Source: Perkinsus marinus ATCC 50983
Taxonomy: Eukaryota > Perkinsozoa > Perkinsida > Perkinsidae
Length of the DNA stretch: 64,000 nt
Assembly (NCBI RefSeq): GCF_000006405.1
Contig: NW_003214659.1
Coordinates: 50,622 to 114,621 of the forward strand
Reading direction: 5' to 3'
Shown piece after piece: positions 1 to 64,000 of the stretch (position 1 is its first letter; every line of letters begins with the position of its first letter). The position numbers and the translations under genes are program-made. The notes beneath the pieces are model-generated. The model ran no database searches and was not told the DNA's origin. It saw only the letters and a list, made by a program, of their open reading frames with translations.

Positions 1-138
1 CCATCTACTGAGTGGCTCCATGCCGCTGGCTTCCAGGACTTCCAAGCCACTCCAGCGCAGTTCACGGAGTTGAGACGTCGTTACGAGAAGACTCAGAAGG
101 AAGCCGATGAAATCCGCGACTCGGCATTAAATGCGTGA
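1..138 (+). CDS. C-terminal end of an unidentified gene (partial)
   Basis: Frame 1 is open from the window edge to TGA at 136-138 and encodes 45 residues. The end is hydrophilic and helical (LRRRYEKTQKEADEIRDSAL). Codon use looks like the real exons further on. Too little is present to name a family, and the rest of the gene lies upstream of the window. It could be the last exon of a spliced gene. Confidence 0.5.
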   Translation, partial: PSTEWLHAAGFQDFQATPAQFTELRRRYEKTQKEADEIRDSALNA

Positions 139-514
139 TTGTTGAAGCTCCAATTTCATTTTTTTACTATTGGCATCGTTTACTTCTTATTTTTGAGTGA
201 CTCTATTGAGTCCTGTGTGGATGGCTGTTTGTTAGAACAATCAACTCATCCGATGCGCCTTGCTATGCTTAATGCCTATATTTGGTTTAACCCTCGCTAT
301 GTAGTGGAAGATGTTTCTCCAAATGATCCAGTAGAGATATTGAGATTTACGTCAATGGTAGAGAGGTGGCACGAACTAGGCTCAGGACATCGTCATCGTA
401 TCGTACACCGCCGTAGCAAGTTGTGATTGGCAATTATATCACCGATTATCGTGCGGAATGTTCGTCGTTATGGCGCATCTTGGGATGGTAACCTAGCAAC
501 CACGGTTGAGAAGG
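139..514. other. No supported gene
   Basis: One open frame of 95 codons crosses this stretch on the plus strand, but it lacks any recognisable motif and directly follows a stop codon. I see nothing else here until the satellite array. Confidence 0.4.
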
Positions 515-919
515 TTGATTATATAGCTACTCCCCCTGAGGGAATTGATTATTATACTAGGGCATAGCCACCCCGCCTGAGGGAATTGATTATTATACTA
601 GGGCATAGCCACCCCGCCTGAGGGAATTGATTATTATACTAGGGCATAGCCACCCCGCCTGAGGGAATTGATTATTATACTAGGGCATAGCCACCCCGCC
701 TGAGGGAATTGATTATTATACTAGGGCATAGCCACCCCGCCTGAGGGAATTGATTAATATACTAGGGCATAGCCACCCCGCCTGAGGGAATTGATTATTA
801 TACTAGGGCATAGCCACCCCGCCTGAGGGAATTGATTATAAGCCTAGGGCATAGCCACCCCGCCTGAGGGAATTGATTATTATACTAGGGCATAGCCACC
901 CCGCCTGAGGGAATTGATT
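515..919. repeat. 41-bp tandem satellite, about 9 copies
   Basis: Copies of a 41-bp unit begin at 540, 581, 622, 663, 704, 745, 786, 827, 868 and 909 (the last truncated). A diverged partial copy precedes at about 515-539. Copies are nearly identical; changes are seen in the copies starting at 745 and 827. Each unit contains the core gggcatagccaccccgcctg. The same core with small changes sits in the 59-bp array at 45.0 kb, so the two arrays are related. Confidence 0.95.
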
Positions 920-1034
920 GTAATGGAAAAATGTATCGAAGTGAGAAGTTTCCGGGGGTGCAGCCGATAGCATTCGTGTGTTATAAAGACATCACCCTTC
1001 ATCTTTTGCCAGCAATTGGCTATTCTCAAAATAT

Positions 1035-2569
1035 ATGTTCTTTGATGAAGATGATCTCCCTAACCTAAGCCCTAGTAGCCTCACGCTGTATATCAAGAAA
1101 AATGGTTACGAGATGGAAGGTATCAGAATCGAACTTCCTACGACGGCGACCATGCAGGAATTGTTCGATAAAGCACAAGAATGCCTGGGCTTGGACTTGC
1201 CGGTCGAACGCGTATTCTTCAGCAACGGGTTCGAAGTATCAGAAATGAGTCATATAGAACAGAATGAGGTGCTCTATGTGAGTACAGGTGGGAATTTCAG
1301 ATCACCCACACGAAACCCGTTGTCTCGGAATGTGGCCAACTACATACTTGGTGAAACTCTGGGTGAAGGCGGCTATGGTGAAGTCGTGAAGGCTGTTGAC
1401 TCAACCACGAAAGAGGAGTTCGCTATGAAATTAGTGAAGAAATCTAGCTTCAGCAGGTTTGAAGACATACAGCGAGTCTACACTGAGATCGACACGTTGC
1501 GAGCTCTTCGTCATCCTAACGTCATCCGCATGGTCGACGTTGTGGATCATCCAGAGTATATCTGCTTCGTGATGGAGCTGGCAAGCGGAGGAGAGTTGCG
1601 ACGGTTCGTTGAAAGGCATGGCCCTCTTGATGAGAACAGTAGATAACAAACGTGACACTTCCGAAGGTTATTGACATCTCACTCAGTCTCCCGGCATATA
1701 TTCAATCAAATAGCGAAAGCAGTTCACTACTGTCATTCGAAACGGGTCGTCCATAGAGACCTCAAGCTGGAGAATATCCTCATGGATGAGCACAACTGCT
1801 GCAAGATAGTTGACTTCGGTCTAGCCGTAAGCTTTCAGCCCGAGCCACGCTGATGCAATATGGCTCTAGGACTTCGCTGTGATCCCCGAGATAATGGTCA
1901 CAGATGCTGGCACTGAGGCGTACTTGGCGCCTGAGGTCTATAGAGGTGAGCTTATGCTCTGACCGAACTCCTGGTCTCGTTCTTCCTAGGGGAGAGTGTG
2001 GGGAACGACCCCTTCAAGATCGACGTGTGGTCCCTTGGCGTCATCCTTTATGCCCTGACTCACGGCAAACTACCATTCGAACGCCCTGCGAAGGAGGTCT
2101 GCGAGAGACTCGAGCGAGTAAGTCGACCAGAGAGAGGTCCCGGCTGCTGGCATTTTCTTTCGCGTTGAGTCCACCTCCGTCTCGTTTGGGTATCGATCGG
2201 CCACGCTCTCTCTCTGTATGGACTCATCTGGCTCTGCTGCAGCTGTTTGCTACAGGAGTTCTAGACGTATCTTTTTCTTTCTTCTCGAGGTGGGCCCTGA
2301 TTTCAAGGCCGATGCAAGTTCACCGCTGCGAAGCCTCATCAGGAGGATGCTCACGCCCAAGGTTAGAAAGAGATGCTCAATGGATGATGTAGGCTTTATA
2401 TTTTTCGAATCTCGATGTCACGTCCTGCCTCATGCCGCTACCGTTTTGATATTCCCTAGACCAAGGTCTAGCTATTGCTCAGATTACAACAGACCCGTGG
2501 CTGAGTCGAGGACGTTACGTTCGCTGCACTCTAGTTCCGCGTGGGTATCAGCCGAGCTTCTCATGGTAA
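1035..2569 (+). CDS. Doublecortin-domain protein kinase (DCLK/CAMK-SNF1-like)
   Basis: Six exons fit GT-AG rules: 1035-1638, 1687-1826, 1870-1945, 1990-2117, 2290-2388 and 2483-2569, giving 377 residues with all phases consistent. Residues about 15-88 resemble a doublecortin fold ([15 protein letters not shown] ... [10 protein letters not shown]). A Ser/Thr kinase domain follows: glycine loop 110-115 (GEGGYG), lysine 132 (FAMK), HRD at 224-226, DFG at 244-246, and GTEAYLAPE ending at residue 270. The end of the catalytic fold is readable as [16 protein letters not shown] followed by ITTDPWL. Doublecortin domains bind microtubules, so a cytoskeletal kinase is the likely role (inference). The last codons may instead splice at 2565, which also gives an immediate stop. 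The 3' part is duplicated at 10.55 kb, where it is broken. The presence of all catalytic motifs argues this copy is functional. Confidence 0.85.
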
Positions 2570-2966
2570 GTTGACACACAATAGTTTCTCATTTCTTCAG
2601 AAATGCCTGATGCTCGCGTGGTGATCCAAGAGATGAATTCAGGAAAGATAGAGAAGCCGCTCCTGAATGACCATAGTTCATAGCCGCCTTCATCCTTGGT
2701 GACTTGTCGCGTTCTGCAAACATCTGAGGTTCGCTCGGCCGCTAGAGGTATACTCAACCCAACAGTACACACGTCTTGTCTACAACAGCAAGGAAGGGAG
2801 GAAGGGCAGCTGCTGGTGCTGCCCTGCATGGGCTCTGTCATTCCGCACATCGGAAGTTTGTCGTATCAGCATCGGGGCCTTAACAAATCCGGAATCCTCC
2901 CTGTCACTAGTGAATAACTATTAGTATTTCAGAACCAGACCTTCCTTCATGAACAAGAGACGTCTT
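2570..2966. other. Spacer inside the duplication, no supported gene
   Basis: This stretch is conserved in copy B (11670-12060), with small indels. Short open frames exist on both strands but none shows a motif. It may hold the kinase 3' UTR and the 3' UTR of the convergent minus-strand ORF. Confidence 0.4.
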
Positions 2967-3554
2967 TCATCCTGCGGCTACGGTTACACTTTCCGTCACA
3001 ACCGTCCGTCCCGAATCTTCCACATCACTCTGCACCTCATATTTGAAAAAAGTCTCCGCGGTAGAGGAAACGTTTAGAGGGTCTTTCTCAACCACATCCG
3101 TTGATTCACGACGATCGAACTTGTCCAAAGCCAGCTGTATTTCAGCATTGATAAGTAAACTCATCCGTGTGATGAAGCTAGAGCCAACCTCAAGTGCTTC
3201 TGCTTCTACATCTGTCACCAATTCCTTCGTATTGGCACAGGTCATTTGCTGGTCTCTGGTTTGTTCACACTCCGTTTCACTGTATGAATCATTTCGAACT
3301 TCATCGTCTGCGGTGACCACTACGCCGTCTGAGTTTCTACTGCCCCCATACGTCGACCCTGACCGAGATTCCTCACTCACAGCCAGAGTGCTGTCTGCTT
3401 CCGCCCGAACGGACTGTGGGTCTCCACTCGGAGCACTGGGCAAATTATCGAAAGTTTCAATTGTCTTCTGGACAATCCCGCCGAAAACTGGTCTCACATG
3501 TTCGAGTCGGTTCCCCTCGTCTTGCGAAGATGTGCTCATGCCAGGCTCCATCAT
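2967..3554 (-). CDS. Hypothetical acidic protein
   Basis: An open frame of 195 codons starts at an ATG (MMEPGMSTSSQ) and ends at TAA or TAG near 2967. It is rich in Ser, Thr, Glu and Asp, with no recognised domain. The C-terminal part (FKYEVQSDVEDSGR) is conserved in copy B near 12.13 kb, where a 4-nt deletion changes the end. It is convergent with the kinase. It could be one exon of a longer gene, since open minus-strand sequence continues to 3763. The plus-strand ORF over the same bases is judged a shadow. Confidence 0.4.
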   Translation of the reverse strand: MMEPGMSTSSQDEGNRLEHVRPVFGGIVQKTIETFDNLPSAPSGDPQSVRAEADSTLAVSEESRSGSTYGGSRNSDGVVVTADDEVRNDSYSETECEQTRDQQMTCANTKELVTDVEAEALEVGSSFITRMSLLINAEIQLALDKFDRRESTDVVEKDPLNVSSTAETFFKYEVQSDVEDSGRTVVTESVTVAAG

Positions 3555-4030
3555 AACTAAGTTAACTCCATGATTCTCTGTGTGTGGTCATTCTTGCCCA
3601 GGATTTGTCCCCCCGTGTCCCCGTCAACGGGAAACGACTTCCCTCGCCCATCAGGGGTTCTGGTCCCTTGCGGGAAGAAGCCGACTATCTTAGTGAATAC
3701 ATCCTGATCTGTAGATTCATCGCGGACAATAGCCTGCCTTCTCTCATTTTCACCTTCGCACATTTCTATCAGAGAGTTTTAAATTCACTGTGTTGGTTGA
3801 TCTCGACTCCTTTCGATAGCTGCTTTATGGGATCTGGCGAATCCCCAAAGTTGTCTCTCGAGTTTTCCCGCAATTTCGTACTGATTAATCACTACCATTG
3901 TCTGTGTCGTCCCGTTCGGGCGAGCGCGTCATAGATGAAACGCATGACAATGGAGTGATATTGCTAGAAAAGGTTTTTGTAAGCCCACCAAGGCCCTACA
4001 CTTGTGTTACAAGGAGTGGTTAATTCTATA
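3555..4030. other. Spacer, partly duplicated
   Basis: Bases about 3790-3875 match copy B at 12200-12280. The rest has no counterpart there. No gene is supported apart from a possible upstream exon of the minus-strand hypothetical protein (3557-3763). Confidence 0.35.
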
Positions 4031-4313
4031 GGTATAAAATGTCATCCACCTTCTGCTTCCTCTTTATCACGGTGTTCTCGTTCTACTCGATTATGTGATT
4101 TGGTATAAGGAGTTCTAATTTCAGTTGATGCGAGGGTTCGAGACGAAGCATCCAGTAGTCGAGTGGACGAATGTTAGGAAAGATACCAAGTAATTCTACG
4201 GAGGAGCACTGCTTGTGTCATCATGTGATTTTAGAATCGACTATCCTGACTCAGGATTCCTGATGGTGATGAACTTATGGAGAAGTTCCAGGATCCAAGC
4301 CAGGCTGATAAGA
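4031..4313 (+). pseudogene. Truncated ykt6 copy
   Basis: This matches 13664-13932 of the intact ykt6: end of intron 3, exon 4, intron 4 and the beginning of exon 5. It has no 5' exons and stops matching after GCTGATAAGA at 4313. A 14-bp palindromic scar (4243-4264) interrupts exon 5; the intact gene lacks it at the same place. The copy cannot encode the SNARE core. Confidence 0.85.
4243..4264. repeat. 14-bp palindromic scar 1, W = ATCCTGAG
   Basis: 4243-4249 are W1-7, 4250-4257 the reverse complement of W, and 4258-4264 are W2-8 with the last base changed to T. The paralogous ykt6 exon (13874-13881) has the plain 8-mer ATCCTGAG, so the 14 bp are a later insertion here. Confidence 0.95.
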
Positions 4314-5103
4314 CATCAGGTACTATCGACATCTGTCATTAGTACTTTATCCTGTGCCATGGCGATTCCGTCCAACTCACATACCAAGTAAAGGCTTGAC
4401 TCATGCACTGCCTCTGAAGCTTGGTAGAGCATTTGCCGATCTGCGTGGCCGAGTGTTACGCTCTGTCGACTTCGAGCATTTCGAATCTAAAAAAGGGCAA
4501 GGGAAAGGAGGTAGAGCCGGACCCAGCTACCAGGCATACCTTTTTCCAAAGCCTTTCCACGCGGGCCGAACATTTCTGGTTTTTATGTTCTAATCTTTGT
4601 TTGTCTATCCTACTTTGTTGTGAAGCTATCTCGTCCTTAAGTTCGGGTAACTAATAACACACATTAGGAACCAACAATCTAAAGCCCTAAGAGTTGTAGT
4701 CCCGTTGAATTTTATATTAGAGTTTCGAAGTTTGCAGTTCTCCGCACGAGGGTTCTCCGCAGTATCGCACGAGGGTGAGTGGTGCCGAAAGTACATGGTG
4801 ATACTTCCACGTACTAACACAGTCGTAAGTACCTCCATATGCTTACCATGGCTTTCAACCTCGCCACCGCTTGTTTCTTATCCTGCGATTCATTAGTGTA
4901 AGCTTGCTTCTTTTCGAGGAGTCCATTTTTCAACTGATACACTCAACTGATTACTCTCGGCGCATACATACTCACCTTTCTGCCAGTCACATCATTGTCG
5001 GTTGCGAATCTATTTGTCGATACTTACACCCTTCATACACTGACCGATCATATTACAACGGTCACATCGATAATCTTACATGTTAAGGAAGTGTGTTGTC
5101 ATA
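4314..5103. other. No supported gene
   Basis: Overlapping open frames of 60-80 codons occur but show no motifs. A short direct repeat (CGCACGAGGGT at about 4744 and 4766) is present. Confidence 0.35.
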
Positions 5104-5526
5104 CTAGGGGTTGTGCAGTACCAAGAACTGACAGGATGCGTCTTGAAGAGCATCCACAAGAGACATGCAAATTTCATCTGTAACACATGTATTCCTTTGT
5201 AGCCTCGAGACTGACCATATACTTGATTTTCCACCTTCAGCTAGTCTAGCTGAAGTTCTAAGAACTGCCGCAACCACGCTCAACATATGAGATCGAAGGC
5301 CGCCAGTATCGAGTGGAATCCCTTCAAGCGATTTGAGTAATGAAGACTCATCGATCATCTTGTGCAGTAAGAAGGCCTCCTCCGAAATGAAGAATTCATG
5401 GAGAGTAACAACGATGCCACGTACTTTGCTCCTAGCTTGCGACGTGACCAGTGCTTTGGACCAATCAACACGGAACAACGAGGTTATCAGTGATAACTTA
5501 TCACATCCCAGTTGAATGTAGTGCAA
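5104..5526 (-). CDS. Hypothetical helical protein, possibly interrupted
   Basis: An open frame of 140 codons on the minus strand is predicted mostly helical. Its style (LRSHMLSVVAAVLRTSARL) resembles the helical repeats of the FAST/heptatricopeptide-like gene at 60-64 kb, but I cannot show homology. Its 5' part contains scar 2 (5483-5504) and its middle a one-base-loop palindrome (5235-5255), so the reading frame here is probably a relic. Confidence 0.3.
   Translation of the reverse strand: MHYIQLGCDKLSLITSLFRVDWSKALVTSQARSKVRGIVVTLHEFFISEEAFLLHKMIDESSLLKSLEGIPLDTGGLRSHMLSVVAAVLRTSARLAEGGKSSIWSVSRLQRNTCVTDEICMSLVDALQDASCQFLVLHNP
5235..5255. repeat. One-base-loop palindrome, 10-bp arms
   Basis: Arms cttcagctag and ctagctgaag flank a single T at 5245. 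Unlike the 14-bp scars, no third copy of the arm follows. Confidence 0.9.
5483..5504. repeat. 14-bp palindromic scar 2, W = GTTATCAC
   Basis: 5483-5489 are W1-7, 5490-5497 the reverse complement of W, and 5498-5504 W2-8. All 14 dependent bases match. Confidence 0.95.
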
Positions 5527-5605
5527 AGCATATTTCCTTGTTCAAGAGTTGAGATGGAGGCCTCAAATCTCGCCATCTCATCGAGAATTCTCATAAACAT
5601 AAATT

Positions 5606-5868
5606 TTACAAAAGAATTTTACATCCATATCTATATCTAAAAACCATACTATCCACTATTTCTGATGTTAATGACTCCAAATTAGCTACTACAGATCTAG
5701 GCGTTACAATGATTACAATGTATTTCATATTTTGATATCTCTTATCTATGATCTCCTTATATTTCTTTCACTTATTTTCAAATTCCTTCATTGTGTTAAT
5801 GTCCAATTGAGTAGCTCCTACTTCTACTACATAAATTTGGTCTTGATGTCTAAATACAATATCTGCAA
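5606..5868 (-). pseudogene. Retroelement C-terminal (endonuclease-like) fragment
   Basis: The minus strand reads ADIVFRHQDQIYVVEVGATQ, then NTMKEFENK, a TGA stop, then KKYKEIIDKRYQNMKYIVI and IIVTPRSVVANLESLTSEIV. The pattern (DI-V hydrophobic strand, VVEVG, then a KY-EI helix) resembles the restriction-like endonuclease end of non-LTR retrotransposons; this is a family resemblance, not a search result. The stretch is much more AT-rich than its neighbours, which suggests separate origin. The in-frame TGA and missing rest mark it as dead. Confidence 0.45.
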
Positions 5869-6451
5869 AGCAGTGCTACTGCAGTTTTCGGAAACACATT
5901 GCTTGCTCTGAAGCTGCAATTGTCTCCATAAGTACTGTCAAGTTGTAGATCTCAACAATCGGTAGCGTTCGTAGGCTAACAGACTCAGGAGATTCGAAAC
6001 GAAGCTTACTGCGAAGCACCGCAGAGTGCATGTACTGCCCACATAAAGCGCGGAAGGACGATTTCCGTCTCTACGATCACTTCGGTCGCCACCACCCGGG
6101 GCAACCGGAAGCATACAAGCCCAAGAAAGGTCAAAGCTCTCTATTAGACTTCTTTGCGCCGACAGGGAGCGGTGATAGGGGCGCTCGGTCAGCCGGGGTT
6201 GCAAGCGCTCCCAGCGGACATGCTAGCTCAGAGTCATCCGGAAATAACAGTGGTATTCGGATCAAAACCATGGGGAGCAAAAATGAAGCCGCCTGTACAC
6301 AGGAGATTGGGAGAGAGGGGCAATTGGATAAAGCATCATTCGAGTTTAATTGTAAGGACAAAAGCCTGAATCGAACTTGGGTGTTCAGAATAGAAGCACA
6401 GTGCTCTACCAGCACACCAGATCGAGTTACGAATGATGAATAACCCAATTG

Positions 6452-6473
6452 CCCAGGCGGCCTGGGCCAGGCC
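6452..6473. repeat. 14-bp palindromic scar 3, W = CCCAGGCC
   Basis: 6452-6458 W1-7, 6459-6466 reverse complement of W, 6467-6473 W2-8. Perfect match to the rule. Confidence 0.95.
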
Positions 6474-7458
6474 CGCATAACCGAGAAATGGTGCGATGGT
6501 TTCCAACGCGACATAACGGATGCTGGGCCTCTCCTGTACGGGCGGGTTGGGATGGGAAGTAAAAATTGAGAGAACGTTACTCTCAACTACCAAAGAACAT
6601 GAGTTCTGCGTTCATAACTCATCTTAGTTCCTATCCTGATGAATCACGCAGTTCCATGAACCCATAACACAAAACCAAGTTGCGCTCGGCAGAAACGCAA
6701 ATGTCATCTGAGATGATTCATCTCCTGTGCGTGGCTATTTCACCCTCCGTACCTAAATGGTACTCCTCAGGATCGCTGTGCCATGGAAGCTGAGGGTAGG
6801 TCAACGGCTTATATGTTTTAAGACTTATCATAGTATGATTATCATGCACGATGTATAGCGCGTCAACTACATCTCAGGCCATTTGGGAAGTCCCGAACCA
6901 TCCGCTGTATCCATCGAGTGCCCAGCAGCACCACAGCCGAATCAGACAGCATCTCCGCAGCCCGTCGCTCCTGTTGTCGATGTTACGAGAGGTGGATTGG
7001 CTACACTTGTAACGGGCTCAAAGCGAAAAGCTGGATGAGATCAAAGCTCTACTTAACCAACACCTGGCTAACGACGCCCGCCCCCAACGTGAACTCGACT
7101 TCCGCCTCAGAATCGCTAACATCGGCCCCTATAAATTAGACGATGACTTGCGGACGGTCCAATGCACGGTATGCGATACCCACAAATGGTCTATTCCCAG
7201 GAATGAGCGTCCTGGCTTCTTCGATAGATTAGGCGTATTCAGCGTCGGAGATCCGATACCCTTTGCAGAAAGGCAACGTGATCTGATCGCTTCTCTCAAG
7301 GACCATCTCAAAGTACCGACTCACAATAGATGCATCAGTATTGGCGAGACGGGCAAAACGCGTACGCGACGGAGCGAGGCTCTGGCGGTGGCTCGCCCTG
7401 CTTATTTCAATGTTGTCGGAGGTCACAGCCACAGAGAGTCTGAGAGATTGCTGGCCTT

Positions 7459-7486
7459 GCTGTGAGACCGAATCCGGTCTCACAGC
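7459..7486. repeat. 12-bp inverted repeat, 4-nt loop
   Basis: gctgtgagaccg (7459-7470) and its reverse complement (7475-7486) flank AATC. It lies in the dead transposase and does not follow the 14-bp scar rule. Confidence 0.9.
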
Positions 7487-7956
7487 TACGCTCCTGGAGT
7501 CTCTCATATCCTTCGGGCTCACGGGAGAATCTCTCCGGGACAACCTCGTGACTTTGGCCACGGATAGAGATTAGCATGCGCTGAAAGTTGGCGCAAGATT
7601 AGCAGGGGCCCTTGGCTGCGAGGATGATCAGATTTTCCATTTGTGGTGCATAGCACATCGAATTGAGCTTTCCGTCGACGATTCGCATAAGGGCGTCACT
7701 GATATGCGCAGCATCCTACATCCAGCGATGCCTTCGAGACACGGCAATGCCTATGAGAACCTCGAGGCACAAGCTGAAGAGCGAGAACTTCCGTTTGTAG
7801 TGCACTTATCCTTTTCATCGACCAGATGGGCGTCAAGCGAGTGCCGCGTCTACCGCAGCTTCATCATCAACTATCGTACCATATGTGAGCTAGGTGAGCG
7901 AGTCCTGTAACTTCTGTGGAAACTGTATTGGAGCTGTCTGACAGCGGTTGTCATGT

Positions 7957-8009
7957 GTGACAAACGCGTAATCGTAACTCACAGTGAGTTTCGATTACAC
8001 GTTTGTCGC
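7957..8009. repeat. 53-nt one-base-loop palindrome
   Basis: Left arm 7957-7982 and right arm 7984-8009 are 26 nt each, matching at 23 positions, around a single A at 7983. The three mismatches suggest it is older than the perfect scars. Confidence 0.9.
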
Positions 8010-8071
8010 ACGCATGAGTTACGCTCAGTTGTCAGGTACATTCCCTCAGGTCAAGAAAATAGACTGGGTGC

Positions 8072-8093
8072 TCAAGTTGAACTTGACAAGTTC
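8072..8093. repeat. 14-bp palindromic scar 4, W = TCAAGTTC
   Basis: 8072-8078 W1-7, 8079-8086 reverse complement, 8087-8093 W2-8. Perfect. Confidence 0.95.
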
Positions 8094-8270
8094 TCCGTCA
8101 GCCATGACGCTCTCAACAAAACAGCCTCAGCATCGTGCACGTCTCAAGCTGTCAACCGTCGGCTCTGGCAGGTGCTCACATCGGTGCATCATCTCCGTGA
8201 CGAAGTTATTATTGCAATCAGCTGAGCTGAGAAAGTTCGATGATGCAATTGTTGATTCTGGGGATCAGAG

Positions 8271-8292
8271 GGCTGAAGTTCAGCCGCTGAAC
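8271..8292. repeat. 14-bp palindromic scar 5, W = GGCTGAAC
   Basis: 8271-8277 W1-7, 8278-8285 reverse complement, 8286-8292 W2-8. Perfect. Confidence 0.95.
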
Positions 8293-8497
8293 GATGTTCA
8301 GATGTTCAGTGAACATATCTGGTTTGTCGATCGGGATAAGTTCAAGATGGACTCATATCCTACGCTCGCTGGCATTGACTTCGTCGGTAGGTCTTGGAAA
8401 ACCGTGAAACTTGACCCTATATCACCGTGGTTATTCAGAATAGCCATTGGGTTCTGCGTAAGCTGGAATGACCAACTGATCGCAGCGCTGGGGAAGC

Positions 8498-8538
8498 CGC
8501 TCTTTGTACGCCTACAGGCTGTAGGCGTACGAAGAGCG
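8498..8538. repeat. 41-nt one-base-loop palindrome
   Basis: Arms 8498-8517 and 8519-8538 (20 nt, one mismatch) surround a single G at 8518. No third copy of the arm follows. Confidence 0.95.
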
Positions 8539-8772
8539 CTAGGCTGCACCGGCATGGCCTTGGACGGGCTCGTATCCGATCCTCACTTCCAGGTGAGCTG
8601 CTTGGGATTGATTTGCTGGTCTACACTTCGGTCTCTACTGAATCTCTCAAGCTGAGCCCATGGAGTGCCGAAGTCGACACTGCCTTGCAGAGCGTCGGTA
8701 ACCCTCGCAGTGATGTCCTTGCTGATTACTTACCGACACCTAAGTACATCCTGATGATTATATGTGCGGCAA

Positions 8773-8794
8773 CCTATAGCCTATAGGCTATAGG
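8773..8794. repeat. 14-bp palindromic scar 6, W = CCTATAGG
   Basis: 8773-8779 W1-7, 8780-8787 reverse complement, 8788-8794 W2-8. W is itself palindromic, so this case carries less orientation information. Confidence 0.9.
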
Positions 8795-9041
8795 ATATGG
8801 ACTCGTACTCTCTGTACCAAGTCTTCGGCCGAAGTTGCGACGGTCCTCGGTGAGCCCTCGGATGAGATTTCGCCCAGTCTGCCTGGTTGACGGTAGAATG
8901 TTTGCCAATTTGCTTGTACGTGGGATGTTTGTGGCAGGTCCCCACCAGCAGCGTGGCCAGAGGCATTCAGCTGCTGATGTTGCCTCCATTCTCGCCCAAT
9001 TTGGCCTTCTACGAACGCTGCCACAAGGAGTATCAGAATGG

Positions 9042-9063
9042 GTTGAGACTCTCAACTTGAGAG
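9042..9063. repeat. 14-bp palindromic scar 7, W = GTTGAGAG
   Basis: 9042-9048 W1-7, 9049-9056 reverse complement, 9057-9063 W2-8. Perfect. Confidence 0.95.
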
Positions 9064-9291
9064 CCATGCTGCTGGAGACCAACTCACCGACTTTCTACTG
9101 GTGGAAGTTTTACAGCCTGGTCACCCACGCTTACAACAACTCCCCATTACCTGGCTCCTCTTTAGCTGCTGCTGCTGCTGTCACCCCTAATGACTTGTAT
9201 CTTGCCAAGGGATCTACAACGTTGCTACCCGGTGGAGCTGCTGATCTCCCTTCATCGCCCGCTGCCGAGCACTTCATTGAGGCGTTTGAAG

Positions 9292-9313
9292 CTATTCCGG
9301 GAATAGTATTCCC
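9292..9313. repeat. 14-bp palindromic scar 8, W = CTATTCCC
   Basis: 9292-9298 W1-7, 9299-9306 reverse complement, 9307-9313 W2-8. Perfect. Confidence 0.95.
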
Positions 9314-9327
9314 CCCCTCCGAGCTGG

Positions 9328-9349
9328 CCTCTAACTTAGAGGCTCTAAG
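9328..9349. repeat. 14-bp palindromic scar 9, W = CCTCTAAG
   Basis: 9328-9334 W1-7, 9335-9342 reverse complement, 9343-9349 W2-8. Perfect, and only 14 bp from scar 8. Confidence 0.95.
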
Positions 9350-9558
9350 GTAAACAACAACGTAGCTCAAGTTGCTGCAACTGCACGAGAGTCTCTTGGA
9401 ATAAGCTTGAAGTTGTATCAAGCCGATTGGGAACTTAGGCGAGTAGCATCGCGCAGGTCATGGGTTCTCTCTTCGGTTGGTAGGCGTGTCGGCCCTATTG
9501 AGCTCGGTTCCTGGGTCTAAGTTTGGCGGGCAGCCCACTTTAAGACTGACACTAATTG

Positions 9559-9580
9559 GATGGGTGACCCATCATGGGTC
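9559..9580. repeat. 14-bp palindromic scar 10, W = GATGGGTC
   Basis: 9559-9565 W1-7, 9566-9573 reverse complement, 9574-9580 W2-8. Perfect. Confidence 0.95.
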
Positions 9581-9806
9581 CGGCCCGTGTTATAGTGTAT
9601 GTCCTGTTGACACCTATCTAGTTTATTGGTTGGGATCGAGAGATGATGGTGCCGATGGAAGATCGTCTACGGAGTCTGGTTACAACCTGATGCCTATTCG
9701 GCAGGCTACTATACTCGCAAATCTTGACGATCGCTACAACTAAATCATCTTCAGAGCAAGATGCCATGCAACGTGCACTTTCGGCCCGCCAGCAGATCGT
9801 ATGTCA

Positions 9807-9823
9807 ACCAGCACAGTGCTGGT
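9807..9823. repeat. One-base-loop palindrome, 8-bp arms
   Basis: accagcac and gtgctggt flank a single A at 9815. No return copy follows. Confidence 0.85.
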
Positions 9824-9974
9824 AGTGACTACCTACTCCACGAGACATCTTTAATGCTGCTGCCCTCAACAGTCTATTGCATCAGACTGCTAGCGGATGA
9901 AGACGATTGATGATGAAAATTGTATTATGTTCTGAACTCTGAACCATCGGAGCGTATGGAGTGAAGCCAGTGGT

Positions 9975-9996
9975 GTAGGATGATCCTACTAGGATC
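9975..9996. repeat. 14-bp palindromic scar 11, W = GTAGGATC
   Basis: 9975-9981 W1-7, 9982-9989 reverse complement, 9990-9996 W2-8. Perfect. Confidence 0.95.
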
Positions 9997-10377
9997 AGCT
10001 ATCTGCGAGAACAGCGTCTGCACTAGCCCGATAGAGAAGTGGTCGATTGCAGAATCTGGGGTCCCGGACACCGAGTCCGTGAACTCAGAATCTCATACTT
10101 CGAAGTTCTGCCACAGTTCATGCTGAATCGGTCACTGACAAAATTTCAATTGCGCGCATCCCGACCTCGAAGTCCCCGAGCATGGAGAGCGGTAGCATGA
10201 ATCAGAATAGATCGGGAGGGATGTCGAACATAACGTTATCCCCTTCGTCGGTTTCGTCATCGGGTTGCTGGTCAGTGGCAGAATCAGCATCCGATTTATG
10301 CGCACACTCTAAGAGGAGACGATATCTTCCCTCAGGGTGAAGTCACTATTATCCGCATGTTCTCAAGTCTTAAAACT

Positions 10378-10399
10378 GTACAATGATTGTACTACAATC
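10378..10399. repeat. 14-bp palindromic scar 12, W = GTACAATC
   Basis: 10378-10384 W1-7, 10385-10392 reverse complement, 10393-10399 W2-8. Perfect. Confidence 0.95.
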
Positions 10400-10482
10400 G
10401 AGTTTCATCATGCCGTGTGGTGTTTTGCGTTGTCTCTGAGGGAGGGCGTAAGTTCCGGGTGATCACCCTTGGGGAACGAGTA

Positions 10483-10504
10483 CCACAAACTTTGTGGCAC
10501 AAAG
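10483..10504. repeat. 14-bp palindromic scar 13, W = CCACAAAG
   Basis: 10483-10489 W1-7, 10490-10497 reverse complement, 10498-10504 W2-8. Perfect. Confidence 0.95.
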
Positions 10505-10537
10505 AGTCGAAGAAACCAAGAAAAGCGCTCTTTCGTA

Positions 10538-10559
10538 CTGAGATGATCTCAGTGAGATC
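10538..10559. repeat. 14-bp palindromic scar 14, W = CTGAGATC
   Basis: 10538-10544 W1-7, 10545-10552 reverse complement, 10553-10559 W2-8. Copy A has the plain CTGAGATC at 1484-1491. It sits at the left edge of the duplication, so left-flank homology is weak. Confidence 0.93.
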
Positions 10560-10946
10560 GACACGTTGCGAGCTCTTCGTCATCCTAACGTCATCCGCAT
10601 GGTCGACGTTGTGGATCATCCAGAGTATATCTGCTTCGTGATGGAGCTGGCAAGCGGAGGAGAGTTGCGACGGTTCGTTGAAAGGCACGGCCCTCTTGAT
10701 GAGAACAGTAGACAACAAACGTTACACTTCCGGAGGTTATTGGCATCTCACTCAGTCTCCCAGCACATATTCAATCAAATAACAAAAGCAGTTCATTATT
10801 GTCATTCGAAGCGGGTCGTCCATAGAGACCTCAAGCTTGAGAACATCCTCATGCATGAGCACAGCTGCTGCAAGATAGTCGACTTCGGTCTAGCCGTAAG
10901 CTTTCAGCCCAAGCCACGCTGATGCAACAGTAGCTCTAGAACTTCG

Positions 10947-10968
10947 CTGTGATGATCACAGTGTGATC
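10947..10968. repeat. 14-bp palindromic scar 15, W = CTGTGATC
   Basis: 10947-10953 W1-7, 10954-10961 reverse complement, 10962-10968 W2-8. Copy A has the plain CTGTGATC at about 1877-1884, so the insertion is exactly 14 bp. Confidence 0.97.
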
Positions 10969-10993
10969 CCCGAGACAATGGTCACAGATGCTG

Positions 10994-11015
10994 GCACTGA
11001 CTCAGTGCCACTGAG
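10994..11015. repeat. 14-bp palindromic scar 16, W = GCACTGAG
   Basis: 10994-11000 W1-7, 11001-11008 reverse complement, 11009-11015 W2-8. Copy A has the plain GCACTGAG at about 1910-1917. Confidence 0.97.
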
Positions 11016-12107
11016 GCGTATTTGGCGCCTGAGGTCTATTGGGGTGAGCATATGCTGACCGAGCTCCTGGTCTCGTTCTTCCTAGGGGAGAGTGTGGGGA
11101 ACGACCCCTTCAAGATCGACGTGTGGTCCCTTGGCGTCATCCTTTATGCCCTGACTCACGGCAAACTACCATTCGAACGCCCTGCGAAGGAGGTCTGCAA
11201 GAGACTTGAGCGAGTAAGTCGACCAGAGAGAGGTCCCGGCTGCTAGCATTTTCTTTCGCGTTGAGTCCACCTCCGTCTCGCTTGGGTATCGATCGGCCAC
11301 GCCCTCTCCCTGTATGGACTCATCTGACTCTGCTGCAGCTGTCTGCTACAGGAGTTCTAGACGTATCTTTTTCTTTCTTCTCGAGGTGGGCCCTGATTCA
11401 AGGCCGATGCAAGTCCACCACTGCGAAGCCTCATCCGGAGGATGCTCACGCCTAAGGTTAGAAAGAGATGCTCAATGGATGATGTAGGCTTTATATTTTT
11501 CGAATCTCGATGTCACGTCCTGCCTCATGCCGCTCCCGTTTTGATATTCCCTAGACCAAGGTCTAGCTATTGCTCAGATTACAACAGACCCGTGGCTGAG
11601 TCGAGGACGTTACGTTCGCTGCACTCTAGTTCCGCGTGGGTATCAGCCGAGCTTCTCATGGTAAGTTGACACACAATAGTTTCTCATTTCTTCAGAGATG
11701 CCTGATGCTCGCGTGGTGATCCAAGAGATGAATTCAGGAAAGATAGAGAAGCCGCTCCTGAATGACCATAGTTCATAGCCGTCTTCATCCTTGGTGACTT
11801 GTCGAGTTTTGCAAACATCTGAGGTTCGCTCGGCCACTAGAGGTATACTCAACCCAACAGTACACACGTCTTGTCTAAAACAGCAAGGAAGGGCAGCTGC
11901 TGGTGCTGCCCTGCATGGGCTCTGTCGTTCCGCACATCGGAAGTTTGTCGTATCAGCATCGGGGCCTTAGCGATTCCGGAATCCTCCCTGTCACTAGTGG
12001 ATACCTATTAGTTTTTCAGAATCAGACCTTCCTTCATGAACAAGTAGTTCATGAAGAATCCCCTTAGTCGCGACCAAAGAGCACTTCCGGGTGGACTGCG
12101 GCTACGG

Positions 12108-12710
12108 TTACCACTTTCCGTCACAACCGTCCCGAATCTTCCACATCACTCTGCACCTCATATTTGAAAAGAGTCTCCGAGGTAGAGGAAACGGTTGGGG
12201 ATCTGTGTTGGTTGATCTCTGCTTCATGGGATCTGGTGAATCCCCAAGGTTGTCTCTCGAGTTTTCCCGCGATTTCACATTCAAGATGCTTTTCTGTTGC
12301 TGTACTTTCCTCACATGAGCAATCCATTCAGCAACAACGTTGTTGTTGTATTGATCACTAGTGGGTTCGCTACGGGTCGCCACTGACTCTTTCTCTTCAT
12401 CATCCGAGCCTCCATAAGCCCTCATTCCTCTCTGTAAAGGAGGTAGCCCGCTCTCGAGCACCTTTGCCCGACTGAGTTCTCGGCCGATCGAGTCTTGAAT
12501 GTTTTTTAATCGTTGATTGATTCCAGTTCGACCAAGACTCCCGAAAGGGAGGTCCGTTGCACGGTACAGGCCGACGACGACGACCACGGGTTGATGGTCA
12601 GCCATGGTCTGGCATCCGATGGACACCGTCTCCCCTGTTGCGAATCTGGAAATGATAACTGATAATGCGCCTCTGATGGAATCGACACTGAAGCGGATTA
12701 TATTGAGCAT
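12108..12710 (-). CDS. Hypothetical protein, copy-B counterpart (probably decayed)
   Basis: A minus-strand open frame of 200 codons overlaps the stretch homologous to the acidic ORF of copy A. The conserved peptide FKYEVQSDVEDSGR is present but in another frame (12121-12327). No domain is recognised. A short run PVVVVVGLYR is hydrophobic. It may be a spliced gene read incompletely. Confidence 0.3.
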   Translation of the reverse strand: MLNIIRFSVDSIRGALSVIISRFATGETVSIGCQTMADHQPVVVVVGLYRATDLPFGSLGRTGINQRLKNIQDSIGRELSRAKVLESGLPPLQRGMRAYGGSDDEEKESVATRSEPTSDQYNNNVVAEWIAHVRKVQQQKSILNVKSRENSRDNLGDSPDPMKQRSTNTDPQPFPLPRRLFSNMRCRVMWKIRDGCDGKW

Positions 12711-13215
12711 AACCAGAACGAGTCGTTTCGTGTCATCCTAGCGACCGGCTGCGATATGCCGAACAGAAACGATGAGATTCTTACGCCTCTCCCACAGCTG
12801 CTCTTCCTGACAATATCGTTTGTGATCCCACTCAAATCATCACCGTCGCAACGTGATCTACGTGGTGGAAAGAGTCATCGATTTTTGGGCGTGCGCGGTT
12901 TTCATAATTGGTCCCGATCAACAACATAACTATACGGAATGACGTGAAGAGGAAGCTGTGCAGACTCTAGGGAGCATATTTGAACGATGTTGGATGCATA
13001 GTCTTATCTATGCCAATTGATATTACATTGCATCCCTCTGTTCCCTTGAAGACAACAGACGCACGAGAAGTTAGCACACGGTCATCACGGAAATCATTGC
13101 CTTCACCGTGTTTTCCAGTCTGAATCTGTTCCGCTCAGGCCTGTGGAGTGTTACTCTGATTGAGCGCACCTTTCAGTAGTATTTTTATTCCCTGCTACTG
13201 TAGTCGTCGGTTAAC
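12711..13215. other. Spacer upstream of ykt6
   Basis: No open frame with recognisable features. The stretch directly upstream of the ykt6 ATG probably contains its promoter, but I see no defined element. Confidence 0.4.
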
Positions 13216-14234
13216 ATGCAAATTCTAGCTTGCATCCTGTACAAGTACGAGCCGGACAAGGCTACTGAGATATCGACATTCTATGACCTGCACAAAATAT
13301 CGTAATATTCGAAGAGCGGGAGTGGAGGAGCCTCTGGGTGACTCGCAGATATTTCCAGCGGAAAACTGTAAAGGAGTTCATCAAATTTCACGCTCGAGCG
13401 ATCGTCTCCCGAACTGCCAAGGGACAGAGGCAGAGCGTTCAGTTCGAACAGAACATCGGCAAGTGTCATGTGTAGGTGTTGGTTAACGAGGTGCCCGTCT
13501 TCGTACTCATCCGGTTCAGATACGTCGCTCCGGATGGCTTAGGGGCTGCATGCCTCACAGACGGGGAGTATCCTATGCGCGTTGCTTTCGCGTTCATCAG
13601 TGAGGTACTTGGGGTTAACTTTCGAATAAGGATGGGGTAGTTATCAATCTGACTGTTAGTGATGGTATAAAATGTCATCCACCCTCTGCTTCCTCTTTAT
13701 CACGGTGTTCTCGTTTTACTTGATTATGGTGATTTGGTATAAGGAGCTCTAATTTCAGTTGATGCGAGGGTTCGAGACGAAGCATCCAGTAGTCGAGTGG
13801 ACGAATGTTAGGAAAGATACCAAGTAGTTCTACGAAGCTGCACCGCTTGTGTCATCGTGTGATTTTAGAATTGACTATCCTGAGGGTGATGAACTGATGG
13901 AGAAGTTCCAGGATCCAAGCCAGGCTGATAAGATCGCCCAGATTCAGAAGGAGCTGGACGATGTTAAGGGCGTCGTCATCAAGAGTACTACTTGGGAGGT
14001 TTCGGTGACTATTCGTGTTTGGTTCTGTTTGAGACCGTATGTGCTTTTCCTCGCAGGCATGGACGACGTATTGCGAAGGGGAGAGACTTTGGACAGTCTG
14101 ATGCAGAAGTCTAATGACCTCAGCAACACCTCGTAATATGTCAGGAATTTCATGGCGAAGTGAAGCGTTTTGTGTGTAGATACCAGTTCTACCGTACTGC
14201 GAAGAAGAACAATCAGTGCTGCAAATATTACTAG
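13216..14234 (+). CDS. YKT6: R-SNARE Ykt6
   Basis: Seven exons with consistent phases: 13216-13301, 13349-13471, 13520-13604, 13759-13823, 13869-13984, 14057-14132 and 14180-14234 (201 residues, the family's usual length). The N-terminal longin domain reads ILYKYEP ... YFQRKTVKEFIKFHARAIV ... KCHVYVAPDGL and GEYPMRVAFAFISEV. The SNARE core reads KIAQIQKELDDVKG, then SMDDVLRRGETLDSLMQKSN, and ends QFYRTAKKNNQCCKYY. Ykt6 is a membrane-fusion SNARE anchored by lipidation of C-terminal cysteines instead of a transmembrane segment. Here the double cysteine is kept, but the last four residues are CKYY, an unusual prenylation box. Introns are 45-72 nt except intron 3 (154 nt). Confidence 0.9.
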
Positions 14235-14798
14235 GTCACAGTCTTTCTGTATAACTACACTCCTTCTGGTATCGTCTCAATAGGATTGTGTTATTAGTAT
14301 ACATGCAAGTATCGTTATGAAGTGGTGTAATGGATAGCAACTTCGATTAGTAAGCCCGGTGGACTAAGGTTCGATCCCCGGTCGGGGCGTGAAGTATATA
14401 CATTCGGGTGTTCTTATTCACTACAAGGGGCTCCCACAGGAGAGTTCAGAAGTGGTTACTTTGAACACTAAGCATTCTGGTTGTTAAAGGAAACCATGCT
14501 ATTTAGTTTTAAAGTCATGACCCAGGAGTGTTGCCGATACTGGATTGCCGGCCTTCAGGGGAGGGAGGAAAAGACCAGATATCCCAGAATCCAGACGGAG
14601 TGTTCGTCGGAGGCTTGTAGTATCGATGACGGCTAGCTGCATTCACTACTTCACTCGAACCATGGGTACAGCGGTTACCTACTGATCAAGTCGATGACGG
14701 AAACGATGTTAAAATGACTACCCTTGGGATCGAACCCGGCTGCTGAATAGAAAGCAGTACACTGTGGGCATGCGAAGCCATCAAGCTGTTGGCGTGCC
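14235..14798. other. Spacer with tRNA-like boxes
   Basis: No coding sequence is supported. It contains a plus-strand tRNA-like segment (about 14327-14391) and an antisense B-box-like segment at 14728-14739. Confidence 0.4.
14327..14391 (+). other. tRNA-like sequence (relic or SINE head)
   Basis: TGGTGTAATGGATA fits an A box and GGTTCGATCCCC a B box at roughly tRNA spacing. The T-stem can pair (ccccgg with gtcgggg partly), but the 5' end does not pair with the 3' CGGGGCG, so an acceptor stem cannot form. It is judged a relic, not a working tRNA gene. Confidence 0.45.
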
Positions 14799-15924
14799 TC
14801 ACGACCACGTACCTATATAGAGAAAAGTGCAGTTCTCGGCCATAGATGATGTGCTTCTCACCACTGCACGCTCATTAGGCCTTTCCTCAGGCCGGGTAAG
14901 ATCAGGCACTGTTGCACGATGCGTGTTCACCACACTCTCTGGGGGAGGGACGTTCGGCTCATCGATTGGTTTGAGAGGCTGAGCGAAACCATCACAGAAG
15001 ATAAGTCTCGTCGGCTCACATCTCTGGTAGGAGTCCCTCGGCGTTCGATGGGAATCTTGGGTCGCTTCGGTGGACGTTGTATGCTGACCAAAAACTGTAG
15101 AGTAGTTGCCTTGCATCCTCACTCAGAGTCTCTTGGAGAGCTGTCGACTTCAACCACTTCCGCATCAACATCGAAAATCAGCGGCCGTGTTGGTGTGTGT
15201 GGGCTCAACGTCGAGGCGTGGGATTCTCTATCACAGGAGTAGGGTAGTCCAGTACAGCGTGAATATGCACAAATGTTGATGACAATATGGACTGAGGGGA
15301 ATTTCGGGAAATTCTCATTGACTGCTGTAAATTTCTACCCGGATTCGCATGTAAACTTTTATGCTTAGTGGAGCAACTCTTAAGCTCAGCTCAAAAAAGC
15401 AAACATATATTTCCAAACACTGGTCCAGTATGCTGAATTCGACCTACTTGTGTTCTGCGGACTTCTCATCAACTGCGCCTTGACCAACACTGTCGCGGCA
15501 CCGCTTGGCGTAAGGACGGAGAGGAGTTAACTCTACACCGCAGGTTGGCGATCCGCCTCCTATGGGGCTGCCAGTCATTGCTAAGGGAACATCAATGATG
15601 CCGCTACCACAAACGCCGCACCTAAGAACTCCTTGTAAGAAGGTAACCGTACATCAGTAGCCGCTTGATGTGATCGACTCGACTCCATAACCGGTAGAGT
15701 CTTCTGAGGACCACTACAGTTACCAGGGACTGTCACAGGTGATGACGGACCTGCGCTGACTCCATCTTTTCCTGCCGGGTTTTCCGAGCTAGATCCGCGA
15801 TGAGTCGGTCCTGTTGCTCAGCCAGTTTGATGATCTCCTGTATTCTTTGGTCGATGTACGAATGTAAATCCTCGGCCAAGCGTGTCGCAAGTGTTGCCAA
15901 CATTACACGTGTGGGAGGAGACAA
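14799..15924 (-). CDS. Possible hypothetical gene with coiled coil
   Basis: Two minus-strand open pieces are plausible exons: 15733-15924 (TRLAEDLHSYIDQRIQEI ... AEQQDRLIADLARKTR, a strong amphipathic helix or coiled coil) and 14799-15122 (polar, low complexity). The MITE at 15255-15422 would sit in the intron between them. No family is recognised and the exon joins were not solved. Confidence 0.3.
15255..15422 (+). mobile_element. hAT-like MITE copy 1 with perfect 8-bp target duplication
   Basis: The element begins CAGCGTGAATATG and ends CCAAACACTG, so the ends are imperfect inverted repeats starting CAG. The 8-mer gtccagta occurs on both sides (15247-15254 and 15423-15430), an exact 8-bp target duplication typical of hAT elements. 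It is non-coding, 168 bp, and related to the seven copies listed below. Confidence 0.85.
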
Positions 15925-16493
15925 CTACTCTCCTTACAGGCTGAGATCAACTCACTAGGAGGAATGTAAGTCACTGCGCTTGTCAAGCTGCGAGGTGGCA
16001 CGCACTACAACGAACAGCGTATTGGCCGGCAACAGAACGCAGCGGTGAAACTCCGGCGTTCCCTAAGACCAGCAAAAGTGACGAATTTGGACAGGAGCAT
16101 TGATGTTGTAGCCAATGGTGGAAATATGAGTCATAAAGCGACTAGAGTGAATTCACCCATCATGTGCAATATCATGGCAAAAATCATTCCCCGAACTATG
16201 CACTTCAACGGCATCTGCTCCTGACCGGCGTCCGTGTCATTCGGACTTTCCAAAAGAGTCCGCAAGTTCGACTTCCGATAACGCCTCTACTTTTACTCTC
16301 TATAAGTCGCCCTCTACGAGGTAAGTAGAATTCTTCATAGTGCGGTGCTGAACCATGTCATGATATTTTAACTGCAATCAAATCATAAGATTCGTCCGCA
16401 CGATCCCACACACATAGAGGATCCATGCGCCTATAGTAAGCTCAGAAAGGTTACTACGTGAGGGACACTCCGATATGAATTCAGGCTAGGCCG

Positions 16494-16665
16494 CAGTGTT
16501 GGGGGAATATATGTTCCCTTTCCTCAACTGAGCTTACAAGTTTTCTCACTAGGTATGTGATTCCTGATAACAACCCGGGTTGGAATTTTCAGAATCGACA
16601 TGGCTCTCCTGAGATTTTCCTCAAAATTTCCATATTTTTACCAACACATACCGTTGACCACACTG
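16494..16665 (-). mobile_element. hAT-like MITE copy 2
   Basis: Ends CAGTGTTGGGGGAATATATG and, on the other strand, CAGTGTGGTCAACGG. It lies in opposite orientation to copy 1, just downstream of the pyrophosphatase. The flanking 8-mers (ctaggccg and atcgacgg) match only partly. Confidence 0.75.
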
Positions 16666-16853
16666 ATCGACGGTATCAGGCAGCACCATGCACTGCAAAA
16701 ATGAACGTGGCAAACGTTGAACAAGTTCGTCCCCTACTGATCGTCCGTAATGTAAGAGGATCACATACCCTAAGCAGAGAGTAGTGGAACAACTGCCCCA
16801 TACAGGTTTCGAGCCTATTGGCAACCTATTATGTGTTCTGGCATAAATGAGCT

Positions 16854-16880
16854 GGTGACACAATGGCAAATTGTGTCACC
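16854..16880. repeat. 11-bp perfect hairpin
   Basis: ggtgacacaat and its reverse complement flank a 5-nt loop (ggcaa). It lies just past the stop codon of the pyrophosphatase (minus strand), so it could be a 3' UTR structure; function unknown. Confidence 0.7.
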
Positions 16881-16976
16881 ATGTCTCCACTCCCTACAAC
16901 TACACCCGACAGTCAAGAAAGTGATGAACTCTGAATCAGATTGACATCAGAAACACATAAACTCCGAATTTTTGAA

Positions 16977-19531
16977 TCACTTCTCTGTACGCGGCACCCA
17001 ATACTCCTTCGCGCCGACTTCCAGAATGAGCTTCTCCCACTGTTTCTGAGAGTATTAACGGTAAATGTAAAAAAACCGTGGGACAATATCAATACTAGAT
17101 TTCTATCCGAACACCAGTGTGGGGGGAAAATATGCACACATACTATGTGACGTGGTCAACTACATGTGCTGGTGAGAGAATGAATAATCTGAGAAAATTG
17201 CGGTGAATTCTTATCGGTTTTTGTACACTCCTACCCTAGTTTGCATATAAACTCACGAGGAAACTTTTGAGCTCGGCTGAGGCAAGCGAACATATAATGC
17301 CATGTATATACTGCTAATAATACTACAATACTTAACTATACTACAACTACTTAAAATGCTTAATGCAGCAATAATACATAACGATACTGCCCGCGACACT
17401 TACATGTGCACTAGTAATAACCTTTTCCGCTTTTTCTAACGGTAACAGGCGCCCGCCATATCCTATTTCGTTTTCAGGCTTACCCTCCAGCATCTACATA
17501 TCAACCTCACTCAGAAGAATATCTTAGGTTCTCTCATCAAAGATACCTTATAGGTCCGAAACCAGTGCATAATCTCTTCCACTCGTCCTGGCATGTATCG
17601 AGCCAAATCGTCGAGTGAATTGATCCGTTCACTCATCGCCTAAAAACACCATAGAATCGTCACCTCAGGCGGATGATTTGAAACATGTGCCCATGTCGAA
17701 CCTCTTCTCGGTACCCAGCAAGAGCAGACGCCAATCACGACCCAAACTGACCGCTCCCCATACCTCTCAATGTGATAGAATATGCACATGTGTTGGTGAC
17801 AATATCAAGGCTCTGGGAAAATTCTTGTTAGTTTCTGTTCACTCCTCGTGAGTTGTTCCAATTCGTATATGAACTCCTATATTAAGTGAGAAAAATATTG
17901 AACTCAGCTGAGGAAAGCGAGCCTTTTTTGCAGCAATCATATCTCCACATATAAAAGTTGAATATACATGAGTCTTAAAAACAAAACACGTGATTTTATG
18001 GTTCATATTTGACCAAAACCACACCGTGAGAGGGGCGTTCGAATACTACATCATCGGTGTTGATCGCCAAGACCTTCCAATCCACCTCGCCTTGGTCAAG
18101 TAGACAGAAGCAACCCAGCACCTGAGCACCGTTCAGTGTTGAAAAAATGATTGATTCCTCAGCTGAGCTCAGGGACTCCCTCGCTACTTCGTGAAACCTC
18201 CCACGATTTTCAACGTGCCATCTAGAGACCGAAAATACGTGTGCAGAGGTAACTTTTCCTACGGGGCGACTTTCAAGTTAAAATTTTGAATATAAGCCCC
18301 TCTTATATTGCATGGAACCTGTCGTCAATCGATTTTCGGAAAAATTTTCATGGCACTTTTTTGCACGTGTCCGACCCCCGGTATTGAACCTGCGCCTGTT
18401 AGATCTTTTGATGATATCCCAAACCTCCGTTATTAACCCAATCTACAACTATTGATCATCACGACACACAGTAAGAATCAGGAGACAGTAGTGTATCCCC
18501 CCAAAGCTCATCAGCAACCCCTATCACCTTGACTTCAGTAACAGTACCTGTTGGGATAGGCCTGTCCCCAAGTTCGACAAGGTCCAGAGGATCTCTATCC
18601 CCATACAGCTTCGTCTCCTCATCTTGTACAGAGGGATCCTCCCAGGTCTGAGACAGCGGTGTGATCATATCACCAATTCCCTTACTAAGATCGTTTATGA
18701 TGATAATCAGACCGACTAGAGAAAAGGTGAAGGACCATCACGCGGTAACGTTAATGCCAACAGCCGAGTAGTGCGTGGTAATATGTATTATTTTCCGAGA
18801 TTAATAAGAATCGATATGAAAAGTGATGTGAACATGTGCTGTGATGGAAGTAACCTTTCGAGACTGTGCTAGCGACGAGTTGTTCACTATCACCAATCCC
18901 GGAATACAAAACGCACATTCTTCACTTCAACATATCAATCACGTGTCCCTTCTACCTGTGGTAGCGCCCCGTAGTTAAAGCTCGGTTCCTTGCCGTAATA
19001 CCGCAACCTGCCATCACTCCTCCTATCCTGCCTTATAGGGTTATGGGCCTCTTTAGTGGCTACCTAATAACTCCTATGCACATATAGAAACATTCCCCTG
19101 TACCCGATACGAGATGATTCCACCATGAAAATCTATACATTTTAATGCATCTTCCTAACTCAACCGAACCTTTTCCCTCCGGAAACACTACCTCAAACTT
19201 AGCCCGCATTCCACGTTGTATTTCCGCGACATAGTTGCAGTACAAACCGCCTTCCTCCGCCCGAGACCACAATGGTACCTGCTCAACATCCTCCACACAA
19301 CTTTGTGCATGCGTGCAAACTTCCCACATCGTGCCATGGAGACACCACACCCTTTGCAGGGTCAGTGAGGAAGACCCGGTACTTTTCGCTCAGCGTGTGC
19401 CCCTCAGTCTTAACACTATAACTCGTTCGAGGGGAAGCAGTAGACAAGCACCGAGAGACCAGAGGCCTCCATAAAGTACCGACCGATGACAAGGCCGACA
19501 GCCTCAAGATCGGCGAGGCAACAGATAACAT
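16977..19531 (-). CDS. Soluble inorganic pyrophosphatase (family I), probable organelle presequence
   Basis: Eight exons with consistent phases: 19328-19531, 19192-19278, 18956-19063, 18519-18647, 18050-18121, 17547-17639, 17404-17493 and 16977-17045 (283 residues). Recognised blocks are [44 protein letters not shown], the active-site signature [46 protein letters not shown] and [12 protein letters not shown]. The enzyme hydrolyses pyrophosphate to phosphate. About 40 extra N-terminal residues rich in Ser, Arg and Leu ([20 protein letters not shown]) suggest a mitochondrial or plastid targeting signal. Introns 3, 4, 5 and 7 are long (308-410 nt); introns 5 and 7 each carry a MITE and intron 4 a tRNA-like segment. 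Confidence 0.9.
17115..17313 (+). mobile_element. hAT-like MITE copy 3, in pyrophosphatase intron 7
   Basis: Begins CAGTGTGGGGGGAAAATATG and ends near CATGTATATACTG; internal match to the family includes CTCGGCTGAGGCAAGCGAAC. It lies wholly inside intron 17046-17403, antisense to the gene. No target duplication is visible. Confidence 0.7.
17768..17935 (+). mobile_element. hAT-like MITE copy 4, in pyrophosphatase intron 5
   Basis: Begins CAATGTGATAGAATATGCAC and contains GTGTTGGTGACAATAT and CTCAGCTGAGGAAAGCGA like the other copies. The right end is degraded. It lies in intron 17640-18049, antisense to the gene. Confidence 0.65.
18365..18440 (-). other. tRNA-like module in pyrophosphatase intron 4
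   Basis: On the minus strand a B-box-like GCAGGTTCAATACC (about 18380-18393) follows sequence resembling an A box. Stems cannot be completed. It lies in intron 18122-18518, in the sense direction. Confidence 0.45.
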
Positions 19532-19706
19532 AGAAAATGTTTAAAAACAAAACTAATGGGAATTTCCGCGGACTTCTGTAACCCAACAAGCTCCCGTCGT
19601 TACCAGAAAACGTACATCATACCACTGCGGGAAGCGACGACCAGTTTAATAAGGCGATGCACGATGCGACACCGAGCGGCGGACCTGAGGTAGATAGAAT
19701 AACTCA

Positions 19707-21000
19707 TCACCCTACGAAGAGTCCTACTCCATCCTGTGATGATGATGATGATTCTCTTGCTACACCCTCTGCGTGGGCCTCCTTGAACTTCCTCTCAATA
19801 GCACTACAGTCGATCTGACCCGATAGCACTTGAGCGGCCAACATCATTCCTACTTTAACCTGCCGGACAGAATGGAAGAGCCCGGAGGAAGTCTCAATAT
19901 CGTAAAGAAAGAGTGGAGAATCACTTCGGCTGTTTCCTCAAAATTATGGAAAAAATAATCAAAATTTTTCCAAAAACTCATCAAAATTTCGAGTAATTCA
20001 TTGAAAACAGCTGGCAAAAAATTGAAAAAATTTATCGAAAATTCCGTCAAAACCCAACTCAACCACGAAGTGCCCATCTCTTCTCCTCATACCTGCTCCG
20101 CGTTGCCAACTATTGTGAGCATGTTATCATCAACATCAGCGTCGGGACGAGCCAATGTGATTTCCATTCGACAACCACTCCTTCTTTTCAAGTCGTCTAT
20201 CACACAACTCCTATACCCCTCCATCTGAAAATCAATCTCTTCTTTTCCCCACTCCCAACAGCTTCTCCTCCTCCTCACCTTAGCCGCATCTGTCGCATTC
20301 ATCGGAAGAAACTCCTGTGTTTCCTCAGGGCCCGGTATCGGCCTCTCACAGGTAAATATGACTTCTTCTAGCTCTCTAATAGCGGCCTATATACGTGAGC
20401 ATGTGGTACACCAAGTGAATGCCATACAGTAGTAGTACATCGACCGCTGTCTGCGAAGGAGCTTCCAAAAGCAATATGGCCTGTCCTATTTCATCTCTAC
20501 CAGAAAGCTCATTCTAAACAAAGAGGAGAATATATTCGATGGCCAAGGACCACGCGCAGATCCTAGGATAAAGTAAACTCCTAAACTTTTGAAAAAAAAA
20601 CCGAGTATAACATAAGAGTTTCACCCGTTCTACGTAGAGTGGCAAAATACTCTGTGAAAAACCCGATATTCGCGGTACTATGCGGTGGTTTGTGAAATAT
20701 GTTCTTCATATTACGGGTGAAACTTCATTAACCTTCATTGCATTTTATTGAAGCCATGGACAAAATGTTGAAAAAAAGGTAAAAAATCAACTGAATGTGT
20801 AAAAAATAGTGAGAAAATTATTTCTACTTGGAATGTCGATTTCCAATTCGCACACATACTATGATCAAATGCACGACGAATAACGTGGCTTACAATCTGT
20901 GTCGCTGTCTCCCGGCTGATCCTACGTAGGACATCGTTATCCACACCCATAACCTTATCATACGCAAAGGTAGGGATCTTGAACTTCACTATGGCACTGA
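19707..21000 (-). CDS. KH-domain RNA-binding protein (KH-B)
   Basis: Exons are partly solved. IVKFKIPTFAYDKVMGVDND with VLRRISRETATQI (about 20880-21000) and VIDDLKRRSGCRMEITLARP with MLTIVGNAEQV (20090-20200) are KH-type segments. A final exon reads MMLAAQVLSGQIDCSAIERK and ends SQDGVGLFVG at 19707. KH domains bind single-stranded RNA or DNA. The start codon was not identified; an upstream exon may exist. It lies tail-to-head with KH-A and may be its paralogue. Confidence 0.55.
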
Positions 21001-21096
21001 AAAAAGATACTACAAATCGATCAACTGGGCGTTTCCTATGTATCAAACAAAAAGACCGCCAGCGCGAAATTCAAATTTCGATTTTCCCAATTTTTC

Positions 21097-22687
21097 CTAC
21101 TTGGAATTCATCAACCCATAACCAGCACCACCACCAGCAGCTGTTTTTTCCACTCCATAAGAGCCGTATGATGCTGGTGGAGCAGTAGGAGCAGGAGGAA
21201 GTGTACTTTGCCAATTTCTGCCCTCATTTTCACGACGTCTACTCCATTGATCTTGAGGAGGACTATCAAAACGACCACCAAAGCCCTTTCCTCTAAAATT
21301 CATCGCTCCGCTCATATCATCGTATCTCTCAGGAGTGCCGAAATTGTTCCCTTTGCCTCCCGAAAAGCCTCCGCCGCCGCCTTTTCTTCGCATATCATGG
21401 TTCGGATCGAACAGGACTTGCCCGGTTCTCTCCGAATATTGCCGAATGACCCCACCAACATCGAAATTTCCTTGGATAATTTCATTAACCAGGAAAGCGC
21501 CAATGGTACACTGAGAATAGGGGGAAAAACGTAAGATTCTCTCAACCAGAAATTCGACTAATCTCACAAAAAATTTCATACTTTCACCAGAGTTTATTCT
21601 GGCGAAAATTATTCCTTCACTTTACCCTATCAATTTAGTTCCATCTCGCCTCACCTCATTTGCTCACTACCATTATGACCGTCACCACATATACCCAAAC
21701 TGACATCATCACACGCGCGGCAAGAGTATAAAAAAATTGCCTCCCCCCAGGAACTCCACAATTAACGAGTCTTACCGCCTCAGGAGGTCCAACAATTCGG
21801 GCATACTTCATCTCGCCAGGTGGGACTTTAACCACAACATCCATTCGACATCCACTCCTCCTCTTGAGCTCATCGAGTACACACCTTAACGTACACATAT
21901 ACGCCTTCTATTAACCACTTACGCAGCTTACGCGCGAGGCCCTATCACATCACCAACTTTATCCTCCGGCAGAGAAACACGGCGCTCGATGTCTCCAGGG
22001 CGGAGGAGGTCACATGACTCGCACGAGCGTATTATCTCGTTGAGCTGCTCGACAGCGTTCTATAAACGATAGTTTCTACTATGTATTGTTATTGCTTCCC
22101 TCACGTCAACTTGCTCTGCACGAGCTCCAGTGACGATGAATCGACTGAAACCTTGATCTTTGCTACTCTGGTCGACCTAGTGCACATAGCAATGTGGGAA
22201 AATATACATATGGTTGATGACAATATGAAAATTTCTGAGGAAATTTGGGAAAATTCCCATTGGTTTCTGTACATTTCTACCCGAATTCCTATGTGAACTT
22301 CTATAAGTAGCAAGAAGAACTGCCAAGCTCAGCTGAAAGAAGCGAACATATATTCCTTCAACAGTAATACCGAGAGTCTCCCATAGCGCGTTCTGGTCAA
22401 TCCAAAGCTGACACACTCTAAAACAGACCTCTCCCACAACTTCAGTGCGAACACATACAAAGTACCAATAAAGTGCTGACAACGTTCGATCGACTTCTCC
22501 ACTGAATGTTCCCCGATTAAACCCCAGAAGCCCTCCCAATCACCTCAATACGTGCACCCGTCTCCAGTCTTATTCTTTTAATACAGTCTCCTCCTTTACC
22601 AATGGCCTTCCCTACTGCGTTCTGCGGCACTTCCACAACCTTCTCCACCGACTCCGGAAAGGATGGTAGGACCGGAGTACCCGACAT
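21097..22687 (-). CDS. KH-domain RNA-binding protein with Gly-rich tail (KH-A)
   Basis: Starts at ATG 22685-22687 with MSGTPVLPSFPESVEKV. The first KH domain carries the GXXG loop intact (VGKAIGKGGDCIKRIR, then LETGARIE, then a donor near 22568). A further KH segment reads LDELKRRSGCRMDVVVKVPP at about 21840. The last exon holds VNEIIQGNFDVGGVIRQYSE and a Gly/Arg-rich tail (RRKGGGGGFSGGKGNNFG) ending at TAG 21097-21099. Such proteins act in mRNA binding and processing. A MITE occupies part of the intron around 22190-22364. Intermediate exon joins are uncertain. Confidence 0.65.
22190..22364 (+). mobile_element. hAT-like MITE copy 5, in KH-A intron
   Basis: Begins CAATGTGGGAAAATATAC and ends near GCGAACATATATTCC followed by TTCAACAGT. 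It follows the family consensus closely. No clean 8-bp duplication is visible. It is antisense to the host gene. Confidence 0.75.
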
Positions 22688-22828
22688 TAATGCGGCGGCG
22701 TTTTACTACTCGTCACAGAACCCCCAAAATTAGACTCACAAAACACAACGCATAATTTGTTTCAGGGTAACTCGTTGGTTTGTTGACCAGCATCACCTCC
22801 AGAAACGACAATCACTTGGCATAGTGAT

Positions 22829-23353
22829 TTAGTTGGTCTCCTCAGTGGCCATCCTAGCGTTCCTGTTGAGCACCTGGACACCGATCTGATCGGCGCGCTC
22901 GATAATAGCCTTGCGAGTGCGGCCAGAGAGGTTGCTAGCAAGAACAGCGGCATACTTCTCATTGTGCATCATCAAGAGCTCGATATCAGCAGGAGACTGA
23001 AAACAACCACCTCATAATACAGTCAACACCTCCATTTACACTACCCTAATCTGGAAGGCGTACTTGCCGTTGGAGAGCTGGTACTTGGTGCGCTTGTCCG
23101 AGCCGTAACCGATGTTAGGCATCAAAGTGGTGCCACGGAAACGACGACGAATACGGGAGTCGATACCCTTAGGCTTCCTCCAGGACTCCTACAGAGGAAA
23201 AGAGATAAATCAACGCTACCCTAAAAACGAGGTCGACTCGACCGAGTGAAACCCTCCTCGGTGACTTACCGGCACTCGCATGAAGTTGTCAGACTGATGA
23301 CGTCTGAACTTGTTCGTCTTCTTCTTCACAATTCTCTTCACAGCAGGCGCCAT
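22829..23353 (-). CDS. RPL32: Ribosomal protein eL32 (60S subunit)
   Basis: Three exons: 23270-23353, 23045-23188 and 22829-22996, all phase 0, giving 131 residues, the family's usual length. Recognised blocks are [52 protein letters not shown] and [17 protein letters not shown], then [17 protein letters not shown]. It is a structural part of the large ribosomal subunit. The start lies 88 bp from the stop of the upstream exonuclease gene on the same strand, so the 5' UTR is very short. Confidence 0.95.
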
Positions 23354-23440
23354 AGTGCTTATTAACGGTGACAAGTACAACCAACTGGGCCGGGCTTCGA
23401 AAGGAGGGAAATCACATTCCCAACGCAAGCGTGATCGATT

Positions 23441-24865
23441 TCACGGGCGAGCGAGATACGAAAAAAGCGGAGCGAAGCAACAAATCTCACCACCATCATC
23501 ATCATCATCATCATTTCTCCGCAACCGCAGGTGTTGTCGAGACCTTCTCCTCCTTCGGTCGACGCTATTGAAGTCCTCCATCACAGCCTCATTAAGCTCC
23601 GGCCATTCCCTGATTAGATCCACAAGCATGTCTACGTCCCCTTGGGCACTGTGGACCCCTGGTGCCCACCCTCCTACTCTACACCGGTACAGTGACGACA
23701 ACGAAAAGCCACTATGAGGGTGACCAACTCGTCGTGCTGCTATCAACGGGTCGATCTTCCTCAATGGCCGCCACCCGGGTAGACCATAGTGGTTCATCAC
23801 TCGGTTGTCGAACTGCTTGCCATTGAAGGCAGCCATCACCAATGGACCTCGGCAACGCTGTCTCTGCAGAAAGGGTATCACAGTATCTCTCCAGGCCTTC
23901 GGAAATAGAGGCAGACTGGCATTAAAAGGCCTCTTGCCCGTCCCTGACGCCCTGCAGAACTTCTGAGCGCTGCTGGACAACGTCGACCACTCATAGGGCG
24001 ATCGACACTCCACGAAGACTTCCTCGCCAGTGGTATAATTACGTGCAGCGAACTGAACGACCCGGGTTCGATCCAACCACTTGAGATCTTCTCTATCGCC
24101 AAATACCGTGTCGCTGTCATGAACAGTCTCCAAATCATAGACTATCAGCTGCCTTGCCGGCCACCGTTGACGCCCCTCCTCATTTTCAAGGAAGAACTCA
24201 CGTCGTTTCGAGAGGACTCTTGTGGCCATCCGAGTGGCGGCCGCCGCCTCCAGTAGTAACCACAGTCTTAATACCTCCCTCGAAGTCCTCACCTGACCCG
24301 ACCGTAGTAGTCTCGACAAGTACTTGTCGATTTCCCACTCAACAAGGTGATCGAATACCCCTCGAGTGAGCTGATTACGAAGATTCTGAATTTTCTCCCA
24401 GCACTTCATCTCACACACGACAGTCTGTCTCCTTATTTTAGAGTGATCAACACGGACGGTCTTCACCGTAGCGTCCACTTTGATAACACTGTCAAGGTCA
24501 CCAGTAGCCAATGCACACTCCCTTATCAGATTCAGATGTACCGGATGCTTCGACCAGCCAGTGAAGCCTTGAAGGTAGCCGTTCGCCTGCCGTGGGGACT
24601 TCCCCCACACCATAGAGTGCAGACAATACGCCAAGTCGTCAACCATCGCCACCCGTGGTAGGTGCGATAAGTCACCCGTAGCCTCAGGGGCTCTCATCAT
24701 CATCAGCAACCGAGGGAAGCTCCTAGCATGACCGACTTCAAGAGGCTTATCGCTGAGCTTCGCCGAGAGTAGCCGGGCCCAGTGTAAAACGCTGTGGCCA
24801 GCAATCTCAACGCTGAAGGCCTGCGATGGCAGTAGAGTCCCTGCCGCGGGTGGTCGCAGAGCCAT
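23441..24865 (-). CDS. DEDD-family 3'-5' exonuclease-like protein
   Basis: An uninterrupted frame of 474 codons starts at a true ATG (MALRPPAAGTLL). The C-terminal half has the exonuclease motifs: LIVYDLETV (Exo I, D and E), AAFNGKQFDNRVM (Exo II region) and SAQGDVDMLVDLI (Exo III D). The N-terminal 200 residues are helical and unidentified. The tail is an Arg-rich and Asp-rich run (RRRRSRQHLRLRRNDDDDDD). Likely role is DNA or RNA 3'-end trimming; the substrate is not known. It is the longest intron-free frame in the window, unusual here. It ends 88 bp before eL32. Confidence 0.7.
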   Translation of the reverse strand: MALRPPAAGTLLPSQAFSVEIAGHSVLHWARLLSAKLSDKPLEVGHARSFPRLLMMMRAPEATGDLSHLPRVAMVDDLAYCLHSMVWGKSPRQANGYLQGFTGWSKHPVHLNLIRECALATGDLDSVIKVDATVKTVRVDHSKIRRQTVVCEMKCWEKIQNLRNQLTRGVFDHLVEWEIDKYLSRLLRSGQVRTSREVLRLWLLLEAAAATRMATRVLSKRREFFLENEEGRQRWPARQLIVYDLETVHDSDTVFGDREDLKWLDRTRVVQFAARNYTTGEEVFVECRSPYEWSTLSSSAQKFCRASGTGKRPFNASLPLFPKAWRDTVIPFLQRQRCRGPLVMAAFNGKQFDNRVMNHYGLPGWRPLRKIDPLIAARRVGHPHSGFSLSSLYRCRVGGWAPGVHSAQGDVDMLVDLIREWPELNEAVMEDFNSVDRRRRRSRQHLRLRRNDDDDDDGGEICCFAPLFSYLARP

Positions 24866-25590
24866 TCAAGATCTATCGCGCGCCACGAGGAATCGCCAAC
24901 TCCGAAAACAACAACACCATGATCACGACGAATTATATGAATCAATTCTATGCATGTATAAGGCGTCAGTTGAATGTGCGAAAACCCCTTCTGAGGTCAT
25001 GAAAGCGAACAAGGCATAGGAACTCGTACTGGGCAACATCTGAATCATTATGGCTATAAAATAAACCAAAGAAAATGTCAATTTTCCAACTAGGTGATTC
25101 CCCCCGTCACAGCCGACTTGAAGTAAGCATCTACATCTCGATGAACTCGCTGTTCTGCAAGGTATCAATTTCCCGAAGTAGCCTAGCTGTGACCTTCTGT
25201 GTTCACGCTAATAGGAGAATTCACAACCGCGGAAATCTCGCCGATCGGCCCCGAAGCTCAGGGCAATGTCGTAGTCCTATATGGTGAGAATCGAGCCCTG
25301 CAGTGACAAGACTCGCCAGGGATTCCTCGCCTAGACATATGACCATTTTCGGCTGTGGTCATCGCACCTGAGGCGACAACGATAATTTGGACACCCTCCT
25401 ACCTCACACATTCGGGAGGAGGACGGCATTCACTAACTAGAGAGGCTCTGGCCATTACTTAGGTTTCCCGACAGCTTTACGTTCAGTTCTGTCGACACTT
25501 CTTCGAGGGACCCCACGAGTCGTAACGAGATTGGCACCAGACTTCCCATCTGACACGAGAGTTGACCTACCCACTCACTCGGTAACTCAA
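24866..25590. other. No supported gene
   Basis: Short open frames on both strands only. Minus-strand pieces might be 3' parts of the TPR gene 1 transcript unit or the 5' UTR of the exonuclease gene. Confidence 0.35.
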
Positions 25591-25939
25591 CTCAGTGAAG
25601 GTCTTGCGGCGGAGGAACTCTCTGCAACATGTTTTCGCAGCGGCGGCGGCCACACGTGACAGCTCACTACGATTAACTCCTACACCGACCAAAATGCGGA
25701 TTAAGTGCATCGAATTAGAGCTCGCCTCGATCGTCAATACAACAGAGGCTCCAAGACCTCGCAAAAGCTATCAAACAATCTTCGACAACGGCGGCTACAT
25801 TCCACTGAGTATTCCACGAACGACGACGGGCACCCGGGTGGCGACGACAGGAGAACCTGATAGCAGCGACCAAGCCTGTGTCTCTACTACACACAGGCCT
25901 GATGAACAATAGCGTTTGGAAACAGCGTGGAATTCCTCT

Positions 25940-28031
25940 ACCGTTCGATAACGTCGCACCTCACCTGCATTTTCTCCTTGAACTCATTGAAAGTCCGAGT
26001 CTCATCGAGCTCCTTCTGCAACGACTTAAGAACCCTCTCGTAGGGCCTTCCAATAGGCACGCCATTTTCACTCGCATCCACGATCAACGTGCATATCCTC
26101 TACCGAAGAATAAACACACTCTATCACTATTACGTTCCTCACCTTAGCCGCTGCCCGCCAGCCCATCCGACTCGAACGGCCCAGTGCAACATAGAGAGCC
26201 TCGAGCTCCACTGGTAAGAGCAGAGGCTCTCCAGTGGATGCAAGCAGGCTGCCGATCAACGCCTTGAAAATCTCTGATTCGGCCTTCTGCGCAGCTTCGA
26301 TGATATTTTCGAATCGACCGCCATGTCGAGCACCGAGCTCCGCGACCAGAGCTTTCGCCCTATCACTTGCCTGAGCAACGACAGTGAGGGGCACTCAGCA
26401 TTCTCTCAACAGCGGTTCGTCTTGTATCGCCAAGACATCGTCGATTTCAAATACTTATAATGTTATACTAACTGTTACTCCGTAGAACCAAATAAGTTTT
26501 CCCTTCTCCGACTCCCCTCAAGGGAAGACCATACAGATAGCTTACCACAACAGACCGAGTAGCCAGCAATCCACCACAGTGGGCCACGACACAGCACAGA
26601 CGTGATCGGACTCCATCGGGCCCCTCAAGTTCAATGAGCTTATCAAAAGTCTCAATAGCCCCATCGACATCGTCGGTGAGTAGCTGCATTTCTCCGAGCA
26701 CTCTGTACTCGTCCTGAGAGCATAAGCTCGCTACTACTGTACCATCAGTGTTGGAGTAGGAATATATGTTCGCTTTCCTCAGTTGAGCTCAGGAGTTTCC
26801 CCACTACTCGTAGGAGTTTATATACGAATTTCGGTTAGAAGTTTACAGCAACCACTAAGAATTTTCCCATTTTCACCAACACATCATATTTCCCCACACC
26901 GTTTACCCTAGTCTTGGAGGGCAACTTGATCGGCAGCCCGGCTCCTGACCCAGCACGCCCACCCGAGGCGACATGCGTCTCCTCTGCGCTGTCCATCCAA
27001 CCGACTTCGGTCAGAATAGTAGCCAGGGTTTTCCTGATCGGCGAAATTTCCAACCATAATCGATCTGAGCTTACCTGGTTTCGTATTGCTCGCCAACAGT
27101 AGTAGTGCTAGGGCCTTCTGGGGGACCTACACGGCAATCAAATCTGTCCACCCAAGGTCAGAGCAGGAAAACATACACATGGTCAACCAGAAATGTTGAC
27201 GACACTCTGAAAATTCTGGGAGGAAATTTCGAGGAATTTTCATTGGTTTCTGTATATTTCTATCCCTATTCGTATGTAAGTCACTGAGGGCACTCCCAAG
27301 CTCAGCCGAAAAAAAAAACGAACATATACTCCTACACTGCCCGAGATGGTATCAATTCAGCTCACATCTGTCGACGCCCCGCTGCCTTTCCTCACACTCA
27401 ACCTCCTCTTCTTCTGTCTTCAACTCGCCCTTGATACCCTCATGCTGCACCTCATCCCCTGACACCTCCGTAGAGGCCTGACCTGCAAGACCCCAGGCAT
27501 CTCGAAGGCATCAGCCATGACCTCACTCTGTTCAACCTCAACCACCCTCGCTTTCTTAATAACTGGCTCTTCCCCTCCACCCAGATCAGTCTCCAGAGTG
27601 GCCTCCGGCGTAGGAGACGTATCCTTCTCGACAAAGCGTAGGGCAAGCTGGTCTCCATCCTTCACCCCACAATCACCGACCTGGGCATCATACCAGTTCT
27701 GGTCAGCGCCTCAGTAGCCTACCGAGCTCCGTCGCTTAGGCACGTCTTGCCCCTCCATCGCTCCTTCCAACCACGTGAGTCTCCAGTCCCCCGCTGGAAA
27801 GCGGCTCTTGACCCCAGCTAGACAGAAGTACCTCCGAGCGGCATTCACGAGCTGGCACGGCCGGCTCCTCCTGATCACAACACTGTCATCACACCAGCTC
27901 AACATGAGCCCTCCCTACGCATCTACTATGAACTCCTTGGCCGACTCAGCTCGCTGGGCCAGCCCCTCGCGGCATTGGATGTGAACCCTGAGCGGGCCCT
28001 TACTGTCAACAGCGGTCGTTCGACGAGTCAT
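25940..28031 (-). CDS. Ubiquitin-like/TPR protein, paralogue 1
   Basis: Starts at ATG 28029-28031 (MTRRTTAVDSKGPLRVHIQC). Early exons encode AGDWRLTWLEGAMEGQDVP and a strand-like CGVKDGDQLALRF, compatible with a ubiquitin-like fold, then an acidic linker. Central exons are TPR-like helices (ALALLLLASNTKPG, KTLATILTEVGWMDSAEE, EYRVLGEMQLLTDDVDGAIE). C-terminal exons read LEALYVALGRSSRMGWRAAA and ERVLKSLQKELDETRTFNEF. Every block has a counterpart in paralogue 2, in the same order, so the two are a tandem gene pair. Intron 26714-26906 contains a MITE and fits phase 0 (SKTR to DEYR). Function unknown; TPRs indicate a scaffold or chaperone partner. Confidence 0.55.
26746..26901 (-). mobile_element. 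hAT-like MITE copy 6, filling an intron of TPR paralogue 1
   Basis: Begins CAGTGTTGGAGTAGGAATAT and ends at CACACCG. The flanking 8-mers tgtaccat (26738-26745) and tttaccct (26902-26909) agree at six of eight positions, a decayed target duplication. The element plus flanks makes up most of intron 26714-26906, and the right flank supplies the GTAAA donor. Confidence 0.75.
27159..27339 (+). mobile_element. hAT-like MITE copy 7
   Basis: Begins CAGAGCAGGAAAACATACAC and ends ATACTCCTACACTG. Flanking 8-mers cccaaggt (27151-27158) and cccgagat (27340-27347) agree at six of eight positions. It sits between exons of TPR paralogue 1, antisense to it. Confidence 0.75.
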
Positions 28032-28312
28032 CTTAATAACTATCAACCTCACAATAGAAGTCACCTCGGTCGGGCAGAGAGAAAAGGCATCACCATGCGA
28101 TTAACTTACAACGCAGAAGGGTCCGATCATTTGGATAAGAAACACATAGCACTAGGAATTAGAATCGTCACAAGGTCGACACTTCGACGGCTCGGCAAAG
28201 CTTGTCGAACTCCCCCTTGCACAACTTGGTACAAAAAGCATATATTCCCGGATAATGCTGCTGCAGATCACAAGGACCATCTAGAATCTCCTGAAACACA
28301 TCATCCGAAGAG

Positions 28313-31300
28313 TCAACGACGCCCACTGCTGCTGCTGTTGCCCAGCATAAAAAGATGATACAAAGCTACACAGTTCAGATGAAAAAACATTCGGAAAATG
28401 GAATTTGTTTTCGGTAGAGTAAAAGTTCGAATTTGAAGTGGAGGTTCGATTTTCGTGGCCGCTCGGAAATGAAAGGTCAAATCCGTAAACACCTCGTGAG
28501 TTCGGAAAAACGAAATTTCAAATTCTTCGGATAAGAAACAAATTTCCGACCACCGGAAATTTCCCCGCGGAAAATCAAAATGAATTTTATATTTTCGTAG
28601 CCTCAATTCTGAGATGGGCCCACTTGGACGATGCTTTTGAATTCTTGGAAGCTCCTGAGGGGCTGCCCCAAGCCGTCGAGTCGGCCGAGCAGGGCTTTCA
28701 GCTGAGGTCGAAAATGCTCGGAGACTGGTTGCCCATACACCTCGTAGGAGAGGAGACTTTGACAGATCAACTGAAAGGTGACACAGTTCGGCAAATAATC
28801 GTTCGAAAGGGTAACCATATAGACTTACCTTAGCCGCAGCTCCCCAGCCACGCTCACCTGCCTGCGAGCCAAGCAGTCGGAATAAGGCCTCCTGCACTCT
28901 CGGTAGTGGCAAATCCTCACCGAGATCAAACAGGAACACCCTCAGCGCCGAGGAGAACTTCTCCACATTTCCAGTCTTAGCTTGGCTCACGACCCGGTCC
29001 AATCTCTCGTTGGGTTCTCTCACTAACCCCTGCATTTCCCTCAATGCAAGAGGACACGTCTAAAGCAGATACCACTCCAATATCAACTCTTGGATGAACC
29101 AACTCACCTCGATCGGCTGAGGACTTTCCAAGCCGCCACATAGGCTGACGATATACGACAACTTAGGGAGCACGCCCGACGTGCCAGCGCCGACCACCAG
29201 CTTCAACACCATCTGAGCTTCCTCCACCCTTCCCGAAAGTAGTAGGAAGTCTCCCAGCATCGATCGAGCCTGCCACATTGCTCGCGAACCCGGCTCCTAC
29301 CCCGCACCCTACCTCGATCAACCTCCGATGGTCCGCATCCTTCCTCTCATCTGCCTCAATATTAGCCAGACACAACCCCACGTTGGTCCTGGCCTCCTCC
29401 ACACAATCATCATATCGTTGCAGTTCCAACAAGCATAGGATCATCTGGTACCTGCCGTTAGTGTTGGAGTAGGAATATATCTTCGCTGTCTTCACCCGAG
29501 CTCAGGAGTTTCCTCACTATTTATAGAATTTACGCTAGAACAGTACGGAATTTTTCTCTCAGAGTTTTTCTAATTTCACCAGCACATGGTTGACATTGGA
29601 CACGTCATGAATTTAACCTCCCCAGTGTTCACTACCTGCAGTCGTACAGTAGTTTCCAATGGATCCTCCCAGTGCCATCATCCGCAGCTGCCAGGCTTTC
29701 GCGATAGGTCTCGACTGCCTTGGCGAACTGATTACTGTGCATCTCCTTCTGTGCTTTATACCGCAACTTCACTGAGAAAGGACCCGGGTTCGATCCCTGG
29801 TTAAGACACTATTCCCCATCCAACTCACCATGAGGACTTTGAAGCAACCAATCTTCCACAGGCGGCAAGTCTCCATAAAGGCTACCCGTGAAGACCTCAT
29901 CCTCAATCGATTCGCGAGCTTTGGCCGATGACCCTTCCGGCTGGGGGGAGGGAACTGAACGTAGTAGAGTGACAGATGTACGAATACCCTCACTGGGAAT
30001 TGAACCCGGGTGCGATCGATATCAGCATACACAGACCTCTGGAAGGACTACTAGTCCGATCACTTCGTTAGCTTTACATCACAGAAAGATAAATTTCGGA
30101 CGTTAGGTGATGTAGCTCGTGTTTTCTAGGTTGCCACAGGAATCGCAGATGGTATTATATTCATTTATGACTTCTCTATCGAACCATCGGGAAAACCCTA
30201 GCAGGTTCCCGAAAAATCACTCGATCGCCCCTTCACCTTCAACATCCTCCAAAGCGTCCTGCAGGTTACTAGTCCGACTCAGTTCTCCTCCCTCATGAAC
30301 AACCTCCTCCTCCACCTCGTCTGCTGTCGAGCTATCGATCGGAGCAGCACTGATCCTTCCAGAGGCTGTCGGCTCCACAGGCATATGACCACTTGCGGTC
30401 TCAGATACTTCTACGATAAAGAGACGACATACCAAACCGTAACCAACTTCCAGTTCGTACCGACAGATGAGCTCATCGACGGTGGGTCTTTGCCAACATC
30501 AGCCTTCCCCTCCTCATCCCCCCCTACGTCCTCCGCTCTGCTAGCGATACTCTTCTGAGGTGCGGCCATCGGTGAGGTAACTGAGAGCACATCATGCCAG
30601 GCGCAGGTTCGATCCCTGGTGACGACATCTTCTTACCTTTTCCTCCCTCTACCGCTTCCTTCTCCTCAGTACCAACAACAGCCTCAATCCCCGAGCTTCG
30701 AATAGGCAGCCCTCCAGCCGGCTCAGCAGACACGTTAGGCTCTATACCGCGGACCCTGGCCGAACGCCTCACCGGTGTCTCTAAAGCGGCGGATACCTTA
30801 GCTCGCTTGGAACGGGACTTCGGAGGGCCGCTGGCACCTGAATACTCCCATACCCATGCAATTTGTATGAGTTCACCAGAGAGTGGTACTCACTGTTATC
30901 AGCAAGCTTCTGGCTTTCCTTAGCCTCTTCACCCCCGCTAGGGACTCCATCCTCCAACACCCCATCAACAGCATCTTCCATTTCGGCGGCCACTGCCGGG
31001 CATGATGCCTCCGATGGCGAGTCGTGATGCTTATGCTGTCGCTTCTTCCCTGAACACAGTCCCACTACAGTGAGCTCCAACAAGAGCAAGTACCCCGATG
31101 ATGCCGAGACCGGTGGTGACTCTCATCGACGTCCAAGCTCTCCACAGAAGGGCTCGTCTGAGGTGTCTGCGAGCGGGTTGAATCAGCATCGTCTTGAACA
31201 TACACAAGCCTCAAGCGCTCGCCGCCATCTATCCCCGCAGCTTTCACCTACAACAGCATACTCCACCAAACAGGAGTAGGGCAGGGGCTTACCGAGGGAA

Positions 31301-31625
31301 GCCTCTTCGGGACGTGCTGTTGGTCCCTCTCCCCACCAACATGAACGAGCCGCCAGTCCCGTCGGGGCATCGACCCTGGAGAACAACCCCGGTCGTAAGC
31401 AAGGCCAAAGTGCGCCCGAGCATACGCCACGAGCCGACTAGCTGGCAACTTCCTAACAATAGGGAGACGGCCCTCCAGAGGTGCAAAGCGGACATCCTCT
31501 CACGGGCTGATAGTGAACTCCTTTTCTCCCTGGATTTTCGCCTCTTCCAATAAACACTCCACTGTGAGGCTTATCTCATCCTGGCCGCCTTGTCCCGGTT
31601 CGCCCTTGGCCCCTCGACGTGCCAT
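28313..31625 (-). CDS. Ubiquitin-like/TPR protein, paralogue 2
   Basis: Starts at ATG 31623-31625 (MARRGAKGEPGQGGQDEISL). Order of blocks: LPASRLVAYARAHFGLAYDR and RDWRLVHVGGERDQQHVPKR, an acidic linker (VTSPMAAPQKSIASRAEDVG), then PVEDWLLQSPHVKLRYKAQK, AKAVETYRESLAAADDG, YQMILCLLELQRYDDCVEEA (TPR-like helices), ARSMLGDFLLLSGRVEEAQ, and a C-terminal ALFRLLGSQAGERGWGAAAK with VYGQPVSEHFRPQLKALLGR. Solved introns include 29772-29828, 29941-30036 and 30581-30636, which all carry tRNA-like boxes; 29452-29635, which carries a MITE; and an apparent 31-nt intron at 29257-29287 or nearby. Function unknown. Confidence 0.6.
29459..29604 (-). mobile_element. hAT-like MITE copy 8, in TPR paralogue 2 intron
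   Basis: Begins TAGTGTTGGAGTAGGAATAT, almost the same as copy 6, and ends near GTTGACATTGGACACG. It lies within intron 29452-29635 (donor GTAGTG, acceptor CGGCAG), sense to the gene. No target duplication can be recognised. Confidence 0.7.
29772..29828 (-). other. Intron made of an antisense tRNA-like module (TPR paralogue 2)
   Basis: 57-nt GT-AG intron between ...LLQSPH and VKLRYKAQK. On the plus strand it contains a perfect B box (GGGTTCGATCCCTGG), so the tRNA-like strand is opposite to the gene. Confidence 0.7.
29941..30036 (-). other. Intron with sense tRNA-like module (TPR paralogue 2)
   Basis: On the minus strand the intron begins GTCTGTGTATGC and contains CCCGGGTTCAATTCCCAG, a full B box. 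The acceptor CCCCCCAG joins to PEGSSAKARESIEDEV. Pairing of an acceptor stem is not possible. Confidence 0.6.
30581..30636 (-). other. Intron made of an antisense tRNA-like module (TPR paralogue 2)
   Basis: 56-nt GT-AG intron between ...EGGK and VTSPMAAPQK. The plus strand carries GCAGGTTCGATCCCTGGTG, a perfect B box, and sequence like a D-arm continues into the exon (GAGGTAACTGAGAGC). Confidence 0.7.
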
Positions 31626-31686
31626 CGTCGAATATAAAGCACTGCTCGAATATAAAACACTCATGTAGGAGTTCAGTTGAGACGAA

Positions 31687-31747
31687 CCCCCTGGTGAGGG
31701 CGAATACGAGACACTCCTAGTGTCCTGTATTCACTCTCACCAGGGGG
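31687..31747. repeat. 29-bp imperfect inverted repeat
   Basis: Left arm 31687-31715 and right arm 31719-31747 match at all but about four positions around a 3-nt loop. It sits just upstream of TPR paralogue 2. It may be a solo transposon end, a terminator-like hairpin or an old fold-back scar. Confidence 0.8.
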
Positions 31748-32500
31748 CAAAGACTGCGATGATCTGACGGTCAGATAAGACGACTCCACTGCCCTACTCT
31801 CGAAGACGTTTCCCCCTCCCCCCCAGCCGAGAGCATGGGCGACCCGTCCGTATGTAAGAAGTTACCTCAACGCAAAGGAGGACGAGGAGTTGAAACGGAA
31901 ACATAACAACCTCATGAGTGACGACACAGCACCGATAAGGCTGAGAATATCATTTCAAAGGAATATATAATTTCCCATCCCTGATAGTAAGAGCCCATAA
32001 GGATTCACAGCTTCATGTGATGAACGAAAGTCCATATTCACAAGGTGTACAATAATTTTGAAAGACGAATCTTGCACGCATGCACACTGGACGATACAGT
32101 TCGTGATCCTTTTCACACCCAGAAAAGCCCCACAGGAGAGTACTGCTGACACAACGAGTATTGATCGATGCAGACCTGCAAGAGAGATCTCCTCGAGTAG
32201 TTATTATCAACACAAAACTGGGGATACTCGAAAGCTCAACTGTACACCAGAGGATACAGGCGGCAATAATAGGGTACGCATATAGAGACCCACAAGGAAC
32301 TGTAGGAAAAGCAGATGGTTGCGACCAAGCAGTAATACTGTTGTTGAGGATGGAAGTCTTAGGCTACCATCACAACATCGATTACGGTGTGAAACCGACA
32401 AGCTGTCACGAAGGACAGTGCCCGGATGGGCTCATCCATGGACCTTCTAGGTATAGTAATATACAGTATCAAAATGAAAAACCAAAATCGCATGAGCTAT
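31748..32500. other. No supported gene
   Basis: A plus-strand frame of 128 codons (32161-32547) has no recognised motif. It overlaps in part the end of the minus-strand membrane protein gene and is probably not coding. Confidence 0.35.
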
Positions 32501-32504
32501 ATAA

Positions 32505-33752
32505 TATCGAATTTGGCGTTTTTCTGTGGACAGTTCCTCCTGTGTAACTGCACCGTGAAGGCCAAGGACTTATCCGCAGTTTCACACACTTCAACCTTCA
32601 AACTATGAGAGTCGTCGATCGGGGTCACAACCGCCTGAACGTCTCCTAATACCCAACCACATGTGCGAATAGCTCACCTTCCCATGAGCCGGCTCAGCAT
32701 CAACCTCATCATCATCCTCAGAGGACGTGTCAACAGCTTCCAACACAGTGACAGTGCAATCTTGAACCGGGCATATATTAAATACAGGGCCTCCACTTCC
32801 CTACAGAAATGGCGGCTCTTATCGGATGCGACTGGGCCGCCGCCCTTCTTACTTCACCCTCAGGCGAGTCCGCATACACAGAGTAGAATCGCTGAGTCGT
32901 GCCTCTCGGTAAATTGCTCAAAGGCACCGAGGACTCTCCGAAGTTCCCAACGGTGGACATTGATCTCAGCTGAGAAGATAACAACAATAACATCTATACC
33001 CTCCAGCAGGATACTCAAACATGAGGTGCGAAATCCAAGACTCGTACGATGATTCCTATTCGAAGGTTATAAGACCCCTACAAGGGACCTCAGGACTATT
33101 CTATGACCCTATGTACAAGTACTCACAAGTGTCAGGTACTCCACAGTACACATAAGTACTACGGGTACTCACAAGTACTCCCTATGTACAAGTACTATGG
33201 CTACGACCGGATGCGACGAAGCTTATAGACATGCAGAACCCTCGGGAACATACCCGCAGTTTAGGGGGCTTGTGAGTGGCCTCATCTGTTTCAGGATTAG
33301 CCTCCTCTTCATCAACCTAAAAATGACGCAATCGAAAATCGAACCAACAACCTCACACATGATAGCGATACATACTACCCACTAGCCCAACTCACCACTT
33401 CTGATCCTATCCGCGATCGTGTCAAGGCCCGCTCTCTCGCTCTCTTCCTCGCATGGACACACTCTAGGACAGATAGGTAGATCGCTGCTATGATAGGCCC
33501 AGCCGCCGGGATAGTGAGGAGAAGCACCGAAAACACGTTGGAGCCGTTAAATATAAACCACATAAGCACATATAGCACACCCGAAGCCAACTGTGGCAGG
33601 ATAATGCTACGCCATTGACTGCCAGCTGGGGCGAGCAGTGCCATAAGAGAGAAGCCCACGAATGCGAGGGTGAAGAATATAATAGTGAAGATAAGGGCCG
33701 GCGAGTGAGCTATATCCTCAGCATTGTAGGGACCAAGCGTCTGAATTGCCAT
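32505..33752 (-). CDS. Multi-pass membrane protein with acidic tail
   Basis: Starts at ATG 33750-33752 (MAIQTLGPYNAEDIAHSPAL). Exon 1 has three or four hydrophobic segments (LIFTIIFFTLAFVGFSLMAL, LASGVLYVLMWFIF, NVFSVLLLTIPAAGPIIAAI). A 79-nt intron (33317-33395) joins it to VDEEEANPETDEATHKPPKL. Further downstream pieces read DCTVTVLEAVDTSSEDDDEV and AVVTPIDDSHSLKVEVCETA. The protein is a membrane-anchored, acidic-tailed protein of unknown function. The later exon joins are not fully solved. Confidence 0.55.
33317..33395 (-). other. Intron made of a sense tRNA-like module
   Basis: On the minus strand the intron reads GTGAGTTGGGCTAGTGGGTA, then a CAT-containing arm and GTTGGTTCGATTTTCG (B box), then TTTTTAG. 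The order looks like a tRNA with A box, anticodon arm and T arm, but T-stem and acceptor stem do not pair. The tRNA's own 5' region provides the splice donor. Confidence 0.65.
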
Positions 33753-34299
33753 AACACATTAACTGTTTTTGGAAGGAACAACCATACGACATCAATTGCA
33801 CAAGTGACTCCAGTTACATTCCATCCCGGCACTCTACTCGAGGTAAACACAACAAAAACTAGAGAAACATCGTTGTAGTAGTACATGGAGTCTGCCACCT
33901 TCAATGCTCTCCTTCTTTATGAACAGGAAACCACATCACTACAGTAGACAACCTTGATGTCAACCTCTCCACCCACCTTTCTCCTTCTCAGCTATCATCC
34001 TCAATCGAGCCGGAATAATACCTTCTGAAATAAAGGACTATGTAGTAGCATCCGGTACTATGCGAATAGCATTGCTACTCGTGGAGCCCTCCAAACCATA
34101 CCACCCTTCCCCTAGTAGTACTTGATCAACGCAACACCTTCACACGAGTCACTGGGTTCGCTGTCGCTTTATTATTTCCGACATCGCAACATCAGCAGCT
34201 GCCTTCGCTCGGTCCTTGCCTCTGGCAGGTACTCCAACGCTCTAACACATACAACATTGAGTACCACTCCTTCTTCACTTCAGGCGAACCTGTCCCCCC

Positions 34300-35560
34300 A
34301 CTGCACCGCCCTTCCTTGACGCTTCCTCAAGAAAACGCATCTTAGCATCTTCTGCCCGCTCGATGGCCCGCAGCTCCTCCCTACAAAAAGCCCCTCCTAT
34401 CGGAATGTGACGTAGTAAGAATGCGAATGCATAGAAGTTGGTCTTTCGGACGTTTTAACGCACTTCTTCTACCGACGATTATATCGTGCTCTGCTATTCA
34501 GTAACATATCCCTCCCATTACAAACGGTCAGTTTCCACTTCCACCAACCCCAAAGACCAGTTCGAGTCGGCTTCCTCCATCAACCGCTTTTCAGTAGTCG
34601 ATTCGTGCTGTAACCTATCGGGTATGGTGCCAAACACCTTCGCCACTCGCGACACCGGCCCAGCCGCATCTAACACGATGACGATGATATAAATAATCGA
34701 ACAAATGCCGCCCTACTATCCTCATGGGCTCCCTTGGCCTCCCCGTCTCCCCCCTCCACCACAACATGGTGCCCCATCGCAACGAGCTTCTTGTTCACCC
34801 ACTGCTGCATATGCTTGTCCACCTCCTGCTCCGTCCCAAGCCTTGCTCCAGTGTCCTGGAATGTTCCTAATGAGCAGCAATACACTAGCAACCCTCATTC
34901 TCCTGTAGCAAGTCACGTTTCAATAGTCCCCATTCCTCCTCATCCTTCTCTTCTGGTTGCGATTCTACCTCTTCCACTTCTGCCTCAGCGTGACGATCCG
35001 CGGCAACTCCTTTCGTGCGGGACCTCTCTCGCTGCATTTCCCTGATGGAAAATCCTTTTTATAGTAACTCCAGCAGGCTCACTTGAGGTCGTCTAAGGAG
35101 AGGCTTTCCCCAGTAGAAGAATCCTCCACATCAACCTCGTCCTCTGTAGACCTCTTCCGCCGATGACTCCGAGACACTTTTCGGGCAGCAAACATAAGAG
35201 TGGGAAAATACCCGTCGGAGCTCCCCCGAAAATTGAAGTCTACTATCAACACGATAATCGTCAGAAGCCGCCATGTAACGAAGCTAATCACAATCTTGAA
35301 AAAAGACCTTCCGAAAAAATACTTGCCGCGAATTTTTTGAAAAAGGTAACCACTCTGTCAGCTTTCACTACCCCATACAGGTCTTCTCTAAGGAAGAACG
35401 ACCGAGCCTGAAATCGAGTTGAAAAATTCCTGTACCGCGGGTCCTGGGGACGATGCTCTAAGACGTGCTTAATTAATATGCCTATCAAATGCGGCAACGC
35501 CGGATGAGCTCGAATGTATTGCTCGTCCGACAAGAGCCTCGAAACCTGAAAGCGCCGCAT
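34300..35560 (-). CDS. Charged helical protein, possible DPY30/RIIa-like N-terminus
   Basis: Begins at ATG near 35558-35560 (MRRFQVSRLLSDEQYIRAHP). The segment YIRAHPALPHLIGILIKHVL followed by EHRPQDPR resembles the two-helix DPY30/RIIa docking motif found in ciliary and chromatin proteins (resemblance only). Later pieces are acidic and coiled-coil-like: ARKVSRSHRRKRSTEDEVDV, EQEVDKHMQQWVNKKLVAMG, VSRVAKVFGTIPDRLQHEST and EELRAIERAEDAKMRFLEEA. Exon joins are unsolved and the 3' end is uncertain. Confidence 0.4.
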
Positions 35561-36546
35561 CCGGACCTAAAACGTATCTTACCAGAGTCGACCTCAAGAT
35601 ACGTCATGCATCTTCTGCTGAGTCTGCAGCTCTCTTACATCAGAAGACAAAACGAAAGCGCCTGTGGTCTTCGGGAGCCTCATGACGGTCGTGGGTAATC
35701 ATAAAATGTCCAACATGGACCCAGGAAATCACCCGGCTCTCAAAAATAACGTTCCCAATGAACGTCCCCAAATCCCGCCGAGACTAGGAAAAATGTTCCG
35801 AATGAGCGATTATAATGGGGAAAATCTCGAAAATTGGGCGAAAATATGTTCCTAGCCATTTTGAAAGTCCAAAATTCGTTCCTTCCGGGAACATGTTAAG
35901 TTCCTCGATGACTCCCTGCATGGACCGAGGAGCCTAGCCGAAACCATGGATAGCCGCTCTGTCACTGGAGTGAGAATATCTTGCTATCATTACTCGCAAG
36001 TAGTAACGCAAGAGCCCCGAATCACTTTCTGTAGGAGTACTAGTGGGGTAGAATTATCCAGCTCACCAGGGCTTCTCTCGGATGCGAGAGTTCTGTGAGG
36101 GGAAGGAGTGGGCGCGGCCAATATGTATAACTCCAAGAAAGTATTTTCGTCACATTTTGCAAATTTATGGTATCAAATTTCATGTCGATACACTGTCACA
36201 GTAGTAAATGCAATTTTCGAGAGTTTCACACAAATTTCGGAGGAACCCATGAAACAACAATACCCATTTTCTGACCGCAACGGGAGATGCATGGGTTGAA
36301 TGCAACTAGCTACAACCCTGGTGCTCATTTCTTTAACCTTTCATGACTGCAGTAGTAGTGTAGAGGGACGATGATGCTGTTCTTCGTGTCTCGGAGCGTC
36401 ACGATAATTTCGTGGCGCGTGACGCAAAAGTTCTCCTTCAACTTCTGTGACAACATCATGCCCTCGCCGACTCCTTTTGAATGTGATGTAGTGTTCTTCT
36501 CCTTCTCAGTTGGCTTCTACTTGTTTTCCTTATTCGTACCATTATC
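35561..36546. other. No supported gene
   Basis: Only short frames. At 36405-36420 the bases AATTTCGTGGCGCG recur in two introns of the poly(A) polymerase gene. Confidence 0.35.
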
Positions 36547-37179
36547 ATGCACCGAGTGCCTATACCGCCTCCCCCTCCCCCCTACTGCCTGGCCTCTTCC
36601 TCCTCTAGAGGTTGCATGCCAGCGACTTCTCTTTGCGACCATCAACAACAACAACAGCCGAGCGTTTCCATGCTGGCAAGCAGTCGCGACTTCTCCCATC
36701 GAGTAAAGATGACCGAGAGGCTCCGTAACCAAATTCTGCTCAATTTGGATGCTCACGATCGAGCCCTTTGGAGGCAGGCAGAAGGCCCCGTCTCCACGAA
36801 AGGAATAAGTAGGGGGACGGAGGGATGTTACTTCCGGGAGTGTGCCCCTCCGTATGATCCCTTCCCAAGACGAGGCGGCTGCTATAAAGTGATGCGGAGG
36901 ATCCCAGAGGACCTCAACAACCACCGGAGTAGAATCCCTGGGGGTGGGGGGCCTGGGAGTAACAGCCCGGCTGGAAGGGATGAGATATCAATAATACCCT
37001 TCGGAGTGCTGGCCTGCCTTGAGCTCGACACTATGGAGGAACCTCCGATGCCTCAAAAGGCGGGCAGGAGACGTGGAGGTACAGGGTCGTCATCATCGAG
37101 CACCAGAGGTGGTAGTAGTAGCGACTGGGAAAGGAGTACTGAGGCTAGCAGTTCCTCCTCTGCTGACCTCTCTACATGA
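36547..37179 (+). CDS. Hypothetical low-complexity protein
   Basis: A frame of 210 codons from ATG (MHRVPIPPPPPPYCLASSSS) with Pro, Gln and Ser runs and a Ser-rich C-terminus (GGTGSSSSSTRGGSSSDWER). No domain is recognised. The opposite strand is also open over part of it. Weak candidate. Confidence 0.3.
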   Translation: MHRVPIPPPPPPYCLASSSSRGCMPATSLCDHQQQQQPSVSMLASSRDFSHRVKMTERLRNQILLNLDAHDRALWRQAEGPVSTKGISRGTEGCYFRECAPPYDPFPRRGGCYKVMRRIPEDLNNHRSRIPGGGGPGSNSPAGRDEISIIPFGVLACLELDTMEEPPMPQKAGRRRGGTGSSSSSTRGGSSSDWERSTEASSSSSADLST

Positions 37180-37686
37180 GCTCCTATTGTATGATCTTTC
37201 TATTGGGAAGGGGGCCTTCAACTATTAATCACGACCCTTCACGGTACTATTAGCAGTAACTAGAGGCATGAATAAGACCACCCTTACAACGTACCGTCGT
37301 TCGCTGTTCTCTACTGTGGTGGTCGTAGTAGTTTATTCCTCCTGTACTACTTGTTATTGCTACTCTTGTTCCTCTCCATCCTTCTTCCTCTACTACCCTT
37401 GTCACTATTCAAGTCGAGTACTACTACTATATGGATAAATCCTAAAGTGAAGTTGATGAAGATGATTATGATCATGAGGCTACTATCTACTACTACTTCT
37501 AAAGGCGATGATGTAGTGTGTAACATTTCTAAGAAGCAGATGACCATCCTGCTAACATCATAATTGCCCGATACATTACAACAATGCTGGGGGGAACGCA
37601 GTTCTCCCTTTACTCCATTAATTCTCTCTCTGTTGTGTTTGGCACGATCGCTCCTCGAGATTGACCCCACCAGTTAGCCTCTTGTA
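37180..37686. other. No supported gene
   Basis: Leucine-rich open frames on both strands reflect low-complexity CT and TA-rich sequence, not a recognisable gene. Confidence 0.35.
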
Positions 37687-38409
37687 ATGTCAGTCTATGC
37701 TTCGCCTCGATTCCTACTACACAACTTCGCAGTGCGGACGCTCCTCTGGGCTCTTCTACTAGGTTTCCTGGGTACTCATCAGGAGCTTATACCTTCTACT
37801 GTGATCCGTCCAGGCTTTCCCTTAGTACTCCTCTTCTGTTTATCACCCCCCGTCACAGTGCAGGAACTGCGGGTAGCTGCTATGACCGTCGGGCTGGCCT
37901 TCCTCCTCCAGAGAGTTGCTGCGCTCTTCGACACAGCTCGGCTCGGCCTCCTTGTATTCTCCTTCATCAGAGCGGGATCAGCAGAGGAGTGTGTTAAGTA
38001 CCTCGCAGTGGTCAGTGTACCGAGTAGTACTCCGCCGTCAGTACGTAGACTGGGCGTCTGGTCGTCCCTCGCCTTCGCAGCTTGGGAGAACCTCACTCGA
38101 GTCGACACTCTCCTCACGAACTCCTCCTGGGTTGCCTTTGGTGCGCTGACTATCCCACCTTTAGTGCATTTATTCTGCACTAGTATTGCTATCGACCCGG
38201 ACTCAGATTTCCGCAGGTGGTCATTGCCAGTAGCAGCTATGTGTCACGGCATATACGACCTCGCCGCCCTCACCTACGTGCCTCTATGTCCGGTTATTCT
38301 GTTATGTATTATCCTCCTGAGTGAGGCTAGCCATGCAGTAGGGCAAGGAGTGGAGGAGAAATATCCGAACCGTGTAGGAGAGGAAGAGCTCACGTGTCTG
38401 CCGGTGTAA
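37687..38409 (+). CDS. PrsW-like intramembrane protease family protein
   Basis: Intron-free frame of 240 codons from ATG (MSVYASPRFLLHNFAVRTLL), with six or more hydrophobic segments. It has the motif series of the PrsW (M82) family in the right order: AEECVKYLA (EExxK), AFAAWENL (FxxxE), PPLVHLF (H) and MCHGIYDLA (HxxxD). In bacteria such proteins cleave membrane proteins; eukaryotic roles are unknown. The C-terminus is short and acidic. Intron-free structure differs from most neighbours. Confidence 0.7.
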   Translation: MSVYASPRFLLHNFAVRTLLWALLLGFLGTHQELIPSTVIRPGFPLVLLFCLSPPVTVQELRVAAMTVGLAFLLQRVAALFDTARLGLLVFSFIRAGSAEECVKYLAVVSVPSSTPPSVRRLGVWSSLAFAAWENLTRVDTLLTNSSWVAFGALTIPPLVHLFCTSIAIDPDSDFRRWSLPVAAMCHGIYDLAALTYVPLCPVILLCIILLSEASHAVGQGVEEKYPNRVGEEELTCLPV

Positions 38410-40296
38410 CACTACTGGGGGTGCTCTGCATTTTGTCATGGTAGGAATTAGATTGTTCATTGCCGCCTTGGGCGGGTTTTTGGTCATTTTTCTCTCAATG
38501 ACCTTCGTTGGTATCACGTCGAAGCACCACGTTATAACGGCTTCAGTTTCCTATTCCTTGTAGAACAGGCAGGTGTAACTTTCGAAGTAACTCTTTACCA
38601 TTGATCCGCCATAGGAAGTGCTTGTGTTGTCGGTGACCTCGCTGCGTCCCCTCAGTTCTTATCAACATGGCCAGTTCCAGTCGAATAACAGCCTCACCCT
38701 AGGGGTATATCGGTTGTAGATATGGTCGAGTGTAGAGGCTCATGAGGAGCTGATAAGAGACAATGTAGTACTGACTAGAGCGATTGGACTATCAAAACTA
38801 GAAATTCCAGTCTGGGAAGTTGGAGTTTGATCTCTTCGCTGGCCACTCTGGCTTTAGAAGCTTTTCGGATTCCAGCCTAGATGTGAATTATGTGATCATC
38901 GCTCCAAACACAGGGTATGTGGAGACCTGATGGCGAGTCTTTTCTCTCATCGCCGTCTCGAGACAACCTCGTATTCGGACCAGGCTCCTCGAGAAGCTTG
39001 TAACTGTTCAGTCTGAGCCAGTTTAGGTACGTAGTGATGTGCAAGTAGTGGCAGCGGGGTTACATAGTTGAGATGGCATTTGTAAGAGCGGCTCTGACTC
39101 ACTAGAAGGGCTCGAGTGATTTTTGACGGTTAACTTGAAATGGTTCCGTCGGTGACAGGCGGGGTAGTATATGAGGGGCAGTGAGATACCCGTAAAGTGA
39201 GGCAGAATAGTATGCACTGTAGGGTTGAGGATTTGAGAGACGCCTTCGCGGGTTGCTGAGTTACTAGCAGCTATGGAACCGAAATGGCTCGTATGATGTG
39301 CATATCTATGGGAAGTGGTTGCAGGGGCGAGACCACCCTAGCATGACTTTCGTGATACTTTTTCTCATTATGAATATCCTGAGTTACACAGTAGTCATGG
39401 AAGGAGGCGCAGCCCGTCTAGCGTTCTTATCGTGCGAGTAGAAGAATTACTTGGAATAGCTAACAGGACTCTAGAAGCAGCATAATAGGAACTCCTCCTT
39501 CTCTTTCGAATCGACGTACACGAGAGCTCTCTCAAGACAGGTGTGAACATGTTGTACTACTCCATAACCGAAATTTAGTTCCTTTAGTTTTATTCGAAGC
39601 CTATGCCTCGTAGAGCTCATGTGGCTATCAGGAAAATCGGAAATGATATGTAGTTGTGAGAGTCGAATGACTTCGAGTACGATTCTACTATATCAGCGGA
39701 GCTACAACTGATTGCTTTGGTAGGCTACCAAGGAAGGAATCTACATCTTCTGGTCAGGGTCAGGGTCAAACTTGATTGTAACAGAATCGAATTGTGACAT
39801 ACTTGAATTTTCAAAGTGAAACTCGCTTATAACACTGTCATTCTTGCTTGCTCATTTGTGAAAATTGCACGGCAAAAGGTGCATTACATGAGAAGGGAGG
39901 AGGATGTATGCGAACTATACTCAAAAACAACACTGTGGTATCAACAGCCTCAAATGACATCTAACATTCGCACTTGCTTCGAACACACAGTGATATATAA
40001 ATGAACAACACGCTTCTCTCGACTGGATGAAATCCACCTGAAAATGCGAATTCAATTCAGCCGTAAATTGATTTCTGCTACAAAAACATAAATGAGCTCC
40101 GCCAACGTCTCTCTGGCCTCGTGGGCTTTGCTCGTTTAGATAGACATATGAAAATGAAGTGGATGATAAAATTGAAAGGCTCCTTCATGAGTGATGATCG
40201 TACCTACGTATACAAGTTTCAAGGTCAAAAACTTCCTCGCTTTTGTTTAAGGATCGTCTTCATTTAGCCTACCTTCCCTTTGTGAGCATGATGCAT
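38410..40296. other. No supported gene
   Basis: About 1.9 kb with only short open frames and no repeats that I recognise. It probably holds the 3' flank of the PrsW-like gene and the 3' flank of the convergent secreted-protein gene. Confidence 0.4.
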
Positions 40297-41280
40297 CTAT
40301 CTGCGTGGTATATATTTGTACATCACAAAATTCTTTGTGACATGTCGTACATCAGCGTAAATGAACAAAATCGGTTTATCATCAAAATCGTCTTTAATCA
40401 CATAATGTTTTGCAACGAAGAAGATATGACCACCGATTTTTTCCCTTATGTGTTCGGTCTCCTCTTGGTTCCATCCTTTGAATGTAATAAACGTGCCACC
40501 CTGAGGTCGCGGGCCGAAGAGACTGTATGTAAGGTACATCGGTCCAAATCTGGTGTACAAAGTTGCTTCACCGTCAAAGTTCATCTCGATTTGCCATAAA
40601 TTAAAGTTCTCCCCGCCAAAAATGCAATCAACCATACCCTTTCCATTGAAGCCGGCGCAGCGTGCTTTCGCGGGAACGTCTGGAATTCGGTCTTCAAACT
40701 TCATTAGCTTGCGTGTGGAGTCGTACTTCGTGGAGCCGTACTTCGTGGAGCCGTACTTCGTGGAGTCGTACTTCGTGGAGTTGTACACCAGGAACGTCCT
40801 GAAGGCCGCACCTTTAGCTCGTAATCGAGGTGGGTTTGTTACGATAACCTTGAGAGAAGCTCTTCCTTTCCCGTCCTTCGCGTAGGGGTGATAGTCAACG
40901 AAAGGTAACCCCTCCTTCTCTAATACCGCGTTCGTCATCAAGGGGAAGCAACCTGGCATTTTTCTGATCCTCTTGAAGGCGTTCTTGCTCGAATCAAGAT
41001 AGGTGAGGGAGACTCCCAGTATTCCACTGTCTCCCTTAGCGAACTTGTAAGGTACCGTTTCACTCCCGAAATTACCGGTAAGAGTAGCTGTGCCAAGGCG
41101 GTAGACATCTTCGGCATCAGGTTTTGTACCATCAGACCAGAACCTTATGGACTCGACAGCACATCTATTCGGGGAGGAGTCCGACAAGTACACGGTGCAG
41201 TCGTCAAGAGTATCACAGGTGGCACTGGTCAAAACAACAGTATGTAGAACGAGCGTGATGGTAAGGAGAAGACGAGACAT
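40297..41280 (-). CDS. Secreted protein with KY(D/G)ST repeats
   Basis: Intron-free frame. I choose the ATG at 41278-41280 because MSRLLLTITLVLHTVVLTSA is a good signal peptide; an upstream ATG at 41316 would add 12 residues. The mature protein has paired cysteines (ATCDTLDDCTVY, PNRCAVES, KMPGCFPL, ARCAGFNG, VDCIFGG). In the middle a five-residue unit TKY(D/G)S is repeated four times. No domain is recognised. Lineage-specific secreted protein is the best guess. Confidence 0.65.
   Translation of the reverse strand: MSRLLLTITLVLHTVVLTSATCDTLDDCTVYLSDSSPNRCAVESIRFWSDGTKPDAEDVYRLGTATLTGNFGSETVPYKFAKGDSGILGVSLTYLDSSKNAFKRIRKMPGCFPLMTNAVLEKEGLPFVDYHPYAKDGKGRASLKVIVTNPPRLRAKGAAFRTFLVYNSTKYDSTKYGSTKYGSTKYDSTRKLMKFEDRIPDVPAKARCAGFNGKGMVDCIFGGENFNLWQIEMNFDGEATLYTRFGPMYLTYSLFGPRPQGGTFITFKGWNQEETEHIREKIGGHIFFVAKHYVIKDDFDDKPILFIYADVRHVTKNFVMYKYIPRR
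40717..40785. repeat. 15-bp tandem repeat inside the secreted-protein gene
   Basis: Four copies of a 15-bp unit like tacttcgtggagccg keep the reading frame and encode five-residue repeats. Confidence 0.85.
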
Positions 41281-41316
41281 TCTCGAGGGTGAATAGAACT
41301 GTGATGTGAACCGCAT

Positions 41317-42003
41317 AGTACCACATTACACAAACTTATAGCAACGAATTGTTCCCTGCTACCGTAGTTGTAAACAAATTGTTGACGTCAGAAACAACAT
41401 TACAGCATTGACAACACAAAAAGTGTTAGGTCGCACACTATGGGAATGAACATGAATCATGAGGACCGATGCTTCTTACGTCGAGGAGACGTAGCATAGC
41501 TAGCATCATCAAGATTTTGTCCTATTGCTTCATCGTGGTAATGGTCACTTTCGTCATCAGTAGGCGTAGCGACGGGGTTCCACTAGTAAACAAGAGCAGG
41601 AGACATGGAAGTACTCAATTGTTCTTGCAACAGCGCTCGCCATGCTAATCGATATATGAACTTTGCCAGCCAGGCATAAATAAGTAACTCGTCGTAGGTT
41701 GACATGGAAACTCTTTGTATAACTATTGAGCAATTCTGTCATATTCTTGATTGTTCTCAAATCAGTACAATGCTTCTCGAGATTCGCCGTCTCGTTGTGA
41801 TGAGACGGGCGGAGTAAAACCCAAAATCCGAATGGTACATGTCGCTCCTAGATGGAGGTGGAGGGGGGTCGAGATCATGTGTTGGCCTCGCTACAAGGCG
41901 GTGTGTGGCGGGGCTCTCTCAATGGCTAAGCAAGCCCATATGACCTAACTAACGCTGAGCTCGGATTTAGCGCTGACTCATTTAGTTAATCCTCAGCGAC
42001 CCC
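41317..42003. other. Divergent intergenic region
   Basis: No gene is supported. It separates the secreted protein (minus) from the glycosyltransferase-like gene (plus) and so should contain both promoters; no element is recognisable. Confidence 0.4.
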
Positions 42004-43362
42004 ATGTCGGTCCTCATCACTGCAATGGCTGGGATTCTGTTGCTCGCCTTGGGGGTGCAAGTTGGCATGTGGCTTGCGCCATCTACCCAACGTCGAGGCT
42101 CTCTGCAGTCGTTCCTCCGATTTGGAGAGCATTCAAAGGTTAATCGACCGTTGGTGGAATCCACAAGCGAGAATGGAACTACCCCACTTTGGGATACCAT
42201 TGGCAGTGAAGCATACTGGAAGACTCCTCAAGGTCAGGCTCACCTCAAGGACGAGGTCAAGAGAGCTGCTGCTGATGTTGACTCCGTCATGGAGGCGTTG
42301 AACACTGTGACAGCGAGCCCGAACATTGTGCGAGCTGTAATGATCTGTTTACCTAGCGATGGTGGCGATAAACGGAATCGCGAACTGAGAGCCCTCTACC
42401 TCTCCTGGCTTCTGGCTTTGTCCGAAGAACCTCCTCACTTGCGCACAGATCTCGTCATCTTCACCGACGATCAGGCGGCTGATCTCGCCGCCGGCCTCGG
42501 CTGCGTGAGAGATGTCCGACATGACTTCTCAACGCCATCGCGGTGTGTTATCGCCCCTTACACGCCTCTCGAACATCGGACTCGGTCACCTTCCCAACCA
42601 GAGGACCCTCTTGTTCGGTATTCTGGCTACATGAATAGCATTCTCAGCTTCGCTGAATACGATGGTTATGCCTACGATTTAGTTCTTCGCACTGATACTG
42701 ACGTTTTCGTGATGCCGGGTTTCTACAACTGGACACTACCGAGTGACGTCAACATCATTGTGGGTCTAGGCGGATATAGTGTAGAGAATAATGATGCCCA
42801 CTTATTATATGTATCCAAGACACTCGGATTGCGAAATGAATTCAATCACCGCAATGTGGGCAGTACCTGGTTTGGTAAACTCACGCTCGCTCGAGCCGCC
42901 GCCCGTTTGAGTGTGGCTGCCGCACGATGGCTTATTGCGGAGGAATACTCGGAATACGAGAAGTGCTGTGCAGGCATTCTTGGATGGCCTCATTGGCATT
43001 GGGGCGTTGTCACTATGTACAGTGGACATCTAGCGCTCAATCATATAGCGCCTTTCGCCAAATCAGGAGATGGGCACGGCAATCTGGATGTCGGGGCGGC
43101 TAGTTCCGACCTAGTGTCGGATCCTATGGTCAAACATGTTCACTGCTGGCACTCAAACGATCGCTTTTCCAAGTTTGAACATGAGAATGGGGCGTACGAT
43201 AGCTACGACCTCACGCCATATATGGAAATGGCTGTTATCAAGGATTTCGCTTTAGTTGTGGCAGTTACTAGTCTGAGGCTTACTCAAACTGAGTTCAAAG
43301 ATTTTTCCTCAAACCCTGGGACTTTACGTAACAGGTCGAGTTGGCTGCGACTCCTTCCTTAA
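42004..43362 (+). CDS. Type II membrane protein, glycosyltransferase-like with DXD motif
   Basis: Intron-free frame of 452 codons. An N-terminal signal anchor (ITAMAGILLLALGVQVGMWL) precedes a lumenal domain. VRAVMICLPSDGG, LVIFTDDQA and YDLVLRTDTDVFVMPGF are typical of nucleotide-sugar transferases, where the DXD coordinates metal and sugar nucleotide. NHRNVGSTWFGK and GWPHWHWGVVTMYSGHLALN form further conserved-looking blocks. It resembles uncharacterised protist proteins of this type. Golgi location is inferred. The last 40 residues may include a read-through intron. Confidence 0.6.
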   Translation: MSVLITAMAGILLLALGVQVGMWLAPSTQRRGSLQSFLRFGEHSKVNRPLVESTSENGTTPLWDTIGSEAYWKTPQGQAHLKDEVKRAAADVDSVMEALNTVTASPNIVRAVMICLPSDGGDKRNRELRALYLSWLLALSEEPPHLRTDLVIFTDDQAADLAAGLGCVRDVRHDFSTPSRCVIAPYTPLEHRTRSPSQPEDPLVRYSGYMNSILSFAEYDGYAYDLVLRTDTDVFVMPGFYNWTLPSDVNIIVGLGGYSVENNDAHLLYVSKTLGLRNEFNHRNVGSTWFGKLTLARAAARLSVAAARWLIAEEYSEYEKCCAGILGWPHWHWGVVTMYSGHLALNHIAPFAKSGDGHGNLDVGAASSDLVSDPMVKHVHCWHSNDRFSKFEHENGAYDSYDLTPYMEMAVIKDFALVVAVTSLRLTQTEFKDFSSNPGTLRNRSSWLRLLP

Positions 43363-44231
43363 CATTGACAGTAACATTCCATCGGTCTTTGCGCACTCGA
43401 TTTTCACTTAGTCTTAAATCTTACCGTCGGCTCATCATTGTACAGATTGGTTTTTTTCCGGAGACCACGGAACTTGAACTCCTGTTTTGTTGAAGTAGGG
43501 GAGGATCTGTTTGTCAACCGGAAGACTCATCCTGCTGAGGTATATCGGTGTCTAATACTCCTCATCTGCTAGTCGACTTTGTGAGCTTTTAGCAGATGAA
43601 TCGCCTTAGGACTTGGAAGACCACATGATGGATCTCGTCGGTCTCCAAAACATGATGGTTTGAGTCGATTCGGGTCGGAGTGGGTCCAATCGGAAAAATC
43701 GATCGAGTGTGTCCACAACACCGCCCTTGCCCTGAAGTCGCCAGTTCAGTGTATACTTAGCAAGCTCGACTGCTGCTTTAACATGAATATCGGTTCGGGC
43801 CCCGACCTGGTAACAGCCAACACCAAGGCGGGTTCCGAGGGAACTGTTCCGAGGAGCCCTACACGTTCTCGACGATCTCCCTCGCGGGGGAGATCTACAA
43901 TGGAGGTGAAATATCATCAGTTCTGAAAGCTCATCCTGAGTCACTCGAAAATACAAAAAGGGCACACTGTGTGAGCGATGGATAATCGCAGAAGCAGAAG
44001 CAGACGACCTCTGACACGACAAGGCGAATAATCATCCTCAAGCGCTCATTAATAATACCCTCCGTTCCAACCGTCTTGAGCAGGTCCCTATGACTTCTCG
44101 AGAGGATGTGGACATGACATTGTTCGACCAACATTGGACTTCGCGCCTGCAGCATAGACCGTATACTAGAAAGAAAGAGACTGGCGCATGGGTCGGAGGT
44201 TAGCCTTCGTACATCTACACACAAGACCAAT
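43363..44231. other. No clear gene; possible 5' exons of the next gene
   Basis: Frames on both strands lack motifs. A plus-strand stretch near 44090-44200 could be an upstream exon of the glycine-zipper gene, but the splice could not be fixed. Confidence 0.35.
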
Positions 44232-44664
44232 ATGATACTCTCAGGAGCCTTCCTTGGTCTTCTGGCACTACCATTCGGCCCTATAGGGATGGTTGTCCTC
44301 GGTGCTCTAGGTGCCGGCATTGGTACCTTGATCGGTCTAGTGTTGGACAAACGAGAAGTGATGACCATAGTTTTCCTGTCTGGCCCTGCATATCAATCTC
44401 AATTCCATCTCAGCAAAGGACCGGCCGTCTGTTAGCATCTCGGGAACATCGCCGACTCAAGTACCTTATACGATACGCTTCAGACCGGTTCTCACACAGC
44501 GAAGATCCAGCAGGTTTTCTCGAGAGTGTAAGATTATCGAGGCTACGTTGGAGAAGGGGTATCCCAACATTCAGGTTATCACTGAGTTCAAGCCCGTCGC
44601 AGAGATCGGAACAATATCTAACGCAGCCAAGAAGGAACTGGTGAGACTCTTTGTGACACGCTAG
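44232..44664 (+). CDS. Small glycine-zipper membrane protein
   Basis: Three exons, 44232-44357, 44414-44527 and 44575-44664 (109 residues), with phase-0 GT-AG introns of 56 and 47 nt. The N-terminus is a Gly/Ala-rich transmembrane hairpin (FGPIGMVVLGALGAGIGTLI), then a basic helix (SREHRRLKYLIRYASDRF) and VITEFKPVAEIGTISNAAKK. The glycine-zipper pattern suggests oligomeric membrane insertion. Start may be further upstream through another exon. Confidence 0.5.
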
Positions 44665-44989
44665 AACCTTGTGGGTGCAATCACAGCCAGCAGTTCCCAA
44701 GATATGCCTTAGCACAATCAGTTGCGCAGTAGTACGAGAAGAGGAGTTATTGTCGGTCTGATTTAATGAACTCTAATTTCAACGAATTGTGGTACTCCAA
44801 CTTGTTGATGCTAAGATCTAACCAGTTGATCTAAGATATGGCATTGCAGGACTGCGACTCCACCTAGAAGAGACTCTAGTGAGTATTCAGTGGCAGTTTG
44901 CCCCTGGAAATTAACGATGGCACACTTGACCCCAAACAAGGCCCGTCTTATTCGCAGCGGAATCGATACTCCCGAATGGACCTGTACCG

Positions 44990-45535
44990 ACGAAAGCGAT
45001 TGTACTGAGGCATATCTTTGAGTACCGGTGGCATAGCCGCCCCGGCTGACGAAATTGACTGTACTGTGGCATATCTTTGAATAGCGGTGGCATAGCCGCC
45101 CCGGCCGACAAAATTGGCTGTACTGAGGCATATCTTTGAGTACTGGTGGCATGGCCGCCCCGGCGGACGAAATTGACTGTACTGAGGCATATCTTTGAGT
45201 ACTGGTGGCATAGCCGCCCCGGCTGACGAAATTGACTGTACTGAGGCATATCTTTGAATACCGGTGGCATGGCCGCCCCGGCTGACGAAATTGACTGTAC
45301 TGAGGCATATCTTTGAGTACTGGTGGCATGGCCGCCCCGGCTGACGAAATTGACTGTACTGAGGCATATCTTTGAGTACTGGTGGCATAGCCGCCCCGGC
45401 TGACGAAATTGACTGTACTGAGGCATATCTTTGAGTACTGGTGACACAGCCGCCCCGGCCGACAAAATTGGCTGTATTGAGGCATATCTTAGTGCACTAG
45501 TGGCATAGCCGCCCCCGGTCGAATGAATTGATCTT
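44990..45535. repeat. 59-bp tandem satellite, about 9 copies
   Basis: Units start at 45002, 45061, 45120, 45179, 45238, 45297, 45356, 45415 and 45474. About 39 bp of each unit aligns with the 41-bp unit at 0.5 kb (ggcatagccgccccggctga versus ggcatagccaccccgcctga); the other 20 bp (gcatatctttgagtactggt) is extra. The minus strand is open in all frames across the array, so long frames there are an artefact. Confidence 0.95.
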
Positions 45536-45808
45536 ACTAGGAGCTAGGATTTACATCATTTAGAGGCCTATTAGCTCTTAGTATGTTCATACATACGGAG
45601 GCGCTCCCTCGCTCCTCCCCATTAGACACTCCTTTGCTGCTTCCTCTGTCGTGATGATGTCCATCGATGTCTATGGATATATGTGGAGGACTTCTTGCAA
45701 GTGATAACATGTGCATGGGCCGCTTGAGAATCATGATAGAACTGGCGAACCTTATCAAGCATTGACTTCCTACACATCTGCGTGGACATACTGGGAACTC
45801 TGGTGGCG

Positions 45809-47874
45809 ATGGACGAGGCATTGTCGTCAAAGCCGCATTTCGAAGTGGTGAAACGAATGAAGGCTTTCATTGAGCATCCCAATATTAAGGTGACGATTTT
45901 TTTGCTGAGATACTCAGTTAAACTAGGCCAGTTCATCATATTTGTACCACCTCAGCCCATATACGAGCACTCTCAGTGGCACCCACCACCTGCGACACAG
46001 AAAGTCATCGAGAGCCTCGTGTAGGTCACTCCAGTCATACATGCATTGTTGGCGTACTACAGATATAAGGATGCTCTGGAACGAGAAAGACGAGAGCCAG
46101 AGCGGGGCAGTCTCCATGAGGCGGTAGAGAAAGCTAAGGGAGCCGCCGATCATGACTACCTTCAGTTACGCAAGGCAACATCACAGATGAGCAGACCGTG
46201 GAGAAGGGCGTCGGATGCTCTCTCAATTGGAGGTTCCCTATCGAGCTACCGTGGGTCAAATATACTCTCATTCTCAGTCGAAAACGGTGAAGTCGATACA
46301 CCCTACGTGTCGCCGGCCTCCAGCTCTAGGTCGGTCCTGCAGTCAACCCCTGGGGCCTTTCCTATGCGTTTCAGAGGTCGAAATCTCGATGACATCCACG
46401 GGACTGTTCGGGGAGCGAATCTGCCTGTACGACGCTCAGGCCACATATCGTACTCGTCATGTAGGTCCTGTCGACAGGAGCAACCAATGAGGGAGACAAT
46501 GCACCAGAAAGGATTTGCCTTTCCGCAGTACACAGTAGCAGCGCCTGCTCGATTTACTCTCGGGACCTCTGCCGCTCGCTACTTCACCACATTCATATCA
46601 GGCGAATCGGGAAGTCTTTTTCGAGTGCTTTGACGATTTCCTCAACTTCGACATTGAGCTCAAGCATAAGCTACCCATAGGCTTGGTGACACTGGTCGTG
46701 TCAGCTAGTCTCACCGTTCAATGCAGGGAGAGTTTCGATTCCTTGAAGAAAAGGAGAGAGAGTCTTGTGGCGGCTGGGATGTCTGCATCGATAAGGCGAA
46801 AATCAAGGCAGGTGTTGCTGCAGTGCTCTGGAAAAGTTGGCCTCACTCAGGTGGTCAAGCTTAAGTCTGACGGATCGCCATCAGTGCTCGTTCGAGCCTG
46901 GGCTACCGTGACGAACACTCCAGCTGAGCTCGTACTCTACCATATTCATGACTTCAAGTGACAGTAACAGCACGCTCTTCCGTTCTGAGAGTCTTCCCAG
47001 GAGGCGCGTCGAGTGGGACAAAACTTTCAGTGAGATGAGATTGTTGAAACCATCCAGAAGCGATGAATTCTCCGACACTCTCTACTGCGTCCTGCGGGTT
47101 CGTCCTCATTCCTTGCATCCCTCTGTTAGAGTCGCTTTCAGGCCCCATTCGGTGTGCAGCCAAGGGACTTCTTACAGTATCGTCGCATGATCGTCGATCC
47201 CTCCAAAACCAACCTAGACGGCAAGCGTTTCTTGATTCTCATGCGCAGTGCATCTCGCGCAGAGCTGCCAGAAGTACAGAAAATACCTCGGCCGAACGCG
47301 GTAAAGCCTTGACCAGGTCGCTCAGTACATCAGAGCCGAGACTGTTATTTCGGGCTACATAATCGAGCAGGCCGCAGGTTGCAATGACACGTCACTTTTC
47401 ATACTGTCTCAGACGGACATCAAAGGCCTGATACCAAAGTGGATCGTCAATACTGCTGCCGGCCGTGTTCCTGTCCAATGGTAAGCACCTCCGATATCAG
47501 GGCAGAGTGTTGACAGTGTCAACTTGACACATCAAGTTTCTCATGACGTACAAGTGTAGCAGCAATGCGTCTGTTATGCTGCTACGTATGTAATTTTCTG
47601 CCGTTGTCGTGTGCTATCATCTTGACTGGATCCATTGTTGGTTAAATGGTGCTCGCGTACCCCTTCACTCGACGGATCTAGATGCTCCTATTCGATTTCG
47701 TTCAAGAACTGAGTCAATGTCCTAGTGCGCTGATTGTGTCTCAGGGTCGAGAGTCTCGAGGAGGCATGCCGGAAGTACCGTTCACAACACACTGACTATG
47801 CCCGCTTAATGGAGATCTACTTAGCTCAGCATGTGCCCTCGATCTCTCGACATGTGGAGACAACGAGCCTATGA
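45809..47874 (+). CDS. START-domain (lipid-binding) protein
   Basis: Begins at ATG 45809 (MDEALSSKPHFEVVKRMKAF). Solved joins: ...HPNIK to WHPPPATQKVIESLV to YKDALERERREPERG; later YHIHDFK to RRVEWDKTFSEMRLL; CVLR to APFGVQPRDFLQYRR; PRPNA to YIRAETVISGYII; VPVQW to VESLEEACRKYRSQ, stop at 47872-47874. The START signature is clear: RVEWDKTF, VQPRDFLQYRRM, KRFLILMRSAS, and DIKGLIPKWIVNTAAGRVP. START domains bind lipids or sterols. The last intron (47481-47744, 264 nt) is long and contains scar 17; another intron seems to be only 25 nt (about 47303-47327). Confidence 0.8.
47509..47530. repeat. 14-bp palindromic scar 17, W = GTTGACAC
   Basis: 47509-47515 W1-7, 47516-47523 reverse complement, 47524-47530 W2-8. 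Perfect, and the only scar found outside 4.2-11.0 kb. It lies in the last intron of the START gene. Confidence 0.95.
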
Positions 47875-48220
47875 TATGTTATTGTCATGGTGAGATCCTC
47901 TCTAACCCTGCATTGTGTCGCGTCATCAGTTGAGCACTCTAGTGCTATCCAGTTGATACGACGAAGCGATTGTTCAATCAATTGTAGCAAGCGGTTTCAG
48001 TGCTCTGTTTATATATCCGGCCGCCGCAACTTAATGAACAAGAACTCGAGATGAAATAATATTAATGAAAGTCAAATAAACATTATCTCCCATCTTTAAG
48101 ATAGGATCGAGCGATAACAGGCCTCAAAGAGCTAATTTCGACGCGCAATAGGAAGCCTCCTTGATACGAAAGGCGACGACAGCGAAAATGATCAGAGACA
48201 CCAGTAGTCTACTAATCGAG

Positions 48221-48499
48221 TCATCGAGCATATAATTGTACAATGACTGTGATACCCACGATCACAAGCAGGGCTGTGATGAGGGCTGCCCAGAAGGCGA
48301 TACACCGAGATCGTCCACGCGATCCACTTCCATCAGCTTGCGTGAGAAATGCAAAACGCTGCCCTCGTCGCTGCAGGTATATCTGTTCATCGTCTATATC
48401 GTGTAAGGCTGGGCTCTTGGTACCAAGCACTCTTGGCGGTGGTATCGGCGGACGCTGAGGGGTGTTCACCCGTGGATCCTCTGGAGCTTTGGAAGCCAT
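48221..48499 (-). CDS. Small tail-anchored membrane protein
   Basis: I choose the ATG at 48497-48499 (MASKAPEDPRVNTPQRPPIP), 92 residues. The N-terminus is Pro-rich (PQRPPIPPPR), and the C-terminus a single hydrophobic helix (AFWAALITALLVIVGITVIV) with a short QLYAR tail, the layout of a tail-anchored SNARE-like or adaptor protein, although no SNARE motif is seen. Function unknown. Confidence 0.5.
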   Translation of the reverse strand: MASKAPEDPRVNTPQRPPIPPPRVLGTKSPALHDIDDEQIYLQRRGQRFAFLTQADGSGSRGRSRCIAFWAALITALLVIVGITVIVQLYAR

Positions 48500-48599
48500 T
48501 ACGAAGGGTGGCAAGAGAGCTAACCGCAATAGTAAGCCTCATCCGAACTCGAAGAGAACAATGATCATGGTGAAAACGTGCATAAATTCATCAGCAAAT

Positions 48600-49312
48600 C
48601 TAGTCGCCAGGAGGAGGATAATCGACCCCGGCCTGAGAGTTGGTGGTCTCCATATCTGTGTCGGAAGGGGAGCCCTCGCTCGGCTCAGCACGGCTGGATT
48701 CTATCGTAGTCACGCTCGGGTATCGATCGTAGAGTTCAAGTAAGACTCCGACAGCTTCCTGCGCTAGGCATCTCTTCAAAGTCGCCGCCGGTCCCATCCG
48801 GACACGCTGCCTCTCCGTCCACCTGAAATTCGATCTCACTTCGGCGGAGCGGAGCAGTAATGATGTCACATTTTGAAAAGCTCAGTGGCGTTCTCCCGAG
48901 TAGTTCGACGTGTGGTAGCGGTCCCGGCAAGATCTCGCTCGGCCAACATATGCATAGCCAGAGGAATAACAGTGGTTTGACATTCCTTATTCGACACTCT
49001 AAGATTCCCCTCCAGACACCGTAGCGCCTCAACGACCTCGGACTCTTTTGGCTGCTGAGGTTCCGTCCAGGCCGCTGCCGCCACTGCACTCTGCAAGCGG
49101 GAGACCGAGCTAAGGTCCTCTAACGTGAGCTGATCCTGTTGTGAACTAAACAGTAATGTACTAGGCTCGCCGCCCTCAGTGGGGACGGCGGCCGCCTCGA
49201 CTCGTCTGGATGCTTCTACTTCTAGAGTGGCTCGACGGAAATCAGTACAAGACGACGGTGGCGGCAAGTCGGAGCTCTGAAAGCGGCCAATGATGACAGT
49301 GAACCATCCCAT
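48600..49312 (-). CDS. TFIIS-N-like helical-bundle protein
   Basis: Two exons, 48870-49312 and 48600-48832, separated by a 37-nt GT-AG intron, give 225 residues from ATG 49310-49312 (MGWFTVIIGRF). After a polar N-terminus comes EVVEALRCLEGNLRVSNKEC with PLAMHMLAERDLAG and RRTTRENATELFKMWTERQR, which resembles the four-helix TFIIS N-terminal/LEDGF-type bundle used in transcription-elongation contacts. The C-terminal part is acidic (SEGSPSDTDMETTNS). Assignment is by pattern only. Confidence 0.5.
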
Positions 49313-49324
49313 GGTGATCGATAA

Positions 49325-52300
49325 TTTTCAATCACGATTCGGGAGGCAAGTTGCCAGCCCAAGTCGAGCGATGATAGTCACAAAAAATTTCCCCACACTG
49401 AGCCGACACACCTCAACGTCCGCGCCATAGAGGGCCTCGGCAAGCTGTAGAGCTACGGCCATGACCATCCTAGGAGACGGCCGAGGGATAGGCAGCTGCT
49501 GCGGACTCGACTGTACGAGTAGTCTGTGGAGTGGTATTCGCTGACAGAATACGAAAGGGATGTCCTACGGGGAAGAGTCCAGGTCGTCCCAGAACTCTAT
49601 AATCTCCCGTCGACGTATCGGCTGAGGCCGGAGTTGCCTCGGAAGGTCTTCAACCGATCGAGCCGTGAAGACCACTGGGCGGCGGGAAGCCGCTATGAGC
49701 TGACCGAACAGAGAGCCGTAACTGACATGAAGCATGGGTATGAAACTCTTGTTGGCGAAATGTAAGGGGACCAAGAGGCTTCCCACCTGCGGTCATTGGC
49801 GACAATAGCATCAACGTCATCAACTAAGAGTAGCTGTAGGAGGCCGGTGTTCAACGGAGCATCTCCCTCAGGACTAGGCGAACACTTGCCGTCGGAGCTC
49901 GAAGCGACACTAGGCTGACTCCCTCGGAGATCGACGGAGCTGACCAGGTGGTGGACACACTAACAAGTAGGTAGGAGTGGATAAGCCAACACCTGCTCTT
50001 GATGGCTTCCTCAATCATAAGGCCGACTTGGACGGTGTGACCCGGTGGACAGGAGTCGACGGACAGCTCTACCACTGCTACGCCAGCCTGAGGGGAGCGG
50101 AAAATTTCGGCAACCCGAGAACCCCGTTCTGGATGTCGAGGAAGGAGTGCCCAGAATTGAACTCACGACCTTTCGAGTGCTAGTGTAACCACATTACCTC
50201 TCGAGCTGCAGCGTAGACTAAGCTGGTCTTGCCACAGCCGGTGCCGCCAGTGATAACAACACTGCATCCAAAAGGGGTGTAAGTCGGGCCGCTGACGACC
50301 CCCTCGGCATCAGAGGTATCTGACTGTCGCCGGCCCCGCTTGCCTCGACTCTTACTCGGAGGCTCGAAGACCAAAACCGAGCCGTCGCATCCATAACACA
50401 TTTCTGAGGACAGAGAGAGCAACCGGCTTAGTGCCAAGGTGGCCTACGACGCCTGAGACCCCGACTGCCATTGGTCCGTCCCTTGCTGCCTTTCTTCTGT
50501 ATCCAGCCGTCATCATCAGCCCTGAAGGGATACGTAATACGCAATCGAAAGGACGCAAGCATACTCGGGCGCTCCTGGGACTTTTGAACTCGTCGCGGCG
50601 GCTTCCTGAGAATAGGCACAGCAGAAGTCGCAGGTTCGAATCCCAGGGCCGACATCTCCATCATTACCCCAGCCTTCCGTAGGCGCTTCGATGCTGCCGC
50701 TGTAGCTACCGCAGTGGTGGCTGCCTCCATGCGACGACGATCCCGAGCAGTATCCGCTCGCTTTACCCACAGCTTGAGCCACTTGGCTAAGGCGTGCTTG
50801 TGGCGTGCGGAAGGGGGCAGGAGATGGTGCCGATTCCAATTCTTGTGATACTGTCTGCAGTCCTCGTGAGCATTCATCCGGTCTGAAGGGCATCCCATGT
50901 CGAGACCAGTACAGGACGATGATTAATAATGCCTGAGGGTATCCGGGCTGCCAGCCATTGATGCGTATCTTGGGGCTCGAGCGGGGCCGACCAGGCACGG
51001 GCGTCTCGAGGGACCATCATCGCCCCTACGGCCTCTTCGATATCATCACGTCGGACCTCGTCCCAGGAAGGGAGAGGGCCTATGCTCTTGCCCACTACCT
51101 GGCTGCTGGCGACCGTAGATGGCACCTGAAAGCTCAGCTGATGACGGTCGGGGTCCCTCTAGGATGACGTACTTCGGCCGAGGACCGGGAGAGCATCTCG
51201 GGGGCTTCCTCAGGGACGTGGCTGGGGCGGCTCGACCAGAGAGGGGTCATGGGAGGGTCGACTTGTTCGTGAGCAATGTAATTGATGGATCCACAGAAGG
51301 GGGATGGAGAGACTCCCTTGAGCTCTACAGGGACCTCCGACCGGCGGCTGGGCTGGGAGGACGCTAACATGATTCGGAGAATTTCAGCATTCCGAAAGTT
51401 CGACAAGATTCTGAGCATCGCGCCTACCACTGCTGCGTCCAGAAAAGATGCCGAATACAGGTCCTGTAGACTTCGATGAGCCCGCGACCTTCAATGGAGC
51501 CGCACTGTACTCAGTCAAGACCACCTTGGGCGGAGGAGGAGGAGGCAACACCGACTCAGCCTCAGAGGTAGAATACTCCGATTCCGACTCAGGTGATCGT
51601 CGAGGCCTATTCCGGGCCTTTGGCTTAGCTCGGGCCACCTAGAGAGGGTCTCTACTATCACTGCCGACTGGCCATGGCTCCCTGCCTGTTTCCGCCGTCG
51701 TGGAGGAGGAGGGGGTTCGTCATCCTCTTCTGAGGCGTCCTCAATGACGTACTTCACCTGGCCAACAGGGTCGTTGCTCAAACGATGGCTGCCCTGTTCC
51801 AGGCCGACCCGCGAGACACGCCTCTTCCGACCACCCCTGGTCTCCTCTACAGCGCCCTTCTCCTCTGCCAGCTTCTTCTCAGCTGCCATCCGCAAGCGTT
51901 CGCTCTTGGGCGCGAATATCGGGGCCAGTGGCTGAATGCGACGATCATATCGTCGAAGGCACTCGGAGGCCACCCTACGACAGTCTTCTTCTCCGGAGGC
52001 GGACTCTTCCCCATCGTTTCCCCTAAGAGTCCCCCTTCCTCCTCTATCACCGTTTCCTCAGTCGCCTCCGGTGACACCTCCGCCTCCCTCTCCTGTGTCA
52101 CCAGCTTCCTCTCCTCCTCTTCCGCGTCCTCCGTCGTGTTGGCTGTCTCTTTGGCTTTACCCTTCCCCTTCTCAGACGGCTGTAATGGCGACCTCCTACT
52201 TTCCACCTCCCATAGCAGTTACCTTCCGAGCCTTCCTCTCCTTCCGTGGTCTCTCACTGGTCTCAGTGACCTTAGCCGCCTCCAGCTCCGCCTCCCTCCT

Positions 52301-52530
52301 CTTTAATGCTGCCAGGCGTTCTTGTGGGGGTAGGAACATCGGAGCAAGGGGCTGACCATAGCCACGGCCATCGAACACACCCACCACAGCTAAGCCATAC
52401 CAAAAGGGGCTTCTTCGTTGCCTCAGTCGGTTTCGTCTCTGCCACAGCCGGTAGTCCCTCCTTGTCGTCGTCATCCGAAGATAATTCCTCCACTGTGGTC
52501 GACTCGGGAGCCTCTACCGTACCCGCCTGA
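49325..52530 (-). CDS. ELG1/ATAD5-like clamp-loader ATPase
   Basis: Exons are partly solved. The N-terminal part is acidic (TVEELSSDDDDKEG) and has two copies of a motif (QPLAPMFLPPQERLAALKRR and IQPLAPIFAPKSERLRMAAE) like the APxF motifs of ELG1/ATAD5. The AAA+ core shows Walker A VVITGGTGCGKTSLVYAAA (50200-50260), Walker B LLLVDDVDAIVAND (49790-49840) and the sensor-type ASRRPVVFTARSVEDLPRQL (about 49610-49680). C-terminal pieces read MVMAVALQLAEALYGADVEV. ELG1-type complexes unload PCNA from DNA. Two introns (50129-50196 and 50606-50667) consist of tRNA-like sequence. Plus-strand Ser-rich frames over 51.8-52.5 kb are shadows. Confidence 0.65.
50129..50196 (-). other. Intron made of a sense tRNA-like module (ELG1-like gene)
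   Basis: The 68-nt intron starts directly after the Walker A helix (YAAARE). It reads GTAATGTGGTTACACTAGCA, then an arm with CTCGAAAG and GTGAGTTCAATTCTGG. The order is A box, anticodon-like arm, B box; stems are broken. Confidence 0.65.
50606..50667 (-). other. Intron made of an antisense tRNA-like module (ELG1-like gene)
   Basis: The 62-nt GT-AG intron (GTAATGATGG ... ATTCTCAG) joins RRLRKAG to KPPRRVQKSQERP. The plus strand carries GCAGGTTCGAATCCCAGG, a perfect B box. Confidence 0.7.
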
Positions 52531-52956
52531 AGAGACCTGCCTTTGTATCGTTATGAGCTATAGGAGAACCCACGGTGTTGTCCGTCATTGATATGAGCGG
52601 CCGAGTTCGGGTTTGATCGTGACGTCAAGATTCGATTGCATAAACGAGCTTCGCTCCGCTCGAATTTGTTTGCACGAATATCATTTTTCCTCGATTGGAA
52701 ATTCAAGTGCTACCCATCTGGTCGGCCCCACCAGTGCATTTCATCTCATCCAACTTTCATTATTCCTCTTCCTCGACAGCGAACATACCACAGCCATCGA
52801 GGGCCTTCCTCAGCCGCCGAGGCACCTATCACCACGACGACCAACAACCGTCCCCGCAGTAGCCATCATCCTGGTGGCGACCGGAGCGGTAGGGAGGGGA
52901 CTTGTTCGTGACCATAGCCAGGGTTCCAATCTGAGTTCTATTGGGCTTGGAGTGGT

Positions 52957-53453
52957 ATGAAGAGGAAGTTACTGGCAGGTTCGTCAACTCCTGAACTCAG
53001 CTCGAACGACCGACCCCGAAAAGGGGGAGGAGGGCGGTCGCATCTGTATCACCATCATCATCGGAATCACCGTTATCACCGTAGGAGACGAAGGTGTTTA
53101 TTGCAGTAGTTGACCTGTAGGGCCTCATACACCGCCCTTTGAGCCAAGGGAGTTGACCAAGGAGGACCGGACAGAGGTCGAGAACACTATCAAGGTGAGG
53201 AGACGCCTCATGTGGATTTGTAAGTTGTGCGAGGTGAGGTACGCTTGGGTATGCTCCCGACCCCTGCGCACTGTGAAGAAAAGGAAGATTCTTCCATCTC
53301 CTCTTCCTCCTCCTCTACGTTGCACGGTAAATCACCGTCTCGTTCTCCATCACCGGAGAGCACCACCGCCGCGGCACCGGTGGCCACTGAGTCCGACGAC
53401 CAGTCGAGCCACGACAAGGGCGACTCTAGCGGTCGAGACGACAGCCTGAGGTG
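52957..53453 (+). CDS. Possible small Ser/Arg-rich protein
   Basis: Plus-strand pieces EPRELTKEDRTEVENTIK (53130-53190) and CEEKEDSSISSSSSSTLHGK followed by SRSPSPESTTAAAPVATESD, ending at TGA 53451-53453, look like a spliced small protein with an SR-like tail. An upstream ATG near 52957 (MKRKLLAGSSTPELSSNDRP) could start it. Joins are not solved and the opposite strand is also open. Confidence 0.3.
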
Positions 53454-53518
53454 ACTTAGTCTTACTCCTAGGGTGGTTGATAGTAGCCTCTCGTGTTAGG
53501 TCCAGTCGTCAGAACAGT

Positions 53519-55691
53519 ATGGAGCCACCTAAGGGCCGTGGTGGAAGGCAGGAGTCCTCCAGAGGAAGGGTTGAGGATGGTAGAGTCTCCCTTGCTGAGA
53601 CTGAGGAGGAGTCCTCAGTCGATACTGGGGAGAGTGAGGATGTTCCCTCTACTGTAGAGAGGGGTGGCTCGGGGCAGGAAGACGATAGTGGCTCCGGTCT
53701 AGAGGAGGTGGGGGTAATTTTGTGGCGCGCGGTCATGGAATTTGTTCAGGGCACTCCTATGGCCGATCCACTCCTTCACGGTACCGCCAGGGCTGAGACT
53801 GACAGTGTTGCGGACAGGGTAGTACAATTTCGTGGCGCGCGGTCACGGCTATGGTGCCTCAGGTTACCGTTGACGTTGGACTATTTATGCATTTCGTCGA
53901 CTCATACAGTGTCAGTGGTGACAATCTCAAACGTATCACCCTTTCTAATGAGGTTGGACTCTTACGAGGGCTTTCTCTACAATCCTCTCTGTATGTAGAT
54001 CGAGCACGCCTTGGCCAGCTTCCATCCGTACCACCTTGCTCACTGCCGCATCAAGACTATCGTCTTCGGCTCGTGAGTGGTCGAGAGCGACGGGCTGGGG
54101 CGGTTACTGGTGCTCTCCAGGTACGCCTACAATTTGCATCTGCCTTGGGCTAGTGATTTGGATTTCGTGTTGATACCGACTAGATCGAACCGTCGTCGGA
54201 ACAGTGGTGATGGTGGATCGTCACCAAGCTCGGTGAGTAGCTGTGGTATCCTCCCTAGATTGTTACGGTCCCTTCAGGTGAGCTCAAGTATGTGTGGCGG
54301 AAACCACAACCCTGAGATTACATGTACGCCCGAGGAGCGACTAAAGCTGTTGTACCTAGTAGCTCAGCACTTGGAGAGGAGGCTAGGTCAGGGTACTATC
54401 GGGGAGAGGGTGGGTATGATGGTTACCTCCTACGTCTAGCTCCCTTATTGGGGTCACCAAGTGGACCAAATATTACTTCTAGTGATACTCATCGGTGGGG
54501 ATGAGTCCCGTAGGGTATTCCGTGAATATTCCCACTGTAATCTACGACAAGCCTCTCCGCATTTTGAGGCGTGGCTGCAATCGCTTCAGTTCTTTACAAC
54601 TTTTGGGGGCCTTTTTCACAGTGGTATTCGAAATTGTTATGGTTGGTGGGTAGATGGGGGAAAATTCGTCTATAGTGGACGAATCCGGCGAACTTGAATT
54701 CATCAATAGTGCGGTAGCTTTCAGGGTTGTTGAGCTTCCACTATTTTTAGCATTGAACTCTGGAGCTCACTAGGTTTGTTTTAGGTGTTTTGGTGAACAC
54801 CCCTGTGGTCATTGCATCATCGCGAATTCCTTTGTTGACTCTACAGTGCAAGGGGCCGGCCCAGTCAGCAGCTGAGAAGAAATGGTAGGATATGATGAAG
54901 GTGTGGTATGAACTTAATGCGGAATAGGTGCTCGACTTGCGAGGGCGGCTTTGGGGAGTGCTGTCCTCTACATTCCTCGGTTAAAGTGCAGATATCTGTC
55001 ACAGGACCGGCACACAGTGGTAGTAGCTGTGGGGGGATCCTATACGGTGACCGCGTTCTCTTTGGAAGGTATCGAGACTTCGGCGTACGTAGCTATGCTC
55101 TGCCAGCATTATGATTGCCTCCGGCCTCTGGTGTTGGTGATAAAACACGTCTTGGTCTGTGACGGGCTGGTGACGCCGTACGATGGTGGGATGAGTAGCT
55201 ACACGCTGGTGAGTATCTTAGGTTGTGGTGTGGTAAGATTCAGAATAGGTCCTCATGGTGGTATCTTTCCTAAATCAATTTTATGGCAATAACGCTTCTC
55301 ACCAGAACGTATCATTGGGTCAGCTCTTGTTGGGTATGCTCTACTGGTATGGTGGGGAGGAGGACCCTTGTGTGGAGGAGGCCCATCTTGAGGGTGGCCG
55401 ACAATTCCTGGATAAAGTCAATCTCATACTCTCTGACGGTGCGTAGCCGGTCGTCGTTCCCCCCATGGAGATGTGATTGCCATAGGCACCTGCATGCGGT
55501 CGTTCTCGGCGAGCCGATTGGCAATAAGGCCGGTCGCAGCGGAGACTCACTCGCACTTCTGTGAGCGGTCGGAGGACCCTATCCTGGCCTCGCGGTTCGC
55601 TACGGACATGATGGTCATCCTCGACCCTCTTGCTTTGAATGGTAGTAGTAATATCGACTCAGTAGAGCAAAGTAGAGGGAAAAGGTCTTAG
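53519..55691 (+). CDS. Noncanonical poly(A) RNA polymerase (TRF4/PAPD5-like)
   Basis: First exons are solved: 53519-53707, 53750-53818, 53863-53952, 53999-54072, 54121-54232, and 54278 onward. The catalytic fold is clear: IKTIVFGSRYAYNLHLPWAS with DLDFVLIP (the GS and DxD of the nucleotidyltransferase site), FSLEGIETSAYVAMLCQHYD, CLRPLVLVIKHVLVCDGLVT, YDGGMSSYTL joined to VLMVVSFLNQFYG, and VSLGQLLLGMLYWYGG. The end reads MMVILDPLALNGSSNID. Such enzymes add short A tails for nuclear RNA surveillance (TRAMP). The N-terminal 60 residues are acidic and Ser/Gly-rich. The stretch between about 54400 and 54950 is unresolved. Introns 1 and 2 share an unusual core. Confidence 0.8.
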
Positions 55692-56771
55692 CGGTTCTAA
55701 TAAGCTTTAACAAGAGGGGGGACTATCTCAGTAGTAAATGTGATACTCTATGTGGTAGTAAGCTCGACCTTCCGAGAGCATCCCTGTTGTTGGCGACCCT
55801 GCCATGAATCGACTTTAGGTGATTACGTCAATCTGGGTCAGTCAGTGTGGCGATGGCCGGCGGTGGCAGCAGCATTCCGCTGTGCTCGCCGCAGCTTTGA
55901 ATGTGGCGGTTGGTGGGGACAGAAGTAATAACTCAAATCGATCAATCGGGCGCGCGCGTAGTGTATATGGCAATGTGCAGATATGGTTTGGCGACTCCTC
56001 CTGTATGGGTGGCAGCACGTCGGGCAGGGTTCCCCTCGCCGACCTTGAGTGGTGTGAATGAGCCTAGGGCGAGCGCTACTTCCATTCACACAGGTGATAC
56101 ACTACATCATCAAGGGTGCTTTACGTTGGTGTTGTTGTAGAGGACACCGCTAGGAAGACCGAGGCAACGGGGCCTAGTAGTGTAAGTACTGTGGGATGAT
56201 TAACAGGGATTGGATGGACGACTTAATAATAATTCACTTCACGTGTAGGTCGTTATTGCTGGGTTGTGATTGCTATCGTGGGTTATATAGGTTCCTTTAT
56301 CTCTTCTGAAGGTTGCTCTCATGCCTGCTGACCAGTGCTGTGATGAGTGAATCTGAAATAGCCGGAAACATCTACTACTACTATTGTTGTTGTTATCAGC
56401 AGCATTGTGAGATATGGTCAGCGGCGTGGTTCACTGTACGATATCTAAAAGAAAAAATCGTGCCTGTTCTTTTCCTCATTGTAGTATTGGTATACCATTG
56501 AGACGGTCCTTTACCTCATAACGACTTCCAGTAAAGATGTCCATAAATGTGCATACTACTATCATTATTATTATCTATGACGATGAGTAGCTCCTCATCA
56601 TCTCTCTCGGTCAACGTCGCGCAGGCCCTATTAGGGTCTACTTCTATCGTGTCTCGCTGCTTTACGTAGTACAGTATCTACCCTACTACTGCTATAACCT
56701 CTGCCGTGTATTTCCCTATCCTCTCTCGAGTCGTGTTGGTCAACGAAATTGATGAGTCTTCAGCCATAAAT
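55692..56771. other. No supported gene
   Basis: Short open frames only. It separates two plus-strand genes and probably contains the 3' flank of the polymerase gene and the promoter of the carboxypeptidase gene. Confidence 0.35.
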
Positions 56772-58273
56772 ATGCTCCTATGGGTATCGTTAATGCTAAC
56801 TCGGGCACTGTTCTCCAGTGCTACTGCTGGTATCGAGAGCTCAGCTCTGCCGGCCTTCTACCACACAACAGCCGACATAATGGCTAGGCTGAAGGCCTTG
56901 CAAGGGAAATGCCCAGGCATGGCCATTGACCGCGAACAACAGCATGGTGAGCATCGAGAGCTCTCTTATGGAAAGAGTACCGGTGATTTCAGGCATTGCT
57001 ATGACGATTGTGCGCCTAGGAGCTGTCGGGGGTGATGTTGGGAAAGCGCCAGGAGAAGCTCTTCTTGTTTTCGGCGAGCACGCCCGGTACCTCTCACCGT
57101 GGCGGACTGCGTTTTGAGGATGCTCTTTGGGTCAGGGAATTGATATCTTCCGAAATTGCTCTGCAGCTGATTCAGCGTATATGCGATATTCGCTCTACAG
57201 GGGCTCCCAGTGGAGACCCTCACGCCAAAGTAGGAATGAGTGTAGCTGCGGCACTTCAACTGTTCTTCCCACAGGCTGCGCTCCGGGCAATTACAATCGT
57301 ACCTGTGGTGAACGAGGGGGGCCGATCATTGGTGATGGGCAAGGGCCAGTGGTGTTGGCGAGGTGCCGCCTCTACTACTCTGGTTTGGTCTACTGTTTTG
57401 TATCAGGAAACGAGAATGGCGTCGATTTGAATAGGAATTTCGGCGGGTCTGCCCACTGGTCTTCGAAACTTCGCTCCGCTGAGGAAAATTCAGGCCCATC
57501 CCAATTCAGCGAGCCCGAGACCAAGGTGAGTATACTTTGAGAGGCTTTGAAGTATTCTCTTATCAGATACTCCGCTCGCTGATCGACAAGACATCTCCAG
57601 AGTTTTTCCTCTCGGTCCACTCGGGCATGCTCGGCCTCTTCTATCCATACGCCTACAGCCCCTCGGCCCACCCATCCACTGCAGGGGCTCTTGAAAGGGT
57701 CCTCGATAGGGTCGCTGATGACGGCTGCCAGTGCCCTTCTGGTAGGGTGGTTTATGCTCTACATCGTCAGATGTGCTGTTGTCAGGGCAAGCTTCCATCG
57801 AGATTGGCCATGGCGCGCCCGGCTCCAGTTTGGACTATGCCTTCAAGGATGGTGGTGGTGCTAGGTTCGCTTATGCGGTCGAAGTTTATTCAGACCCGAG
57901 CCGTCGGGGGGCCTTCCATAAGGAGTAGGGCTCATTTGGTGTTTGCCGTTGTCTGATCGTCGTGTGTAGGTATAAGGAACGGAAAAAGGATGGGGCCTCT
58001 CCTGTCACGTATCTGACGAGTATCTCGTCGGCCGACTTTGGGCCGATCGATGGGGAGAAGTGTTTGGAGTATTTCAACCCCATTGCGGAGAACGAGTGAG
58101 CCGTCCCGGAAATGTCTTGTGGTCTCGAAGAGTGTCTTAGATACAATGAAGTGCTGCAAACATGGTCAACGAACATCCTAGAGATGATGCAGTTGGCTTC
58201 AGAGGAGACCGGCACACCGCCCATCCTTCGTGGGATATCACCACACAAGAATGATCATGTTCGAGTCGGCTAA
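56772..58273 (+). CDS. Secreted M14 zinc carboxypeptidase
   Basis: Nine exons, all phases consistent: 56772-56946, 56993-57086, 57136-57229, 57275-57362, 57407-57525, 57567-57741, 57786-57924, 57970-58095 and 58141-58273 (380 residues). Introns are 41-49 nt. A signal peptide (MLLWVSLMLTRALFSSATAG) is followed by the M14 fold: zinc ligands H88 and E91 in FGEHARELISS and H208 in FFLSVHSG; CWRGNENGVDLNRNFG at 148-163; catalytic E281 in FAYAVEVYSD. The family removes C-terminal residues from peptides. The C-terminal LQTWSTNILEMMQLASEE closes the domain. The upstream frame from 56706 is 5' UTR. Confidence 0.92.
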
Positions 58274-58625
58274 CCGACTGTTCTACCATGCTGTGCATGA
58301 TAATACGGAGGATGATTAATACGATTGTTGAGTTCTATCGAGTCACCATATGGCCTTTGAGTAATCGTCGTTGTGACCGAAAAGGAAGATAATACTTCTC
58401 CCGAAGTATACTTTCGGTATTTTCCTGAGGACTATTCAAACCTTTCCCCGGGCACGAACTCGAAAAATATCGGATATTATAACCAAGCACTGCTAACATT
58501 TCTCAATGCATGACGTTTATGAAGTGTGAGGCACGAAGCGAGAGTGTCGAGAGAGTCCCCAATGGCAAGCCTCTCGAAGTGTATTCGTATGGGACGGCAT
58601 GGGACATAGTGGTGATGGTGGCGAT
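58274..58625. other. No supported gene
   Basis: Short frames only. gagtcggctaaccgactg-type inverted bases at 58261-58280 overlap the end of the carboxypeptidase gene. Confidence 0.35.
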
Positions 58626-58907
58626 CTATGAAGGACATGATGATATAGTACTACTCAGATGCATCATCCTGATCAGTCTGTTACTGGCAATATAACGCGG
58701 TTCAATGGTAGACACTTCCTCGAGAAAGCGCGGCAAACGCATTAGATGCCCAAAGCACTCACGGTTAGTGTAATGGAGTTCCTCTCGTGCATCGGCTAAA
58801 TCTTCGAACCGGCGTAAGAGCTTGGCAAGCTCCGATGCCGGGGCGTCGAAAACGGCACCCCTAGGAATCCTGAAGCATCGAGATGATAATTTTCTGAGTA
58901 GCATCAC
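58626..58907 (-). CDS. N-terminal piece of a FAST/heptatricopeptide-like protein
   Basis: Starts with MLLRKLSSRCFRIPRG, a mitochondrial-type presequence, then SELAKLLRRFEDLADAREEL. A donor (GTGAGTGC) at about 58770 can splice to EEVSTIEPRYIASNRLIRMM. Only about 350 bp remain before the convergent carboxypeptidase gene, so it is either a very short gene or a fragment of one like the gene at 60-64 kb. Confidence 0.4.
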   Translation of the reverse strand: MMLLRKLSSRCFRIPRGAVFDAPASELAKLLRRFEDLADAREELHYTNRECFGHLMRLPRFLEEVSTIEPRYIASNRLIRMMHLSSTISSCPS

Positions 58908-60369
58908 ATCCCTCGATAACTTTCACAAGTATATTGATGTGGGATGATACCACTCCATAGCCAACATTCGCTGGCGTGATGTGCAGGCTAAGCTGATGCC
59001 CTGTGTATTCATGCTAGTCTAACTAATCCTTGTTGTCAGTGTTGGACATTAAGCATGCACACACACCTACTGGGCCCAGTCGGATATCGTCCGATTATCC
59101 CAATCCACTCGGTAGACTCTTAGAACTGGTAGCTCCTTGCCAACTTGGTGTGCCACACACATTGGAAGATCCTCTCCTGGTGCTCCGTCCCTGAGATGAT
59201 TATAGTGATGCCTCTGGATACATCAAGGGCCATCGTCGTCGTACTCATCAAGACATTGCATCGTGTCTATTTGCATCCTACCATCGGGGAGTTCGTTCAC
59301 GGCTGCTTTTACCTTGTCAGCGACATTCTGAAATCAATTCCTTAACCCCAGCAAATCGGAGCAGCTACTCCGTTTACTCCATGTTGGTTGTCTCCACTGA
59401 ATCGAACCACGAGATACGGTGGTGGCTCCTCGAAGACCTCGGCAGGGTGCTCTCCCATATTGTGCTTTGGTATCGGCATTTCCTGACGAGCCCTGTATAA
59501 CAGCCCGCCTATATTCATACTCACTCCTGGTGCAGTCTCCATGTATCTGTGATGCAAGGTGTTTCTCAGCATGTTATTCGACAAAGGCCCCAAACGGTGT
59601 GGCAACTCTGTCGGTAAGATGATCCTTCCCATGTGCTCTTGTATTGGATATATGTGTCCGACGTGTAAGGGCATATGAGAGGTGCACAGTCGGGCTTGCA
59701 CTCACTCGTGAATAGGGGCGTGCATCGCGTTGGCTAGTGCTGCTCAGTGCAGAGACTCAGACGACACTGTAGGAACTCAACACAAGCGAGTTGGATCATA
59801 ACACGGGTCGAAACAAGCAACACGTTATTGGAGAAACTGATGAATATATGATACGATCATACATTCTCCAGAGATCTCACTCACGGACATGTCAAATCTA
59901 CTGAGTTCTTTCCAGAGCACGTCATAGCTTCTGCTCGCCGAGTCGCTAGAGTCATCGGGACCACTCATAAAAATCCCAGCCACCGTATGATCTAAAATCG
60001 TGATGGAAGGGATCTACTCTCTCATCCTAGAATTTCCTCTTCACGCTTAGCACACACGAGTTAACAACAACGGAGACGAGAATGAAGTCGACAACATAGT
60101 GAGGAAATAGTTGTTGCTGCGCAGTGTGAAGAAGTCCCCATTTCCAGAATCGATCAAAGACCCGCGCATAGAACACTCTCACTAGCCGAATAGTGTACGT
60201 AACCGCCGTGACTTCAGGACCAGATACACCCAACAAGACGGCTGCATCGCCATCGCACAGGGCACAGTGAGCTATAGACTAGTATTGGACGCATACTCAT
60301 TCCAATGCAGGAACGATCTCCCTAGGCCGGGAATTCATCAGTAAACTACGGCCAAATCTTCAGCAGAAA
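58908..60369. other. Mostly unassigned; two weak minus-strand frames
   Basis: Apart from the frame at 59342-59671, a minus-strand frame at 60027-60236 has a hydrophobic stretch (YVVDFILVSVVVNSCVL) and could be an exon. Nothing else is recognisable. Confidence 0.3.
59342..59671 (-). CDS. Hypothetical protein, 109 residues
   Basis: Open from ATG (MPLHVGHIYPIQEHMGRIIL) to TAA. It is rich in His, Met and Pro with no low-complexity run, and reads like real protein (ETAPGVSMNIGGLLYRARQE). No family is recognised. It could be an exon of a larger gene. Confidence 0.35.
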   Translation of the reverse strand, partial: PLHVGHIYPIQEHMGRIILPTELPHRLGPLSNNMLRNTLHHRYMETAPGVSMNIGGLLYRARQEMPIPKHNMGEHPAEVFEEPPPYLVVRFSGDNQHGVNGVAAPICWG

Positions 60370-63300
60370 CTATTTTTGAGTGACATCGATACGAACATGC
60401 ACACCAAATCTGTTGCAGAATGCTTCCACCAGTTTGCACTGGTGTTCTGAATACGCATAATGCTCCTGGTCGACTCGCCGATTAATCATCTTTATAAGAG
60501 GTGACCACTCCCGGACAGTATCGCCGTCGAGGGACGCCATCAGCCGTACAAGTCGGTACACCTCAGCCTTGCCGTAAGTAGCCATATTATCTTGAGCGAA
60601 TTGGAGTACTGCAGTGACGGTAGCACGCAACGCTTGCTTCCGCCATAAGAGGCCCCACGTCAGAGCGGTGACTATGGTAGGGTTCCTGAGACACCAGTGA
60701 TGTCACAGACGGACACAATCAAATTAAACCATCCATGAAATCCAATGGCACTATGGGAGTCATATATCAGTTGCATGCAGCTCCCGAGCTATCGGAGTCA
60801 CTTTCCCTTTGAGCAAATTGTATGTCATCTCAGCAAGATCAAGCTGTGTCAATGGAGAACTCACCATGCCGGGATTTCTCTCACGACGATCGGTTCCATA
60901 ACGTGGAAGAAATTAGGGAGAGACACTGGGTAGATCTCGGTCTCAAGCTTCGCCACAGCCACGAAGCATTTGACCAAAGGCTCTGCGCCCCATTGGCTCA
61001 CTGCCACTTCCCGGGGAATAGTCGCCAAAACAAGCTCCCAAAATTCAAGCTGGGAGTAGGCCATGCGGTTACTGAAGAGGAACGCCACTGGGAGAGACAA
61101 GCGAGGCATTGCTTACGCTGCCTCGACAATGACGCTGATGATGATCTGATCGTGGCTATGCATAAGCTCACGTTCACATCTCGTCCCTGGGCCGAACAAT
61201 TCTTGGAGGAAAGCTGTGGATGGTCGATGGACCACCGCGGGCAACATGCTGAGCACACGGATGAGCTCTCCGATCCTCAAGCCGCTCATGCAAGCCGGCA
61301 TTCCCCTCGATATTGCCATCTCAACGGCTTTACCTGAGGCACGAACACGGTGAATCATCTCAGCTCTTTTCTCGTCTCATGAGGAGTCGCGAACGATTCT
61401 AGGTAATCTTCCACACTCGCACAGTGCGGCACGAAGCCATTGAGGAGTAATGCCTACGCTACGCATTGTTGTGAGTATACCCCATCGTCGTTGACCATTC
61501 ATAGTCCTACTTTTCAACCCCAACTTCCCAACCACATGAACCAACGATGGTAAGAAGGCACTGTGTGTTATCTCATCTTCCGGTAACTCGCTCAACCGGG
61601 AAAGTAGGGCTGATATCTGGAACAACAGGATACGTAAAACGACCAACAAGCCTTCTTAGCTTAGTTGGTAGAGCACCCGCTTAGTAAGCGGGAGGTCGTC
61701 GGTTCAACTCCGGCAGAAGGCTTATCGATCAAATATTATACACAGATTTTAGAGTTGCTCGAGTCGAATGATAGCAAAAGTGTGGCTAACGCGTACGACG
61801 AACTTACAACCCGCCGATCGTGCCGCTCCAATCTATTGAAGGATGCCAAGTTCGCACATACTTGCTCGAACGACATCTCGACTGCCAGGACGCGAGTGGC
61901 CGCAGCCAGACACTGAGATGAATCCACTGCAAATGGCAATGTTTTCCTCCTTACCCTATATAAATCTGAATTCGAATACCGCAACTTTGTAAAGCCCTGG
62001 AGGATTGAAGTTAGTGCTAATGCTGAGAGTTTGTGATCATTCCTGACCACCCATGCTGCAACTGGTTCCAACAGTTCAAGCATATCATCTGCATCTATCC
62101 GTGGTGATGCGCGGAATCCCTCGCGAGGTCGCGGCGCGAGCGTATCTGAAAAATGCTGCGTTCGACTCGAGAACTCTGGAAAAATCCAACGGCAGGAAAA
62201 AATCCAGCAACACTCAGCGTTCGCATTCCGAAAGATGAAATGTGAAGTTAGAATACACGATCGGCAGTTAAAATGCAGAAGCGGTCAACTGCCTACTGTC
62301 CTCGCGATACTCAATCATGTTCGCCAATGACGTCATCAAGACGCTGAGCGGGTAGGCCTCCAGCCGGCTCTCGATCACAGGGAACTGGCGAGCCAGCAGA
62401 CTCACGACCTGAGCGATTGATCGCGTATTAGTATTATAAGTCGAGAACCTCCGGGTTGAAGCAATGAGCCTTGCAATATGCATCAGATATGAGTGCAACA
62501 TCGTCTGGGGTGGGGTCTGGCAATCCGTTTTCGATCAGTTTCCCTGTGAGAGCGTGCCTGCAGGGGAAAGCGACCATTCAAGAGACCTCCACTGTGCACG
62601 TCGTCAAAGAGCTCTGACAGTTCCACTCACCAAAAATCTTCTCTCTGTAGCTTGACCATGGCAAAATGGTTAGTGAGCATCGACACCTCATAGCAGCGAA
62701 GAAAGGGAGCTAGCTCCAGGAACTCCGGAGCCCGGCGAATCAACTGGAAGAAGGCAACACAAGTTGCATAGTTTGCACTCCTGACTGATGGATGATCACT
62801 TACGCCCTCAGCGTCCTTATCGAGATACAACTCGTGGCACTCTTTCACCCAACTGCTCAATGACGCAATTCGGTCGACTGGAATATGCACAGCCTTGAGT
62901 GCACCTGTCCGGCTGATCGAGACGGCCATGAGAGGGATTCAAACTACAATGTAACTCATCCATAATAATCGCCCCGATTTGCACAGCTACAGGTTCCCAG
63001 GATTCCAATCCCGCGAAGAGCAGGTGAGCCCGTGTTAGTGGTACTTTTTAGCTGTGAACTGATCAATGTCATCTAGTAACTCCCCCTTCATAAAAAAGGA
63101 GCTGATTACTGTGAGTCTCGGATGACACGCCATGTTCTGGCGCGTTCACAATCTCGAATAACTGCTCTTGGAAAAGACAGTCCGTGATCCACGATGTCGA
63201 TTGCAACGCTGTGATGCCACCACTGTTTGAGGGGTCAGATATAAGTAACCTAGACGTTGAGGCAAAGACGAAAATCAGCTTCGCGTGTATGAACAGGAAT

Positions 63301-64000
63301 ATTCCGACAACAAATCACAGCCTTCTTAGCTTAGTTGGTAGAGCACCCGCTTAGTAAGCGGGAGGTCGTCGGTTCAACTCCGGCAGAAGGCTTTGTTTTC
63401 CGCACATCAACTCTCCACCTTAGGATCTACTATTTTCTACCTGCTGGCACAGCCATAACTCTCTGGCCAAATAAACCGAATCAGCTAACCGAATGGTCCA
63501 CTTGTCATACCATCGATTATTGATAAAACAACAACACATTAAACATCAGAAACTCATGTCACCTCCTTCGATGCAGAAACACCCACTCTCTACCTAGTCT
63601 CGAGTAGGCCGTCTGGAACACAGCTGCGAGGCCCGGGTCCATCACCAAGGCTCTCATCTCAAAGCGCTCTTCTATGGCGCGGATGAGATTTGCGTGAGCC
63701 ACTTCGAATACTCCCATCGCCGAAATCAACTGGGATATATCTTTAGCGTTGTACTGGTGCAGTGTTGCATGGGCCCGATCAAACAGTGCTCGTGCGAGCT
63801 CAGGATCGCAATGATCTGTCTTCACACATGCCGTTAATAGCGTCGTCACTGCCCTAGGGTGCCTGAGAGACAACCCCGACAAATACCCTCAACAGCAGCA
63901 CACAACGATAAGAAGCCGCACCAATCAACGATTTGCCTGGGCAGCGCTGGACTGACGCCCTCGAAAAGCCTCTTCCTCATGCTCTTGAATTGTGTGAGGA
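60370..64000 (-). CDS. FAST/heptatricopeptide-like helical RNA-binding protein (5' end outside window)
   Basis: A series of minus-strand exons encodes degenerate two-helix repeats. Read 5' to 3': LFEGVSPALPRQIVDW joined to HPRAVTTLLTACVKTD over a 59-nt intron (63863-63921); KDISQLISAMGVFEVAHANL; HVRIPVDRIASLSSW-type helices at 62.6-62.95 kb; SIAQVVSLLARQFPVIESRL; ALALTSILQGFTKLRYSNSD; ISALLSRLSELPEDEITHSA; GELIRVLSMLPAVVHRPSTA; and a C-terminus HQCKLVEAFCNRFGVHVRID ending at 60370. Such proteins act in organellar RNA metabolism in alveolates and other eukaryotes; that role is inferred. The intron 61617-61741 contains a whole tRNA-Thr gene on the opposite strand. Some joins are unsolved, so more than one gene cannot be excluded. 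Confidence 0.6.
61650..61722 (+). tRNA. tRNA-Thr (anticodon AGT), copy 1, inside an intron
   Basis: All four stems form: acceptor GCCTTCT with AGAAGGC, D arm with GTTGGTAGAGC, anticodon stem CCCGC/GCGGG with loop TTAGTAA (anticodon AGT), and T stem CCGG/CCGG with TTCAACT. It lies on the strand opposite to the host gene, inside intron 61617-61741. Confidence 0.95.
63320..63392 (+). tRNA. tRNA-Thr (anticodon AGT), copy 2
   Basis: Identical to copy 1 over all 73 nt and followed by a T run (TTTGTTTT) that can end Pol III transcription. It lies between exons of the same minus-strand gene. Flanks of the two copies differ. Confidence 0.95.

Follow-up and report, generated by a model that had tools for sequence, protein, structure and literature searches.

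Self-complementary 22-mers, each derived from an 8-mer (W), recur in a 64-kb window of DNA from the oyster parasite Perkinsus marinus ATCC 50983 (the whole stretch analysed, 64,000 nucleotides) and at further loci of the genome. Each is probably (at a probability of about 0.72) an excision footprint, made when a hAT transposon that had entered the site and duplicated the 8-bp W departed again, and Perkinsus hAT elements seem to leave this same 22-letter self-complementary scar at most departures. Directly observed were the change from a single W region to a 22-mer, a Hermes/Ac-type bias in W, and hAT transposases in the genome together with an element whose ends are inverted repeats flanked by an 8-bp duplication. 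The chemistry is already known, and it is the uniform outcome that is unusual. Going by titles and abstract openings, none of the open-licence PMC papers listed announces a uniform 22-bp hAT footprint or such scars in Perkinsus.

Scars in the window and beyond

The scar rule is W(1-7), the reverse complement of W, then W(2-8), which turns an 8-mer into a 22-mer. Seventeen such sites had been listed in the initial annotation, and in a scan of the 64-kb window every one read as stated, 16 perfectly and 4243..4264 with a single mismatch. The scan added 6703..6724 (one mismatch) and 6826..6847, 7932..7953 and 10058..10079 (two mismatches each), all within the cluster. Matches with three mismatches were found at 5311, 8780 (overlapping 8773), 28650 and 38797. 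The excess over random sequence was also borne out, with no match at up to one mismatch in 20 × 64 kb of first-order Markov sequence versus the 17 listed sites. A Markov control of 10 × 64 kb gave four matches at up to two mismatches.

The window and further loci together (~204 kb; 204,328 distinct 31-mers) held 68 distinct perfect 22-mers, 52 of them outside the window. Unit 8 with a one-base loss stands alone. With one base lost, units 5 to 12 gave 4, 0, 1, 68, 0, 0, 0 and 0 perfect matches in these ~204 kb, and unit 8 with 0, 2 or 3 bases lost gave 0, 1 and 0. Short units with two or three bases lost matched more often because few bases are constrained (unit/lost: 5/2, 53; 5/3, 870; 6/3, 70; 7/3, 11); chance by arithmetic is ~50, ~800, ~50 and ~3, so that 7/3 is somewhat high. 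Unit 10 with three lost had seven matches, each coinciding with a unit-8 scar. Both marks of a hAT footprint, the 8-bp unit and the one-base tip (palindromes whose centre is the complement of the element-adjacent base), were found.

Transib/RAG elements duplicate 5 bp of their target and are not known for a one-base loss. No 5-bp duplication signal emerged here, unit-5 matches being near chance (four with one base lost in ~204 kb, where ~3 are expected; one with none lost). P element footprints keep element ends; the scars consist entirely of W and complementary bases. PF12017 (P-type transposase) had no match in the genome, and the control genomes likewise gave none.

Scars were unevenly distributed. 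Positions 4000-11200 held 15 perfect and 2 near scars, and the remaining 56.8 kb of the window 1 and 0. Nine other hAT loci carried 20 perfect and 13 near scars in 27.2 kb (of 14 hAT loci, L040 and L041 were excluded as duplicates of L039), three long-frame hAT loci 0 and 1 in 9.5 kb, and nine arbitrary tiles 1 and 0 in 17.9 kb (tile L065); the 13.7 kb at four repair-gene loci held none. These densities are not an unbiased sample, because loci were picked for resembling either the window or families. Some scars are common to separate contigs, namely those of L039, L040 and L041, and the 47509 scar on C237 and C301. Local hopping of one element is not required as the cause of the cluster, since some hAT loci on other contigs are comparably dense.

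Three annotated segments carry scars. A decayed element (6021..8497, + strand), outlined by its frames and its C341 copy, looks hAT-like by eye from CxxH and RW motifs; a repeat interrupts it at 6283-6769. A decayed integrase-like element, also identified by eye, lies at 8519..9942 (+ strand) and has C51 and C55 copies and protein relatives. In the third (10550..12196, + strand), a segment whose frame looks protein-kinase-like by eye occurs for the second time; this copy bears the scars at 10947 and 10994. A Pfam search of ten window frames gave no match for the scarred relics at 6021..8497 and 8519..9942; the sole match among the ten was DUF7164 at 42004-43362.

The cluster at 4.2-11 kb is probably explained by its content, mostly decayed mobile DNA plus a spare gene copy, in which frameshifts are tolerated. 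Programmed scarring of mobile DNA by a repeat-directed genome defence would also concentrate scars at decayed mobile elements. We regard it as very improbable: tolerance accounts for the concentration, and one scar lies in a probable intron (47509) and another in an arbitrary tile (L065).

Unscarred copies and target sites

The earlier inference that an 8-mer became a 22-mer is upheld by homologous copies in the same genome, which have a single W region for 15 of the 17 sites (all but 5483 and 47509); about 14 bp were therefore truly added. Scars are given without strand. The scar at 4243..4264 (W=ATCCTGAG) has single-W copies near window position 13878 (L022) and on C301 (L020) and C21 (L025), and for 5483..5504 (W=GTTATCAC) the homologue search gave none. 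L012, L013 and L018 have a single W at both 6452..6473 (W=CCCAGGCC; L015 as well) and the additional 6703..6724 (W=ATCATCTC). The C341 copy has a single W at 8072..8093 (W=TCAAGTTC). At 8271..8292 (W=GGCTGAAC) the scar is followed by a further 22-bp insertion. The probable older scars at 6826..6847 and 7932..7953 look older because both are also present in this 95%-identical C341 copy.

In the integrase-like relic, 8773..8794 (W=CCTATAGG) has a single W region in the C51 (L006) and C55 (L014) copies, and 9042..9063 (W=GTTGAGAG) a single W in the C51 copy. The translated 9042 scar is contained in protein P0009, encoded on another contig, but the scar at 9292..9313 (W=CTATTCCC) is missing there. 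A single W region was found in the C55 copy for 9328..9349 (W=CCTCTAAG) and 9559..9580 (W=GATGGGTC); evidence for 9292, 9328 and 9559 comes from a 65%-identical copy, and for 9292 additionally from P0009. Further on, L007-L010 have a single W region at 9975..9996 (W=GTAGGATC), at 10378..10399 (W=GTACAATC; also L016) and, slightly different, at 10483..10504 (W=CCACAAAG). The decayed scar at 10058..10079 is a 12-bp insertion relative to copies. A tandem copy near 1482 has a single W at 10538..10559 (W=CTGAGATC), and the tandem copy likewise at 10947..10968 (W=CTGTGATC) and 10994..11015 (W=GCACTGAG). The scar at 47509..47530 (W=GTTGACAC) is identical on C301, and thus scarred in both copies seen; it is probably intronic, lying shortly 3' of a splice-donor-like GTAAGC read by eye. 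In some unscarred copies, W carries substitutions.

A spectrum of 60 de-duplicated gaps (4-60 bp, between copies of 70-99.5% identity) included 21 gaps of 14 bp, of which 20 were canonical, 10 of these 20 outside the window. In the window, the gap is 36 bp at 8271 (versus the C341 copy; scar and further 22 bp together), 15 bp at 9292 (versus the C55 copy) and 12-14 bp, depending on the copy compared, at 9042, 9975 and 10378. Four of 25 non-canonical insertions of at least 6 bp had palindrome arms of 6, 7, 9 and 10 (chosen from the 25, uncorrected). In the other 21 no palindrome stood out, and these may be something other than footprints.

The W logo was built from the 68 distinct perfect scars, with both halves pooled (136 half-sites). 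G1/C8 was enriched (63/136, p 8e-8), as was T2/A7 (60/136, p 1e-6), and T1/A8 was depleted (12/136, p 2e-6). T2 and A7 occurred together in 13/68 W versus 4.25 expected. This bias, G-T-n-n-n-n-A-C, is that of Hermes/Ac-type hAT targets; it is not of the Buster type, because T4/A5 is unbiased (32/136, p 0.77) and a central TA occurs in 1/68. Hermes prefers 5'-nTnnnnAn-3' and makes 8-bp duplications (PMC10368747).

Two readings without a transposon fit these data poorly. Template switching during replication (quasi-palindrome formation) could give a double palindrome, which the product is, but would neither fix unit 8 and the one-base loss nor yield a target-site logo. The range of unit lengths that it predicts did not appear, and we consider it extremely improbable. 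An assembly artefact deserves the least credence of all, as W differs nearly each time and scars occur on separate contigs yet are missing from other copies.

Resident elements and the joining step

A profile search of the genome gave 14 matches to the hAT dimerisation domain, all above cut-off. The element at C172:11890-14940 has identical 12-bp inverted termini and the duplication GTCGTGGT, and its open frame encodes this domain; a second, on C108, has termini matching at 11/12 and the duplication GTGTTGAA. Both have few genomic relatives (at least six and at least eight matches). The C172 transposase, compared with PDB sequences, had no match below E 0.1. The C172 element itself bears a one-mismatch scar at L049:3435.

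The hAT-type chemistry proposed at the outset, with an 8-bp duplication and flank hairpins tipped by one base, is supported by the W logo, the resident hAT elements and the single-W copies. Several points count against reading the scars as hAT footprints. Empty and scarred states were both observed in homologous copies, but no scarred site was seen filled among the loci compared. Clear duplications were found around only the two resident elements; in a shortened, 1.1-kb relative on C335 the ends are altered and no clean duplication adjoins them. A Ku-domain match in the genome implies that joining without homology should be possible; for this reason, absent non-homologous end joining was dropped as the cause of uniformity. 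One family-A polymerase, on C267, finds its best solved relative in DNA polymerase theta; another, on C306, is closer to bacterial polymerase I.

Merlin (IS1595-type) also makes 8-bp duplications, and the genome has four IS1595-type transposase matches, three above cut-off. Element ends, such as the GG-ended inverted repeats expected of Merlin, were not seen at scarred sites. Related P. marinus frames have been reported, with duplications of 8-9 bp for the superfamily, but that paper was unable to identify termini or duplications for the P. marinus copies, and the word hairpin is absent from it (PMC8101967). With a W logo of Hermes/Ac type, Merlin is an improbable source.

For hAT footprints, we suggest the following route. 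On excision, the transposase would nick each flank one base outward, and the free 3' end would then attack the opposite strand. The left flank would end as a hairpin, W1-7 joined to W8'-W1' with W8' as its tip, and the right flank as its mirror form. Each hairpin would be nicked at, or outside, the outer edge of W, giving one 3' strand with W' and one with W. The two would anneal through their complementary 8 nt, and flap trimming and gap filling would produce W(1-7)+rc(W)+W(2-8), a gain of 14 bp. Uniformity would follow because the duplication length sets the joint, with no ruler nuclease.

Alternatively, the hAT transposase itself, or a host nuclease that it positions, would cut both hairpins precisely where the 8-bp duplication meets the outer flank, and ligation would join the matching 3' ends. 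Such a ruler suits a mostly exact product and the two active sites of the Hermes dimer, which are spaced for 8 bp (PMC10368747). However, the arms of 6, 7, 9 and 10 speak against a constant cut at 8, since openings do not look fixed, and annealing of W would yield an identical product without a ruler; we therefore judge it unlikely. The initial annotation had suggested an undescribed repair outcome or a dedicated process. The gap spectrum favours an unusual outcome, but a dedicated process is unneeded because scar density tracks decayed DNA and some non-canonical palindromic insertions exist. Tentatively, and with considerable doubt, a coordinated step may keep both hairpin ends in register and join them through the 8-nt duplication; for transposon hairpins, such an end-joining outcome would be undescribed.

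Known systems and meaning

V(D)J coding joints contain P nucleotides. These RAG products involve flank hairpins (PMC6900584), as proposed for the scars; unlike the scars, the joints are variable. Hermes, a hAT of Musca domestica, has flank hairpins of the kind proposed here and shares the 8-bp target nTnnnnAn, but a uniform 22-bp footprint goes unmentioned in the excerpts of the two papers (PMC6900584, PMC10368747). Ac/Ds in plants and yeasts resembles the scars in its 8-bp duplication and in added palindromes that have the complement of the element-adjacent base at their centre (PMC5873905). Its footprints are diverse, which again speaks against the hAT reading: in Candida, 128 footprints fell into 28 types (PMC5873905), and in S. 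cerevisiae arms reach 20 nt. Microhomology occurs in most Ac/Ds joints in Arabidopsis and S. cerevisiae and in 51% in Candida (PMC5873905); in yeast it is below 6 bp (PMC4561436), whereas the dominant Perkinsus product would use the whole 8-nt duplication. In mPing/Tourist, too, the target duplication steers repair to one favoured product, but this is mostly the precise empty site (PMC4561436); in Perkinsus, with hairpins involved, similar steering would produce a palindromic scar of constant +14. In rice, across all superfamilies, 8/94 excisions were perfect (PMC4423477).

A simple string rule finds old departures in a single genome, with no need for an outgroup. This would permit cut-and-paste departures to be counted and dated, including those of elements rare today, and the uniform scar offers a neutral insertion clock. 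Hairpin-end resolution in an alveolate becomes directly testable. The fixed +14 is a frameshift wherever a scar falls in a coding exon. If coordinated joining is true, the transposon would be a high-fidelity +14-bp mutagen whose departures stay on record permanently and can be counted.

Rule specificity and unscarred copies

A rescan of the window recovered all 17 sites of the initial annotation, in which an 8-mer W gives way to the 22-mer W(1-7) + reverse complement of W + W(2-8). Sixteen were perfect and one, 4243 (scars are named by start position), had a single mismatch, as claimed. Four additional sites with one or two mismatches (6703, 6826, 7932 and 10058) were found in the same cluster. 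Markov sequence gave no matches at ≤1 mismatch (20 × 64 kb) and four at ≤2 mismatches (10 × 64 kb). Unit length and base loss were varied over ~204 kb of distinct sequence. Unit 8 with one base lost had 68 perfect matches; with the same loss, unit 5 had four, unit 7 one, and units 6 and 9–12 none. Match counts were higher for units 5–7 with two or three bases lost, rules fixing few bases, and were near chance by arithmetic except for unit 7 with three lost (11 matches in the window plus loci vs ~3 expected by arithmetic).

The conversion of an 8-mer into a 22-mer was borne out at 15 of the 17 sites by a single W region in homologous copies, three of them relying wholly or almost so on a 65%-identical copy. 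The alignments used further copies of the surrounding repeats, the tandem duplicate of part of the window, and related elements located on different contigs; gaps across the scars were mostly 14 bp, leaving one W region. Scars 10947 and 10994 lie in the second copy of a kinase-like segment, and the first copy has neither. The underlying tandem duplication (1481-4313 / 10550-13933, spacing ~9.1–9.6 kb) carries a protein-kinase-like frame, with scars in the second copy. Scar 47509, shortly downstream of a putative splice donor, is identical on C237, the window's contig (C237:50622-114621), and on C301, which matches window 42000-47800 at 98% and is probably the second haplotype. P0009, a protein from another contig and our only view of that contig, contains the translation of scar 9042 and lacks scar 9292, which suggests that scars vary between copies within the strain. 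The difference at 9292 is 15 bases, not 14, beside a run of C.

Gap lengths and genomic distribution

Between copies of 70–99.5% identity, 60 gaps of 4–60 bp remained after approximate de-duplication. Gaps of 14 bp made up 21 of these, 20 of them canonical, i.e. obeying the rule (10 outside the window), and any other length occurred at most five times. Eight gaps of other lengths also contained a canonical scar, partly the same scar placed differently. Among 25 non-canonical insertions of ≥6 bp, four had palindromes (arms 10, 9, 6 and 7) rarely matched by shuffled inserts (fraction ≤0.01, uncorrected for 25 tests); in the other 21, palindromes were not outstanding against shuffled inserts.

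Densities are given as perfect + one-mismatch scars. Window 4000-11200 had 15 + 2, and the remaining 56.8 kb 1 + 0. Nine further hAT transposon loci (27.2 kb) had 20 + 13, with 0–4 perfect each; at three hAT loci with long frames (9.5 kb) the count was 0 + 1. Loci matching Ku or family-A polymerase, four in all (13.7 kb), had 0 + 0. Of ten arbitrary tiles of 2 kb, one was N sequence and the other nine (17.9 kb) had 1 + 0; if these nine are representative, the 54.46-Mb assembly (347 contigs) would hold roughly 3,000 scars, with more than tenfold uncertainty. This distribution fits tolerance within decayed DNA. Loci L040 and L041 were excluded as duplicates of L039 (C157, C333 and C79, respectively); the same three scars recur at all three of these hAT loci and were thus copied by later DNA duplication.

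Other features of the window

Pmar_PMAR021015 matches window frame 8787-9350, and a protein encoded in the window shares 97% identity with Pmar_PMAR026023 (P. marinus ATCC 50983). An inverted repeat at 8498-8545 (one-base centre; by eye, 12-base arms, ~20 with one mismatch) looks like a long hairpin-derived junction, where relics matching C341 and C51 meet. Minisatellites of 41-bp and 59-bp units lie at 441-1006 and 44930-45578, the 59-bp region having relatives on many contigs. Identical 75-base repeats (61649-61723 and 63319-63393, 1670 bases apart) are tRNA-gene-like by eye. An intact frame (42004-43362) has a DUF7164 domain and seven relatives, six named as Perkinsus. A 21-mer one base off the typed spliced-leader pattern occurred 34 times, vs 0 in the reversed control.

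Target sites and a proposed hAT route to the footprint

In both halves of W from 68 distinct perfect scars (n = 136), G1/C8 (63/136), T2/A7 (60/136) and T3/A6 (51/136) were enriched and T1/A8 (12/136) was depleted. T2 and A7 occurred together in 13/68 W, vs 4.25 expected. The logo corresponds to the Hermes-type hAT target nTnnnnAn (PMC10368747) and not to the Buster type, nnnTAnnn (PMC3499496). Two resident hAT elements were delimited, both with few relatives in the genome searches made. One (C172:11890-14940, 3051 bp) has identical 12-bp termini, duplication GTCGTGGT and an open frame with a hAT dimerisation domain; the other (C108, 1716 bp, of which 100 are N in the locus) has termini TATAGATGGGC and duplication GTGTTGAA.

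Most cuts by Kat1 fall 1 nt away from the terminal repeat (PMC4763223). Judging from geometry, a one-base offset on both sides would give a hairpin W1-7/rc(W) on one flank and rc(W)/W2-8 on the other. Opening of both at W's outer edge or further out would leave 3' strands with an 8-nt complement, and annealing through it would yield the 22-mer. Such annealing resembles the use of microhomology when Ac/Ds sites are repaired (PMC5873905) and repair guided by the target duplication in mPing (PMC4561436). The genome has a Ku-domain match and a polymerase that, among proteins of solved structure, best matches polymerase theta.

Searches of open-licence PMC papers listed no account of the uniform outcome. 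The 22-mers are a real footprint, occurring on many contigs, and the hAT origin first proposed is the most likely one, given the Hermes-type logo and resident hAT elements. The chemistry is already known; the uniform outcome is unusual.
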